A DNA stretch of 64,000 bases from Symbiodinium natans (Eukaryota; Sar; Dinophyceae; Suessiales; Symbiodiniaceae): assembly GCA_905221605.1 (NCBI GenBank), contig CAJNDS010000435.1, forward strand, positions 890,823 through 954,822, read 5' to 3'. The notes below the pieces were generated by a model, which was given only the letters and a program-made list of their open reading frames with translations, did not search any database and was not told the origin of the DNA. Every line of letters starts with the position of its first letter. Position 1 is the first letter of the stretch. The translations under genes were made by a program, and so were the position numbers. Below, in pieces: positions 1 to 64,000 of this stretch.

Positions 1-2740
1 CCAGTTTACATGAATGTGTTTGGGCAGTATGTTTTCATGTCTTCGCTATAAAGCGAAATGCAAGCAGAGCCTCTGATACCCCATTGTGGCGCTTGGAAAA
101 ATGTAGGTTCGAGCGAGGAAAAGAAAACTAATGTTACACTTTTCTTGCTATAACTGACCAAATCCAGCAAGTGTTTTCTCAGGCACGCCGCCCGCAATAA
201 ATCAGTCAGTGTAGTTAGCTTTTTTCGCGCTGTCACAAGCGCGCATGGTTTTGTGAAAGCGCATGAAAAACCACTCATCAGCCGTAAAACAGCCAACCTC
301 TCCAAAGAAGTAATCGTCTTAGGATTTTCCAAAGCCTGTGTTTTGAGAACATCACACGCAAGAGCCACGGAACCGCCAGTGGCGTAGCGCGCGACCTAGT
401 TGGGGGGCTTTCGAGAGCTTTGTGGTCTCTATACTGCTGGTCGGAGTGAATTTTTGCGGGTTGCGCGGCATTTGGGGTTGTTGTTTTTGTCGTCTCATTT
501 TGTGGGCTCTCACGTGTTCCGTTTGTTCTGGTATCTGGCCTGGTCCTCCTTGTAAACGTTTGCACATTGCTGCTGATCATCGTTTTGAAACAAACGAATT
601 CCCTGGCAATGACACATTTGCACCTGAGATTTCGGGCATAGTGAAGTTTTCCACTCTCTTCACGAGTTTGAGTACCATGTTAAACGTGCACATGTGTAAA
701 CGAAACGCAGTTCGAAAGTTCTTCAAAGCTGGCAGTCAGTGCCAAATACTCAACTGCTGTATAGCCTTCGGCTCCAAACACTCTCGTGAAAAGTGTAATG
801 GCGGGAGGCGACGATGTGGCAAAGCTAGACACCAGACTCAAGTATGTTGAAGGTGCCCTACACTCTACACAAGTCCTTGCCTTCCTTACGGCAAGGGTGT
901 TGGGCAGGACCGGGAGTGGTCTGCTTCGTTGCGGGCGCCTTCCGTGAGAAGGTTGCGGACAACTAGCGTGTGTGGCGGGAGGGCGCGGCTGTCAACAAGG
1001 AAAGGTGGGGATGGGGGGCAAGACCGGACAAAGCCGTGGAAGTGTCAACTCTTTGACCTGGTCATCGGACACCTGGACAGCCGGACAGCTGGGGACACAA
1101 GGCGTGTCAGGAGCTCTGCGCCAGCAACCTTGCAGTGGAGGCCTGCTTCCACAAAGAACCCCCGGCGGCGGCTGAAACGCCTTGGGTCCTGTCTATGCTT
1201 TGTCGCCAGTCGACGGAGGGTCTCCAGGCACGTAGCTTGCTGGGCCGGGAGGAGATGCGGGGCGCGGTTCGCAAGGTCTGGGCCATGAGAGCGACATCCG
1301 GGCCTACTTCTGCGGGGACCAGGGCAAATGCAAGGGTGGCAAGGGTGTGGGTGCTGGAGGGAGTGGTAGCCTTGGTGGAGGGAAGCGCTGCGGCGCCTTT
1401 CTGCCGGAAAAACAAGCCTTTGGATTGGAGGAGGGTGGTGTGGTACAGCCCGGTGGGCAGGGCACGCGGTCTCGTACCGTCGAGACCGCGGGGCGAGGGT
1501 TGGGGTCCTGCTTGCGAAGTTGTTCAGTTTGTTGGTGCCTTGGTGTTTGGTTAGCGAAGTCTTGGGAGTGTCTTCACGGGCGCGTCCTGGTACTTTTCGT
1601 AGGTCGTGCGCGTGTAGCTGAAACAGTTTTGGGCGCTGTACGGATGTTAGCTGCGTAGCGCTGCTAGCTTTGGTCGGTATGGAGCGACTACTGATTGTCT
1701 GGTGAGTGCTGGGTTTTGGGAGGATGCCCACAGCGGGGGGATTTCAACCTCCAGTTCCAGTTTTTGATTTTATGGGGGGATTTGGGCAGGGCCGTCTCGT
1801 TTAAACATGTTACGACACGTTTTCTTTTCTGGTTGGGGCGGCGACAAGCCTGAACGCAACAAGTGTTCGACTCAACCCTGTCGGGGAGTGAGAGAAAGCA
1901 TAGACAAATGTCGGATTACCTTCAAGTGAAGAGGACTTGCCTAGGACTAAGTGCGCAGTCGAGTATCTCAGGGTTGGGCCCAGCGCCCGGAAGCCTTGAA
2001 CTTTACAGTCTTTCAACCCTGAACCCTAATTGATCGAAACGTTTTGACCGAGAGTTTTGACCGAATGTGTTGACCGGAAAATACCGAAAAGTCTTGCTTT
2101 TAGAGCCTTAGTTAGTTTCACTTTTTGTGCCCCCGGAGCATTCTGAGGCCTTTCGTGGCATCATTTCTGCGCTGACTTGTTTGGACATACCCCCCGGATA
2201 TATCTTGCGAGCAAGAGGCTTAAGCAACCTGATAAGTAAGTTGAACGGCCTGGGCATCCTCGTCAAACGGTGGTTTCCAAAGGACTCTCATTTTTCAGAA
2301 CACGAGCAGCTCGTGTTGACATACGGCAGTTCCATTTATGTTGCTTTGAGGGTATAGGGTATGGGGGTTTCGGGTTTAGGAGGAGGTTAAGGCTCACAGC
2401 AGTGCAGGTACATTCTGAAAGCCTTGCATAAACCTCCCAAGAGTAAACCTTTCATAAGGGACCGAAAAGAGTAGATTCCTGTTTGAGTCAAGTTCCTTCA
2501 CGAGCTCACGCAACCTTAAAGCTTAAACCCTAAACCCCTAGGACCCCGAATTCAGAGCCTGCAAACTTAAACCCCAAACAAACGCAGAACATGGGAGCCT
2601 GGACCTCAAGGGCTTAAGGGTTTGGACTTGGGAAAGGGTTTGAATTGCTAGCCGTTCGGATGTTGGGTGGAAGGTGCCGCTTGGGTGGGCTTAACACCTA
2701 AACCCTCAACTTCCCTAAACCTAAGCCCAATCTGCCTCAG
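1..2740. other. Unassigned left flank with a GC-rich coding-like patch
   Basis: No gene is recognised here. Positions about 900-1700 are GC-rich and open in several frames. On the + strand a Gly/Lys-rich stretch (GKCKGGKGVGAGGSGS, about 1325-1375) and a Cys-containing stretch (CQELCASNLAVEACF, about 1107-1151) look coding-like but lie in different frames, and a 228-codon minus frame (1045-1731) overlaps them; I cannot choose. Positions 1740-2700 carry the first scattered telomere-type heptamers. The missing N-terminal exons of the S10 gene, including a signal peptide, should lie in or upstream of this stretch, but I could not identify them. Confidence 0.3.
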
Positions 2741-2789
2741 ACAGCTCTTCTACTGGTTCATCGAAGCCGAATCAGGAAATCAGCCGGGA
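2741..2789 (+). CDS. S10 exon: substrate-pocket strand (LFYWFIEAES)
   Basis: First recognisable S10 exon. It follows a CAG acceptor, starts with the third base of a codon and reads QLFYWFIEAESGNQPG, the family's 'lFYWf.Es..nP' strand that precedes the oxyanion-hole loop. A GC donor follows. Because it begins in mid-codon, at least one exon must lie upstream. Confidence 0.85.
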
Positions 2790-5700
2790 GCGCCTCATCT
2801 GCCACAATGCCTACAGGGGCGTGCTTTAAAGTAGAGTCTTCCAAGGCTACCCATGAGGTTGAAGGGCTCCCCCAACATGGCCCCCAATTTGGCAACGAGT
2901 TCTCTTAAACCCTAAACCCTACCATGCCCCTAATTCACCCTGCACGCCCCATAGGCCCTAAAGTAGACCCCTAGTACATGCGAGCCCTAACCCCAACAAG
3001 TCGCCCGAAACCCCAGGACGGAACCTCAGTTGTCCGAGACGATAGAGCTTTTCCCTCCCCCTAAGCCCTGAACTTAGGGGTTAGGGCTTATAGGGTCATA
3101 GGGTTTAAAGGGTTGATAGGGTTTACAGGTTTGAAAGGGTGTAGGGTTTATTTTGGGTTTACCCGAATCCCATTGCTGTTGTTGGATGCAATGGCAACAT
3201 CAACACCTCCCAAAGCAGCAGGCCATAGTTTATCACCCCCGTGATTGCATGATATAGCCGTTTACATCCCACCCAGCTAGGCTTTGGGACCCAAGAAACC
3301 CCGAAGCTGAGGTGCTTGAACCCCAGACCCGAAAGCCCCAAGACAAAAGCCAAGAAGCGCCTGAAGCTGAGGTAGCCCCGAAACCGCAAATCCCTTAAAC
3401 CCCCAAACCCCCCAAACCCCCCAAACCGCCCAAACCCCCCAAACCCCCCAGACCCCCCAAACCCCCAAAACCCCCCAACCCCCTAAACCCTAAACTCCAA
3501 ACCCCAACTAACCCCCTGAGGTGACACCCAACCTCATCTGGATGAACGGCGGCCCCGGCGCCTCCAGCATCATGGGGCTGATGGCAGCTCGCCGGTCTCT
3601 TCAAGGAACCCAAACCCTGGAAGGTTTTGAGGGGTTTATAGGGTTTAAGGTTTTTTGGGGTTTTTAGGGTGTTTAGGCTTTATCGGGTTTTTTAGGGCTT
3701 AATTGGGTTTATAGGTTTTTTTTGGGGGTTTCGGGGGTTTTTAGGGTTTATAGGGTTTTTTAGGGCTTAATTGGGTTTATAGGTTTTTTGGGGTGGGATT
3801 TCGGGGGTTTTTAGGGTTTATAGGGTTTTTGGGGCTTAATCGGGTTTATAGGTTCTTTTGGGGGGGATTTCGGGTGTTTTTAGGGTTTATAGGGTTTTTT
3901 GGGGCTTAATCGGGGGTTATAGGTTTTTTTGGGGGGATTTCGGGGGTTTTTAGGGTTTGTAGGATTTTTAAACTTAATCAGTTTATGGGGTGTTTTTGGG
4001 GGGGATTTAGGGGGTTTACAGGGTTTAAAGGATGTGCAGGGTTGATAGGGTTTATAGGGGTTTTAGGGTTTTTTGGGTTTAGAGGGTTGAAAGGGTTTAT
4101 AGGGTTTGTAGGGTTTATAGGGTTTATAGGGTTTACAGGTTTAGGGTGGTGGGGTTCAGGGTTGTGGGCTGTGGGGCCTACGTAGCTCCCAATCAAGATC
4201 AGCCCCTAAACCCAGAAAGCTCTCAATCTCCAAACTCGCCTGTAAACCCCCAAACCCTCAACCCTAGAAATCCTAGAAACCCAATAAACCCTATAAACCC
4301 TATGAAGCCGATAAACCCGAGATCCTCTCCGTGGTTTACCGCTATCGACACCCAAAGGGCTTAGCCTTTAGGGGTCGGATCATGGGTTTGACTATTTGAG
4401 GGCTTCGGGTTTAGGATGTGCAGTTTCGGGCCCCGACCTTATAAAAAGGGTTTTATAGGGCTCGAAGTTTATGCAAGGTGCGTGGTGTTTAGGGTGTACA
4501 TCCGAAGTCGGGCTTAGTGTTTACATGAGATTCATTCGATGCTTGTTTTGGTTTTGTATTGGATTGCGCGCGGACTTGCTGCCCAATCTCAACGATTTAG
4601 ATGTAAATTTAGGTTTGCTTATCCATGGTTGGGTCGCAAAGGCTTTCAAAAACACCAAACTAGAAGAGCTGTGGGTACATGGCCACTGGGGCTTCGGGCG
4701 GCTTAGTGTTAAGGGTTGAGCGTTGCGCACTGCCGAGGTGGAAAACATCGGGCCGCTGACGTTGCAGCAAGACGGCAGCCTTGCCCCGCCAGCTGGCACT
4801 GTTTAGGGGGCTGGGGGTTTAGGGTTTAGGGTTTAGGGTTTAGGGTTTAGGGTCTAGGGTCTAGGGTTTAGGGTTTGTGTGGGGGCTCAGGGTTCGGAAG
4901 CTCCAGTGCCCGCCTATGGTTCGTTAGATCCTATATGGTCAGTTCGCTAGGTCATGGTACCCTTTTGGTGTACACCTAAATTGTAGGAGCCACCTTAGAA
5001 TAGTAACCCCAAAATGGGTACTAAATTAGAGGAGTCACCATATGGCCTGTGAAGGAAATATAGGGCCATTTTGGAAAGAGGTATTTTTGAAGATCAACTA
5101 CGAGGAGCTGTCCCCCACCCCAAACCCTGGACAGCCCAGAACCCGACATCCTAAGCCCTAGACCGTCCTCCACCTGCCTTTGCCCTAGGGTTTGGGGGTT
5201 TAGGCTTGAGGCTTTAGGCGCTGGGGTTTACACGTAGGTTGGTGCTTCGTTTTGGGTTGAGAGTTCTGAGTGGCACCGCACCCTATACCTACTGGGGTCT
5301 AAGCAGAGTGCTTGGGATTTCATCGGATGTAGCACTTCAACCCTGCACCGGAAAACTCTGACCCCAAGCCACAGTCAGGCATGTGGCCTATAGAGCAGCA
5401 AACAATTGTTAACTAAGGCAAGATCCTTTCAGTCATGTTGCCATCCTGTTTTCCCTAGTCTAATGCTAAACTCCTGTGAGGTTCAGGGCTTTGGCTCAGA
5501 ATGACTTAAGCGCAAAGATTCAGAAATCTGGCACCCAAACCCCCTAACTCCGAATACATCAATGCTTATACATGCCGTCGACTTGCCGAAGCTGATTTCG
5601 CAAACTCAGCAAAGTCCAGCTCATTCGACTTATGGGTTTGGGGTTTAGGGTATAGGATCCAACTTCTGGGCGCATTTTGGATCCTGAACCCTAATCTTCA

Positions 5701-8700
5701 ACCCCCAAAGGGCCCGATTCTTGAGATCCATTCCCATGTCCTTCTCGAGTTGCCGAGAGCCCTGGCGTACCCTGGGGTTCACAGTTTACGGTTTTACGCT
5801 TTAGGGTGTAGGGTACTGCGGTTTAGCTTTTAGACGTTCGCGGTTTGAGGTTCATTTAGGGTGTGATACATCCCTAAGCCGCAGCTCCAGTCAAATCTGT
5901 GTGTGGCGTGCCAGGAACCCACACGCCTGGAGCGGGAAGAACAACGCAGCTTGGCTTTGACCTACTGGTCCTTAGGTAGGGAATGACTGTTTAGGGGTTC
6001 AGGGTTTTAGCGTCTTAGGATTCAGGGGTTGTGAATTCCCCTCGTGCCGTTTGTTTTGAATGAGCCCCTCATCCCCCCCCCCCTCCCCTCCAAACAAGAT
6101 ATAGATGCCTTCTTGTGAGAAAGTCTCCTGCTGCCGATGTCCCCGCAACAACTTGATCCTGATGCAGAACCATTGATTAAGAGGCATATTGGACTCTTTG
6201 GATCTATGATGAGTTCTAAGATGCGATCCTTTAGCAGCGTCCCGAATTGCTGCCTGTTGTGCGGCTCAGAAGCAATTCACCCCTTCCTGGGCCACCACAG
6301 ATTGGTTCGAACAGCAAGTGCTGCTTGAGGGCCATCTCGTTGGAATTCAGGTCTGGGTGTTCATGAAAAGTATGGGCCCTGTTTCGGTCTCTGTTCTGGT
6401 ACGTCTGTTGCTTGTAGTATGTGTGTACACTTAACATAGAGTGATATACAAAAGTAGAAGCATTGCAGCGTTGCTTACGTGTCTTTGCCTGTCAATCATT
6501 CCGGGCACAAGAATGAGTCCATACTTCGAGCAAGGCAGTAGCCTAATTGAATAGGATGGGCATTGTGGGCTGGTTTAGATGATAGCTATATACAGGGGTT
6601 AGAAGGGGATGAGATTGACAACTACTTAAAGGAATGCTAAGGTCACAACCCTAAACTACCCTCATTTCCCACAGGCCCCATGGCCAAGCACTGCACTCCC
6701 TTAGGTCCAGCCTACTCCAGAACACTCCACGCTACGTAGTTCCTAACGTTTCGGCCGTGCCATCGCTAAGCATTGGGTCGAAGCCAGTACTGCCTATAAT
6801 ATAATTAATACCCTAAAACCCCACCCCCTGCCCAAATTCTAAACGATTTGGGGGGCTAAATCCTAAAGAATAGGGTTTAGCGAATAGGGTTTAGCGCCTA
6901 AATCCTAAAGAATAGGGTTTTGGAATAGGATTTAGGGCCTAAATCCTAAAGAATAGGGTTTAGGAATAGGGTTTAGGGCCTAAATCCTAAAGAATAGGGT
7001 TTAGGAATAGGGTTTAGGGCCTAAATCCTAAAGAATAGGGTTTAGTAATAGGGTTTAGGGCCTAAATCATAAAGAATAGGGTTTAGCGAATAGGGTTTAG
7101 GGCCGAAATCCTAAAGAATAGGGTTTAGGAATAGGGTTTAGGGCCTAAATCCTAAACGAATAGGGTTTAGAGCCAAAAATCTTGAAAATGAGGGGGTCAT
7201 TTCTGCCATATGAATTCTATTTAAAATCAATTGGGAATCGGCCACTTTTTCCCGAATCCTGGGGTACCCCCCACGGAGGCCTAAATCCTATTTGCTAAAT
7301 CCTATTCCCGGACACGCTAAATCCTAAACGAATAGGATTTAAGGCCTAAATCCTAAAGAATAGGGTTTAACGAGGCTTACTGCAGATTTGGGTTCGGTGT
7401 TGGGAGGACTTGGGTGGTTTCTGGGTTGGGTATTTGGTAGGGCTTGCATTGAGGGCGCACATGTTCACTTCGGACAGGTGCTCATCATCGACAATCCTGT
7501 GGGTTCCGGCTTCAGTTGCTTGGCACAGGGTATGGGACAGAGGGGATCTCAACAGTCGGAAAATGTGAGTTGCAGTTCAGGGTCTACATGGACCCTTGCT
7601 TTGATTGCAGTTCCGCTCTTTGGAGGGTACCTAGGTTTCTGGTTACATCAACCGTGTAATAAGAAGATCGGCAAATCGAACAAAACCTAAGGGTTAAGGG
7701 TTTAGGGTTGTGGCCGCTTGGTGCACATGGCCACCCTGAGTCCTCTGACGACCGAGCTTCCGACACCCCAAACCCTGAAATCCAAAGACAAGAAGCTTCA
7801 CCCCTCAGGCTTAGGCGAGCCCATTCCCAACATCGAGACATGATCAACTATAGGTACTTCGGCCCCTGGAAAGTGTTGTTTTCCACTTGAGGGGACCAAA
7901 TTTAGAAACGTATTGCAGAGAGTGTTTCATGGCCAACCTAGTCAAGATTCAGGTCGACCCATGGGTTAGACCCTGGGAATGATACTACGTAGTTTTCTTT
8001 GGCATTGGATGTGGAGAGGCTGAGGGGCTGAAGGGTGTGCTAGGCCCAGAGCCCTAAAAACCCCCAACAGCAGAAACTCAAAGCCTGCAACCCTAAACCC
8101 CAGACCCCAAATCCTAAACCCCATAAAAATCCCTCAACCCTGAACCCTAAACCCTAAACCCCATAAACCCTAAATCCTAAACCCCAAACCCCATAAACCC
8201 TCAACCCTGAACCCTCAATCCGAGCCCTGCGTCTCACCTGCGTCTGTCACGCAAGGCTTCACAGGCAAAGAGCCAAAGCCCCAGCTGCCTCGGTAAGGGT
8301 TTAGGGTTTAGGGTTTGGGGCTTGGGGCTTAGGGTTCAGGATTTGTAGCCTTAGGGTGTGGGAGGGAAGGCAGACAGCGCCCTGAACCCTCAGCCCTGTC
8401 AACCTTAGCACACACCTAAACCCTAAACCCTAACCCTAAACCCTAAATCCTGGACCGGTTTGGCATAACCTGTCGGCGGGTCGATGTGGCGTAGCGCCCC
8501 AAGCCCTAAACTAGGACCCAGATAGGCCCTTCTCCTTTGTTGGGGGGGGGTGGGGGGTTAGGTTCCTTAGAATTGAAACCAAAAGGGCACCTTTTTTTTG
8601 CTTGGTGACTCTTGGGCCTAGTGAATCCGCTTACCTTATGCCCTGAACCCGTAAACTACCCAAACCCCTGAGCAACGGCTCCCCCAAAAGCTTCAAGCTT

Positions 8701-11700
8701 GGCAGGACCTACGGTCGGGATATGGCAATGATCAGTCTGAAGTCATATATATATATATATGTATATCATGTATATCATGTCGTGTCTGATCTTACCTTAT
8801 TATCGCATATTAATAGTTTCGGACATAAGTTGCAGTATAGGTAGAGAATCTAGCAAATAAGATAGAATATGGTGCGGGGTACGTAGCCAACCTTCAACTT
8901 TAACTGTCTCCGGGTCCTAACCAACCTTGAGCGAAGTGTTAGAGCCCTGAAACCGCCGAAGGCGAACCTATTCCCCCCTCGAAAGCTGAGCCCCTATGTC
9001 GACCCGCAGCTTGACACCCTGAGCATCCCCACAGCCTTACCCGATTTTTTCCGGTGCTTCTAAGAGGTCTTAACCCCCTAAACCCTAAACCCTCAGCCCT
9101 AAACCCTAAACCCTAAACCCTAAACCCTAAACCCTCAAGATGGCGCCTGACTCCCACTGAGCTGCCTGAGGAGCTACGTCACTTCGGAGGAGGAGATGCG
9201 CAAGGACTTCTACACGGCCCTGAAGCACCCAATCCGGACTATTCCGAACAACGGCTCTGGTTCAGGGTTTGTGGTATAGGGTTTAGGGTTTAGGGTTTAG
9301 GGTTTAGGGTTTAGGGAGTTTGGTGAGTCAGTTTGAGTTTGCCCTAAACCCAAACACCCCGTGGGCTTTGGGGCCGTGGGAGATGCTGGCTCAGGGCGCC
9401 GGCCTCCCTCAAGCAAAGCAATCCCTTGGCCTTTCCCACCCTGAAACCCTAGATCGTGACACTCACAACCGACACTCAACCCCTAAACCCTAAACCCTAA
9501 ACCCTAAACCCTAAACCCTAAACCCTAAACCCTAAACCCTAAACCCTAAACCCTAAACCAGATAGAATCCATGCTTAGGGTTGCCTGAGAGACCTTCCCC
9601 ATGCAGTAGACCACTGCGGGGTTTTCGGCGGCGCACGCAAGCCTCAAGATGTCCATGATTGTAGGGCCGCTTGTGCTCTAAAGAGGACACTACTTGACTT
9701 GGAGTCCTGGTGAGCAAAACCCTAAACCATAAACCCTAAAGCCCTAAGCCCCAAACCCTAACCCTAAACCCTAAACCCTAAACCCTAAACCCTAAACCCT
9801 AAGCCCTAAACCCTAAACCCTAAACCCTAAACCCCAAGTCTCCGAGTCGGTACTCGAAGCATTTGTCCTCTACTGCAGGCGAGTTCTCCGAATTCTGAGT
9901 CTGCTTTGGGGCTCAGGGGTTGTGTGTAGGGTGCAGGGTTCAGGTTTATGGTTTAGAGTTTACTGTAGGGTTTAGGGTCTAGGCTTGACTGATAATAGTT
10001 GCCCAAGAAGGAGCCCTAATTTAGATCCCGTCAGAGAGCCTAGTTCAGCAAGGTACATCCTCACCCAGCATCCGGAGTACGCAAGGACTTCTCACAGCCA
10101 AGTGCATGCGCTTCTTTAAGCTAGCGCCCCCCCCCCCCCCATAACCATAAAAGGTTTTTGGCATTCTTTTCTGGATCTTGTTCGGTGTTGTGGGTCTATG
10201 GGGGAGTTGGGGGGGTTAATAACGGTCCTGCCGATCTCAACCCTGAACCCAAACCCGGAAGCCCAGAACCTCAAGTACGTTGTGCAAGAAGCAAAACGCT
10301 GTAGGTACCAGTGTTCTGGGCATGGTCGCTGGCTTCAACCCAAGCGTTTATCCGTGACGAAATGCGCGTTTCCAAAACGCAGACACGCACGTTTTCAAGG
10401 ACAGCAGGTTCATGAATAGACACACAGGACGAACTGGAGCCTACCTACGTCTGAGGCTTTGCAGGAACCAGACAATGATGTTTTTGGGGCTCAGGAAGTA
10501 GACATCCCGACTAACTCTACGACTACCAACTCCCAACCAAACCCCAAACCCCGTCCCCACCCCCTAAACCCTACCTCCTCGAAAGGAACCCCTTGTGGGT
10601 CACTGGCGAGAGTTATGGCGGCAAGCGGCTGGGCCAGATTTGAGGGCCCGTGTGTTGTTAAGATCCGAAATACCCACGAACTCAGGGCTAAATGTTCATA
10701 GGGTTTAGGGTTAAGTAGAGGGTTTAGGGTTCGGTTGGCGTTTAGTGTTTGAGGTTGAGGGTTTTGGGTTTGGGCTTCGTCTAGGGTTGAGCGTTTTGAG
10801 TTGGGGGTTGGGGGGGTCGAGGGGTCCCAAGCCCTACTCCAGGTATGTTCCCAACGTCGCCTACGAAATCCACCTCCGAGCGGAGCTCCCGCTGAAGGGC
10901 ATCATCATAGGCTGGCCGCCTTAAACCCACACTCCAAACGCGGGTGCAAAACCCAAACCCCAAATCCTAAACCCCAAACCCTAAACCCTGAACCCTAAAC
11001 ACCGGACCCTAAACACCGGAACAACAACCCTTAATCCAAAACCCAAGAGCCTACTTCAGGGGATGACCCAAAATCTCTGTCATCCTTCTGTCTGCGTGGC
11101 TCCAGCCAAGCACGAAAACACCACACAGGATTTGGGGTAGTTTAGGGTTCAGGTTTCAGGGCTTCGGGCAACTTCGAGAATTTCAAAGCCCAGTTTCCCT
11201 TACAGGGTTTGGAGTTTAGGGTTTTTGCCTAGGGTTTAGGGTCTATGACTTAATGTGGAAAGCCCTCTTTCCCAAAACAATGCTGGGCATGCCGGAGGGG
11301 CTTAGACTGTAGCATCTATTTCGTTTGGGGGCCAGGAGGGGCTTAATGCCTAAAAGTCCCATTGTGGGAACGCCCAAGAAGGGTAAACCCCATTTTCAGA
11401 ATCCCCCCCCCCCCCCCCCCCCACGTCAGGCAATGGCGTCTACAGCGGCCTGATCCAGAACCCGACGGCGCCTGGGTGGAGGAATCGTCGCATCCTCCAT
11501 CTGCCATACTTGGGGGTTAAGGGTTTCAAGTTTACGTTCATTGGTACTTGCAAGTGGGGTTAAACGTACACCGAACTAAGGCGATATACCTTTGAGAGCT
11601 ATAGCTACGCCGCTTATAACTCACTAAAGAGTACTCATGGTTCACCTACAAACCCTATAAACCACATAAACCCTACAAACCCTATAAACCCTAAGCTCTA

Positions 11701-14700
11701 AACTATTTAATCAAGGGTTTTAGGGTGGAAACCTGGACAGCACGAAGGTTTAAAGGTTTCCGGCCAAGGGTCTTTCTCTTGCGTCGATAAGAGGCACCCA
11801 AACTAGGCAGGCCCTTGGGGCATTATAATATGTTTTCCGTTCTTGGGTTCAAGAGGAGCCTATTCAGGACTAGTTTTCAGAGGGTTTTCAGGGCCATCCT
11901 AGCAAACTATCCGTGGGTCAAAGAAGTCCAGTTCGCGAACTTGTGTTGAAGTCTTTCTTGAAAGCGCCCAAGTAGGGTTTCTAGGCGGTAGGGTTTTCAA
12001 GATTTGGGGTTTTGGCCTTGGGGTCTTGGGCTTGCAGCTACAAGGTTAAGACCCATTATGAACCAATTAATGCAAAAGACGACTGTTTGCATTTGCCATG
12101 GTGGGGCCAGACTACCACACATATGCATTGGGCATATACATGACCCTAACCCCCAAACCACACCCACACCACAGAGGGGGGCCGGCGAGTAGGCCTAATC
12201 CTTAAACCTTAAACCCTAAACCCTTAAACCCTAACCCCCGGCTGGGGGTGGGGGTAGGGATCCAAGGGAGGAAACCCTTAAACCCTAACCCCCGGCTGGG
12301 GGTGGGGGTAGGGATCCAAGGGAGGACGGGGGGGGGATACCATGGGGGGGGGGGGGGGGGGGGGGGGCGGGACCATATCTACACACACCACAGGCTGTAT
12401 AATGTGGATTCTTTGGAATTCGCTAATAGTATACACGCTCAGCTAGTTTTGCATGATTGGGGCTATTCTACGTTGTATATATACACATATAGAGGTTAGC
12501 ATGTAGGCTATGTATTAGTTGTTCTGTATTCTATGCTCTATATTCTGCACACAACATGTCAGGGTGCCATCGGACTTGAAAAACTCTACCATTCTAGATT
12601 GTTTTAAAGGCTGAAAGTCTAGAGCTTTTGAAATTTGGAATTTGAAAACCGCAAACTAAAATTGACTTTCGGCCTTTAACATGATTTATTTAGATGTTTG
12701 TTTTAGAACTTCGGTTTTTGAGGTTTCCCGGGACCCGCTATATAATTTAGAATTTTAGAACTCAAAAAGTAGAACTTTAAAAATCCTTAATTCGAGAGTT
12801 TCGGTCTTTAGCCTGAAAAATCATTCTAGAGTTATGGAAACCTTTTCTTTCCAACCTATCCGCTACTTGCGTTTGGGCCAGCTTTTTTGTCAACCATGTT
12901 TGCGCTCTTGTTGCACAGCTCAAGCTAGTGAGCTACAGCCTCACAAGCTACGTCATTGATCAGACTCAGGATCCAGATCACCGCCTGGAGGAGAATCGGA
13001 CTCAGAAGTTCATAGGGAACAGCGGCAGCTTTGTGTGTCAGATGTGTTGTTGCCAAGGGAGCAAGACAGTCGGCAACTCGTTGGGACTTCAGGACACTCA
13101 GGCTGACTTCGCAGTCGTTGTCGACCTGGCACGCACGCAAGCCCGCAAGTGAGCAGCGATGCTCGAGCTGAAGTTGGCTTTTGTCAGGACAAACCATTCT
13201 TGAATAGGGAAAAGTAGAATTAGAAGTCAGTGAACTCCAATAACGTCTGGAATCCAAGGGCCCGAGAGCGGCACTCGCCTTGCTCCAGCAAGCTCAGCAC
13301 ACGGTAAGTGGCCAAGCTGATGCTCGACCGCCATCCATGACGTCGAATGGCCAGCCGCGGCCCCGGTGGAAACGTGTAGACTCGAGAACCATGAACGAGT
13401 TCTACTATCACAATATCCAGACTGGTGACCGCCGGGTCTGTAAGAGATTTAAGGAGCGTGGCTCAAGTGCGCAGCTCGACACTTCAAGCGTATATGTCAC
13501 GCAGCTACTTCCCTCTCCCCCAATGGTAAACGCCCCCCACCCCCCTTTAAAAAAACAATTCAAAATCATTTCGCAGGGGGCATTTTTTCGGTTTTTGGCT
13601 GTGAGGTTTTCGCCTTGCTCCAGCGAGCTCAGCACACGGTAAGTGGCCAAGCTGATGCTCGACCGGCGTCCCTGACGTCGAATGGCCAGCCGCGGTCCCG
13701 GTGGAAACGTGTAGAATCGAGAACCATGAACGAGTTCTACGATCACAATGTCCAGACTGGTGAATCGACGTGTAAGCCGCCGGGTCTGTAAGAGATAGAT
13801 TTAAAGAGCGTGGCTCAAGCGCGCAGCTCGACACTCGTATATTTCACGCAGCTACTTCCCTCCCCCCAATGGTAAACGCCCCCCCCCCCCCCTAAAAAAA
13901 AAAGCTCAAAATCATTTTGTAGGGGGCATTTTTGCCGCCAATTTCGGTTTTGGGTTGTGAGGCTTTTGGGTTTAGGGTTGAATTTGAGGGTTTTCAAGGG
14001 TCTCTTCGAACCCTAAACCCCCCCTTATCCAGATCACGTTATCAAAAACAGAGCTGTTTTTTTTGGGGGGGATGTCCCGGCGTGTGTCTTTGATATTGGG
14101 GTGGTTATTCAATAAAAAGCAAGGAGGGCTTACCATGTTCGCGGACGAGCTGCGCCGCAGATCTAAGCACAGGCTGCTTTCTCCTGTTCGTTTACGAGAC
14201 TTTTCCGAACTCCTGTTCGTTTAACTCTTGATGTGTGCAGGGGCGCCGCGCTCCTGCCGCCTGCCCTGCTATAGTGGGGTTTGATGTCAATAGTACAGTA
14301 AGCTTATGTCTATGTTTAGAACTAAGGGGAACGCAGGATGTAGGATTTGACAGATTTGACCATTATGAAAGAATGACTTACACATGCAAATCGGACGCGG
14401 CGCCTTCGACTCCGTCTTGTTCGACGTGAAACAATCTGTAAAGGAAATCGATGGCCTGCTGTCCTAAACCCCACTCGCAACCCGAACAACAGATTCTTAG
14501 ACCTTTGCACCTTGGAAAATGGTCCCTGCGAAAGTTGTTTGGTTGCGAGAAGTGTTTCCTGTCCGAGTCCTGCAAATATGAGAAGATGCCCCCTCTAACA
14601 ACAAGACTAACCAAAAGGAGACTTTCGCGACCATACTTCTGGCCCGCTGCAGCAAGCGAGGAACGCTCAGCCGCCAAGGGCCTTGCAGTCAAAAAGTGCT

Positions 14701-17700
14701 CAGTATCTTGCGCTTCGTACACTGCCAGTCTGAGCAACCTGTGGCGGTGACACATCTCCGAAACAGCTGACCAGCGTTGGGCCCAAGCCATAAACCTAGT
14801 CAGTGTTGGACGTTGGAAGTGGCCTTGCGGGTTATAAACAAGTAACGAGTCTTGGCTCAAGCCGTGCAATGAGAAAGGGAGTTCTGCGACGCTGGCAAAT
14901 TCTATGTGGTCGCGCCGCGCTGTCTGGATTAGTTATCGTGTTCCATGAAGTTCCATGGAGCAGTCGTCGCAAACCAAGCGACGAACAAGACAGAACGCAC
15001 TCGCCAATGCATGTGGCACTCAGGCCAGAGTGGGCTCATTCACGTGTTGGTCGCGCTAGGCCTGCTAGGCTGTTCGAGACTGACACTGCCCGCGAAAGGG
15101 CTGACGCAGCCTCCTCTTGCTGGCCGCCGGGATCTTGCACTTTTGCATCCCTGGAAGTCCCATATATTGTGGCAATTTCAGGCGTGTGGCCTGGCTGTTA
15201 GGCGTGAACTGTCTAGGGTGAGAGAGCTTGCTGGCACTGGCGCTCTTCTAGGTGGCTTGGGATGCACGGTGTACAGTCTAGGTCGGCGTGCCAAGAGGGC
15301 CTGCTCTGTGATCCGGTGAGCGGGATTTGCTCTTATTCCACCCCATCACCAAAAAATCCTAAATGCCCTTGCTACACGTCTCTATAGAATGATATATATA
15401 TATGTATATCTCTATATATATATATATATATCATTATAGCATATGTCATACAACATAGTCTGCACTGCTCATTGTATATACCGTCATCTATAATATGTCT
15501 TTGTACATACATATCCATGGCGACGCGTGTGCCTGAAAACACATAGTGAGCGTAGTAGATTTTGGTGCGAATAAAAACTGTGTATTTTCAAATATTATAA
15601 ATACTTTAGGTATTCTATATGTTTACTACAATTATCGTGTGCAGCATATCTTTTGCCTTACATGATGCGGCGTTCCGAAAGACTGGACTTAGGTGCCTGA
15701 GTTTGCGTACAACATGGGCCTGATTGACGACCATCAGCTGCTGGCTCCCTCGGCCGCAAATGGTTCAATGGTAGGAGCCAAGGCCCGATGCACCGGATCC
15801 CGATAAGAACCGCAATCTCTGACCCCTTAAACCCGAAACTTTAAACTTGAAACCCTAAACCGCAAAGCAAACCCTCGCACCCCTCTCCCCCTAGCAAAGC
15901 CCTACATTCTCAGAACTCCCGGCTGAATCTGAGCAAGAGGTTGAGGGTTCAGGGTCTAAGGTTTTGATTTCGGGCTTGGTTTGTAGGCTCGTTGAGTCCA
16001 TGCACTTTTTTGGCACCTCAAGGGATTCTGTAGAAAACTCATGACGCACGCGTGAGCAAGTTTTGGAAATTGAGTTCCCCAAGAAGCTGGACAAGTTGAC
16101 CAAAGCTCGGATTCCCCAACCCCCTACACCTTCACCCTAAGCCCAAACCTGGAAACCTAAATAGGGGTTGCACATTGTAGTTGGCTTGGAGGTTCAGAGG
16201 AACTCATATCCCAAATGCTAAACCTAAGGAGCCTAGGGCTTGCGCCTGCGATTGAGGGTTGAAGTTCGACTCTTCTGCAGCCACAAACACCCAAGACCAC
16301 TGCATCGAGTTTAGGCGTTTATGGGGGTTAAGGGGCCTAGGAATTTAGGGGATTAGGGTTTTTGGCTTCTAGCCTTCTGGCGGTTGGCTTTTAGGTTTTG
16401 TAGGCTTTCCTCATCCCAGATCGCCCGTGACCGGGCCTCGAAATGTGTGAAGCTCATTGAGGCGGCTTGGGAAGGGCATCGGTTACGCCCTACTCTGACT
16501 CAGTTCTTGTAGTCTAAACCCTAGACCCAACCTTCAACTAAACCAAAGCCCTAAACCCTAATCCCTAAATTGTGGCCAAAACCGGATGCCTAAGGGGGGG
16601 GGGGACCTTGAAGCCGAACGCAGGGGCAATGCGCCTCTCCTTTGCAAGCTGAACCCGAACACATATCTCTGGATTCCCCAATCCCGCACTTGTGGGGCAT
16701 TTGCTTGTTTTGGGGGGGTGTCGGGCATGGAGGATCCCGACAGGCCTCACACCTCCATGACCTCAACCCTGAACCCCTAAACTGTCGTCCTTGCAAAAAC
16801 ACGAGGTGGGATTCGAGGTTTAGGGCTTATCTTAGGATGCAGGGCTTAAGGTATAGGGCTTCTCTTACCCGTAAACCCTATATATACACCCTAAACCCTC
16901 AACCCTAAACCCTAAGCCACAATTAGAGTTTAGGAGCAGAAGCCCAGAGGTCCACTTTCACGGGTTTGGCAATAGATAGCCTCCAAGCCCTGCAGAGTCC
17001 CCTCAAGGACGCCGGAGAAAAGCTCAAAACCTGAAGGGTGGGAGGTTAAGGGTTTGAGGTTTGAGGTTTAGGGTTTAGGGTTTAGGGTTTAGGGTTTAGG
17101 GTTTAGGGTTTAGGGTTTAGGGTTTAGGGTTTAGGGTTTAGGGCTTAAGTAGGGTTTAGGGTTACCCAACCCAGCTCTGAAGCAGTTTGTGAAGGACCAA
17201 AAGCTGAAGGAAGCCGAGAAGTTCTGCGAAGACAGCGTGCACGATCTCTACGCAGCTCGGTGAACGAAGCCCAAGAAGCCTACACCCGAAGCCTGAAGCC
17301 CTAAGCCCTGAACGTTCAGCCCGAAGCCTTAAACCCTAAACCTCAAACCCTAAACCCCACTGGCGCTTGTCGGGTTGAGGGATTGGCCTCCTGAAGCGCT
17401 AAACACTAAACTACTGGGACTCAGGTGCAAACCGAGTTGTTGTGTTGTTTGAGGGGGGGTTATGCGTTTGGGACCCTAAACCCTAAAACCCTTAAACGCC
17501 CGTGAGGTTCAGGGGTTTAGGGTTTCGGCGTATGAGATAACTAGAGTGATGCCTATGTCTAATGTTGACAGCCTTACGTATAACTACCCATGTACCCTAT
17601 GTACGGCCAAAAGCTTCCACACTGAATATTTAACCCTGAAAACCTGAACCCCTCCCTCTGCACAGCTTTTGGGTTGCAACTTCAACTTTAAGGAGTTCAG

Positions 17701-20700
17701 AATTGCTTGGGTTTAGGGTCTCTATGGCTTAGGGTTTGTCAAGGTTAGGGTTTTATAAGGTTCATGTGGTTGATAGAGTTTCTTGCGCTTGTAGGGTTAG
17801 GGGTCCGTAGGGCTGAGGGTCTGTCGGGTTCAGGGTCGGTAGGGTTCGGGGCTTGGGGTTTAGGACCACGTCACCAGGCAAGCAATACGACGGCAGGAGG
17901 CGTCTTCTACTACGATGTCGGCCAGGGGCCTCACGTAAAGTGCGGTGTTTGTTGAGGAGGGGCAAGGGAAGGAGGTCCTGTCATACTGCAGCACTTTCTA
18001 TGGTCGCAGGGTTTGGGCGCAAGGTCCCAGGTTTTGAAACAGCAGTAGATGGCTCTCTTGAGGCGAAAGCCTTTGCAGGATCTCACGCGTGTGTGTTTCC
18101 CAGAGCTTGCGATTGGGGATTCTGGTAGTACCTTGCTGCATTGACTTCTGGGAGATAAGGAGGGACCCCTGGAAGCGACCCTTAATTCATCTTATTCCCC
18201 TATGTAGCCCCTAGTTATACAACAAAAAACGTATATAGTCCCTAAAAACCGAAGTAGCTGATACATTGCTCCTAAGGTCCCTCATAGGGTCCCTCCTTTA
18301 GTCCCTTGCCTTTCCAAACCCTCCCCTCATGCCTCCACATAGGCCTAGCTTTACGGTTCGGAGACTGCAATAAGAAAGCAGCACCAAAACAAAGGAGCTA
18401 CACTTGGGGTTCTCAGCTAGACAATCGACCCGAAGCCCAGATCTGCAGAAGCCGGAAGCCGAAGCCCCAAAACCCTGAAAGTCACCCTTGGCCACAAAGG
18501 CTAACCTGCTAAAACCCAAGAGGCCCAGTCCTGAACTCTTATTCAAACCTAGACCAGACGCAAACCAAGCCCGGTATAAGCTCTCAATTCAAAAGCCTCA
18601 GCCCTTAAACCTTTAGGGCTTCGGGTTTAGGGTTCAGGCTTTAGGGCCCTCAACCCGAAACCTCATTCCTAAGACCCCAAGGTTGCCTGACTGACAAAGG
18701 GCTACTTCGGCGGGCGCCGGTCAAACCCTGAACCCCAGACCCTGAACCCTGAACCCTTAAAGCGCTAAACCCCTGAATCCCTACATCTCAACCCCTGAAA
18801 CTCTAAACCTTAACCCCCAAACCCTACACCCTAATCCTCCAAAACCCCAAAAAGCCTTCACCCCACCTCTCCCACAGCCGAAGGCTTGAAGGACGCCTCG
18901 TTCTTGGACAAGCTGACGGACCTCCTGGGCCGTCCCTGGGGCTCTCCGTGGGCTTTAGGCTGTAGGGTTTAGGCGAAAGATCTAGATTTGTTATTCATTT
19001 TGTTCGGGGGAGGGCAGGGGGGGTCACAGGGCTACCGATTGTGAGCTTGGGCTTACGGTTTAGGGTCATGTCGGGTTCGGCGTAGGATTGCTGCGCACTT
19101 TTCGAAAGGGTTGGCCACTTGTCACCTTGGATTGTCACCTGGCTGGCATGGTTTCGGATTTAGGGTTCAAGGTTCCCTAGGGCCGGGGAGGTGGGAGTTT
19201 AGAGATCTGGGATTTAGGGTCTGGGATTAAGGGTTCCCTAGGGCCGGGGAGGTGGGAGTTTAGAGATCTGGGATTTAGGGTCTGGGATTAAGGGTTGGGG
19301 CCTAGGGCTGTTTCTGTTCTGCCGATGTAGGGGCGTGCTGCAGATTGTTGTGTAGTTCTGCTCTCTTGCAACTTGAGGAGATGAGCCTATGCAAGCTGAC
19401 ATGCTTGGTTGCTCATGGGTATCCCAACACAACTTGCGGTTACAACATACAGGCCACCCGCATGGCCGAGAAATGCCCTAACACCCATGGAGGTGGTCAA
19501 AAGAGTATTATGGGGGGCTTTCTTACTTTCAAAAGGCTTTTCGGGGTTGTCATCGTATATTTAGAAATGGACCACAAGGGAATACGATTAGTAATTCCTC
19601 CGACCCCTATAATAGTACCCTCCATACATACCTTAAACAGGCCCCATATACCTAAGTAGCCCCCCCTTCCGACACCTCTGTTAGCGTGGCATCTTGCCTG
19701 CGCCAAGGCTACCTGAACAGCGCGGCGACTCGGGCCGCCCTCCATGTCGGGAACAGGACGCCCGACACCCTCAACCCCGGTGCTGGGTGTTTAGCTTTTA
19801 GGGTTTGCGATTTAGGGTTTAGGGTTTAGGGTTTAGGGTTTAGGGTTTAGGGTTTAGGGTTTAGGGTTTAGGGATGTTTAGGGGAGGCAGGCTATAGGAC
19901 GAGCTTTGCGCGGAATCCGAAGCCCAAACCCTTCAAAACACAGATGAGCCCTAACCTCGAATCCCTAGACCCTGAGCTGCACCAACTAGGAGCAATGACT
20001 GCTTTCGGCTGGAGGTGCCCCCTAAACCCCCTAAGCCCCTTAGACCCCTAAAGCCCCAAAGGTTCTGGAGAGGCTTGGGAACCCCTTTTAGGGATGGATG
20101 CCGTGGCTGGGCCTGATTGGAGACCAGAGAGCCCCGAAGAAATAGGGCTCAGCATTCATACATGGCCAGCTCTCGAAGTGATGGTCCGTTTTAAGGTACC
20201 CTAAAGACAGGGGCCACCTTGAAGGACCCCAAAGAGACCAAATTCTACCATAAAGCGCTTTCGGGGCTTATAGGGTTTAATTAGGGTTTTTGGATTTTCG
20301 GCCTCAGGCTTGGGGCCTCGGGACTTAGACCTTCGCGGTCGCCTAGTGCTGCACACGTAGGAACAGGAGGGTTTCCGGGTTTGGGGTCAGAACCTCCTTC
20401 TCCGGCCTCAGCTTGCTGTGCGCCTCAAGCTGTAGACCTGCGTCGCCTTTGTGCGCCTTATCTTTGACGATCATGGCATCGGCTGAGCCGCTGCTTGAAG
20501 CACCGGATCTTGAGACCGGACTGGCCTCACAGGAGAGCGAGGCGGAGGCAGCGCCTGGGCCTTAAAGTAGTAATAAGGAGTCGTATAGCGTTTTGTTTGG
20601 GATGTTCCCCCCTTATACGAACAGGCCTTAATAGGGATTATGATGAGAGTACCCCGATTACTCCCTATTAACGACTGTTAGTATGAGGGGGAAAATCCCA

Positions 20701-23700
20701 ATGTCTTGTGTTCTAGTTACGATTTGACTTGTAAATTAATTGCTACCTCTTTGTTTAGGAACTGTCGAAAAGTCAAGGTACCTGAGGAACAGCCCCAGCG
20801 CCCCCCAGTCTTTCGGGACATCTGCTGCTTCCTTCCCATGGGAAGCATCTATCACTACGTTCAGCGGAACATGCTTCCTTCCACTCCCGGCTACGCGTGG
20901 AGCGTCCTCAGCCGTCGCTGGGTTCGTGCTCTGACGACGTTGGCAGTGTTCATTGCTGCCCTCCTGGCGGAGGGTATGGAGTCCGGATTCAATTATTGGC
21001 TGGTACTGAACAACCTGATATTTGGATTCCTCCTACTGTTTGCTGGCTTTGTACCGGCCTTTAGGGACCCAGCACCATCGCGTCCCGACATCTTTCTCGG
21101 CTTGGCAGCGGCCGTGCACACTTGGCGAGCCGCTTGGCACGTAGTCGGCACGGATGATGAGGGTTCTCCAGCCTGGGAGCGCCGAAATGGCCTGTGCTCC
21201 GAGCACCTGGCGATGTTTTGGATCATCGTCCTTGTGACCATGTGCCTATATCCCCCTTGGGAAGGTTTTGTTTATATAAAACCCAAGAGGATATTAAAAT
21301 TACTAGTTTTTTAAGGTTCTAAGGGGAGTATAGGTGCGGCACCGAAACCCTTGCTGTGGGTACCTATGGCGCCGCTTTGATCGTCCTGCAACAGACGACC
21401 GGCGTGCCAGGTGTGCCATGCTTCTTGGCGGCCTTCTGCATGCTGGTTCCTGCGTACCTAGCCGAGCGTATTTGGTGCTCAGCGTGCGCTGAGCTTCATC
21501 GATGCCGACTGGCAATCAACAAGTTGCTGAAAAGAGGTGGAGGTGCATGGCTCAGCATCAGCATAGAATCCGGCCATGTAGTTGAATCGTCGCCAGGGTT
21601 GGAGGCATACATGGGACCCATGAGGGAAAACACGCACCTCACAGAGCTAGTACGTTTGCCCAAAGACCGGCAGATTTTGGACCAGCTCATTACTGGATGT
21701 TCCCTTGCAGCTGCTGGCGCAGCAGCAGCAACTTTCAACTACAGAGGCCTCCGATGCCATGAGTACGCCACCCTTGTGGAGGAGACCATTGAGACAGCAT
21801 TGGCCCCGCGTGACGTCAGCTCCCTCCGTTGCCTCAGCTGTCCCAAGGGTGTCCAAGCCAAAATAGTGCCTTACAAGCTCTCTTTGGACGACAAACGCCT
21901 CTCCATTTGGGTAGGAGTCGACACTCATGCCATTCAGCACACAGATCCACGATTGGAGCTTGCCACAAGAGAGAAAGTTGTGGCAGTTCGCGAGCACGAC
22001 AGCCGTTTGAAGCAAACCTCGCTGGAGATGCGTGAGAGGGGCGTCGAGGAGCTCGAGCAGGCTTTGTCAGAGATGCACCAGCGCTACTTAGAGGCTCTGG
22101 CAGAGAAGCAGCAGGTGGTACAGCATGGCAAGCACCAGGAAGACTCAGAGGATGAGAAGAAGGCTTAGAGGGATGCAGGTTAGTGCAACCGAGCCGTTGC
22201 CCTCAAATGTGAAGCTCAGGGACTCAGGGGTTCCGTTGAACCTAGGGCGAACAGCCCTCAAAGACGAAGTGCCGCCTTCACCTTGGTTAGCCCTTGGGTG
22301 CTGTTCTATATTCGTTATTGCTTTCTTCAACGTTAACGGGGCCTGTCTACGACTGTTTTTGGGAGGTCTTCCAAGGGCCAACTGAGCAAAGGGGAGAAGC
22401 CGAAATCACTGGAAAGCCTACTTCTTCGTAAGTAGCCTAAGAATCCTAAACGGCTTTAAAGCAGGAATCTACATAGGAGTTTATGGGCTCTTAAGGTAGG
22501 GTTGGGCATTGCCGTTGCAAGCCCAACTGACATCCAGATCTTCGGCAAGCCCCTGACAAAAGCCTGAAGCCATGGTGCCGTGACGCATGAAAAAATAGGG
22601 TTTTAGGGTTTAGGGTTCCCAGGTCGTGAAGGGAGGGACCTACGAAGCCTAAACTGTTCGTGCTTCGGAGTTGAACTAGGGATTAGGTTTTTAGCGTTTC
22701 ATTTGACAAGCCCTCACCCCGAAAGGTGGAGAACAAATTGAGCTCCGCAAATCATCCGTGACTGGCACCCCACAGTCTGAGTCTGGAACCCGAAGATAGT
22801 TGAGCATGTCTGATCTGCCAAACTCCCCCTAAACCCTAAAACTTTCCAGCAGCGATCCGACAGCGTATATTCTAGAGACGGTGCAGGAGGAACATTCTTG
22901 CAACTAGGGCTCTCTTAGAGGCGGGTGTATGGTCTTTGGATGTCTTTGGCCACAGCCCCACGTCCACTTGTTTGAGACATCTGTCTCCCCCAAGCTGCTG
23001 TGGAAGAACCCTTCTGGCCCTCTCAAAGCCAAAGCTACGGGACATGTTCCATGTGCCCTCCGCGCCCCTTGAACCCTGAACCCCTACATGAGCCCACAAA
23101 AACACCCTCCAAGCCTTAGAAGTGGGAACTAAAGCCGCGAGAGTCATGTCAATCCCGAGTGACGGCAGAATGTTGGGCTTGGGGTTTCGGGGAGGGCGGA
23201 GAGCGGGAGGGGGGAGGGGAGAATTGATGGGTTCAGGATGTAGGGCTTATATCCCTTTACAGTCTAACAGGTCAATTAAACAGTTTGTCACTCGCGTGGC
23301 TCTCTAAATAAGAGTCTGGGCCTTCTCAGGACCTGGCGCCAGTCGGATGAGGCCTGCCTCTTCCTCTAGTTCGGGGGTTGGGGCTTTAGGGACTAGGGTT
23401 GTAGAGTTGTAGGGTTTTTGGGTTTAGGGTGTTTGGGTTTTAGGGTTCAGGGGTTTTGGGTTTAAATTGGAGTTTGGGTTTTTTCGGGTTTTAGGGTTTA
23501 GAAGGTTTCAGGTTTTAGGGTGTAGACGGTTGCTTGGGGTTTGATGTTCATTTAGAGCTCATGGTGGGTGGGCAAGCAATGCATAGGCTTGAAGCACGCT
23601 CCAAGACCACAAAAATTCAAGAGCCTGGATGGGATTGCAAGTTTATTGTCGAAGTGATTTGGAGAGGCGTGCTTAGGGCCTAGGAACGCTGGTGGTCTGG

Positions 23701-26700
23701 GTACCCACCAGGTGTACGTTCTCGGACATGCGCTTAGTGTGGAGCTCATCTTCACAAGCTGCACCTGGTGCGCCAGTGATGCCTCCACCTATGGCATTGT
23801 CGCATCGCGCTAGGTCCAAGACCCAAGATATGACGGGCGCCGCTCGAGAGAGATCAAGGTCTAAGCAGCGAGTGGCTGGGATAACTGAGCGGGTACCACA
23901 CCCCTCTACACCAAGACCATTAAGCTCTTACCCCCCCCCCCCCCCCCAAACCCGGAGCCTTCAAAATGCGGTTAGGGTTGAGTTTAATTTGGGTTTAGGG
24001 TTTAGGATGGTTAGGGGTTCTGGACACACCCGAAGCCGAAAGCCTTCCAACCCTCTGAGCACCTCTGAGCCCTTCGACAGGTTGGCCCCGTGGCCGAAGG
24101 CCTTGTCAACGACTTCGAGACTGAGCAAGGCCCTTTGCCCAACAAAGTGTTGTGGGCTTCGGGCTTAAGGGCTTGGAAGTCGGGGTTTCTGGGATCTTGC
24201 AAGGATACCAGCATGCTTCGTTGACTTGGTGGTTTCGGTCCTGGAGTTCTGCATCCCTGGGCGTGTATCCACGACGGCCTTTATCCGCTTCTATCCATGG
24301 CGCTCCACCTACTTTACATCCGGAGACGGGCTTTATGAGTTGGGGTTTCAGGGATAGAGGGTTTTATAGGAGCTTGAAGCTTATTTCAGGAATTTTGGGT
24401 CGGAGTTGAAACAAGCTGAAAAAGCAGAAGGAAGCATGAACGCAAACTCCAAACCCTGAAATGTGAACACCCTAAGCCCTAAACCCTAATTGTAGCTGAC
24501 GTTTTCTTCATGCGTTTGCGGTTCAGGGTGTTGGCGAGACTGGCAAGTTTATGGGTTAGCGATTGGGCTTGAGGGCTTTGTGGCAGGCGGAACCCCATAC
24601 ACTCAACCCTAGTAGGGGTGTTACTGCCTGAATGAACCCCGAAGCCTAAACCCTAAACCCCAAACCCCCAACTCTGAAACCCAAGCCTTAGAGGCCTCAA
24701 GCTCTTAGAACCTCCCACGCCGTACAGGCATGAGAGTGATCGAGGCGCTGTTGGATGCTGGGAAAGGCCGGGTCTCACAGTTTGGGGCTTAGGGGTGCGG
24801 AGGTTGTAAAGGCTGTTCCAGGGGCCAGGGCAAACCCTCAACTTAAGGTATCGTTCTGAGAAAACTTTTGTGGACAGTGCGAAGCTCTCATGTACCTTTC
24901 ATGGTCTAGGGATATTGCGCGTGAAGGAGCCCCTCAGAAAGCGCCCATGACTTTGAAACAGCCTTGAGCTAAACCCTAAGCCCAGAGCCCTTTATCCTCT
25001 GAACTGTAATTATCAGCTTTAGCAGCAGAAACCCTGGGCAAGACATACCAGAGTAGAAGCCCCCCCAAAAAACAATCCAGAATTCAAAATGAAGAAACCC
25101 TAAAAGTGTGGCACGAACCCTAAAATCACGAAACCCGAAGGGTTTAGGAATCAGGGCTCAGGGTTTAGGGTTTGGGGAAGGGCAGGCCCTAAACCCTAAA
25201 CCGTAACCATACAGCCCTAAACCCTGAACCATACAGTCCTGAAGTTTGTAGGGCCTGAGCTGCGATCTGTCGGAGGCTACCGTGTGGTGACCTACAATGG
25301 CGTTCGCGATGGGTCCGTGGCGGAGCTGTCTTCAGTGGAGTTTGCAGATTAGGGTTTCGTGTTTAGGGCTTAGGGTTTAGGGATGAGGTCTTCTGGTTTG
25401 GGGGTGTTGTCTAATTCAGTGCCAGTGTCCCTATACCCGAAATCCGAAACCCTAAGCCGCGTTTCGGCTAATGGTTTTTCTGGCCTGGGGGTTTTTGGTC
25501 TTTTGCAAGGGTTGAGGGGTTCACTCATCCGGAAGGTTTGTGGGGCGCGTGCCACCCGAACCCACGAAACCGTGAAGAATGAATAGGCAACGAACTACCT
25601 CACCCCAAAACCATACATAGACCGTCTTGTGTAAATGTCGCTGTTTCGGGTTAGTTAGCCCGGAACCTTACAGTCCTTTGGGAGCTTCCCTCAACCGGAT
25701 CAACCGTTTCTCACATCTTGGCATTCCCAAGCACGGTTGCCAATGCTTAAGGTTGATTGGGTCTCCCGTGTTGTTTTCTTGAATAGGGTTTAGGGCTTCT
25801 CTAAGGGTTTAAGGATTTTGTGCTTCCAAACTCTGACTACCTAGAGGAGGGCGTAGGGCTCAGGTCGATCACGGAGGGCCCACTAGTAGCACTACTAGGC
25901 AAAGAGGTTCTTCCGCAAAACCATTGTAAATCGGGCTTGGTCACCTAGTTCAGAACCCTCCCTGGTTCTCCAATGGAGACCCACAGACTCTTCTCTGTCG
26001 AAGGGTTTGGCCTGGGGTTTGGGGTTGTAATTTGTAATGTGCTGCCAAAGACCCTTATAAGCTGGAGAAGTAAGGTGTGGGTGTTTAAATGTGCTAGTTG
26101 TTCAAAAGACCTGTTCCCCAAAACGACCACGAGGTAGTTGTCCTTGTGAGTAAGGATGATTCTTATTCCATGGCCCATCCCTGACCATTCGAACAACCAA
26201 CCCCCCACCTCCCCCCATGTGTTAAGTCTAAGCCCGAGGTGTGCAACCACCTGGGTAACCTCATGTCCATGAAGGAGTGGGAGGGGATGGCTTGGCTCAA
26301 AAAAGCTGAACAAACAGGGGGGGTTATGGGTTCCGGGTTTTTTTTAAAGGGTTGTAGGGGTGTTAGGGGGTTTCGGCGTTTAGGTTTACGGTTTAGGGTT
26401 TGGAGGAAGGAGTTTGCTCTATAAGACTCCAGTGTGGTCCAACTTTTGGAGCCGGAGAAGGTGCTGAAAGGAGCTTAGGGGCCTCGGAGACCCTAAACCC
26501 TAAACCCTAAACCCTAAACCCTAAACCCTAAACCCTACTTGTGCAAGGATTCTGCACTGAATCCTCAGCCGTTGAAGCAAGGGTTTAAGGGCAAGGGGGG
26601 TTCGAGTTTGGTCTGGTTTTGAAGGCAAACGGCCCCAAAAAGGGAACCTAAACCCCCAACCTCATACCCTAGCCCTAAACCCTGAATCCACAAACACCCC

Positions 26701-29277
26701 CAAACCCTAAACCCTAAACCCTAAACCCTAAACCCTAAACCCTAAACCCTAAACCCTAAACCCTAAACCCTAAACCCTAAACCCTAAACCCTAAACCCTA
26801 AACCCTAACCTTAAACCCTAAACCCTAAACCCTAAACCCTAAACCCTAAACCCTAAACCCTAAACCCTAAACCCTAAACCCTAAACCCTAAACCCTAAAC
26901 CCTAAACCCTAAACCCTAACCCGCCCAACCCCCCCAACGCTAAACCCCAAACAGGCCTTGAAGTGGAATGGCACCCTGGCCTTCAACGCTGCGGCAACCA
27001 CCCCTTGGCGACCCCTCGGGTCTTTGGCAGGCCCTCTGGCGGCTTTCGTTGAAAGGTTTGAGGTTCGTAAGGTTTTTAGCGCTTCGGGGTTTATGAGGTT
27101 GTGGTGATTGTGGAATTTTAGTTGATGGTCAGAGGTTCTGTTGAAATTTTGAGGCATTTTCAGGTTGAGGGAGAGTGCTGCGACCGCATGCTAACTAGTA
27201 GTCGGGTAGTCTTTCCTGGACATCATTCTAGTAGACTCCCCAAATGGTAGCCTTGAAATCGGAAGCTGGACAACCTAACTCAGTCAACCTGCACCCTGAA
27301 CTCTAAATCATGGGGGTTCGGGGTGACAGCGGTCGAAATCCTAAACTCTCAACAGCCCGAAACGTCGGGCCAGGCTACCAGAGATCATCTGGTGCCCTGT
27401 CCTACTACACGATCCTCTACACCGGACTCATGGCCAGAAGTGAATATCTGGTCTCATGTTTGTTTCGGTTTGCTGAGCTCTCTTGTCGGGGGGTTGGGGG
27501 CTGCAAGGAGGTGTCCACAATCCGTGGTTAAGGGAATTTCACCTCGGTGAGAATTAGAAGCCAAGTAGAATTTGGCTTGACTTCATTAGGTTTTGGGGTT
27601 CGGCGGTCGGGGGTTTCGGGGGGGGGGGGGGGGGGGGGGGGGGGGGCGTACCCTACAAACCCTAAGCCCTTAGCCCCTAACCCTAAACCCTAATCCCTCC
27701 CGCTCACGCTCTTGTTCTTGCTGCACCTTGGAATCCTTTGCCAGTTTAAGTTCAAAGGGCTGCCTGCGAAGGCCCCTAAGCACCCTAAAGAAGCCCTGAC
27801 GGTTGAATCCTTAGCCAGGGTTTGGGCTCAAAAAAAACTGGCAAAAGGAAAAAGAGAGGGACCTCGCCTGAAAAAGCTTCTCTGCAATGGAAGTCTTAAG
27901 CAATATGCAATAAAAAGGAAAGTAGACTGCTGGCCAGCCGATGTTTCTAATTGTCACCCCATTTTTATTTTCACCATACCCCGTTGTATATATCAGTTTA
28001 GCCATATGAGCCCAGAACCTTCTCCGAATGGAAGGTCGTCTTGGACCGGGATCCCCGGGGCCTGCCGAATCGTAGAATTCCCGCCCCGTTGATAAATGTC
28101 AGGTTAACATTAGGGTTTAGGGTTTAGGGTTTAGGGTTTAGGGTTTAGGGTTTAGGGTTTAGGGTTTAGGGTTTAGGGTTTCAGGCCGTAAGGTTGTAAT
28201 TCAAAGCTGCCGGGAAACCTTTGGCTTCCTGTATGTATACTTTTTCCGGGGTGAGGGGCGAGGAAGCTGGGCACGTCGGCTTGTAGGTGTAGGTTTCAGG
28301 GTTTAGGTGGCTTCGAAGCCCCTAGACCCTTATGCCGAATACCCAAGCCTAATACCTCTTATAACTACTAACCCCAAACCCCAAACCCTAAACCCTCAAC
28401 ACCCTAACACCCTCAACCGCCCTAAACCCTAGGCGCCCTAAACCAGGACACCTGGTGCCCATGATCGTCCCAGACACCGCCAGGGCGATGATTGCCACTT
28501 GCCAAGTTCGGCTCAGGATTTTGGGGTTTTGGGGTTTTGGGGTTTAGGGTTGAGGGCTTAGGGTTTAGGGTTTAGGGTGAAGCCCTAAACCCTACGCCCT
28601 AAACCGAATAGACCCGAAGCCTTAAACCCAGAAAACCAGATCGGGTGAAGGGTTGGGCTTGGGTTTTTTGGTGGGCATCCTGTGGTTATTACAATGCTGC
28701 TATCATAGACAAAGAGCCAGGGGGGGTGTAAGTGTAAGGGCGGGGAGTGCAAGGGAAAGTATTCCACAAAAAAGGTTCCAAATAGCCCAAATAAGCCCTT
28801 AATCAGCCTTAATTTTTGCAGGGATCACCTGCAAAGAAGAGTTGCCGGGCTCTTGGGGATCCGCCCACTGTCCCTGGGGTCCCCCCTTACAGTTTAGTTT
28901 TTTTCGGGCCGAGATCGTTTGTCAGTTTTTTTGCAATGCAAACTTTAAACCAAAACCCCTCACAAGCTTTCAGAAGCCGGCTTGGGCTTTTGAAGCGAAG
29001 GTTTATGGCCTCCCTGCTTGCCTCGCCTCTCTCTTTTTCCAGGTTTCATCACCGTTCTGGCTCTGAAAGTGATCACGACCCCAAGTTCAACCTAATCTCA
29101 TTGGAACCGAAAAGCTACCCAAAAAATGTTTAGGGCTTGCGTTTGGGCGTATTTCAATGAAATTTGAGCTTTATTTGAGCAAATCCTAATAAGCCTTGAC
29201 CCCCAAACCCCAAACCCCAAATAGCCAAGGAGGAGATCGTGAACACTGCATCCGCGCAGGGTGCCATCGTGGTCTGA
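2741..29277 (+). CDS. Serine carboxypeptidase, peptidase family S10 (27 micro-exons; 5' end missing)
   Basis: S10 enzymes remove C-terminal residues in acidic vacuole/lysosome compartments or outside the cell. Exons rebuilt from motifs and phase: 2741-2789, 3521-3586, 4738-4787, 5915-5948, 7478-7529, 8265-8292, 9171-9224, 10053-10085, 10586-10624, 10843-10910, 11430-11467, 15693-15743, 16057-16104, 16420-16470, 17183-17254, 17878-17920, 18878-18940, 19708-19763, 23120-23158, 24081-24129, 24728-24766, 25276-25319, 26239-26304, 26955-27009, 27356-27424, 28447-28500, 29225-29277. They join without frame break into about 453 residues. In order: LFYWFIEAES; NLIWMNGGPGASS; NPHAWSG; IIDNPVGSGFS; SYVTSEEEMRKDFY; GESYGGKYVPN (Ser); IIIGNGVYSGLIQNP; FAYNMGLIDD; YLNSAATRAALHVGN; TYNGVRDGSV (Asp); CNHLGNL; LKWNG; TGHLVPM (His). 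S10 proteins usually have 420-480 residues plus a signal peptide, so only the N-terminus is lacking. Introns hold telomere-type repeats. Less certain exons: 8265, 16057, 17183, 23120 and the last one. Confidence 0.92.
3521..3586 (+). CDS. S10 exon: oxyanion-hole loop (WMNGGPGASS)
   Basis: Reads VTPNLIWMNGGPGASSIM, matching the S10 signature (L/I)W(L/M)NGGPG(C/A)SS almost residue for residue. It starts in phase 0 after a TGAG acceptor and ends in phase 0 before a GC donor. C-rich telomere-type heptamers lie on its left and degenerate T/G-rich ones on its right. Confidence 0.93.
3600..4140 (+). repeat. Degenerate T/G-rich telomere-like field with a 68-70 bp tandem unit
   Basis: Within an S10 intron. 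About four copies of a 68-70 bp unit begin at 3695, 3763, 3832 and 3902; each contains GGGCTTAAT, GGGTTTATAGG, a T-run and GGGTTTTTAGGG. The flanks are looser mixtures of TTTAGGG, TTTATAGGG and TTTTGGGG, so the unit looks like a satellite grown out of mutated telomere-type repeats. Confidence 0.75.
6857..7180 (+). repeat. 41-bp satellite of opposed telomere-like half-sites
   Basis: About seven copies of a 41-bp unit (for example starting 6979 and 7020). Each holds CCTAAATCCTA followed by TAGGGTTTAGG and a second GGGTTTAGGG, that is, C-rich and G-rich telomere-like sense within one unit, so each copy can fold into a short hairpin. Degenerate copies reappear at 7318-7372, up to about 105 bases before the DNPVGSGFS exon. 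Confidence 0.85.
8740..8780. repeat. AT-dinucleotide microsatellite
   Basis: A short (AT)n run followed by two TATATCATGT units, inside an S10 intron. Similar AT runs occur at 15391-15432, 40381-40410, 40440-40460, 44395-44412 and 46195-46217, all within introns of the micro-exon genes. Confidence 0.8.
10586..10624 (+). CDS. S10 exon: catalytic serine (GESYGG)
   Basis: A 39-nt exon reading NPLWVTGESYGGK, the nucleophile-elbow signature of S10 peptidases; Ser in GESYGG is the nucleophile. The previous exon ends HPEYAR at a GA donor, and the next begins YVPN after a GC donor. Joined across both introns, the product is the contiguous family motif 'PEY..NP.w.tGESYgGkYVP'. This is the most strongly constrained splice set in the gene. 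Confidence 0.95.
11404..11422. repeat. C-homopolymer abutting an S10 acceptor
   Basis: An uninterrupted run of about 19 C ends six bases before the CAG acceptor of the GNGVYSGL exon (starts 11430), where it serves as an extreme polypyrimidine tract. Other long G/C runs: 10129-10140, 23933-23947, 27619-27646, 31227-31241, 36791-36814, 42077-42093. Confidence 0.75.
12221..12370 (+). repeat. 54-bp duplication plus long G-run
   Basis: A unit containing CCCTTAAACCC, CCCCGGCTGGGGG and GGATCCAAGGGAGG is repeated at 12221 and 12275. It is followed by a G homopolymer of about 26 bases (12341-12367). It is intronic to the S10 gene. Confidence 0.8.
12400..15690. other. Repeat-poor 3.3-kb island inside the largest S10 intron
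   Basis: Between S10 exons ending at 11467 and starting at 15693. AT-rich sequence (12.4-12.9 kb) is followed by a tandem duplication with a WW-like reading frame (13.28-13.95 kb), then by 14.1-15.3 kb with several competing open frames on both strands (for example minus 14378-14869, plus 14945-15319), none recognisable. Telomere-type heptamers are almost absent. It may be an inserted gene fragment or mobile segment. Confidence 0.45.
13277..13950 (+). repeat. About 340-bp tandem duplication carrying a WW-domain-like exon
   Basis: Two copies (about 13277-13612 and 13612-13950; matching blocks are 335-351 bp apart). Copy 1 reads PRWKRVDSRTMNEFYYHN then IQTGDR in frame from 13280, resembling the WW domain 'W......g..YY.N..T....W' without a visible second Trp; copy 2 has EFYDHNVQTGE. 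Each copy has a consensus donor (GTAAGT at 13313 and near 13648) and a C-run. Fragments of a WW-domain gene are a reasonable guess; no complete gene is visible. Confidence 0.5.
19172..19295 (+). repeat. 61-bp direct duplication
   Basis: Two near-identical copies starting at 19174 and 19235, containing CCCTAGGGCCGGGGAGG, GAGATCTGGGATTTAGGG and TCTGGGATTAAGGG. It lies in the S10 intron preceding the YLNSAATRAALHVGN exon. Confidence 0.85.
20473..22168 (+). CDS. Nested three-exon membrane protein with a PAS-like segment and coiled-coil tail
   Basis: Exons 20473-20558 (ATG; MASAEPLLEAPDLETGLASQ), 20759-21241 and 21334-22168 (stop TAG) join in frame to 467 residues. Intron 1 (200 bp) is GC-AG and intron 2 (92 bp) is GT-AG. 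The N-terminus is acidic and has no signal peptide. Exons 2-3 encode about five hydrophobic helices, for example ALTTLAVFIAALLAEG, LIFGFLLLFAGFVPAF, FWIIVLVTM and FLAAFCMLVPAYLA. A soluble part follows: WLSISIESGHVVESSPGLEA resembles the start of a PAS fold, and IVPYKLSLDDKRLSIWVGVD a later PAS strand. The tail is a Glu/Gln-rich coiled coil ending EDSEDEKKA. Function is unknown; a membrane-anchored sensor is possible. It sits on the same strand inside the S10 intron 19764-23119, has no telomere-type repeats, and its exons are 5-10 times longer than its host's. Confidence 0.72.
25276..25319 (+). CDS. S10 exon: catalytic aspartate (YNGVRDGSV)
   Basis: Reads YRVVTYNGVRDGSV, the S10 'V.(V/I)Y.G..D' strand whose Asp is the second triad residue. 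The exon at 26239 continues with VCNHLGNLMSMKEW, the conserved 'CN..GN' segment. Both junctions keep frame (phase 1 in, phase 0 out) with a GC donor. Confidence 0.92.
26701..26920 (-). repeat. Longest near-perfect CCCTAAA array
   Basis: About 30 head-to-tail heptamers with one imperfect unit near 26808. It lies in the S10 intron between the CNHLGN exon (ends 26304) and the LKWNG exon (starts 26955), only about 35 bases before the latter. On the coding strand it is the C-rich sense. Confidence 0.95.
27619..27646 (+). repeat. G-homopolymer of about 28 bases
   Basis: An uninterrupted G run in the S10 intron just before the His exon, directly followed by CCCTAAA-type sequence. It is a candidate for G-quadruplex formation and a likely place for sequencing or assembly length error. 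Confidence 0.9.
27880..28090 (+). repeat. Dispersed repeat, copy A (paired with 31940-32130)
   Basis: Shares blocks in the same order with 31940-32130: CTGCAATGGA, GCCAGCCGA, a TTGTCACCCC-TTTATT block, ATCAGCCC/ATGAGCCC, GATGGAAAG/GAATGGAAGG, and TCTTGGGCCGGG/TCTTGGACCGGG. The two copies have diverged and lie in different genes' non-coding sequence. A partial third trace (ATTGCCACCCCTTTATTATT) is at 31427. No terminal repeats or coding capacity were seen. Confidence 0.6.
28447..28500 (+). CDS. S10 exon: catalytic histidine (GHLVPM)
   Basis: After splicing to the exon ending at 27424 (…YYTILYTG, GA donor), it reads GHLVPMIVPDTARAMIAT, the family's 'aGH.VP.d.P..a..mi' C-terminal motif with the triad His. 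If the preceding exon is read through its donor the residue after TG is Leu, so the unusual GA donor is needed to restore the catalytic His. Confidence 0.92.
29225..29277 (+). CDS. Probable terminal S10 exon
   Basis: Starts after a TAG acceptor, reads KEEIVNTASAQGAIVV and ends at TGA 29275-29277. Its phase matches the His exon (phase 1) if that exon uses the GC donor at 28501. It has no family signature, so it is assigned by phase, position and coding look only. No polyadenylation signal could be identified. Confidence 0.5.
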
Positions 29278-30163
29278 GGGATTTTTCATCTCTCGTCATG
29301 GAGCACATAACACGGTTCTGAGGGTTTGGGGTTTAGGGCTTTCAGTTTACAGGGTCCACTCCTTTCAGTGTTTTGTGTGTGTTGGAGCCCAACTACGCAG
29401 CATCGATTTCAAACACAGCCAACCGTGGCGCTTCCGGTGCTCGCGAGCAATGCATCTGCACCGCTTGAGGGGGTGCCCTTTCCTCGAAGGAATCCCTCAC
29501 ATGAAGCCCTAAAGACCCTATGCCCTCAACTGCAGAGCCCTACGGTGCCCTACGGACCCACAACCCTAAAGCCTAAGCCCTAAGCCCGTGACCGCCGAAC
29601 TATTGAAAATGGAGCGATTTAGTCACTTTTGGCATTTCAGGTTGGGGGTTGAGGGCTCTTAGCTTTGGGTTTAGGATTCAGGGTTTAGGGCTTAGGGTCA
29701 TGTAGACTTCCTGAAGCTTCACACCCGTCGTTTGCGTCGGGCCCCTGTAGCAGCTTGTTGAGACCCACAGCTTTGTCCTTGCGAGACTGTCACTTGGGCG
29801 GCCCGCTACGGGATGCGACAAGAAAAGTGCTCAGTCGTGTTCAGGAAGCTTTAGTCACTTCGGGGTTGTTTCGAGTATGTAAACCTCCGCTCGTGGCTCC
29901 TTTTGCGGGTACAAATACAAATTGGTACCACCCGTCGCTAAAAAAGGCACCATACACCTCCTCGATCCTCAGCGCTTAGCTGTTTTTGGTGTGGTTTCGG
30001 CAAGTTTTCACGGCCACGCCCCCGACCTTCGGCCGGCGTTAGGGCCTGTAAGGTATCGGGCTTAGGGTTTAGGGTTTAGGGTTTAGGGTTTAGGGTTTAG
30101 GGTTTAGGGTTTAGGGTTAAGGGTTAGTGTACCAAAGGGTTTGACGGGTTGAGCTCCCAGGTT
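29278..30163. other. Spacer between the S10 gene and the next micro-exon gene
   Basis: About 0.9 kb between the S10 stop and the next ATG. It holds unique sequence at 29.70-30.00 kb without heptamers and a TTTAGGG run at 30060-30115 directly upstream of the next start. Any promoter or trans-splice acceptor should be here, but dinoflagellates lack a standard TATA box and I can mark no element. Confidence 0.4.
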
Positions 30164-33100
30164 ATGGCTAGCCTGCTGAGAGCCGATGAAGTACATTCCG
30201 ACACCCGCACTCTCGTCAATCCTGGGCCTCATAAATCTTAAGTCTTAAGCCTGCATCCCCGGATCCTAGCCCCAACGCCCAAAATCCGGAACATAACACA
30301 GTTGGTTCCTGAAAACCTGAGGCATGGACCATGACCCAACAGGAACCCCCCTAACCCCAAGCGAAACCCGAAACCCGAAACCCTAAACCCTAAACCCTAA
30401 ACCTAAAGGCATCCCCCAAACTTGGAACCTCGGCCTTGGGCCAGGGCCAAAGCAAAGCTGGGGCAAGAGGACTTCTCGCAGGCGCGCCGAAGCTAGGGTC
30501 CATGTGGCAGTTAGGGTGTTGCGATCTGCAGCTACTTGGGGGTGCTCATTGCGACGCTTTTCGGGCTTTCAGGCCCTAAACCCTAAACCCTAAACCCTAG
30601 GCTTTAGGATCTTGAAGGCATGTGTGACTCGGGGCTTAAAGCCCGAAGCCCTAAATCAGCTTGGATCCCGGTGTTTGTCAAGGCACACCAGCGGCTGGAA
30701 GACCGCCGCGGCAAGGAGGCCGCCACGTGCTCCAAAAATGTCCTTGCCTTTTGGAGCCCTAGAAGCCAGTTCAGGGTTCAGGGTTCAGGGTTCAGGGTTC
30801 AGGGTTCAGGGTTCAGGGTTCAGGGTTCAGGGTTCAGGGTTTAGGGTTTAGGGTTTAGGGTTTAGGGTTTAGGGTTCAGGGTTCAGGGTTTAGCCTGTCA
30901 ACCCCACAAATCCCTCTATAAACCCGCGATAAACTTTTATAAACTGTGCAGCCTCTGATAAACGCCCTAAGCCTCGGGTTCCACGAAGCGGGCTAGAGAG
31001 TCCCAAAAGTCCCGTGTCAGTGTAGAAGCTAGAAGCTTGGAAATAGAATTTATGCAGGGCTTAGGGTTTAGGATTGTTTCGGGGTTTAGGGTTTGGGGTT
31101 TAATGTTCGGGTTACTTTAGTGAACCCTCCCCCTCCCCAGATTTTGTTTTGGTTTCCGGGAATTTGAGGGTGGGAAAAAAGGAGGATTAATGAATTCCTG
31201 CGGTCTGGGGGCGGGGGGTCTGGCCGGGGGGGGGGGGGGGGTCAGCTGCCAAGAAGGGTCTGCTTTGGCTTGTTTTCGGGTTCTCTTAAGCCTGAGACCA
31301 GTAATTACCCGAAGGCTGAAGTCTCAAGCTTATAAGGGATTTTTATCTTAAGCCTTAGAGGCAGCCTCTTCTTCAACTTGAGAGGTTTCCTTGGTTTCCC
31401 GGCCTCCCCCGTCTCGGAAAATTATATTGCCACCCCTTTATTATTGTCATTTTAATTGTGGAGGCCTGTAAGGGGTACCCTTTCCGGATTTGTTTTCGAG
31501 CCCCGGCGGATAAGGATTTAAGTAAGGAAACCTTGATTTGAGAACTCGGGCGGCCTTCAGAATTCCAGGACCCGGAGGCTGAAGTCTTAAGCTCAAGGGA
31601 TTCTTGTCTTAAGCCTCAGACCGGCTGAAGCTTCTGCTGCAGGGCTTGAGCCTCCGCATCCCTGCAGCCTGCAGCAAATGGGTTCTGCTACTTCTCTGGG
31701 GCAGTTCAGGCACCGTAAGTCTTTCACGGTCTCTTTGCTTATCTGAGAGCAGGGGCTTCTGTAGCAAGGCTATCTGTCTCAGCCTCTGGAGCTGCAGTAA
31801 TCTCAAAAGACACCTGCTTCTCTGAGAAGGAGCTGTTTTTCTCAGCTCTGGAGCTGCAGCAATCTCAAACGAGATCTGCTTCTGCAAAGACTCAAGCTCT
31901 GGCTTCTTGAGCTCCTTCAAGCCAGCTCAGCTGAAAAGTCTTTTCTGCAATGGAGTAATATGTTTGGTTCCTTGCCAGCCGAATTTTCCAATTGTCACCC
32001 CTTTATTATTCTCTTCGGACCCCCCTATTTGGGTTGGTTTACACACATCAGCCCGAAAACCTCCCGTGATGGAAAGTAGTCTTGGGCCGGGGCCCTCTGG
32101 CCCGGCGAATATTGCTATTACCACCCCATTTAAAAATGCAACGTTTACATTATTAGGGTTTAGGGGTTAGGGTTTTGCGTAGAGTCTATAGGGTTTAGAG
32201 TGCAGTAAAGTCCACGCACTTTGGTCATGCATCGGCCCGTTGGCAGTTATATGGCTCAGGGTATAGGAGCCTAGGGTGAGTTTTCTATCCTGGGAGTACT
32301 TTTCTACCCTAAACCCAAACCGACAAACTACAATCGGCTCCTGGTGGGAAATTAGAGTTTTAAGGGCTTGGGGCTTCCGAGTTAGGGCCATTCGAAAACA
32401 ACCCGGGTTGCAGACCCCCCGGCCTGTACCTCGGATGAAACCACCACCCCTGAGCCCAGAACCCTGGGTCCTAAGCTTACACCGTCACAACCATGTGCCC
32501 GAAACCCAGAACCTTCAGCCTTGTACTCTTGCGACCCTATAAACACCTAAAGCCCTGCCGGCCCCCATTTTGCAGGTGAAGTTCTCCGACCAGCCAGAGG
32601 CCCTCTTGGCACGGTGTGAGTTAGGGGCATTGGTCTTGGAACCCAAAGGACATAACCGGCCAAGAGGTTGAAGTTTGGTTAAAAGTTTAGGGCTCGTTGC
32701 AGAGCTGTTTGCTCATGACATCCAACAATAACCTGAATATCCCAAAGTCCACTTAGAAGCTGCGGCGATAGCAGAAACACATGGAACATGAGAGCAACCC
32801 CCTCCGAGTAAGCAAGAAGCTTTACACAGCAGCGGGTATGGATTCTGCGATTCTGGAGTATTTTTTGTGCAGGGGTTTTAGGCTTTGCTTGTAGGGCCAA
32901 GCATTCAAGCGGATCTGCAGCAGGACTTCCTTTAAATGCCTTCAGCCCTTAGCCCCAAAGCTCCTCCGTGCAAAACTCCCCAAAACCAAAACCCCTCCAA
33001 ACTCCCCACAGCTAGAACCCCAAACCCCGCCAAAGCCCTGCGAAAAACCCCCAACAAAACCCTTCCAAGCCACGTTACGCCCTAAACCCTACAAGCGTAT

Positions 33101-36100
33101 AACCCTAAACCCCAAAACCCTGTAGAATCTAAACCCCAAATCCCCCCTAAACCCCAAATCCTAAACCCTAAACCCTAAACCCCCAAACACATACCGGTCT
33201 CAGGTCCCCGGCCCAAAAGAGGACATCGTCCTCCGGCTTTGGCGGCGGCTTCCTGAGGCGTTGGCAGTGGCTCCAGGGCAGGCTTCCTCAAATTTTCGGG
33301 GACGATAGGGGTTTGGGGCTTAGGGTTTAAGGTTTTGGGAGTAGGTGCGTGTTGTTCAGGATGTTTTGTTTCCCTAGGCCTCCCTCAGAAGTAAGCAGGC
33401 TCATTTTTGAATTCACTTTCAATGTATCCCCGTCCACGCACAATTGCCGACGTACGTCACGCATGATGAAAGAAGGGATGCATTTTGGGGTTCCTAATTC
33501 CCCAAACCTTCAAACCCGGCTAGGGGCCCAGGGTATACATCCGCCACCACCGCCCATGTTGTCTGATGGAAAGTATGCGGCAAAGTCGAAGCTGCCTCGC
33601 AGCCTCTCCTCGCCGTCGCCTGCCGGAAAAGCTGCAACGCCATCCTTCTGGAGATTCTGCACTTTCGTCACGGGGCCAGGCGTAGGAGAGACGCAATGAG
33701 GAGAACCTCAACGAGATGGCCAGGATCACCTCAGCGAGAAGGCCCAGCTCAGATCTGGGTTCCTTGAGGTAGGCCCCAAACCCCGACATCTGCTACCTCG
33801 ACGGGGCTTGAATGCTGTAAGTTGTGTAGATTCCTACAGCAAGACGCCCGAGGCTGTTGGGGGTTAGGGTTTATTGGGTTTAGCGACAACTGGGCTAGTG
33901 GCTCTCATGTGCCAAAGCCACCACGATGAGCCACAGGGAATGCCCGGGCCTTTGAGCACCATCAAACCGTTACACCCTGGCGCCTTCAAACCTCAACCCA
34001 TTTTAGGGCCCCAAACCCCTCAACCCTCTGGGAACCTCTCTTGGGGCACGGGTCTGAAACATCCTTTTGGACGCAGATTAGGCCCCTATTACCTTCTTGT
34101 TGGGCGTTAGGGTTACCTCATTAAGCCCCTTTAAACCAAAAAAGGCACCCTATTTTTCTTCCTAGGATACTCTTGGGCCAAGTCCTTCTGGGGCTTCGAT
34201 TGTAGGGTGTTGGTGCCTTGAGCCTTTGGGCCCTTTGAACCCCGGAATCGAACTCCCGACCTGCAGGAACGGCACCCGAAACATCTACACCCTAGTTTGG
34301 GGTTTAGGGTTTCAGGGTTTAGGGTTTCAGGGTTTAGGGTTTCAAGGCTTAGGGTTTCAGGGTTTAGGGTTTCAGGGTTTAGGGTTTACAATCCCGAAGC
34401 CCTATATAAACCCTTAATTATAAAGCCTCTGTAGCCCCCAAGCCAGACGCCGCTACCGAACCTCTACTGGGTGGGCGGAATCTTCACCGCGATTTGGGGG
34501 CTTCTCGGCATGGATTCTTGGGGTTCGAAAGTCTGGAAGATGTTGGTGGGAGATTTTGTGGGGGTTGGTGTTTCGGGCTTTGGGGTTTTCGGTTTTAGGT
34601 TTTGGGGCTTCAGGCCTTCAGAGCTTCTCGGTTTGTGTTTTCGCCGGGCGTTGCGCGCACTTGGCGGCATCACCTTGCCCGAATTCAGGCTTTAAACCCT
34701 TTAAGGTCTAAGGTTCTGCCTCCAAATCTTCAGGGTTTCTAGGGCTCAGGATCAGTATATGACTCATATCACATACTTTCGCTTCTGTATTTGCTTTTGG
34801 GAATTCTGCGGGCCTAGGCGAAGCCATAAAAGGCCCGCCGCCATCCGTTTAGTCTTTGCCAAAACCGTCAGTCAGATCATTCATTATATATTTCATGTTG
34901 CCTTTGCGGATCAGACCTCGCAACGTTTATGGAACCCGGCCCGCTCATCTTCGCGTTGGGGCTGTTGGGTTCGCGCTTATAAGGCTTAGAGGTTTTAGGA
35001 GCATTCAGGGGTCGGTGTTTATGCTGTAGTCGGTTGAACTTGTAGTTCTGGGATTTGGGAGCTCCTCCATTTGGTGTCTCGATGTTCGTGCAGCCCACAC
35101 TAGTATACAGCCATAGTAGAAGTTCTTCGGAGGGCCCACCCATCCGTTGAGGACGATTATGGATTCTTATTGGGCTCTCAGGCCCTCCGGGGACTCCAAG
35201 CCATCCCCAACCCCGTGGCAAAGGTACCGCATGTGGGGCGCCTTCACCCGGCTGATGATCATCAGGCAGCCGCGCAGCCGGGGGGACGCGGAGATTCGTG
35301 AAGCAACCCGCCGAACATGAACATGGCCCTCCTAGCCTCCCAAAGGGAAGTGTTGGGGTGCGCACCTCAACCCCCTTCTGCCCCATCCCAACAAGACCCA
35401 GTCTCTCCCGCCCCCTTCCGACATTTGCATTCTGTCGACGGCACCGCGCTCCAGCACACCTCCCCCAGCTCTCTTCAACCCCCTTCCCTCTCTATCGCCG
35501 GCCCAATGTGGCTCCCTCATTCAGTGGCTCACAGAGATTTGCAGCAGATTGCAGGCCCATGCTCCGGTGAGCATTCGAGGATTGGAGAGCTTGAGACTTC
35601 AGGTAGGGTCTACAGGTTGAGGTTGCTTTCGCGGGACGAAACTCTGGCAACTCAGCGCTCACAGAGACTCGGGTGGAGGGTTCTCGGCGCGAATTTGAGG
35701 AGATAGACTAACCCTGAAGTACAAAACCCTCAAGCCTGAACCCTAAACGTGGCAGGTATGCGGATGTCAACTACCAGCTGCGCCGACCCGATGTTTTGGC
35801 CAACAAGGCTGCACATCTTCGTTGCCTCTCAAGCTAGCCCTAGACCCCCTGCAGTAAGGGTTTAGGGTTCAGGGCTTCGGGTTCACGAACCGTAAAGCGT
35901 AAACCCAAGCCTTATGCCCTGAGTTCAATCTTTGGGGCCTGATGTCGGGTTTCAGGCTTACTAGTGAGCGGGGTTAAGGTTTATAAGAGATTGTAGGTAC
36001 CTGAAAAGAAAACATCCGCCCCAGAAGGTTTTCAACTCCCGGAACCGTGAATCCAGTGACCTCCCAAGCAGGTGGTGGCCTTGCGCTACCTCGTGCTGCC

Positions 36101-37691
36101 ATTGCTCGTCGTGCCCGGTGTTGCCATGGGCATCGGTGGGCCTGGTGGCTCAGTGGTCTGCGGGGTTGGACTTGCGAGATGTCTGCGGAATACTTATATC
36201 ACAACAACCAGCCCAAAAGCCCTTAAGCCCCTTAACCCTTCACCCATTCCCCTCATTAAACCTCGTAATTGACCTTCAACTTTCCTTTGCGGGGGCTGAT
36301 CTCCCTATATACGCCCACAGGCTAACCTGAACACTGAGCCCTATTTGACCCGAAAAGGGTGAGTACTAGGACCCAGAGTATACGCCCTTATCCTTTTTTA
36401 GGGTTTAGGTTCCCTTGTAGCCCCCCTTTAAACCAAATAAAGGCACCCTTATTGTTCCTAGGTTACTCTTATGTCACCCCCTGTAGACCAAAAAAGGGCA
36501 CCCTGTTCATTCCTAGGCTGCTCTCGGGTCTGCTTGGAGTTTCATGGTACTTATTAACCAGTTATAACTGTACTTATAAGCCACTTATAAGCCCCGTAAG
36601 TGCCCCAATATGGTTATAAGTACAGCTATAAGTACAGTTAGAATCCTAAACCCTGAACCCTAAACCCTAAACCCTTTAAGTACAGTTAGAATTGGTGAAT
36701 AAGTACTATGAACCTCCAAGCAGAGTAAGAAAGGCTAGCCATCCTCCTGAGCGACGGGGCGGCCGAGGACTCATCCGTCGTTTGGGCCTTTGGGGGGGGG
36801 GGGGGGGGGGGGGGAACCCCTCAACTCGAGCACCCTCAAATCCTGAGCCCAAAAAACCGAAAACTGGGCTGAAGGTTTGGGAGCTGGGCGCTGTAGGGTA
36901 ATAGCAAGACATGGAGGTTTAGGGTCTTGAGGGTTATGGCTACACTTGTGGCCCACTCTTACGCATGTTAGCGGATGTAGGGGGGCCTAGACCTGGTTCA
37001 CCGCGACAGGGTACCGGTTTCAGTACCCATGCGCCCCCCAAGCCGGGCTTCGTCTAAGCAAGTCCCGAAACTACTGAAGCCTAACCCCACTCACCGTCCC
37101 CTGAGCTTCTGAAACCGCCCTGTAGATCCCTGCAAGAAGCCCCATAATCTAACGTCTAAGACCCCCTTGCGCTCTTTGGGGTAGTGGTGGGTTTTCGTGT
37201 TTTCCTTGCCCGGGCGCGCTGCAATATGGGCCACCCTAGACCCTGCAAACAGCACTCGAAGCTCTATGATTCCTTTAAACCCGGGTTTTCACCCTGCCCC
37301 CAGGTGAATTTTTGCGGGTTTAAGGTTTAGGGTTCAGGGTTCAGGGCTATGTTTAGGTTGGGGTTTAGTGTTTCCCCTCTCCCTTTTTGTGGTTCGTGGT
37401 GGGTTTACGGTGAAGTGTCAGGATTTATGGTTGGGAGGGAAGGGGGTCGAGAACACGGAGCCCATAAACCCTTGCAACTGTACAAGCCCGAATGATAAAG
37501 CCTCTGCACCCTGCGATCCCTACTCACCCCCGAAAGCCTAAACCCTAAAATCCTAAACCCTAAACCCTAAACTTTAAACCCTAAACCCTAAACCCTTGAT
37601 CCTAAACCCTAGGCCCTAAAGCCTCAACCCTCACCATGTATAGCAGCTTGCTCCAGAAAATCGCAGCCCCTGGCTCCACAAGCTGCATATG
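30164..37691 (+). CDS. Micro-exon gene for an unrecognised protein with hydrophobic segments
   Basis: Proposed exons: 30164-30225 (ATG; MASLLRADEVHSDTRTLVNP), 30482-30509, 30532-30550, 30660-30739, 32576-32613, 33222-33266, 33691-33768, 33840-33855, 34447-34499, 35224-35292, 35756-35807, 36072-36152, 37647-37691. Phases chain throughout (222 codons so far). The best-supported part is the C-terminal half: NEENLNEMARITSARRPSS, TPLPNLYWVGGIFTAIWG, YRMWGAFTRLMIIRQPRSRG, YADVNYQLRRPDVLANK, and the hydrophobic VVALRYLVLPLLVVPGVAMG. At least two segments could span a membrane. One exon is 16 nt. I do not recognise the family. Donors are GT, GC and one GA. The early exons (30482, 30532, 33222) and everything after 36152 are tentative, and no stop is assigned; a further exon near 37908-37950 is possible. 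Confidence 0.5.
30768..30893 (+). repeat. Variant array TTCAGGG then TTTAGGG
   Basis: About ten TTCAGGG heptamers pass directly into TTTAGGG units and then back to two TTCAGGG units. A homogeneous run of a single-base variant implies local tandem spreading of the variant rather than independent mutation of each unit. Confidence 0.95.
31300..31660 (+). repeat. Diverged direct repeat of about 55 bp
   Basis: The block ACCCGAAGGCTGAAGTCTCA … GGGATTTTTATCTTAAGCC near 31305-31355 recurs as ACCCGGAGGCTGAAGTCTTA … GGGATTCTTGTCTTAAGCC near 31569-31617. Both lie in the intron before the VKFSDQPEALLAR exon of the unrecognised gene. Confidence 0.65.
31940..32130 (+). repeat. Dispersed repeat, copy B (paired with 27880-28090)
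   Basis: Contains CTGCAATGGAG, GCCAGCCGAATTTTCC, AATTGTCACCCCTTTATT, ATCAGCCCG, GATGGAAAGTAGTCTTGG and GCCGGGGCC, in the order seen in copy A. It is intronic in the unrecognised micro-exon gene. Confidence 0.6.
33840..33855 (+). CDS. 16-nt micro-exon
   Basis: Lies between a CCTACAG acceptor and a GTTGGGGGTTAGGG donor. It supplies one base to complete Ser, then codes KTPEA, and bridges phase 2 (exon ending 33768) to phase 0 (exon starting 34447). Without it those two exons cannot be joined in frame. The support is phase and splice signals only. Confidence 0.45.
34130..34200 (+). repeat. Dispersed 'AAAAAAGGCACC…CCTAGG' repeat
   Basis: The sequence CCCTTTAAACC, AAAAAAGGCACCC, TTCCTAGGATACTCTTGGG recurs at 36420-36475 and again at 36480-36530 (CCTGTAGACCAAAAAAGGG…CCTAGG), and more loosely at 8575-8615 and 29938-29955. 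Copies share order and strand. It is a small dispersed element of unknown type with no coding capacity. Confidence 0.6.
34303..34389 (+). repeat. 15-bp alternating repeat (TTTAGGG + TTTCAGGG)
   Basis: About five copies of a 15-bp unit that alternates a canonical heptamer with an octamer carrying an extra C. It ends about 58 bases before the LPNLYWVGGIF exon. It is a higher-order repeat formed from telomere-type monomers. Confidence 0.9.
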
Positions 37692-38095
37692 GCTCCCACG
37701 ATTTTGGGGCTTTTTACGGTTCAGGGCGAGCTCGAAACCCCCTAGACCCCAAACCTCATTAGGGCTTAAAGTTTAGGGTTCATTAACCCCAAATCCTAAA
37801 TAGCTCATTCGGGAGTTTAGGGTTAATTAACCCAAAATCCTCAAAAGTTTTAGGATTCGGGTTGGCTCCTAGAGCTCCTAAGCCCTGGAACCTTACGCGA
37901 AAACGCAGAGCCCGCGGGTCCCTGCTTTCTGGAGCCAGGAGCCCCTGAAGCTCCTCAACTCGAAGATCCTAAACCCCTAAACCCCTAAACCCTAAACCCT
38001 AAACCCTAAACCCTAAACCCTAAACCCTAAGAAACCCTAAACCCTGAACCCTCTGAACCCGAAACCCGAAACCCTAAACCCTAAACCCCAGCACC

Positions 38096-40378
38096 ATGCG
38101 CGGCCTCGGGCCGCTCGCGGCCCTGGCGCTGGCGCTGGCGCCACCAGCACGGAGCGAGCCATGCCCAGCCCCTCTTCGAGTTTTAGGGTTTAGGGTTTAC
38201 GGTTTAGGGTTTAGGGTTTAGGGTTTAGGGTTTAGGGTTTAGGGTTTAGGGTTTTGCAGAATGGTACTTACAAGTTGTCCTTTGGTTAAAAGGCACGAAA
38301 TTATGACAGAGACTCAGGGCCAACCTTCCCCCCGCTCCCCCCAACCCAGACTTTGTCTGCTCGATGCCGAAGCTCATGGCCACCCACGGGCCTAGCCCCC
38401 TTCCAGCCTGTCTTCCGTAGCTGCAGCTATCGAGAGGTGTGGAAAAACCGTGCAATGTGGGTTAGGGCCGCTTTGCCGCCCTAGGCGGCGCAGGGTGGGC
38501 GACGGCATTCGATGGCCTTCTTAAAGTCGGGCCAGAACAACCTAATCTCCATCCTAGCCTGCGCAGCTTCCGCGCCATATCACAGCAAACCCTAGACCTT
38601 GAACCCTAAGCAGCTTTCTACCTTTGGGGGTTCAGCTGAGCTTCTGCTGCACAGGATCGGACCGGCGAGGAGCCAGTGGTCCAGTTTACAGCTGAGGACC
38701 GCAGCCCCTGAGGGATGCAGGTCTTAGGGGTGGGCTGTGCCCTTACATGCTCAACCCCAAGCCCTAAACCCAACCCTTTTAAACCGGTCCACTGTTCTTC
38801 CCATTTTCTGTTTCTGAGGGTTTGGAGCAAGGCTGAATTGAAGATGCTGGGCTTGGGCTTAGTGTTGTCAGTGGTATTGCTGCTTGCGAATCTGGAGAAC
38901 TGCAATTACGAGAGAGGGATGGCGGCCTACACCCTAAATCCTCCCTAAACCATACTGTGGCCAAACTTTCAAAACCCTAACCCTATGAGCCACGCTGCAA
39001 ACCCTAAACCCGAAAACCAAATCCTAGTGCTGTATTTGTGCGTGTAGACTTGAGGGCTTAAGGCTGCAGGGTTCTGGATTTAGACTCATTTTGGTGGTAG
39101 TCATGTTCTGGATCACTCGATACAGGGTGCTGATCATCAACATTTAATTCGCTCGTGCCGGAAGGCGTGCACATGCTGCTACGACCTGGATGAGTTCATC
39201 CAGGACGGCCCTTGCACCCCCCAAACCTAGCCCAAAGACCCAAAGCCCTGCACCCCTACAACCATCCTCACCTTCCGAAGCGTTGAGGGCCTGAGAGGGC
39301 TTCAGAGGTTTCCATGGCAAGATATGTCATAAACAAACGATGAAGCCCCCTTGAGGAGGGGAGTGGTGGAGGCTTGAGGAGACCCTAAAGCCACGACATC
39401 CCCAAACCTCCCAACCCCTTCCCTACAGTGGCAATGAACTAGACATCTGGGAGAGCCCACATTGGGGTGTAAAATGTCGGGATGCGCATTCTGCCGCTGA
39501 TGCGCACTTCTCCCCAGACGCGACCACACTGGGGAGATGTGTATATTCTGCAGGGCTAAGACCCAAAGCCGGTCCAGCCAAGATTCTCAGTACCCTTACT
39601 CCCTTTTCCGAGGGATTTGGTTCCCTTCTAATCTTCAAATAGTTACATGGTCCCTTAGTATTGACGTTCAAAAGGGGATGCCTTATACACCCCTTACATG
39701 GCCCACAACGGCCCAAACTTCAGAACCCTTTATAGGAGGTAAGGGACCATATTCAGAGCGCATATTCGGGGCCCATATAACTACCCTTAGCGAAATACCC
39801 GTTTGAAGCAAACGGCTTGTGCGGGGTTTAGGGTTTAGGGTTCCGGGTTCAGGGTTTCTGGGCCAACCCCATGTTGGAAAAGCCTGTTCTTCAAGCAGGA
39901 CAACGACTACGTTTACGTTCTCTTCTACTCGCCAAAGGGCCGCAACTTGCATGAAACCGGGTTGAGGGTTGAGAGTTTAGGGTCAGGGTCACTACCTGTT
40001 TGCACACAGAGGCCGTGCAAGAGCTGGCAGTTGGAGTTGCAATACTTATTGTAGCTGACAGGGGTTCGGCCTGTACATCCCAAAGCTAGACTCCACGAGG
40101 CTTGAACATCGACATCAGCGCCAAGTTTGAGCAACTGGCATCTGAGTGGAAGTGGTCGCGAATCCATTTCGGGCGCATCGATGTGGATAAGGACGCTGCC
40201 CTAAACCCTAAAGCCCTTGGTTTAGTGCTGCCAGGGTTCGAGGTCTAAGCCCTACTCTCTGAGCCACGAGAGTGTAGAGTTTGGGTTTGGGTTGTATGGC
40301 TCCAGTGCATGCATCCCTCAATGACTCACCACGCCCCAGAAGCCTTAATCTTGTTCCCTGCAAAACCCCTATATAACC

Positions 40379-40414
<36 letters not shown>

Positions 40415-43400
40415 ATATAGTCCCTATTTATAACCACAATATATATATATATATATATACCTTATATAGTCCCTATTTGCCTAAGTAGCCCCCTAAATAA
40501 GCCCTAGGACAGAGACATGTCCAAGAGATGGGTGGAGTCCAACATGGTGCCGACAAACGTGATGCAGCTGAGCAGGATTAGGGAAGACCCCTAGATACTC
40601 CTTTAAAGGGTACTAAGGGAAGACCCCTATATACTCCTTTAAAGGGTACTAAGGGAAGACCCCCTATATACTCCTGTAAAGGGTACTATAAGCCAGGGGT
40701 TGTAAGGTACGTAATTCCCGGCTCCCTACTACGTGTAGGGTCTAGGGTTTAGGGTTTACGGTTTAGCCTTCAGGTTTCGAGGGCTCGGCTTCCAAGACAT
40801 TTTTTTTGCCAGGGCTCGGCTTATAGAGTTGAGTTTTGTTGCAGGGCTTCAGGCCTCTGGACGTTTCGGGGGGGCCCCTCCCTTAACTTTCAAGTCTTCA
40901 ATGAGGAGGATGCTAGGAAACCCAACATCCAGCCCTAAGCCCTAACTTAGGGTTTAGGGTTTAGGGTTTAGAGTTTGGGATTTAGGTTTCGGGTTTAGGG
41001 TTTCGGGTCAAGCTGCAAACCTTGAACCCCTTGTTCCCGACAAAGGCCAAATCAGCATCAAGCATGCCCACCGACTTCCTATGTTCCGCCCGAAGCCCGA
41101 TCCCTAAACCCTAAACCCTAAACCCTAAACCCTAAACCCTAAACCCTAAACCCTTGATTACAAGTTTCGTCTTGCTCCCACTTCAGCGGCCTGAGGTCTC
41201 ATGCTCTCCGGCTCTCCCCTTAAGTTTTGGGCTAGAAAGCCTCAACCCTAAAGGGCTTATATGGGTTTAGGGTTTAGGGTTTAGGGTTTAGGGTTTAGGG
41301 TTTAGGGTTTAGGGTTTAGGTCACTCAGGCCCTGCTGTGGCAAGCACCCCTCCCTCCCCACACAGGTACAAGTTTGGCCGGCCGGTGGAAGTGAAACCCA
41401 AGGAGACCCAGCTGAACCCGAAACCCGAAACCCTAAACCCTAAACCCTAAACCCTAAACCCTAAACCCCCCTGCCACCTTGAGGGCATGCAAGGGCCGCA
41501 GGGCTTTGGGCGTAGGGCTTAGGGGCTCCGGGGCTCGGGGGTTCCACCAAAAAGCAGAAGTCCATAGAAGAGAGATTGTAGGAAGGAAGTGCTCTCAGCC
41601 CTAAACCCTAAACCCTAAACCCTAAAAGAACCCGCCGCCTCTGACACCGTGCATGGTTTCTTGCTAGGGGCACCGCTTTTTTCGCGTTTTTTGGTTCACG
41701 CGTCCGCGCTTTTTTTCGGGGCGGCGTTGCGCGAGGAATCAGGGTCGTTAAGGCTGTATGTGCATGGATGCTCTGGTCAATGGAAGGCGGGTATGTTCTT
41801 ATCATGCATGCTTGGGCTAAATGGTTGCACTGGTAACATGGACTTTTGGTGTATGGAATAAGCGTTTCGCTCAGAAGCGCTTAGTTTGTTGAACATTAAT
41901 TACATAATGCAAAAATCAGCATCTAGATTCGCTAACAGTAACACTCTTAAGGGAGTGAATTGCAATTAAGTCTATACTTAAAACCCGAGACCTGAATCCT
42001 AAACCCTGAACCCTTGCACGCCCTAGAGCTCTAGACCCACAGCCACCTTGCCAGGTCTCGAAGTCAGGATCCCTTTGGGGGGGGGGGGGGGGGTTCTTAT
42101 TGTCGTGTTGAGTTAATTTGAACTCCCGACTACACTGCAGCACCTTCCATTGAGGGTACCTGCACCTAAACCCTAAGCCCTAAGCCCTAAACCCTAAACC
42201 CTAAACGCTAAACCCTGAACCACAATTTGTTGAGTTGGCAAGTGAAGGACTTCGAAGTGATCCGGGACAAGCGCCCCGCCATTCCGAAAGGGTTTGAGGG
42301 TTTCGGGGGTTCGGCTTTATTTTATGGGTGGTTCTCTGAATGGGAATTTTCTGAGGGTGCTTCTTTACGGGTGCCGTGCTATCTTATAAAGAGGACCCAA
42401 AAAGAGATCCAAATTTAGAGCACTACCCATGTAAAGATGTGAACGGTCTTCATGTTTTGTTTTTAGGGAGTGGTGTCCTAGTTCCGTCGGGGGGAAGCGG
42501 CTGACTGGGGTTGAGGGCCTTTATTCAACCTTGCATTACTCAACCCTGAGCCCTAGGCTCCTACGCAGGAATACGTTCACAGGGGCTTTGGGCGGGCCAA
42601 CCTCGTCTTTGTTCCATCCCAAGGGTTTATAGGGTTCGGGGTGTAGCATTGAGGCCAGTGTGTAGGTTTAGGGCTGAGGGTTTTCTTGGGTCCTGCACTG
42701 CAAGTACCAGCTCGTTTGGATGCACCCTGCGGTTTGGACCGAAAAAACCAGTGTGGAAAACTTTTAGGATTCAGGGTTTCGGGACACCTCACACATTCAC
42801 CCCAAACTCCATAAAGAAAGCTGGAAAGCCGTTAGCCCTAAACCCTGAGCCGCCTACGGCACTACACCCTTGAATGCCCAAAGCCCTGTTGGGCTCTAGA
42901 CCCAATCCGAAGCCGCAGGCTGTCCTAGTAGTAGAGTAGGTAACCTTTAACCTTTTTGGGGTAACATAATCCCCTTATAATCCCAAAGGTTAACCTTTAG
43001 TTCCCCCAGGTCACTGGACAACTAAGCTGTGCACTGAACCCTGAAGCCTGATCCCTAAGCCCCCTCAGCCCGACGCCCAAGTAGCATCCCCAAGGTTCGG
43101 GTTTAGGGTTTAGGGTTTAGGGTTTAGGGTTTAGGGTTTAAGGGTTTAAGGGTTTAAGGGTTTAAGGGTTTAAGGGTTTAAGGGTTTAAGGGTTTAAGGG
43201 TTTAAGGGTTTAAGGGTTTAAGGGTTTAAGGGTTTAAGGGTTTAAGGGTTTAGGGTTTAAGGGTTTAAGGGTTTAGGGCTTGCAGCTTAGGCAGGGGTTA
43301 AGTGTCTCAGTATAGGGTTTAGGATGAGGATCCCTGTAGAAGCGCCTGTGCTAAAGCAAACAGGGGGCACCTTCAGATTCCCAGATTGCAGGTCTAGGGG

Positions 43401-44121
43401 TTTAGGGTTTAGGGTTTAGGGTTAGGGTTTAGGGCCAAGGTACCAGGGAAATCCTGATGGTCAGAAGTGGATGCTGACGAAGTACATGGGGGAGGACGCA
43501 GAAGGAGCCCCTCCAATCTTTAAGTGCAGGTCGGGCTGTTCGAGTTTGGGGGGTTGGGGTTCTAGGGTTTTGGGGGTTTAGTTTCTAGGGGCTTAGGGTT
43601 TAGGATTTTGATTCTTGGGGTTTCGGGTTTAGAGGGCACGCAGTGAAACGTCTACATGCGCTTCCAGGCTTCTTCAGGTTTGATTTTCAGTATGGTTTAT
43701 AGGGTTTGGGGTTTAGGGTTTGGGGTTTAGGGTTGGGGTTTAGGGTTTAGCGTTTCGTCTGCAAAGCTCAGATTCAGATGGCCACCGCGGCTACACTGAA
43801 TGTTTTTGTTGCCTCTGGTTTTCAGTGTTAGGGTCTAGGGCGGAACAAAATTTCTTTCACGACATCGCGCAGAGCATTTCCCTTGTTCTAAGAACTAGTT
43901 TCGCACGTTCGGTTCTGTGACACTGTGGAACCCTCAAGCAGCTAGACGATTCCTATGTCATCCTTAGGCTGCTTGGGAACCGGATAGCGGTAGCTTTGTG
44001 AGATTTGGGTCTCTCGTTTTATCTTCGTGGTTTGACTCGCCAGAGCTGACAGTATGCCGTGGGTAGTACCAAAGAAACATCCTGACGCAGACCAGCCTGC
44101 AAGCCACAATCGATATCCGAT

Positions 44122-44217
<96 letters not shown>

Positions 44218-47200
44218 TGTGTGTGTGTGTGTGTGTTCACTATGCGACCACCCTCATCTCACAGAAGAAGTACAACAAGTTCTTAAAGAACAACCAGGCA
44301 AGATCCCTAGACTGCCTTTGGTATGTTTACGCCCGTAAAAATCTAAACCCACAGTGGTCTTTCGTTCCGCTCAAAGTATTTCCCGTCCTGACATATTATA
44401 TATATATATATTGATTTATTTATTTATGTGCTTTTTGTTGGTCGAGTCTCATTATATGTACACATACACAGTGCACGGCTCAGGCCGCGTTTCTCTAGAA
44501 TGTCCGTTCCTTCGAGATCGGCGCATGGGCATAGTTACTTCTGGTCCACCACCACTCCCAAGGTCATGAAGTAGAGCTCGTCGTTCCTAAACCCTAAACC
44601 CGAAACCCGAAACCCTAAACCGGAAGGTCGCAAGAGTATACATCCTTGCTATAGCTCGTGGTACCCATCATTTAGAGCAACCCCCGCACCCCTGCCCCAT
44701 CCCAAGCACACCCAATGGACAGTCTTCTGACATTCAGACCCTTCTGAATATACGGCTCCGTATGTTTATGGTAACCTCAAAAGGGATAGGTTGGAGTTTC
44801 AGTGGACAGTGCGTTTGCCGGCTGCTTGAGAGACAGCAAGAGCGCGAATGAAAGTTTTCCGTAATTTGCACCGACGTTTCACACATAGCGCAATATCCAT
44901 ATCTTCATATCGACCTATATCTGTGTATACACTTTTTTATTTGTTAATACAGGCATGCATATGTGGTTCGTTTATGTTAGCTGGTCGTGTGTAACTGTGT
45001 TATCAATATGTATACAGTGAAAGGGGCCTGTGCATTGTGCGACCGTTGCTTTCGCCTGGGTCTCTCGAGGTTTGGGGCTTGGTGAAGGGTCATTGACCCT
45101 CAGCCCTAAACCCCCAATCCCAAACCCTAAACCTTGCAAAACCCTGAACCCTCTAAACCCAGCACCTTTGACTTTTGAACCTCAGCTCGTGGCTGAACGC
45201 AAAAAAACGTACGGAAACCCGAAACTCCCCATACCGCTACGCCAGACCTTTCCGGAGAACGCAGCCATAGGGTTCGGGGGTTCGGGGTTCAGGGTTTAGG
45301 ACTTATAGGGTTTAGGGTTTCATTAGGGTTTGAGGCTGATTGTCGTTGCAGCTTAGAAGGGTGCTTGTGAAACCTACCATCCGAAAGCAGTAGGTGCTTA
45401 ACATGTAACTTGGTTTGGGGGGCAGGTCCAAATGCGATTCCGCGCGAAGTGCTCTACCACGTGCTCGGGGGGGGAAGATATCCCCCTGAACCCTAAACCC
45501 TGAAACCCCTAAACCATAAACTTAAACCCTAAACCCTAAAGCCTAAACCCTAAACAAGCCCGACACGGGCTCCTTCAGGTCGCCATTGTTGGCTACTTCC
45601 GAAAGGAGGGGGAACGAGAGCATCGAGCACTCGAGCCGCAACCCAACCTTGGCGCTTTAGGAGCTGCCTAGAGGGTTTAGGGTTTAGGGTTTAGGGTTTA
45701 GGGTTTAGGGTTTAGGGTTTAGGGTCCAGGGGCTTCATGGGACCCAAACAGATATTTTGCTTCGAACCTCCCCACCTAGCAGGCAAGGGACTTGCTAGCT
45801 CACTCTTGGGTTCACTCCAGGGACACACTACCCAAGCAAGTGGTCGATCCTAAGCGGACGCCAAATTCTTCACTGTAGGGGCTAGCAAAGGATACGGCAG
45901 ATTCAACCCCAAACCCGAAACCCCAAACCCTAAACCCCAAACCCGAAACCCTAAACCCTAAACTCAAACCCGAAACCCCAAACCCGGATCCGAAGCCTCA
46001 AACCCTAGGCTCCACACACCTTCAGGTATTTCAGGAGGCGACCTGGAAGCTCTTCCAAGCTGAGAACATGGACAGAGACGACATAGGCCGGATCCTAAAC
46101 CTGCGGGGTTTAGCGTTTAGACAGTCTAGGATTGACCCGAAACCGTTAAACCTAGGCCATGCATAGCTATCGTATTTGGGTCGTAGGGCCCCAACTATAT
46201 ATATATATATGTATATATCGCTTTTCAGGTTTAGGTTTACGGTTTAATAGTAAACCGTAAACCCTACAGCCTAAACTATGAACCCTATACCCACACCCGA
46301 TTGGGGCGGTTTCGGGTGTGGGGTCTCTGGACTCCGGCCAAGAGCTGGCACGCCTGCACCCCAAGACCCTAAGGCGCTGGACCGCGTGGCGCCCTGTCAG
46401 TTGCGTAAACCCACCTAAGCCTTACCCTAAGAGTCCTCTAGCCCCAAACCCGAAACCCGCAGCCCTAAACCCGAAACCCTAAACCCTAAACCCTAACCCC
46501 TAAACCCTAGGTGCCGGAGTCGCGTGCGTCTTCCTCCAGGGCGTGCAGCAGAAGGCATCGGCCATGGCTGTGACAGTAGGGTTTAGGGTTTAGAGTTTAG
46601 GGTTTAGGGTTTGGGGTTTAGGGTGGTTTAGGGTTGTTTGGGGTTGTTTTGGCTTTTGGGGTTTGTAGGGCTTTTGGGGTTGTTTTGGGTGAGACGCGCT
46701 TTCGTTCGCCCTGCGTTTCTTGGGGTTTTCGTTGGGGCAGGGGGGGGGGGGGTAATGTCCCTCCAGGTCCAATGGTAAACCTTCCGAAGCCTAAGCCCTC
46801 GGACTTGACATCCAAGCCGCTAGACACAATAACCCCAAACCCCCAAAACCTAAGCCTTACTCCTTCAGAACTTTGCAACCCCAAAAACACAGCAAGCCCG
46901 AAGCAGCTCAAGCCCAAAATCCACAACACTGCAAACCCTAGATACTGGAAGCCTGGAAGCCTCAAACCCCTTTACTGAATTGAGATTGCGCGAAAGGGGA
47001 CCGCAGCAAAGAGTACTAGAAAAGGCAGGTAGGTGCTTTGGGCTTTGGGGGGGGGCTTATGGCTAGTAGCGCTTGCATCCGTTTAGGGCTTCAGCTCCTA
47101 TAGGTCCTGAAGTCGGTAGGTTCTTAACTCCAAGCAAATTGAGCACAGTCACCCCTAAATCCAAGAACCGCTACAATCCCCTAAAGCCTAACTCCTTACA

Positions 47201-48227
47201 CCTTAAACCCTAAACCCTAAACCCTAAACCTCCGTTCGGAACGGAGGCTTCCCTGCCGCTTCCTTTTCCTTTTCATGCCTGGGCCAGGCGGCCGTGAAAG
47301 CCCCGGCTCTGCAGGTCTTCTTGGATGGGAAGGCGGGTTTAGGGCTCAGGATTTAGGGTTTAGGGTTTGGGGTTTAGGGTTTAGGGTTTAGGGTTTAGGG
47401 TTTAGGGTTTAGGGTTTAGGGGGAGCTTACCGGTGAAGTCGAAGAAGGCCCGTTGCAAAAGGGTTTCCGGGTTGATAGAGCCCAACGCCACTTCAGGAAG
47501 GTTCTTTGTTCATAAGCAGGACCGTATATCTGAGAACCCGCCTGGGTTTAGAGCTTAGGGGTTTAAACCCTAAACCCTAAACCCTAAACCCTAAACCCCA
47601 AACCCTAGTTGTGTTCTAGTCTTCGACTCCCCGGGCCCCGACAGCTTCGACTTGGGCGCAGGTCGTCAACGACATGGCCAAGACTGCGCTGCCGGAGTGA
47701 CCCCGACTGAGGGCTTAGAGGGTTTTATTTGGGTTGTTTTTTTTGTTGGAATTCTGGGTTTGTTTTGGGTTTCTTTAACCTCCAAGTAAACCTGAGCCAA
47801 GGCGCTGGACGGTCCAAGCCGTGATCGACTTTGTCAAGCAGCCGCTGGAATTTAAACTCCTATCCAAAAAGTTAGGATTGGGAGCTGCTGGGTTTAGGGT
47901 TTAGGGTTTAGGGTTTAGGGTTTAGGGTTTAGGGTTGAGGGCTTAATGTGCTATACCCCTGAAAAGGTTTCTCGTGAGACCGAAAGTCACTGCCGCATCC
48001 CTGGAATTCAAGGCAAGGGTGCTAGCCTCTAAGCCCTAAGCCCTATAAACCCAATAAACGCTATAAGCCCCATAAACCCCCCTATAAACCCTATACTAAA
48101 ACCCTAAACCTTAAAGCCTAAACCCTAAACCCTAAACCGTAAGCCCTAAACCCCAGACCCTAGCCTTAGGTTCAACCTGCTGAGTGAGCTGGAGCCTGAG
48201 AGCGATCGTAGTGCCGGCGAGCTCTAG
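38096..48227 (+). CDS. PDI-like secreted/ER thioredoxin-fold protein (18 micro-exons)
   Basis: Exons: 38096-38179, 38655-38690, 39165-39203, 39899-39938, 40100-40194, 40508-40566, 41366-41402, 42569-42624, 43440-43525, 45426-45460, 45579-45632, 46026-46086, 46511-46575, 47288-47332, 47426-47462, 47645-47696, 47802-47840, 48170-48227. They chain in frame to 325 residues. Residues 1-22 form a signal peptide (MRGLGPLAALALALAPPARS). A first thioredoxin-like domain follows: EEPVVQFT, YDLDEFIQDN, YVYVLFYSPKG, KFEQLASEWKW, IHFGRIDVDKD, VPTNVMQYKFGRPV. The usual CxxC after 'FY.P' is absent, so it should not be redox-active. A second thioredoxin-like (b-type) half carries VAIVGYFRKEGEREH, FQEATWKLFQAENMD, APALQVFLDGK and AVIDFVKQFNLLSEL. 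The C-terminus is SAGEL, not a clear KDEL. Donors: 8 GC, 6 GT, 3 GA. The joins around 41402-45426 and the end of exon 1 are least certain. Role: chaperone or substrate binding in the secretory pathway (inferred). Confidence 0.83.
40100..40194 (+). CDS. PDI-like exon: thioredoxin helix and DVDKD strand
   Basis: Longest exon of this gene (95 nt). It reads LNIDISAKFEQLASEWKW then SRIHFGRIDVDKD, the classic thioredoxin 'P.fe.lA..w......v.fg.vDvd' stretch. Joined to 39899-39938 (DNDYVYVLFYSPKG) it gives an uninterrupted FYSPKGLN where active PDIs have FYAPWCGHC. Confidence 0.9.
40381..40690 (+). repeat. AT microsatellite pair plus 36-bp triplication
   Basis: ATAACCACAAT(AT)n…CCTTATATAGTCCCTATTT occurs twice (about 40374-40435 and 40430-40480). 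After the DMSKRWVESN exon, a 36-bp unit (GGGAAGACCCCTATATACTC, CTTTAAAGGGTACTAA) is repeated three times from 40581. Confidence 0.85.
43099..43282 (+). repeat. Variant octamer array TTTAAGGG
   Basis: After five canonical TTTAGGG units, about 18 copies of the octamer TTTAAGGG follow, with a few TTTAGGG units at the end. It is intronic in the PDI-like gene. As with TTCAGGG at 30.77 kb, a variant has spread in tandem. Confidence 0.95.
44124..44236. repeat. (GT)n microsatellite, about 110 bp
   Basis: Nearly perfect (GT)n with one interruption near 44216, intronic in the PDI-like gene. The all-Cys/Val and all-His/Thr frames across it are repeat artefacts. Confidence 0.97.
48170..48227 (+). CDS. 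PDI-like terminal exon
   Basis: Follows a CTTAG acceptor, reads FNLLSELEPESDRSAGEL and stops at TAG 48225-48227. The phase matches the exon ending AVIDFVKQ at 47840 (GC donor). The acidic tail before the stop is common in PDI-family proteins. Confidence 0.75.
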
Positions 48228-50240
48228 GCGATTGCCTCACCGCGTGAAGGCTCCTAGTGTTGAATCCCAAGCCCTAAACCCTAAACTGGGTATTGCTTTG
48301 GGATGATTTTAAATTTCCCCTCTTTCCCTTTTAAGGGAACCTATTCATAAATAATTTTTCAAAGGGCTTTTGAGCAACACCCAGTAAACCCAAAAGCTTC
48401 TGGCATATTGGGTTGTTTAGCGAGTAGGGGGCTTTAGGGCTGCTTGCTTATTCAGTTTGAGCAAAGTGATGGGCTTCTTTCGGGGGTTTAGGGTTCAGGG
48501 TCTAGCCGTGAACCCTAAACCCTGGCCCCGAGAAGTCCCACACGTAAGGCTGTAGCCTCGCAGGGATTCCCTCCATCGTAGGTCCTGTAGCGTTCCCACA
48601 CCTGAGTGCGCAACCCCAGGCTTTAGGGTTGAGTGGGAAGGGCTTTGGATTTAAGGATTCTAGGGGTTTAAGGTTTAGGGTTAGGGTCTTAGAGTTTTAG
48701 GGTTTTAGGGGTTTAGGGGTTTAGGGGTTTAGGGGTTTAGGGTTTAGTTTAGGAGCTTCGGATTAGGGACGAGGGACGTTGGAGATTGACAGAATGCACA
48801 AATGCGGTGGCGGGTGTGTAGGGTTTAGGGTTGGCTCACGGGAGCTCGGAGTCACCGCTTGCCGAAAGCTTTCTGCCCATTCGGCCCTCCAGTATCTGCT
48901 TCTTGGCAGTCTCCCTAAACCCTAAACCCCAAACCCTAAACCCTAAGCCCCAATCCGAGCCCCATGCTCGAAGCCCGAAACATATGGTTTAGGGTTTTGG
49001 GCTTTGGGGTTTAGGGGGTTTACAGTAGGGTTTAGGCTTGGGGTTTCGTGGGGGTTTAGATGTCTGAATCCCGACAGAAGTTTGGATTTCCGGTCTTTGG
49101 CTTAGCTCGGGAGTTCGGAGGATTCGTGAGAACTGCTATGCCAGCCGATATTGGAGGCAAGAGACCATGCATTGCGTTGGGAGAACCGAGAAAAATTGCA
49201 ATTATCTTGTGAAGTTCACTTCTGTACGTTCCCTACGCCCTAAACTAAAGTCCCCGATTGAGGACCTGCCGTGTTGAAATCCTCTCCATTCCCGCTCCAG
49301 CTCCCATGTAAGCCTCAACAATCAGAAGCAGCCCTCAAACCCCAAGCACGTCAAACTGTTCCAGGGGTTTGCGGGGATAGGTTGAGTGAGGGTTGGTACA
49401 ATCGAAGTTGCGTCGGGTTCGGGTCCGGAGTTGTGCGGGCTTTAGCGGCACTTTAGCGGGTCTCTCATTTTGTTTTTTTTGCTGAAAACGCAGGCTTTTC
49501 CAGCCTTTTTCAAGCCCTGGAAAACAGCTGGGCCTTTTGGGGTCTCTTGTGGAAGCCTCAATGGTTCATCAGATATAAAAAAACTATAGGGTTTGTGTGC
49601 CTGGTTTTGACGGGTTTTGACCTGGTTTCGACGAGTTTCTTTCGTTTCTTGCTGGACTCCTGCCGGAGGGGTCTTTTGGGCTTCGGTTTTTTTTAAGGCG
49701 GATCTTAGGCGCAGCGCCGACTGTTTAGACCAATGGGGTTTTCAGAAGTTAGGGGTACCTTCTTGGGGTCCTTATTACATAGGAATCCTACTATTGGGGC
49801 ACCCTAAATAGCTTAGCACGTTCAGAACGACTGGTTCTCAAGTACAGTGGTTTAACTAAATTGAGCATTTGGCTGGGGTTTGGGTTAGGGTTTAAAGCCC
49901 CAAACCCGAAAACCCTAACCCGTGAAACCAGGCCTTGAACTGAAACCCTCCCAAATCCGTCCCCAAATCAGTGGGCTCCGAAGACCAAAGCCCTCGAAAC
50001 CCTAAGCCCCGTAGCCATCTGGTCGGCTCTCCAAAGTGTCGTCCCTTACGGGTTACGCTCATACTTAAGGGGGCCGCAGAGACCCAAACAAAACCCTATC
50101 CTCATAGCTATTTTCGAACGTATCAACCATTGAGCCCAATGCCAGGACGCCAATAAACCTGAACCCCAAGCCCTATAGGCCTACGAGGGGAGAGGGGGAT
50201 GGGACTGGGATTATGGAAAGCAGATGGTTCACGCACATGC
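48228..50240. other. Spacer after the PDI-like gene
   Basis: Telomere-type heptamers continue to about 49.03 kb (a CCCTAAA cluster at 48917-48948 and variants at 48660-48745) and then thin out. The interval 49075-49180 (reading KFGFPVFGLAREFGGFVR on the + strand after a CGACAG acceptor) looks like an isolated exon, but nothing around it joins convincingly. 49.45-50.2 kb shows nothing I can name. Confidence 0.3.
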
Positions 50241-50329
50241 GTACGTTTAGCCTATTTAGTTGATTTATTGTTCATTTGCTCAAAGGGCCTCTTTGTTCAG
50301 CGCCACTACTGTCGCAGACATGTGCGGCG

Positions 50330-51166
50330 CACTCTCGAAGCAGATTTCTACGATTAAAATGTGGCGGTGGAGGTGGAAAGAGGGAAGGGCGAATGTGGCA
50401 GCAGGCCTGGGTATTGTTACTGTGGTTGCACGGAAGCTTATGAAGGTTGGTGGTTGGAGGGACGAATCGTCGCTCCTGCGCCAGACCTCAATCGAGGATG
50501 GATCCTGCGTGTAGTGTGTTACTATGCATCAACCCTTGTTATCACTAACTTGAAAGAACCCGCGCTGGTCCAGTTTACGAACTTTTACGAACCTGCATGT
50601 TTATCACGCAGGCTTGGTCTGGGCTCGCCATCGTGGTGGACGCGCCCAGGGGTCGGAATAGGTGTGCTGAGCCTTTTGCTGGGGTTGGCAGCATTCTCAA
50701 AGTAGGATGCGCCCGAGCAGCATTGCAGTTCCAATGAACAAGTATCGTCGCAGATCCAGCCACGCGGGCCCTTTCGCGCTTCAGACATGTGAGCGCGCAA
50801 AATTGGTGACCCACCATAACCCCTCAAAGCAGGGCAGACATGCTGTAGCATGCCGCATAACCCGCTGAAGAAGCGCCAGTGTTAGAAGGTATGCCAGGAA
50901 TTGGGGATGAGGCTACATGTGTCCAACCTAAAGATGAGATCGAGGTCCCTAGAAGAATGTCTTCTCAAGGTAAGGGAGCATCGCGCCCCGCGTTCTTTGA
51001 TAAGCTCCAGCTGCAACAGGTGCCGCCGGCCAGCTGAAGAACCGGGAAGGCGGCCAGCTGCATCAGAATCAGCGTGCGAAGGCGAGGACTCAGTTTCATT
51101 ATCTTGGCAATTCGCAGGTGGTATGACAAGTCGTTCCGGATTGTATTTGATGTCTACTTATGAAAT

Positions 51167-51223
<57 letters not shown>

Positions 51224-52261
51224 CCCACTTAGTGCTCTTGCAAGTCTCCGTGCATCGAGGCTGCTTAAGGACAACCCCAAGAAGCCCAACAAACCGAAGC
51301 CCAACCGGAAAGAGCGCGCGCGCGCCTGCGGAGAAAGCTGGAGGCGGAGTCTGTGTCTTGGACCCACTTTCATTTATTACAAATTGGTTCTAAGATATTG
51401 GCTTTTGCATGGGCGGCTCTTTCCCATGATTTCATCCTCACATCAAAGTAAGGCCTTGACCGTCCTGTCTTCGAAGAGGGTGAGTGCCAGCTCCGGATAC
51501 CAGGAGCTTCAGCACCAAATCCTGTTCGACACTAGTGCTTCTTGGGTTTCACTTAAGTAGAGAAGCTTTTTCGCAATTTAAGTTTGTTGTATTCGTTTAC
51601 ATAGAAGGATTGTAGACGAATTATTATGACAGGGCAGTGGAATGCGGTAGACCTAAGGAGGCCCAGAACCTCTTCGAGGGCTACCGGAGGGCTCACCATT
51701 GGTATGACCACTACGAGCCACCGCACGTCCGTCTGCTGAATTTCCACCCGCCGCCTTTTCCTGACAGCATGCCTGGCGTGATCCGTACCTGGGGGCGAGT
51801 GCAAGATCTGAGATGGAGTATGACATTCAGAAGCTGAGAGATTCTCGGCGTTCCTGGTCTGGTTCGTTTCCATTTTGAGCGACTACTTCAGGCCTCTTGC
51901 ATGAATTTAGGGCGGCTCTTGTTTTGTAATGTCGTGCTCTCAGGACTTGCACAGCCGCAATCGGCAGGCCTACAACGTTCTTGCGTGGTGGGCGGGCCGC
52001 CAGCCCAGTGGCCAGAACCAGAATTCTTCATGTCGTTGTGCCCGGCATTTCTTTCGTTCTACTATTTGTTCTCGTAGGGTAGAACTGGGGCTTTTTCTTT
52101 GGTCGCATTATTCCCCCCAGCCCAATCCAAGACCTGCGCACGCCACCGCCGCCGTCTCTCCGCGCCCATCTTCATCTTCGAGCCTTGGCACGAGCGACCT
52201 CGGCAAGGGCGGCAAGCTCGGCAGCAAGGGTGGCAAGTTCGGCAAGGGCGGCAGCTGCTGA
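50330..52261 (+). CDS. Partial unrecognised gene, 3' exons best supported
   Basis: The clearest coding stretches are 51632-51795 (ECGRPKEAQNLFEGYRRAHH then WYDHYEPPHVRLLNFHPPPF), ending at a GT donor, and 51944-52035 (DLHSRNRQAYNVLAWWAGRQ) after a CTCAG acceptor, joining in phase 0. A last exon, 52121-52261, reads SSSLGTSDLGKGGKLGSKGG then KFGKGGSC and stops at TGA; its join to the previous exon is unresolved. Upstream pieces are possible: a Cys-rich frame at 50361-50510 (GECGSRPGYCYCGCTEAY) and an exon ending at a consensus GTAAGG donor near 50970. Telomere-type repeats are absent and exons are longer than in the neighbouring genes. The family is not recognised; the Gly/Lys tail is low-complexity. 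Confidence 0.35.
51170..51222. repeat. (TG)n microsatellite
   Basis: About 26 TG units between possible exons of the partial gene at 50.3-52.3 kb. Confidence 0.95.
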
Positions 52262-52402
52262 CTGTCTGAGGCTTGTTTACGGTGAAGCCACCTATCAGTC
52301 AATGCCCGGACCCGCAATGAAAGCCTTGAGCTCTTAACTTGGCATGAGCAGGTAGGCAGGTAGAGAGAGGGAGAGAGAGGGAGAGAGCTCAGGGAGAAAG
52401 GG

Positions 52403-52404
<2 letters not shown>

Positions 52405-52486
<82 letters not shown>
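52405..52486. repeat. (GA)n microsatellite
   Basis: About 40 GA units with an impure GGGAGAGA lead-in from 52360. The Ser/Leu-rich minus-strand frames across it are artefacts. Confidence 0.95.
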
Positions 52487-52489
<3 letters not shown>

Positions 52490-54700
52490 GGAGGTGCAAG
52501 CCAGCGCCTCAAAGCGCAAATCTGAAGAAATCAAACACCCTAAGCCTGCGAGACAGACTGATGCCAATTGTAAGCCTGCCCGTGATTGTTTGCCGTTGCT
52601 GGGGGCGGTGGAGAGGCTTGGCATTCGACGCAGGAAGCTGGGCTGAGCCAGCAGAACATGCGCTTTTGGCACGGGCGCAATCTGTCAACGCGAAGCGCTG
52701 GCTGGGGCATCTTTTTCTGCCATTCCTGGAGCTGAAACTTAGCGGACCTGCTGCGAATTGGCCAAAGGTCGAGACGCGGGCTAGCTACTGTGTCACCGAA
52801 TTCCGAGGCTTTGGAGCTTCAGGACAGCTGGTAACCATGTGGGCTTGGCGTGGGAGGCACAGCGTGGCCAACGGCACTGCCCTTTACTGAGCCGGAGTGG
52901 TCCTGGAGACACAACATCCGGGTATGCCCTGGGTACTTGGCCAGGAGCAGAGCTGTTCTTGCTGAAGCTGGAGGTGAGATGCAGTCGGTACATTTTCTGG
53001 TATAATATAAAAGCCTGTTTAGACATGGAGCTAGAGCAACTCCGAACCCGAATAACCCTAAACTGTGCCATTCCGTAAACCTTGAGCACATTCAAACAAC
53101 CTCCAACTGCCTAAAGCCAGAGAAAGACGAAGTGAATTTCATGCCTTAAATATTCACCAAATCAACTCACTTCGTAATACCAATAATATCGCGGGCTCAC
53201 TGTCTTAGATTTGCCCGCGTGTTCGTGCGTGCACTCACTTACTTCGTTCGCGCTTTTACTAATACACGGGCGAATGAAGATAATGAACTAGCCCGGCGAA
53301 CACTTCCCAGCCCCCCAGACCCACCCCCCCAGACACCCCCCCCACCCATCCCCAACCCCATTCAGACCACCCCCGCCCACCGACCCACCCCCTAAAGAAA
53401 AACACGCCCAAGACACAGACCCACTGCCAGACCCACCCCCCCGACCGCCCCGTTAGGGTCGGGTCCAAACTTTACGAGTTGCATTTGTGCAGGACTCACG
53501 GAATCCGTTGGCCCGACTTCTGCAGGGGCAGGCCTTCTTCCGTCTTGAAGGGTCTGGGGACTAGAAGTGTGGTCATAAGTATCCATTCTACTTAGGGTTA
53601 TCACAAATGATGGCTGAAATTACCTGTCTTATAGCCCTACAATGAACGCCCAAGCAGGTATTGGGGTTTAGGGTTCAATTTGGCTTCGAATCGGAATCAT
53701 GCTGGCTCCCCATGTTTTTCGAGGCCTCCAGTCGTCCGGATCACTTACCTTCAAGGTCTGGGCAAACAACTCTGAGCAACATCGCAAGCCCACAAGCCTT
53801 GGGGTCCATTTGCCGGGGTTTAGGGTTTAGGGTCCGGTTGCCAAGTCATCTTGGACTACCCTTCAGAAACTGGACCAGCAAGAATCCCCACGACGCGCAC
53901 ACTCAGGCCCCAAAATACCAGATAGAAAGTAGGATCCCCAACTTCGCGCCCTGTCCTACAAACTCCGGGTCCGGGGAGCCCCGAAGATCAACAGCCAAGA
54001 ACTTCACAGGCGAGAAGCCTCAGAGACGCCATGCAAGAGCCATGTGATGAGGCGGCCTCAATGGGGTTTAGGGGTTTAGGGTTTAGGATTCAGGGTTTAG
54101 GATTTAGGGTTTAGCGTGCTTTTGCCGCTTGTCGTGCTTGCTGTCTGTTGAGCTAAGCCTTTCGGGTGTCGTTAGGCCTTTGTGGGGCCGTTTGGGTCCT
54201 TTTTTGTTTCTGAGGAAGGCAGGAACCCTTCGTCGCGTGCCCATTTATGCCCGTAAGCCAGCTTACCTAAACTCCATGAGCATCGCCAGAACATGACCGC
54301 AATGGACTTCTCGAACTTGACTATACCAAATTAGGGTTTAGGGTTTAGGATTTAAGGTGTAGGGGTCTTCAAACCGCTGACCCGACTCTGCCCCAAGGGT
54401 GAGTTTTGAAGGGGCGAAGCCCTCAACCTTCAACCCATACCCACCTTCGAGGCTCAGGGGGAATTGCAGCCCTCATTAGCCCTAAGGCCCTAAGCCCGAC
54501 CTACACCTCCATCCATTGCTTGAGTTTTCTCAGGGGGCTTGAGAGTCGGCTTCCTGACACCCAGCACGACTGCTTTTTGGTTGATGGTTTCACGCTAGTA
54601 AAAATCGATAAACCGAGCGGGTTAGTAAGGGGTTAGAGCCTCGTTTAACCGGAAACCCTAAGCCCTAATCGCCTAAACCCTAAACCCTAATTCTGGTCTT
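52490..54700. other. Mixed interval with no assignable gene
   Basis: 52.5-53.1 kb is open in several overlapping frames on both strands without a clear winner. 53.3-53.45 kb is C-rich low complexity. Telomere-type heptamers return at 53.82, 54.07 and 54.33 kb. A short segment at 54284-54335 (HRQNMTAMDFSNLT) could be an exon. No family was recognised. Confidence 0.3.
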
Positions 54701-54739
54701 GGGTTCTTTGTGCCCCTAGACGCCGGGATCCCTCTGTCC

Positions 54740-56140
54740 GACATGCAAATTGGGGGTCCGACATGCAAGGTTGGATTTTCGAGATGCAAACTTTCTTGGG
54801 GTCCGACATGCAAAGGTAGGTTTTCAAGATGCAAACTTGCTTGGCTGCTTGGACCTGAGTCTCATCCAGCGACAGACACGCAGGCTTGCTCCTGACAGCG
54901 TAGTACTATCCCAAAAGTGGTAGTATCTGTCCGAAAAGAAACATCAGTAAAATAGTAAAATAGTAAAATAGTAAAATAGTAAAATAGTAAAATAGTAAAA
55001 TCTGGGTCGGACCGGCACAGGTGGGTTTTCGAGATGCAAACTGCTGAGCCGGTGGAGGAAATCCTATTAAAAGTAAAAAGAGAGGGAGGAATTTTCTCTG
55101 GATTTCCCGCGAAATCAGTAAAGCGGTAATTTCGGGGTCCAACTGGCACAGGTGGGTTTTCGAGATGCAAACTCCCGATTTCCTGTAAAATTAGTAAAAT
55201 AGTAAAAAAGTAAAATAGTAAAATCTGGGTCGGACCGGCACAGGTGGGTTTTCGAGATGCAAACTGCTGAGCCCGTGGAGGAAATCCTATTAAAAGTAAA
55301 GAGAGAGGGAGGAGTTTTCTCTGGATTTCGCGCGAAATCAGGAAAGCGGTAATTTCTGGGTCCAACCGGCACAGGTGGGTTTTCGAGATGCAAACTCCTG
55401 ATTTCCCGTAAAATTAATAAAATAGTAAAATAGTAAATCTGGGTCGGACCGGCACAGGTGGGTTTTCGAGATGCAAACTGCTGAGCCCGTGGAGGAAATC
55501 CTATTAAAAGTAAAAAGAGAGGGAGGAATTTTCTCTGGATTTCGCGCGAAATCAGGAAAGCGGTAGCGGTAATTTCTGGGTCCAACCGGCACAGGTGGGT
55601 TTTCGAGATGCAAACTCCTGATTTCCCGTAAAATTAATAAAATAGTAAAATAGTAAATCTGGGTCGGACCGGCACAGGTGGGTTTTCGAGATGCAAACTG
55701 CTGAGCCCGTGGAGGAAATCCTATTAAAAGTAAAGAGAGAGGGAGGAATTTTCTCTGGATTTGCTGCGAAATCAGTAAAGCGGTAGATTCTGGGTCCAAC
55801 CGGCACAGGCGGGTTTTCGAGATGCAAACTCCCGATTTCCCGTAAAATTAGTAAAATAATAAAATAGTAAAATAGTAAAATAGTAAAATAGTAAAATAGT
55901 AAAATAGTAAAATAGTAAAATCTGGGTCGGACCGGCACAGGTGGGTTTTCGAGATGCAAACTGCTGAGCCTGTGGAGGAAATCCTATTAAAAGTAAAGAG
56001 ACACGGAGGAATTTTCTCTGGATAATAGAATCCTGGTCCGACATGCAAGGTTGGGTTTTCGAGATGCAAACGGCTTGGTGCCATGCATCTCGGGCGCGCG
56101 CTTTGCATCTCGAAAACCCAACCTTGCATGTCGGACGCCG
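54740..56140 (+). repeat. Tandem repeat with about 220-bp units and (AGTAAAAT)n spacers
   Basis: Five units start with TCTGGGTCGGACCGGCACAG at 55001, 55224, 55438, 55658 and 55921 (spacing 214-263 bp). Each has two copies of GGCACAGGTGGGTTTTCGAG + ATGCAAACT, a GAGGAAATCCTATTAAAAGT block, and an AGTAAAAT run of variable length. Shorter relatives (CCGACATGCAA…TTTTCGAGATGCAAACT) flank it at 54738-54835 and 56036-56070. Long minus-strand frames (for example 55115-55585) repeat with the unit and are probably not genes. Confidence 0.92.
56036..56136. repeat. Perfect 35-bp inverted repeat (stem-loop)
   Basis: Arms 56036-56070 and 56102-56136 match 35/35 as reverse complements; the left arm starts GTCCGACATGCAAGG and ends GAGATGCAAA. 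The loop is 31 bases and GC-rich. The arm sequence is the core motif of the adjacent tandem repeat, so the right arm is an inverted copy closing the array. Confidence 0.95.
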
Positions 56141-57206
56141 CAGTCCCGGCTGCTAGGCATGCGTCTTGGATCTTTGTAAGTTGGGCTTGGTGGCCGTGCT
56201 CTTTCTCGTGCATGCAAAGGGGCAGGTACTGTAGGGTTTAGGGCTAGGTAGAGCTATCTCCAATCCCCTAAACACCCTAATTCCGTAAACCGTCCGATGC
56301 CAGGACTCCAAGCATAAACGGCAGCATAGCACACCTTTGGGAGCATCACGACCGCAGCCGCAACCAAACTCGAACATCCGCAGGACCTTCGCACAACCTT
56401 AGGTACCAGCCCAAGACCCCCGTGAACCCTGTCAACCCTATGAGCCCAAAAAACCCTGTACATCCTATGAACCCTCAAACCTGTCAAGCCCTTAGACCCT
56501 TATCCCTTAATCTGTTCTGTGTTCATCGCCCAAAGACTAACCTTTGTTTTTCTCGAGTGCTGTGAATCTCCATCTCAGGAATATTGTTTGATCATAAGAT
56601 GACCCCTGTTATGCTTTGAGGACAATTCCTTGGTTGAGGGGTATTGGGTCCTAAAAACCCTAGACCTAAACATGAAGCTCACAACCCTGAAGTCGCAGGC
56701 CAAACGATTGGTTCACGACGTTGCCGGGTCCCCGAAGCCTCAGACATATTCGAAACCTTGACTCCCTGCAGCCTGCCCCGGGGGGTGATGTGTTTCGGAG
56801 TCGAAGATGGCATCTGATGGTGTATTGCTTTTAGCGTAGTGTACCAACACGCTCCCAGGAATAAGGGTTATTGAGAGTCAAGAATTCATCGGGGGCTTAC
56901 AAAGGTTTCGGGTTCAAGGTTCAGGGTGTAGGTGTTACGAGGGTTAAGGTTTTAGGGTTTTGACTGGAGCGGTTAGCGTACAGGAGTGAGGCTTTAGGAT
57001 TCGTATCTTGGGGTTGTTGCGCGGTTCATCTCGGCCATCTCATGTACTCTCGGCCATCTCATGTACTTGGGTTTAAGGCCCAGGGTTGGCCAGTGGGGCT
57101 ATCTGGGTTTAGGGTTTAGGGTTTAGGGTTTAGGGTTTAGGGTTTAGGATTTAGGGTTTAGAGTTTAGGGTTCAGCGCCTCCCTTCCCGAAAACGTCGGG
57201 ACAAGG

Positions 57207-57335
57207 GATCGGCAAGAGGCACTGTGGATCGCACAGGAGCGCGCTTCTGGAGGAGGATGCGAGGGTCATGATCTCGGAGGAGGTTTTGCAAGTGGGTAGG
57301 TTCCCTCTTTGGGTCCCCGACATAATACGACACCC
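57207..57335 (+). CDS. Possible isolated exon(s), unrecognised
   Basis: On the + strand an open stretch reads ALLEEDARVMISEEVLQVGR, with plausible coding composition, after a TTTAGGG array at 57104-57170. The borders are unclear and no partner exon could be joined. No function is suggested. Confidence 0.25.
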
Positions 57336-58031
57336 TTAGAAAACGACCCCCAAAAGGGACCCGATTTTCGAGAACTACCCAAGCACCAAGAGGCCATGTT
57401 CCGGATGAGCCATTGGAGGGGGACGGCCCCGCAGGAATGGATGCCGAGATTTCCCCGAATGAGGCAGGCAAGGAGAAAGCCGCATGTTGCTTCACAAACC
57501 AAAAAGTATCAAAGAAATCCGTCGCTCGTTGTATCACGATGGTGTCCTACGATGTGTTTGTTTTGTGTTTTTTTCTGATGGGATATATACTCTTACTGAA
57601 GTAGGGAATAAACCAATCATGTAAGTCATGAGAAATAGATAGACTAGCGCGAGGGAAACGATGTCTAGGGTTCGCACTTTTTTTGCCCCCGGGTCGACCT
57701 TGATTTTGGGACATCATTGTCGGGGCAGATCTGAGGTTCATGTCTAGGTGAACCTTGAGACCCCAACGCATCTTTGAACCAGGCTTTTAGGGGTTCAGGG
57801 TTCAGGGTTTAGGGTTTAGGGTTTAAGGGTTTAGGGTCTAGGGTTTAGGGTTTGAGGGCTTCTTTTCTGTAATATTGCCAGGAGCGGGCCCTAACAGCAT
57901 TTTTCTACTTCGAGGGTTGTCCACACCGCAAGGAAACCCCACCCGCCTAAGCCCTAAATCCCTGCTGCATTTTAGGGTTGAGGGCTTCAGAGTTGAGGGC
58001 TAGGCTTTGAGGCCCCAACCCCCAACCTTCA

Positions 58032-58098
58032 GACCCCCTCTGCTGAGGTGGACCCGATAGCGACTGACATGAGCACGGGCCCCTTGGCAACTTTCGCC
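58032..58098 (+). CDS. Possible isolated micro-exon, unrecognised
   Basis: Between a CTGAG acceptor and a GC donor (GCAGGGTTGG) it reads VDPIATDMSTGPLATFAR. Size, acceptor and donor resemble the micro-exons of the genes to the left, suggesting that another such gene occupies 56.5-59.2 kb, but I found no other exon that joins to it with confidence. Confidence 0.3.
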
Positions 58099-58399
58099 AG
58101 GCAGGGTTGGGGAGGTACACGACACCCTAAACCCTAAACCCTAAACCTTAAACCCTAAGCCAAAAGGGGGCAGTGCCTGGGCCACCGTACAGTCACGCTT
58201 ACAGAGGGTTGGTTTGGTGGCCTTCATACACACGAAACCCGAAGCCCCAAAAAAACACCCGAAACCCTTTAGGGCTTTAGGGTTTAGGGCTCTTAGGGCT
58301 TTAGGGTATAGGGTTTAGTTGCAAAGTCATATGCCTCCATGGGCCAAGAATTGAATCAGCCGACAGCGTAGGACTCGCAATCACTCGTGAATGCCAGAT

Positions 58400-59835
58400 C
58401 TTGTCGGCTAATTAATCCGAAGCCCGAAGCCCTCACCTTGAATTCTGAACCCCATAAACCCTAAGCAGCTCTGAAGCCCTAAACCAGACCCTTTAAGCCC
58501 TGTGAGCCCTATAAGCCCTAAACCCTCAACCGTAAACTCGACTAGAGAAGTCCAAGCCGTCCACATGTTTGAGCGCTTCAAGGGTTTTCGGGTTTGAGGG
58601 CTCACGGTTTTCAGGGCGTTTGGGCTTCGATTTTTGAGTTTGGGGTTTTGGGGGTTTAGAATTCTGGGGGTATCTTCAACCACCCCCCTTGGGCGAATTA
58701 AGACCGGGCCCTGTCTTGACATGGGAGGCGTTCGCAGACAGCTCCTTGCGCTGCACTGGGGCGAGACCACAGCTGGGGCTTTTGGGGCTTAGGGTTTAGG
58801 GTTTAGGGTTTAGGGTTTAGGGTTTAGGGTTTAGTTCGGATTTCGAGGAGCAGGAAGTCGTAACTTGGGAGAGAGGATTCGGGGAGCATGGCCTGCGTTT
58901 GAGTCCAGATCCTGGTTCAAGAGTGTTTAGGGTTTAGGCTTTAGGGTTTAGGGTTTAGGGCTTTCTTCCGGATGTGGCGGTGACGATTCCGTGCTTCAGG
59001 CTTCGATGTAGTTGGGTGTGAGTTGCTTCGCCGTGCCGCAAGCATCGTGGAATGAGGCGCGCGGGCCCCAAAGTTCGAGAATGGACCCGGGCCTACACAT
59101 GCCCACATTTACATCAAACCCTAAACCATTAACCTGGCTTGCGGCCCTCAGAACACCTTAAGGAGACGTAGTGGCTTCGAAGAGTGCAGTTCCGGGTTTA
59201 CGGCTAAGGCCCATGTTGCCAAGCGAAAGTTGAGAAGGGTTTAGGGCTGTTTGGGCTTTTGGCTCCGGGGAGGCTTTGGCTTTTATGAATCCCGACAATG
59301 GCCGAAATACTGCAGTTTGCCGCTTGCCTTTGTTGTTGTTCGAGGTGGGCTTGTTGAATATGCCGAAGCCGGAGGACGTCTTTCTCAAACGATGAGCGAA
59401 AAATGGTTTAAGGTCTAGGCCTGAGGGCCTGTATATCCTGTAAAGCGACGAGGATTGATAAGATTGGACAATGTAACTGCATTATCATTCAATTTCTGTC
59501 TCCGAGATTGCCATTTAGCGACCGATTTTGCTACGATATTTGCAATTTCACAATTAAAATCATTCTTAAGTATTTTAGTAAGTATTTTTCTTCGAACATC
59601 CCCACCCTCCCTTGGTAGAGATACTCTGCGTTGGGCACTCCAGTGTAGTCGAAACTACAGTGGCCGCTCCTACTCTAAGCAAGGCCCCTGGGGCCTTTTC
59701 TTCCTTGCTGCCGGCTTGAGCCACCGCATGGTGGCAGCATATATCCTGAGGGAAACTTCCGAGGAAGTTCCTTGTGCAACTCTGCTTTCCTGAGGGAAAC
59801 GGTTTGGGAGTCAGCCTCCACACAAAACACACCGG
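58400..59835. other. Right-hand end of the telomere-type field and AT-rich border of the retroelement
   Basis: TTTAGGG runs at 58791-58835 and 58924-58960 are the last sizeable ones. From about 59.4 kb the sequence becomes less repetitive. 59455-59835 lies downstream of the copia pol frame and might include its 3' LTR, but the other end of the element is outside the window, so no LTR can be confirmed. Confidence 0.4.
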
Positions 59836-61995
59836 TCACACTTTAAATTCCCAAAACGTTAGGAACATACTCTCGGAGAAGCGTCTTGCTTCCCGCTTCC
59901 GGGCCTTGGCCTGAAGAGCATGTCCTTCCTCTGCTATTGCCCAAAAACCTTTGTCAAGAACGTATCTTAGATATGTTCCCGGATGCTGCTTCGTAAGTGG
60001 ATCCGATAACATAGATCTTGTGTCGATCCAGCGGATGGTTCCGCCTGTCTGTGCCAAATCTGCCTTTATGACTGCAAGGTCAATGGCAGTTCGTTTGTCG
60101 CTAACATACGAAGCTGTACACGCGCATTTGTTAACGGCATCAAAAAGAGATTTGGAGTCCGCTGCAGCAAGAAAAGGTAACCTACCTGCTACTTCTCTCC
60201 AGTCACTCGCCGAAAGCATGCCGTAAAAGGCTTCCATGAAGAGTAATCGGTGCCAGTGAATGCTGCCGAGCCCTGCTTGTAGAGCTTGTCCTTCCGCAGC
60301 AAGCGTGTCCACCGTCTTCCTCTTCAGCCGGTAACTCTTCCACGAAGCCACCGTAGCCATCGCCGGTTGCTCCGTCTCGGAAAGAGAGCGGTCGTGGTAC
60401 AGGATGATCTGGCCACCCTGGCTGCTGAGATTCTGTAGTTGGGCGAGACTGCTGTGGATCTTCTGGTTGGTGATCTTCTCGTCGTGACATTTGTTGAACA
60501 CTGTCCTTCCTGTCCACGATTGGTCTTGAAGAACTCGTACTCCATGGCCATCGGACCAGTCATCTTCAACCATGCCACTCTTGATCTCCCCGTCGGGCTC
60601 AGGAGCGAAGAAGGAGATCTGTCTCTTCCTGTCCAGGCTGTGGAGGTCTGGTCCACCTGGCGCCGCGCCAGGGTGGAATGTCGTGCGCCTTGGTTGAACG
60701 TGGTGCCTCACCCACTCTCCTTCGGTTTCTTCCCAGTAGTCATCGGGATGGTCTTCAATCCAGGGCTGATCTCTAGTGTTACCCCAGGCAGCATCCGTCA
60801 CTACCGAGATGCGCAGTCGTTCCGGCGCAATCGGCATGACCTTGATGCCAAGATGGGCATACTTTCGAGCCTCTTCACTGATCTTGTTGGCTTCGACCAG
60901 GTCCTGAACTCTGGGCTCTGGGAAGGCTTGTTGCAACAAGGCCACTCTTCCGGCAATATCACACCGGGTCTCCTTTGACAGCCAGGATAAAACACCCAAT
61001 GAACTTCTCAAGGCTTCAATCTCTTGGGGGGTGCACTTGGAATGCCGTTGTTGCTTTCTTTTTCGGGTCAGGGCTATGATCTGGATCTTCTCCTTCACGT
61101 AGAAGGCCTGACTCACCTTGATGGACCCGTCGGCCTGCAGTTCAATGTCCTTAGTGAATCTGCCCGTGCCCCTCTGGTTCTTGCCTAACTTGTACTCGGC
61201 GGCTACGCTTGCTATGTTGGCCCAATGTCTTTCGTTGCCACCGTGTAACAAGTCATCAGTCGCAACACCGATGACACCTTCAAGTTCAGGGGTTTCGGGA
61301 TCAGCGCCGCCATGCAAGAAATACAGACACGGATCTGCTTGACTTGCCTTGTGTCCTAGTTGTCTGAGCTTTCGGTCGAGATGCTGGTACCAAGCGTAAG
61401 GCCCGTCTGTGAGACCATAACAAGTTTTCAGCAGTCGCAACAACTGACTTGCTTTGGCGCCTGGTATGCCCTCCTTCGGCTGTTTGCAGTAGAGCTCGCG
61501 CTTGATGGCATCCCCTGAATGAAAGGCTTGTGTGAAATCCAAGAAACCTGGATCCCAACCCAAACTGGCGAGAATTTGAAGCATGAAGATCACTGTATCC
61601 CTGTTGATCTGAGGCGTGGTGCTTTCAACGTCCAGTGCCGATTCTTCTGAATATCCCTTCATGACATGTCGACACTTTGCTTTACAAGGACCATGAGTGT
61701 CATCATTCAGCAACAGCCCTTCACTCTCAGCGCCGGCGACCTCTGCTGGCTCCAAGGGCTTCTTTGTCAAGACGTATCTGGACTCCGTCACTTTCTCTGG
61801 CTTCTCTCTGAGAATCTGCTCGGACTCGGCTGAGCTCAGCAACTCGTATGCCCTGGTGCCGAGATTATTGTTGATTTCTTTCAGAATGGCTCGCTGCAAC
61901 TTGACCGCATCCGCTCCTTTGAAGTCGGTCGCTCTGACCTCCTTCTCTTGTCGAGCCCTTGCTAACGTTTGAAGATGTAGAGTCATGTAGAGCAT
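59836..61995 (-). CDS. Copia reverse transcriptase and RNase H
   Basis: 719 codons from the first ATG; the same frame is open further upstream (…PEPPGKRSRVHLLEVY), so this ATG is probably not a true start but an internal point of a polyprotein. Reverse transcriptase landmarks: FLDFTQAFHSGD (first catalytic Asp), LLKTCYGLTDGPYAWYQ, and GVATDDLLHGG (the DD catalytic pair, with ATDD where copia usually has YVDD). RNase H landmarks: SVVTDAAWGNT (Asp), WKSYRLKRKTVDTLAAEGQA (Glu), AADSKSLFDAV (Asp) and IRWIDTRSMLSDPLTK (Asp). Catalytic residues look intact. The role would be copying element RNA into cDNA and removing the RNA strand. Confidence 0.93.
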   Translation of the reverse strand: MLYMTLHLQTLARARQEKEVRATDFKGADAVKLQRAILKEINNNLGTRAYELLSSAESEQILREKPEKVTESRYVLTKKPLEPAEVAGAESEGLLLNDDTHGPCKAKCRHVMKGYSEESALDVESTTPQINRDTVIFMLQILASLGWDPGFLDFTQAFHSGDAIKRELYCKQPKEGIPGAKASQLLRLLKTCYGLTDGPYAWYQHLDRKLRQLGHKASQADPCLYFLHGGADPETPELEGVIGVATDDLLHGGNERHWANIASVAAEYKLGKNQRGTGRFTKDIELQADGSIKVSQAFYVKEKIQIIALTRKRKQQRHSKCTPQEIEALRSSLGVLSWLSKETRCDIAGRVALLQQAFPEPRVQDLVEANKISEEARKYAHLGIKVMPIAPERLRISVVTDAAWGNTRDQPWIEDHPDDYWEETEGEWVRHHVQPRRTTFHPGAAPGGPDLHSLDRKRQISFFAPEPDGEIKSGMVEDDWSDGHGVRVLQDQSWTGRTVFNKCHDEKITNQKIHSSLAQLQNLSSQGGQIILYHDRSLSETEQPAMATVASWKSYRLKRKTVDTLAAEGQALQAGLGSIHWHRLLFMEAFYGMLSASDWREVAGRLPFLAAADSKSLFDAVNKCACTASYVSDKRTAIDLAVIKADLAQTGGTIRWIDTRSMLSDPLTKQHPGTYLRYVLDKGFWAIAEEGHALQAKARKREARRFSESMFLTFWEFKV

Positions 61996-62458
61996 ATAAA
62001 CTTCAAGAAGATGTACTCGACTACGTTTTCCAGGAGGTTCTGGCTCTCTGTCTTCTGGACCCCTCTTGTTGTCAGCAAACCCAGACGACCCTGTAGGACT
62101 TGTCCCTGAAGAACCCTGGCCTCGCTCGTGGTTCTCGGCATTCTCTTCGACGTCGATGTCGCGGTCGAAGAGCTCTTCACCTGGCGAAAGGAAGGGAAGA
62201 GGGCCTACAGGTTCAAGAGCGGGAACTTCAGGTTGTTCTCTTTCTGGTTCACCTCTCGGTTCGGTTGGGGGTTCTGCTAGACCAGGAGGAGGCCCTAGTG
62301 GTTCTTTGGCATGTTCATATTCTGAGGTTTTCTGTCGTACTCTACGTAGAGGAGGGAGTCCGGATACTGGTTCAGGGTCTTGGAGAGGATCAGTATCATC
62401 ATGTGGTTCGTTGGCTCATCTTCAAGTTCGCCCGGCATCTCATAGTCTCCTGTTAGGT

Positions 62459-63769
62459 CTACGAACCCCTTCTTTGGAAGCTTCTCGAAGTCCTGCCGGG
62501 TTTGGAAATACCACGCAACCAACCTGAAATGGACATATTCTCTTCAGCTGTTGCGTGTCGAACACGTTCAGGGGCTGCCTTAATCAAGGTGTTGCTATAG
62601 GCGATCCAGATGGCATTGGGAAGAGATGTCATCACGATTCGCCCAGGCCCAGTCCAATATGATTGCCTCGTCTTCTTTGTGCTTCCAGCGACCCTCCGCC
62701 AAAAGTAGACTGCCTGGCCAACTTCGAAATCGCTAAGCTTACGTGGTCCAGCTAGTGTAGCGGCTCTCAGGGCTTGGTCACAGTCCGATTCATGAAACGC
62801 TACAGCAGCCGCCTTTCTCATCTTCATGGATCTAGTCACGTCTCTGTCTCCCGTGATAATGCGGCCTGCCATGGTGTGGTCATCTGCGCCACCAGTCAAG
62901 AGGCCACCTGGCAGACGAGGCGTGTGTCCGATCACGCGCTGGATGGGAGAGTAACCCCCTCGAAGAAGCAACCTATTTCGTGTCATACAGGCTACGTCTA
63001 CAAGTTCTTTCCACTCTTCTCGACTTTGGCACTGGTAGTCGAGCATGGACTTGTAAAGGATATTCTTGAACACTCCGCCGGCCCGTTCTGTGAGGCCTCG
63101 TTGAGTTGGAGTTTCCAGGGAACTTGGCAACGCCTCACTTCCATCGTTCTCCACCTGGCGGCGAAACTCGGCTTTGAACTCTGTTCCCAGGTCAAACATA
63201 ACCTTGCGGGGCGCCCCGAAGAACCGAACCCACTGCCGATACGCTTTTCGTACTTCAGCTGCTGATTCTTTGTCCATAGGGATCACCAACTGGAAGTGTG
63301 TATGAAAATCAATGATGTTCAAGGCTGGTACAGCTTGATTCTGATGGTCACGAAGATGTACTGTGTCAACCCCAACCCATTCATTGATGAAGAGTTCTTC
63401 CTTGGGCGGTGCGCCTTTTCGCGCCGGATCTGGAAGCTGATATGCCTCACAGGTGGAGCGCCGGAACTGCTTGGCTGCTTCGATAACTTCTTCCGACGCT
63501 TTAGACTGCCTGAGAATACGAAGAAAACGACCATGCTCAGGATGTCCAGGCCTTCGTGAGCCTTCCGAATCATTCTCTCTAAGGTCACACGTGCCATGCC
63601 GGGAAAATGTCTCATGCGCCGATCTGCATGCTGATCCAATCTGGCTTGGTATATGCTGAGGTAACGAGTGTTGGGTTGCAAGCGGGTGTCTTGGGCCTTG
63701 TCTTGCCAGCGGACCTCGTCCTCTAGCAGGCTCCAGTCTGCGCCATTCCAGGTCCAAGAGGTTCGCCAA
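62459..63769 (-). CDS. Copia integrase (frame-damaged copy)
   Basis: Contains GHPEHGRFLRIL and FRRSTCEAYQLPDPARKG (zinc-binding region), then the core: WVGVDTVHL (Asp), KVMFDLGTEFKAEF (Asp) and PTQRGLTERAGG (Glu), the last two about 35 residues apart as in DDE integrases. Two signs of decay are visible. The upstream HxxxH half of the zinc finger is in a different frame (…MIRKAHEGL, frame 63319-63966), consistent with a one-base loss near 63548. The first Cys of the expected CxxC is Arg (FRRSTC). At the C-terminal end the sequence switches frame near 62520, continuing as VAWYFQTRQDFEKLPKKGFV in the other frame. Confidence 0.9.
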   Translation of the reverse strand: MANLLDLEWRRLEPARGRGPLARQGPRHPLATQHSLPQHIPSQIGSACRSAHETFSRHGTCDLRENDSEGSRRPGHPEHGRFLRILRQSKASEEVIEAAKQFRRSTCEAYQLPDPARKGAPPKEELFINEWVGVDTVHLRDHQNQAVPALNIIDFHTHFQLVIPMDKESAAEVRKAYRQWVRFFGAPRKVMFDLGTEFKAEFRRQVENDGSEALPSSLETPTQRGLTERAGGVFKNILYKSMLDYQCQSREEWKELVDVACMTRNRLLLRGGYSPIQRVIGHTPRLPGGLLTGGADDHTMAGRIITGDRDVTRSMKMRKAAAVAFHESDCDQALRAATLAGPRKLSDFEVGQAVYFWRRVAGSTKKTRQSYWTGPGRIVMTSLPNAIWIAYSNTLIKAAPERVRHATAEENMSISGWLRGISKPGRTSRSFQRRGS

Positions 63770-63966
63770 GGGAGCCGCCAGGCCTCATGGCCGGGTTCGG
63801 GCCCATTGACCTTCTCGGTGTGTTCTTCCAAGCACATCCAAGCACCTGTGTCCAGCTTTTTCCAACCAACTTGCTTCAGCATGTCTTCGGTGACCCCGAA
63901 GGCCTCGGGCATCATCTCTCGCGCTGGCGCATACGACAAGCACTGTTGAAGAAGATGAAAAGTCAC
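63319..63966 (-). CDS. Copia gag-pre-integrase region (partial)
   Basis: The upstream part reads MTFHLLQQCLSYAPAREMMP, TGAWMCLEEHTE, MRHFPGMARVTLERMIRKAH. The His residues after MRHF and RKAH suit the gag-pre-integrase/HHCC finger. Downstream of the frameshift near 63548 this frame only overlaps the integrase frame and is not meaningful. The region continues beyond the window. Confidence 0.6.
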   Translation of the reverse strand: MTFHLLQQCLSYAPAREMMPEAFGVTEDMLKQVGWKKLDTGAWMCLEEHTEKVNGPEPGHEAWRLPWRTSWTWNGADWSLLEDEVRWQDKAQDTRLQPNTRYLSIYQARLDQHADRRMRHFPGMARVTLERMIRKAHEGLDILSMVVFFVFSGSLKRRKKLSKQPSSSGAPPVRHISFQIRREKAHRPRKNSSSMNGLGLTQYIFVTIRIKLYQP

Positions 63967-64000
63967 ATGTTTTTGCGGCGCGGCGCTGATAGCATCGCCC

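Follow-up and report, generated by a model that had tools for sequence, protein, structure and literature searches.

The S10 gene

The window, by which we mean the whole stretch of 64,000 nucleotides analysed (C435:890823-954822, + strand, the contig ending with the window at 954,822), comes from Symbiodinium natans, described as a free-living dinoflagellate (PMC8045281), and holds a serine carboxypeptidase gene of the S10 family (gene 1) and two neighbouring genes (genes 2 and 3). Spliced alignment gave an S10 gene of 29 exons with 1320 nt of coding sequence, which runs from ATG to TGA with chaining phases and encodes 439 aa. Twenty-six of the exons lie inside the window at 2741-29277 and three further upstream:

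L027 7360-7419, 7686-7717 and 8641-8688, exons 1-3, in the 10 kb upstream of the window
2741-2789, +, exon 4 (QLFYWFIEAESGNQPG), start at 2739 with the profile of 25 relatives
3521-3583, +, exon 5 (WMNGGPGASS)
4738-4787, +, exon 6
5915-5945, +, exon 7
7478-7514, +, exon 8 (IIDNPVGSGFS)
8256-8271, +, exon 9, 16 nt
9171-9224, +, exon 10
10053-10085, +, exon 11
10586-10624, +, exon 12, nucleophile serine motif GESYGG, also from the 7kdv alignment
10843-10910, +, exon 13 (YVPNVAYEIHLRAELPLKGII)
11430-11467, +, exon 14 (GNGVYSGLIQNP)
15693-15743, +, exon 15 (VPEFAYNMGLIDDHQL)
16420-16464, +, exon 16, acceptor AG|A
17195-17251, +, exon 17
17878-17920, +, exon 18
18884-18931, +, exon 19
19708-19756, +, exon 20
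23330-23351, +, exon 21, absent from the public model P0095
24081-24129, +, exon 22, shared with P0095
24728-24766, +, exon 23, shared with P0095
25276-25316, +, exon 24, catalytic Asp region YNGVRD (also 7kdv alignment), shared with P0095
26239-26274, +, exon 25 (CNHLGN), shared with P0095
26955-27030, +, exon 26, shared with P0095
27374-27424, +, exon 27, shared with P0095
28447-28493, +, exon 28, catalytic His motif GHLVP (also 7kdv alignment), shared with P0095
29230-29277, +, exon 29, stop TGA, coding part to 29271 shared with P0095

The exons measure 16-76 nt (median 48 nt), the introns 218-4225 nt (median 738.5 nt), and 1180 of the 26,537 nt in 2741-29277 are coding (4.4%). The original prediction had described about 27 exons of 28-72 nt, about 5% of the region coding, with the S10 motifs in order on the + strand and phases chaining to a stop. 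Motif order, strand, approximate positions, phases and coding share were all recovered. So was the division into very many exons, the count being 26 in the window and 29 in total with a start outside it; the proposed size range was too narrow at both ends.

The splice-aware aligner was blind to repeats, ranked donors GT > GC > GA and favoured AG|G acceptors. It returned the same 26 exons with P0001 alone as guide or with a profile of 25 relatives, the two differing only in where the first exon begins, by 2 nt. Alignment pieces in 1-2740 of the window (four with P0001, one with the profile) were dropped and replaced by the three upstream exons. P0001 is the top relative (69% identity to a query of 215 joined residues, among the best 120 of 207 relatives). 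A guide for human cathepsin A over-fitted the DNA into a chain of 51 exon pieces, and relatives from the database were used instead.

A first crude join of 201 residues matched PF00450 (E 2.5e-32) and solved S10 enzymes. The full joined protein aligned over positions 6-419 of the 420 in the profile as one continuous Peptidase_S10 domain, as had been expected of the joined exons, with E 5.7e-80 and 270.2 bits against a curated cut-off of 21.9. The Ser, Asp and His motifs (GESYGG, YNGVRD..CN and GHLVP) align to those of human protective protein 7kdv, and we take the catalytic residues of the family to be the nucleophile Ser in GESYGG, the Asp in the YNGVRD region and the His in GHLVP. The predicted 439-aa frame is complete, with neither the broken frame nor the absent exons of a pseudogene. 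The locus is thus read, on its sequence, as an ordinary, intact, intron-rich nuclear serine carboxypeptidase gene with predicted activity, the enzyme probably being secreted or lysosomal. We presume it to be CPVL-like, a label borne by one source name, P0014.

When the assembly (759,417,921 bases in 2543 contigs) was searched with P0001, seven matches were obtained among the best-scoring candidates. Three, at 72-81% identity, are the S10 locus itself, and the remaining four, at 32-47%, are paralogues, i.e. other S10 genes. Since the top three are one locus and the rest reach 32-47% only, a closer S10 copy was not found among the best-scoring candidates, and the intact S10 gene elsewhere that had been named as the case against the original prediction has so far not appeared among them. 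Other S10 matches, on contigs C1535 and C180 (L001 and L002), have long unbroken frames of 324 and 409 aa, unlike the 29-exon gene.

Further features were noted within and around the gene. The S10 intron 19757-23329 contains two long open frames of 202 and 270 aa at 20706-22168 (+), possibly a nested or retroposed gene, for which Pfam gave nothing at E 0.001. Non-coding poly-C/poly-G runs of 20-29 bases occur at 11403-11422, 12344-12367, 27618-27646 and 36792-36814, the first of which stops 7 nt short of an S10 acceptor. Rfam gave no match at gathering scores.

Neighbouring genes and splice sites

The public record P0095, a 340-aa 'KEX1 [Symbiodinium natans]', contains the eight 3' S10 exons and then runs into gene 2; on this reading it would be a partial S10 gene mis-joined to its neighbour. 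It had been foreseen that a gene finder without transcripts would take the locus for repetitive DNA. That holds for a PF00450 family search of the assembly, which failed to pick up the S10 locus, and does not hold for P0095 with its eight exons. The neighbours are:

30161-36776, +, gene 2, membrane-protein-like, 10 exons used, from the mapping of P0095; ends beyond these exons are possible
30161-30225, 30445-30481, 30683-30718, 32576-32599 and 33204-33257, +, gene 2, exons 1-5 of those used
34447-34499, 35224-35265, 35756-35807, 36072-36139 and 36734-36776, +, gene 2, exons 6-10 of those used
38096-48227, +, gene 3, thioredoxin-like, 17 exons, 293 aa, ATG to stop, from spliced alignment with relatives

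The last two mapped rows of gene 2 (39865 and 41516) were dropped. The Pfam match of gene 3 is weak (E 0.00097, under the curated cut-off), and its relatives include P0121 at 61% identity. The acceptor before 44234 in gene 3 is TG instead of AG and lies behind a long (TG)n run, which makes this exon boundary uncertain; a missing mini-exon or an assembly problem is possible there.

In the 53 introns of genes 1-3 the donors were GC in 40, GA in eight and GT in five, and the acceptor was AG in 52, with G as the next base in 49, the aligner having favoured such sites. The introns therefore read as dinoflagellate spliceosomal introns (GT, GC or GA donor, AG acceptor, usually AG|G). An AG|G acceptor is the rule in dinoflagellates. 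GC and GA donors are described as usual in the group (PMC11453091), and a mean of 14 introns per gene is given for the Symbiodinium group (PMC11114475). The original prediction had suggested an undescribed class of genes, a suggestion that these two sources speak against. Since dinoflagellate genes ordinarily have short exons and GC/GA-AG introns, and the two neighbour genes are alike, sharing both exon build and tract polarity (see below) with the S10 gene, we see no new gene class here.

P0008/P0130 and P0031/P0164, relatives of gene 1 and gene 3, bear the neighbouring numbers g16437 and g16436 in one data set, and relatives of the two genes also sit on Effrenium contigs that are both 152,377 long; the pair may be syntenic in Symbiodiniaceae. 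Towards the end of the window, the long frames at 59836-61995 and 62459-63769 (-) resemble pieces of a Ty1/copia-type polyprotein, and three overlapping frames at 54862-55799 (-) with near-identical repeated protein text suggest tandem repeats with a unit of a few hundred bases.

Telomere-type repeats in the introns and in the assembly

Tracts of TTTAGGG are here called G-type and tracts of CCCTAAA C-type, and CG or GC gives the left-to-right order of two tracts. The introns of the S10 gene had been described as filled with telomere repeats. Rich they are, while 'filled' overstates it: strict telomere-type hexamers cover 14.9% of S10 intron sequence, and heptamers with at most one mismatch 30.7%. 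For all 53 introns the coverage is 16.0% strictly and 32.1% with one mismatch, compared with 8.5% after shuffling, and a single intron of the 53 wholly lacks the repeat. The introns are thus rich in telomere-type repeats yet not made of them. Exon bases of the three genes have a hexamer coverage of 0.0% on the TTTAGGG strand and 0.2% on the CCCTAAA strand (S10 exons 0%), and the whole window 7.5% and 6.5%, respectively. Internal arrays reaching 38.7 copies in 1-30000 of the window qualify as interstitial telomeric sequences. Examples are:

4815-4876, G-type (TTTAGGG) array, beginning 28 nt past the last base of exon 4738-4787
9481-9559, perfect CCCTAAA array of 11.3 copies in an S10 intron, a C-type example
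26647-26919, long C-type array of 38.7 copies with 89% matches, stopping 35 nt before exon 26955-27030

A higher-order telomere-like array is found at 6852-7170, where a 41-bp tandem repeat (7.7 copies) has CCTAAATCC and TAGGGTTTAGG in each unit.

Such repeats are not peculiar to this locus. Eighteen stretches of 10 kb were chosen by hand, and hence not at random, from elsewhere in the assembly; after removal of two with long N runs, array coverage in the remaining 16 was on average 14.4% (SE 3.0, range 0.6-38.8%), and in shuffles of five of the sampled stretches 1.3%. Apart from N, the commonest 7-mers in the sampled stretches are the 14 rotations of the heptamer, seven per strand. The original prediction missed both this spread through the genome and the way the repeats are oriented with respect to exons.

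Orientation of the repeats around exons

In the three genes, C-type tracts lie 25-100 nt upstream of exons and G-type tracts 25-100 nt downstream. At 25-100 nt after donors, G-type sequence makes up 22-28% of the bases and C-type 5-9%; at the same distance before acceptors C-type makes up 22-27% and G-type 5-14%; farther than 100 nt from splice sites all four tract classes amount to 3-14%. Each intron was given a polarity score, the excess of G-type over C-type after the donor plus that of C-type over G-type before the acceptor, with p values from random flips of introns. At 50 nt, 40 of the 53 introns were positive, eight negative and five zero (p=5e-6), and at 100 nt 41 were positive, 10 negative and two zero (p=1.5e-5). 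For genes 1, 2 and 3 the numbers (positive/negative/zero) are 20/5/3, 7/0/2 and 13/3/0 at 50 nt, and 22/5/1, 7/1/1 and 12/4/0 at 100 nt.

A fourth gene on C1535 (L025), with 13 exons and 12 introns and P0191 as relative (E 3.4e-125; alignment pieces before 417 and after 4865 excluded), agrees weakly: at 100 nt six introns were positive, three negative and three zero, which is not significant (p=0.15), and at 50 nt the numbers are 5 vs 3 (p=0.12). The 65 introns of genes 1-4 together give 45/11/9 at 50 nt and 47/13/5 at 100 nt, i.e. the opposite polarity in 13 of 65 at the latter distance.

Strand composition bias of the genes together with chance might be thought to produce the polarity, and the sequence near splice sites is indeed skewed also when the tracts are masked (G/C skew of -0.24 at 6-25 nt before acceptors and +0.16 at 25-50 nt after donors). 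Such a neutral origin is hard to credit, since the polarity in the three genes reaches no farther than about 100 nt from the exon in either direction and flips sign across it, and repeat-blind predictions reproduce it on other contigs (see below). With tracts included, AGG occurs at 6.9 per kb over the final 25 nt of introns vs 23-28 beyond 50 nt, and CTAA at 23-24 per kb at 25-100 nt upstream vs 8-12 elsewhere, the latter figures largely restating the tracts.

The polarity is tied to exons. Centred on exons, the score averaged 23.8 over the 32 internal exons of genes 1 and 2 (21 positive, nine negative, two zero); centred on random points in the interior of their introns, it averaged -4.0 +/- 5.7. 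Among tract pairs 60-150 nt apart in the 34 introns of this set, those spanning an exon were CG in 14 cases, GC in one, CC in one and GG in two (17, 6, 4 and 7 at any distance), and those free of exons were CG in 12, GC in 15, CC in nine and GG in eight. The C-left/G-right pair thus belongs to exons and not to introns.

These numbers bear on an origin at the DNA level, in which telomere repeats were added to both ends of a broken intron before these were rejoined as TTTAGGG...CCCTAAA, so that the surviving unique pieces would read CCCTAAA-piece-TTTAGGG, like a tiny chromosome. Near-touching opposite tracts (each at least 14 nt, gap at most 30, in the window and L009-L027) do show the polarity of telomere fusion, with 18 G then C and six C then G (six of the 24 coming from L023), and in primates and rodents the repair of breaks is known to give rise to interstitial telomeric repeats (PMC7215372). 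We nevertheless consider this origin unlikely, as the exon-free segments are unpolarised (CG 12 vs GC 15), random interior points fall far below the 32 exons in score, G- and C-type tracts show no association inside single introns (phi -0.16), and capping does not predict the 25-100 nt range of the three genes.

Co-occurrence across exons and within introns

The two tracts tend to flank the same exon. Of 50 internal exons, 22 had both the C-type tract on the left and the G-type tract on the right, four the former only, 10 the latter only and 14 neither (phi 0.45, Fisher p 0.003, within-gene permutation p 0.003), this being the strongest of seven settings of window and threshold, which together span phi 0.28-0.45 and p 0.003-0.07. 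Nearness alone explains part of this, as pseudo-exons placed inside introns gave phi 0.18 +/- 0.15, and 3.9% of draws attained 0.447. A comparison of opposite ends of one intron gives a different picture: both tracts were present in 16 of the 53, the G-type only in 17, the C-type only in 13 and neither in seven (phi -0.16, p 0.27; -0.13 to -0.24 over the seven settings). Tract amounts behave likewise, correlating across exons (rho 0.38, p 0.007) and not within introns (rho -0.05). That the tracts associate across exons and not within introns argues against pairing of intron ends and for an action on each exon.

Pairing of a G-type tract at the 5' end of the intron with a C-type tract at its 3' end, which would bring the splice sites together as proposed for Amoebophrya, was rejected on the missing co-occurrence within introns. 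The polarity does yield complementary ends on average, and introns with inverted repeats are described in Amoebophrya (PMC7789003), but with no association of the two ends in phi or rho we hold this reading to be very improbable.

An active exon-marking code, in which the upstream C-type and the downstream G-type tract jointly define very short exons, possibly by RNA pairing across the exon or through a pair of RNA-binding proteins, would account for the joint presence of both flanks on one exon and for their correlated amounts, and in humans pairs of intronic motifs within 100 nt promote exon inclusion (PMC2945786). It is set back by the share of the co-occurrence that closeness explains, by the 14 of 50 exons with neither tract, and by exon length, on which the flanking tracts had no effect (46 nt with both vs 47 nt with none, p 0.51); moreover, the human pairs are described as having no excess complementarity (PMC2945786). 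We regard the code as doubtful, if worth keeping in mind. The energy of the RNA duplex was slightly more favourable across the same exon (-61.9) than across shuffled exons (-55.4 +/- 2.7) or within introns (-57.9), a difference given little weight because tract content alone could yield it.

As an observation apart, the pair was present at none of the eight exons with GA donors and at 22 of the 42 with GC or GT donors (50 internal exons, genes 1-3).

Work on dinoflagellate introners has reportedly been done by Roy et al. 2023. Introners are described in Symbiodinium and other dinoflagellates (PMC9860276, PMC11453091), and the introns could in principle be copies of a transposable element with telomere-like ends. 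When the 53 introns were compared all against all by blastn with the heptamers masked, only one of the hits (180 bp, 69%) joined two introns, and the other six fell inside one and the same intron. No shared repeat family was thus found; introner copies were rejected for genes 1-3, and such an origin is extremely improbable.

Polarity elsewhere in the genome

In the 18 stretches, tract-bounded segments of 60-170 nt (those with N excluded) had a higher coding score when the order was C-type then G-type than in other orders (65 vs 98 segments, Mann-Whitney p 4e-5). For 10 hand-picked repeat-rich stretches from eight contigs, exons were called by a repeat-blind predictor whose training set consisted of the window genes plus some long frames; two of the stretches lie on the contig of the window at a distance of more than 180 kb. 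On the window itself, 29 of the predictor's 45 calls with a score of at least 20 overlap a known exon. In the 10 stretches, 92 predictions reached this score, with flanks CG in 23, GC in two, CC in five and GG in eight, and 54 were one-sided or bare. The excess fades with the score, the counts (CG, GC, CC, GG) being 14, 9, 9 and 7 at 16-20 and 32, 36, 25 and 18 at 10-16. The observed difference of 21 between CG and GC compares with 1.7 +/- 4.0 after shifting, with a maximum of at most 14 over 1000 draws. Without the two-sided condition, the 16 stretches gave 38 positive, 42 negative and 64 zero (mean +11.8) at scores of at least 22, and 27, 16 and 21, respectively, at 20-22.

In the whole assembly, the CG order with a gap of 70-100 nt (CCCTAAACCCTAAA-(70-100)-TTTAGGGTTTAGGG) has 46,443 matches vs 26,016 for GC, overlapping starts being included, so that these are matches and not loci. 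At 300-330 nt the CG order, the one order counted at that distance, has 143,516, above the 70-100 figure; the genome-wide CG excess is stated for gaps of 70-100 nt and may extend beyond exon-sized gaps. In the 19 stretches L009-L027, CG vs GC is 25/7 at 70-100, 104/31 at 160-190, 83/32 at 200-230 and 39/34 at 300-330 nt, and in the window alone 1/0, 16/14, 6/10 and 3/8 at the same distances.

That the telomeric heptamer of Symbiodinium natans doubles as a genome-wide exon-marking code read by the spliceosome, with the tract pair at 25-100 nt, is a tentative proposal, and one we would not expect to hold.

Splicing as the proposed sorting force

We favour the reading that splicing has sorted the orientation of abundant interstitial telomere repeats near exons, to which we give a probability of about one half. 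Telomere-type repeats, abundant throughout the genome, would accumulate in introns, and the pre-mRNA, judging from the alignment, would use AG|G acceptors together with donors that are mostly GC. TTTAGGG holds TTTAG|GG, which may mimic a dinoflagellate acceptor and so be disfavoured just upstream of true acceptors. CCCTAAA, being C-rich and without AG, would be tolerated there or even be useful, as it carries CTAAA, which resembles a branch point; its repeats contain neither AG nor GT, GC or GA. The G-runs of TTTAGGG would in turn be favoured 25-100 nt downstream of donors. It is because TTTAG|GG imitates a 3' splice site and CCCTAAA does not that we infer splicing to be the sorter. Avoidance of decoy acceptors alone accounts for the scarcity of TTTAGGG before acceptors, but leaves unexplained its enrichment and the scarcity of CCCTAAA after donors, as well as the presence of both flanks around one exon.

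The tendency of the repeats to lie on a set side of each exon, which recurs elsewhere in the genome, hints that they are involved in RNA splicing or moulded by it. If the polarity applies genome-wide, telomere-type repeats, often deemed traces of repair, would be read by or filtered through splicing, and such repeats may exceed a tenth of the genome sequence, going by the 14.4% in 16 hand-picked stretches. A genome-wide polarity would help to account for the recognition of exons of 16-76 nt between introns of some 740 nt, and would allow a direct test of whether a simple repeat can act as a cis splicing element. Dinoflagellate gene prediction would likewise gain a signal; the public S10 model is partial and fused, and in the annotation of S. 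natans, repeat masking is described as having preceded gene prediction (PMC8045281). Were the exon-marking code true, the spread of telomere repeats would be coupled to gene expression.

Comparison with known systems

What is new here is the polarity of telomere-type repeats relative to exons; the gene itself is ordinary and the intron biology of a known sort. No description of exon-oriented telomere repeats was found in the open-licence literature of PubMed Central, the range covered by the search. Compared with the S10 family (cathepsin A), the protein has the complete domain with aligned Ser, Asp and His and shows nothing unusual. Like the intron-rich genes of Symbiodiniaceae, the gene has many short exons, AG|G acceptors and GC/GA donors; where it differs is in its 29 exons of median 48 nt and in introns rich in polarised telomere-type repeats.

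Introns that carry repeats are known from this group in the form of introners and of the inverted-repeat introns of Amoebophrya (PMC9860276, PMC7789003). Unlike these, the present introns share no family and their ends are unassociated, both tracts being present in 16 of 53 introns with phi -0.16, which is not the Amoebophrya type of inverted repeat. In plants, telo boxes are also TTTAGGG-type motifs away from chromosome ends, and the Arabidopsis motif is described as commoner in the first two introns (PMC3022908). The same source has telo boxes enriched in 5' UTRs with introns slightly depleted, whereas the repeats described here are oriented by exons. The human motif pairs of Ke and Chasin 2010 (PMC2945786) resemble the present case in being paired in the flanking introns, mostly within 100 nt, and not at pseudo-exons. 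They are described as many short motifs, while in Symbiodinium natans one telomeric heptamer and its complement take the two sides.
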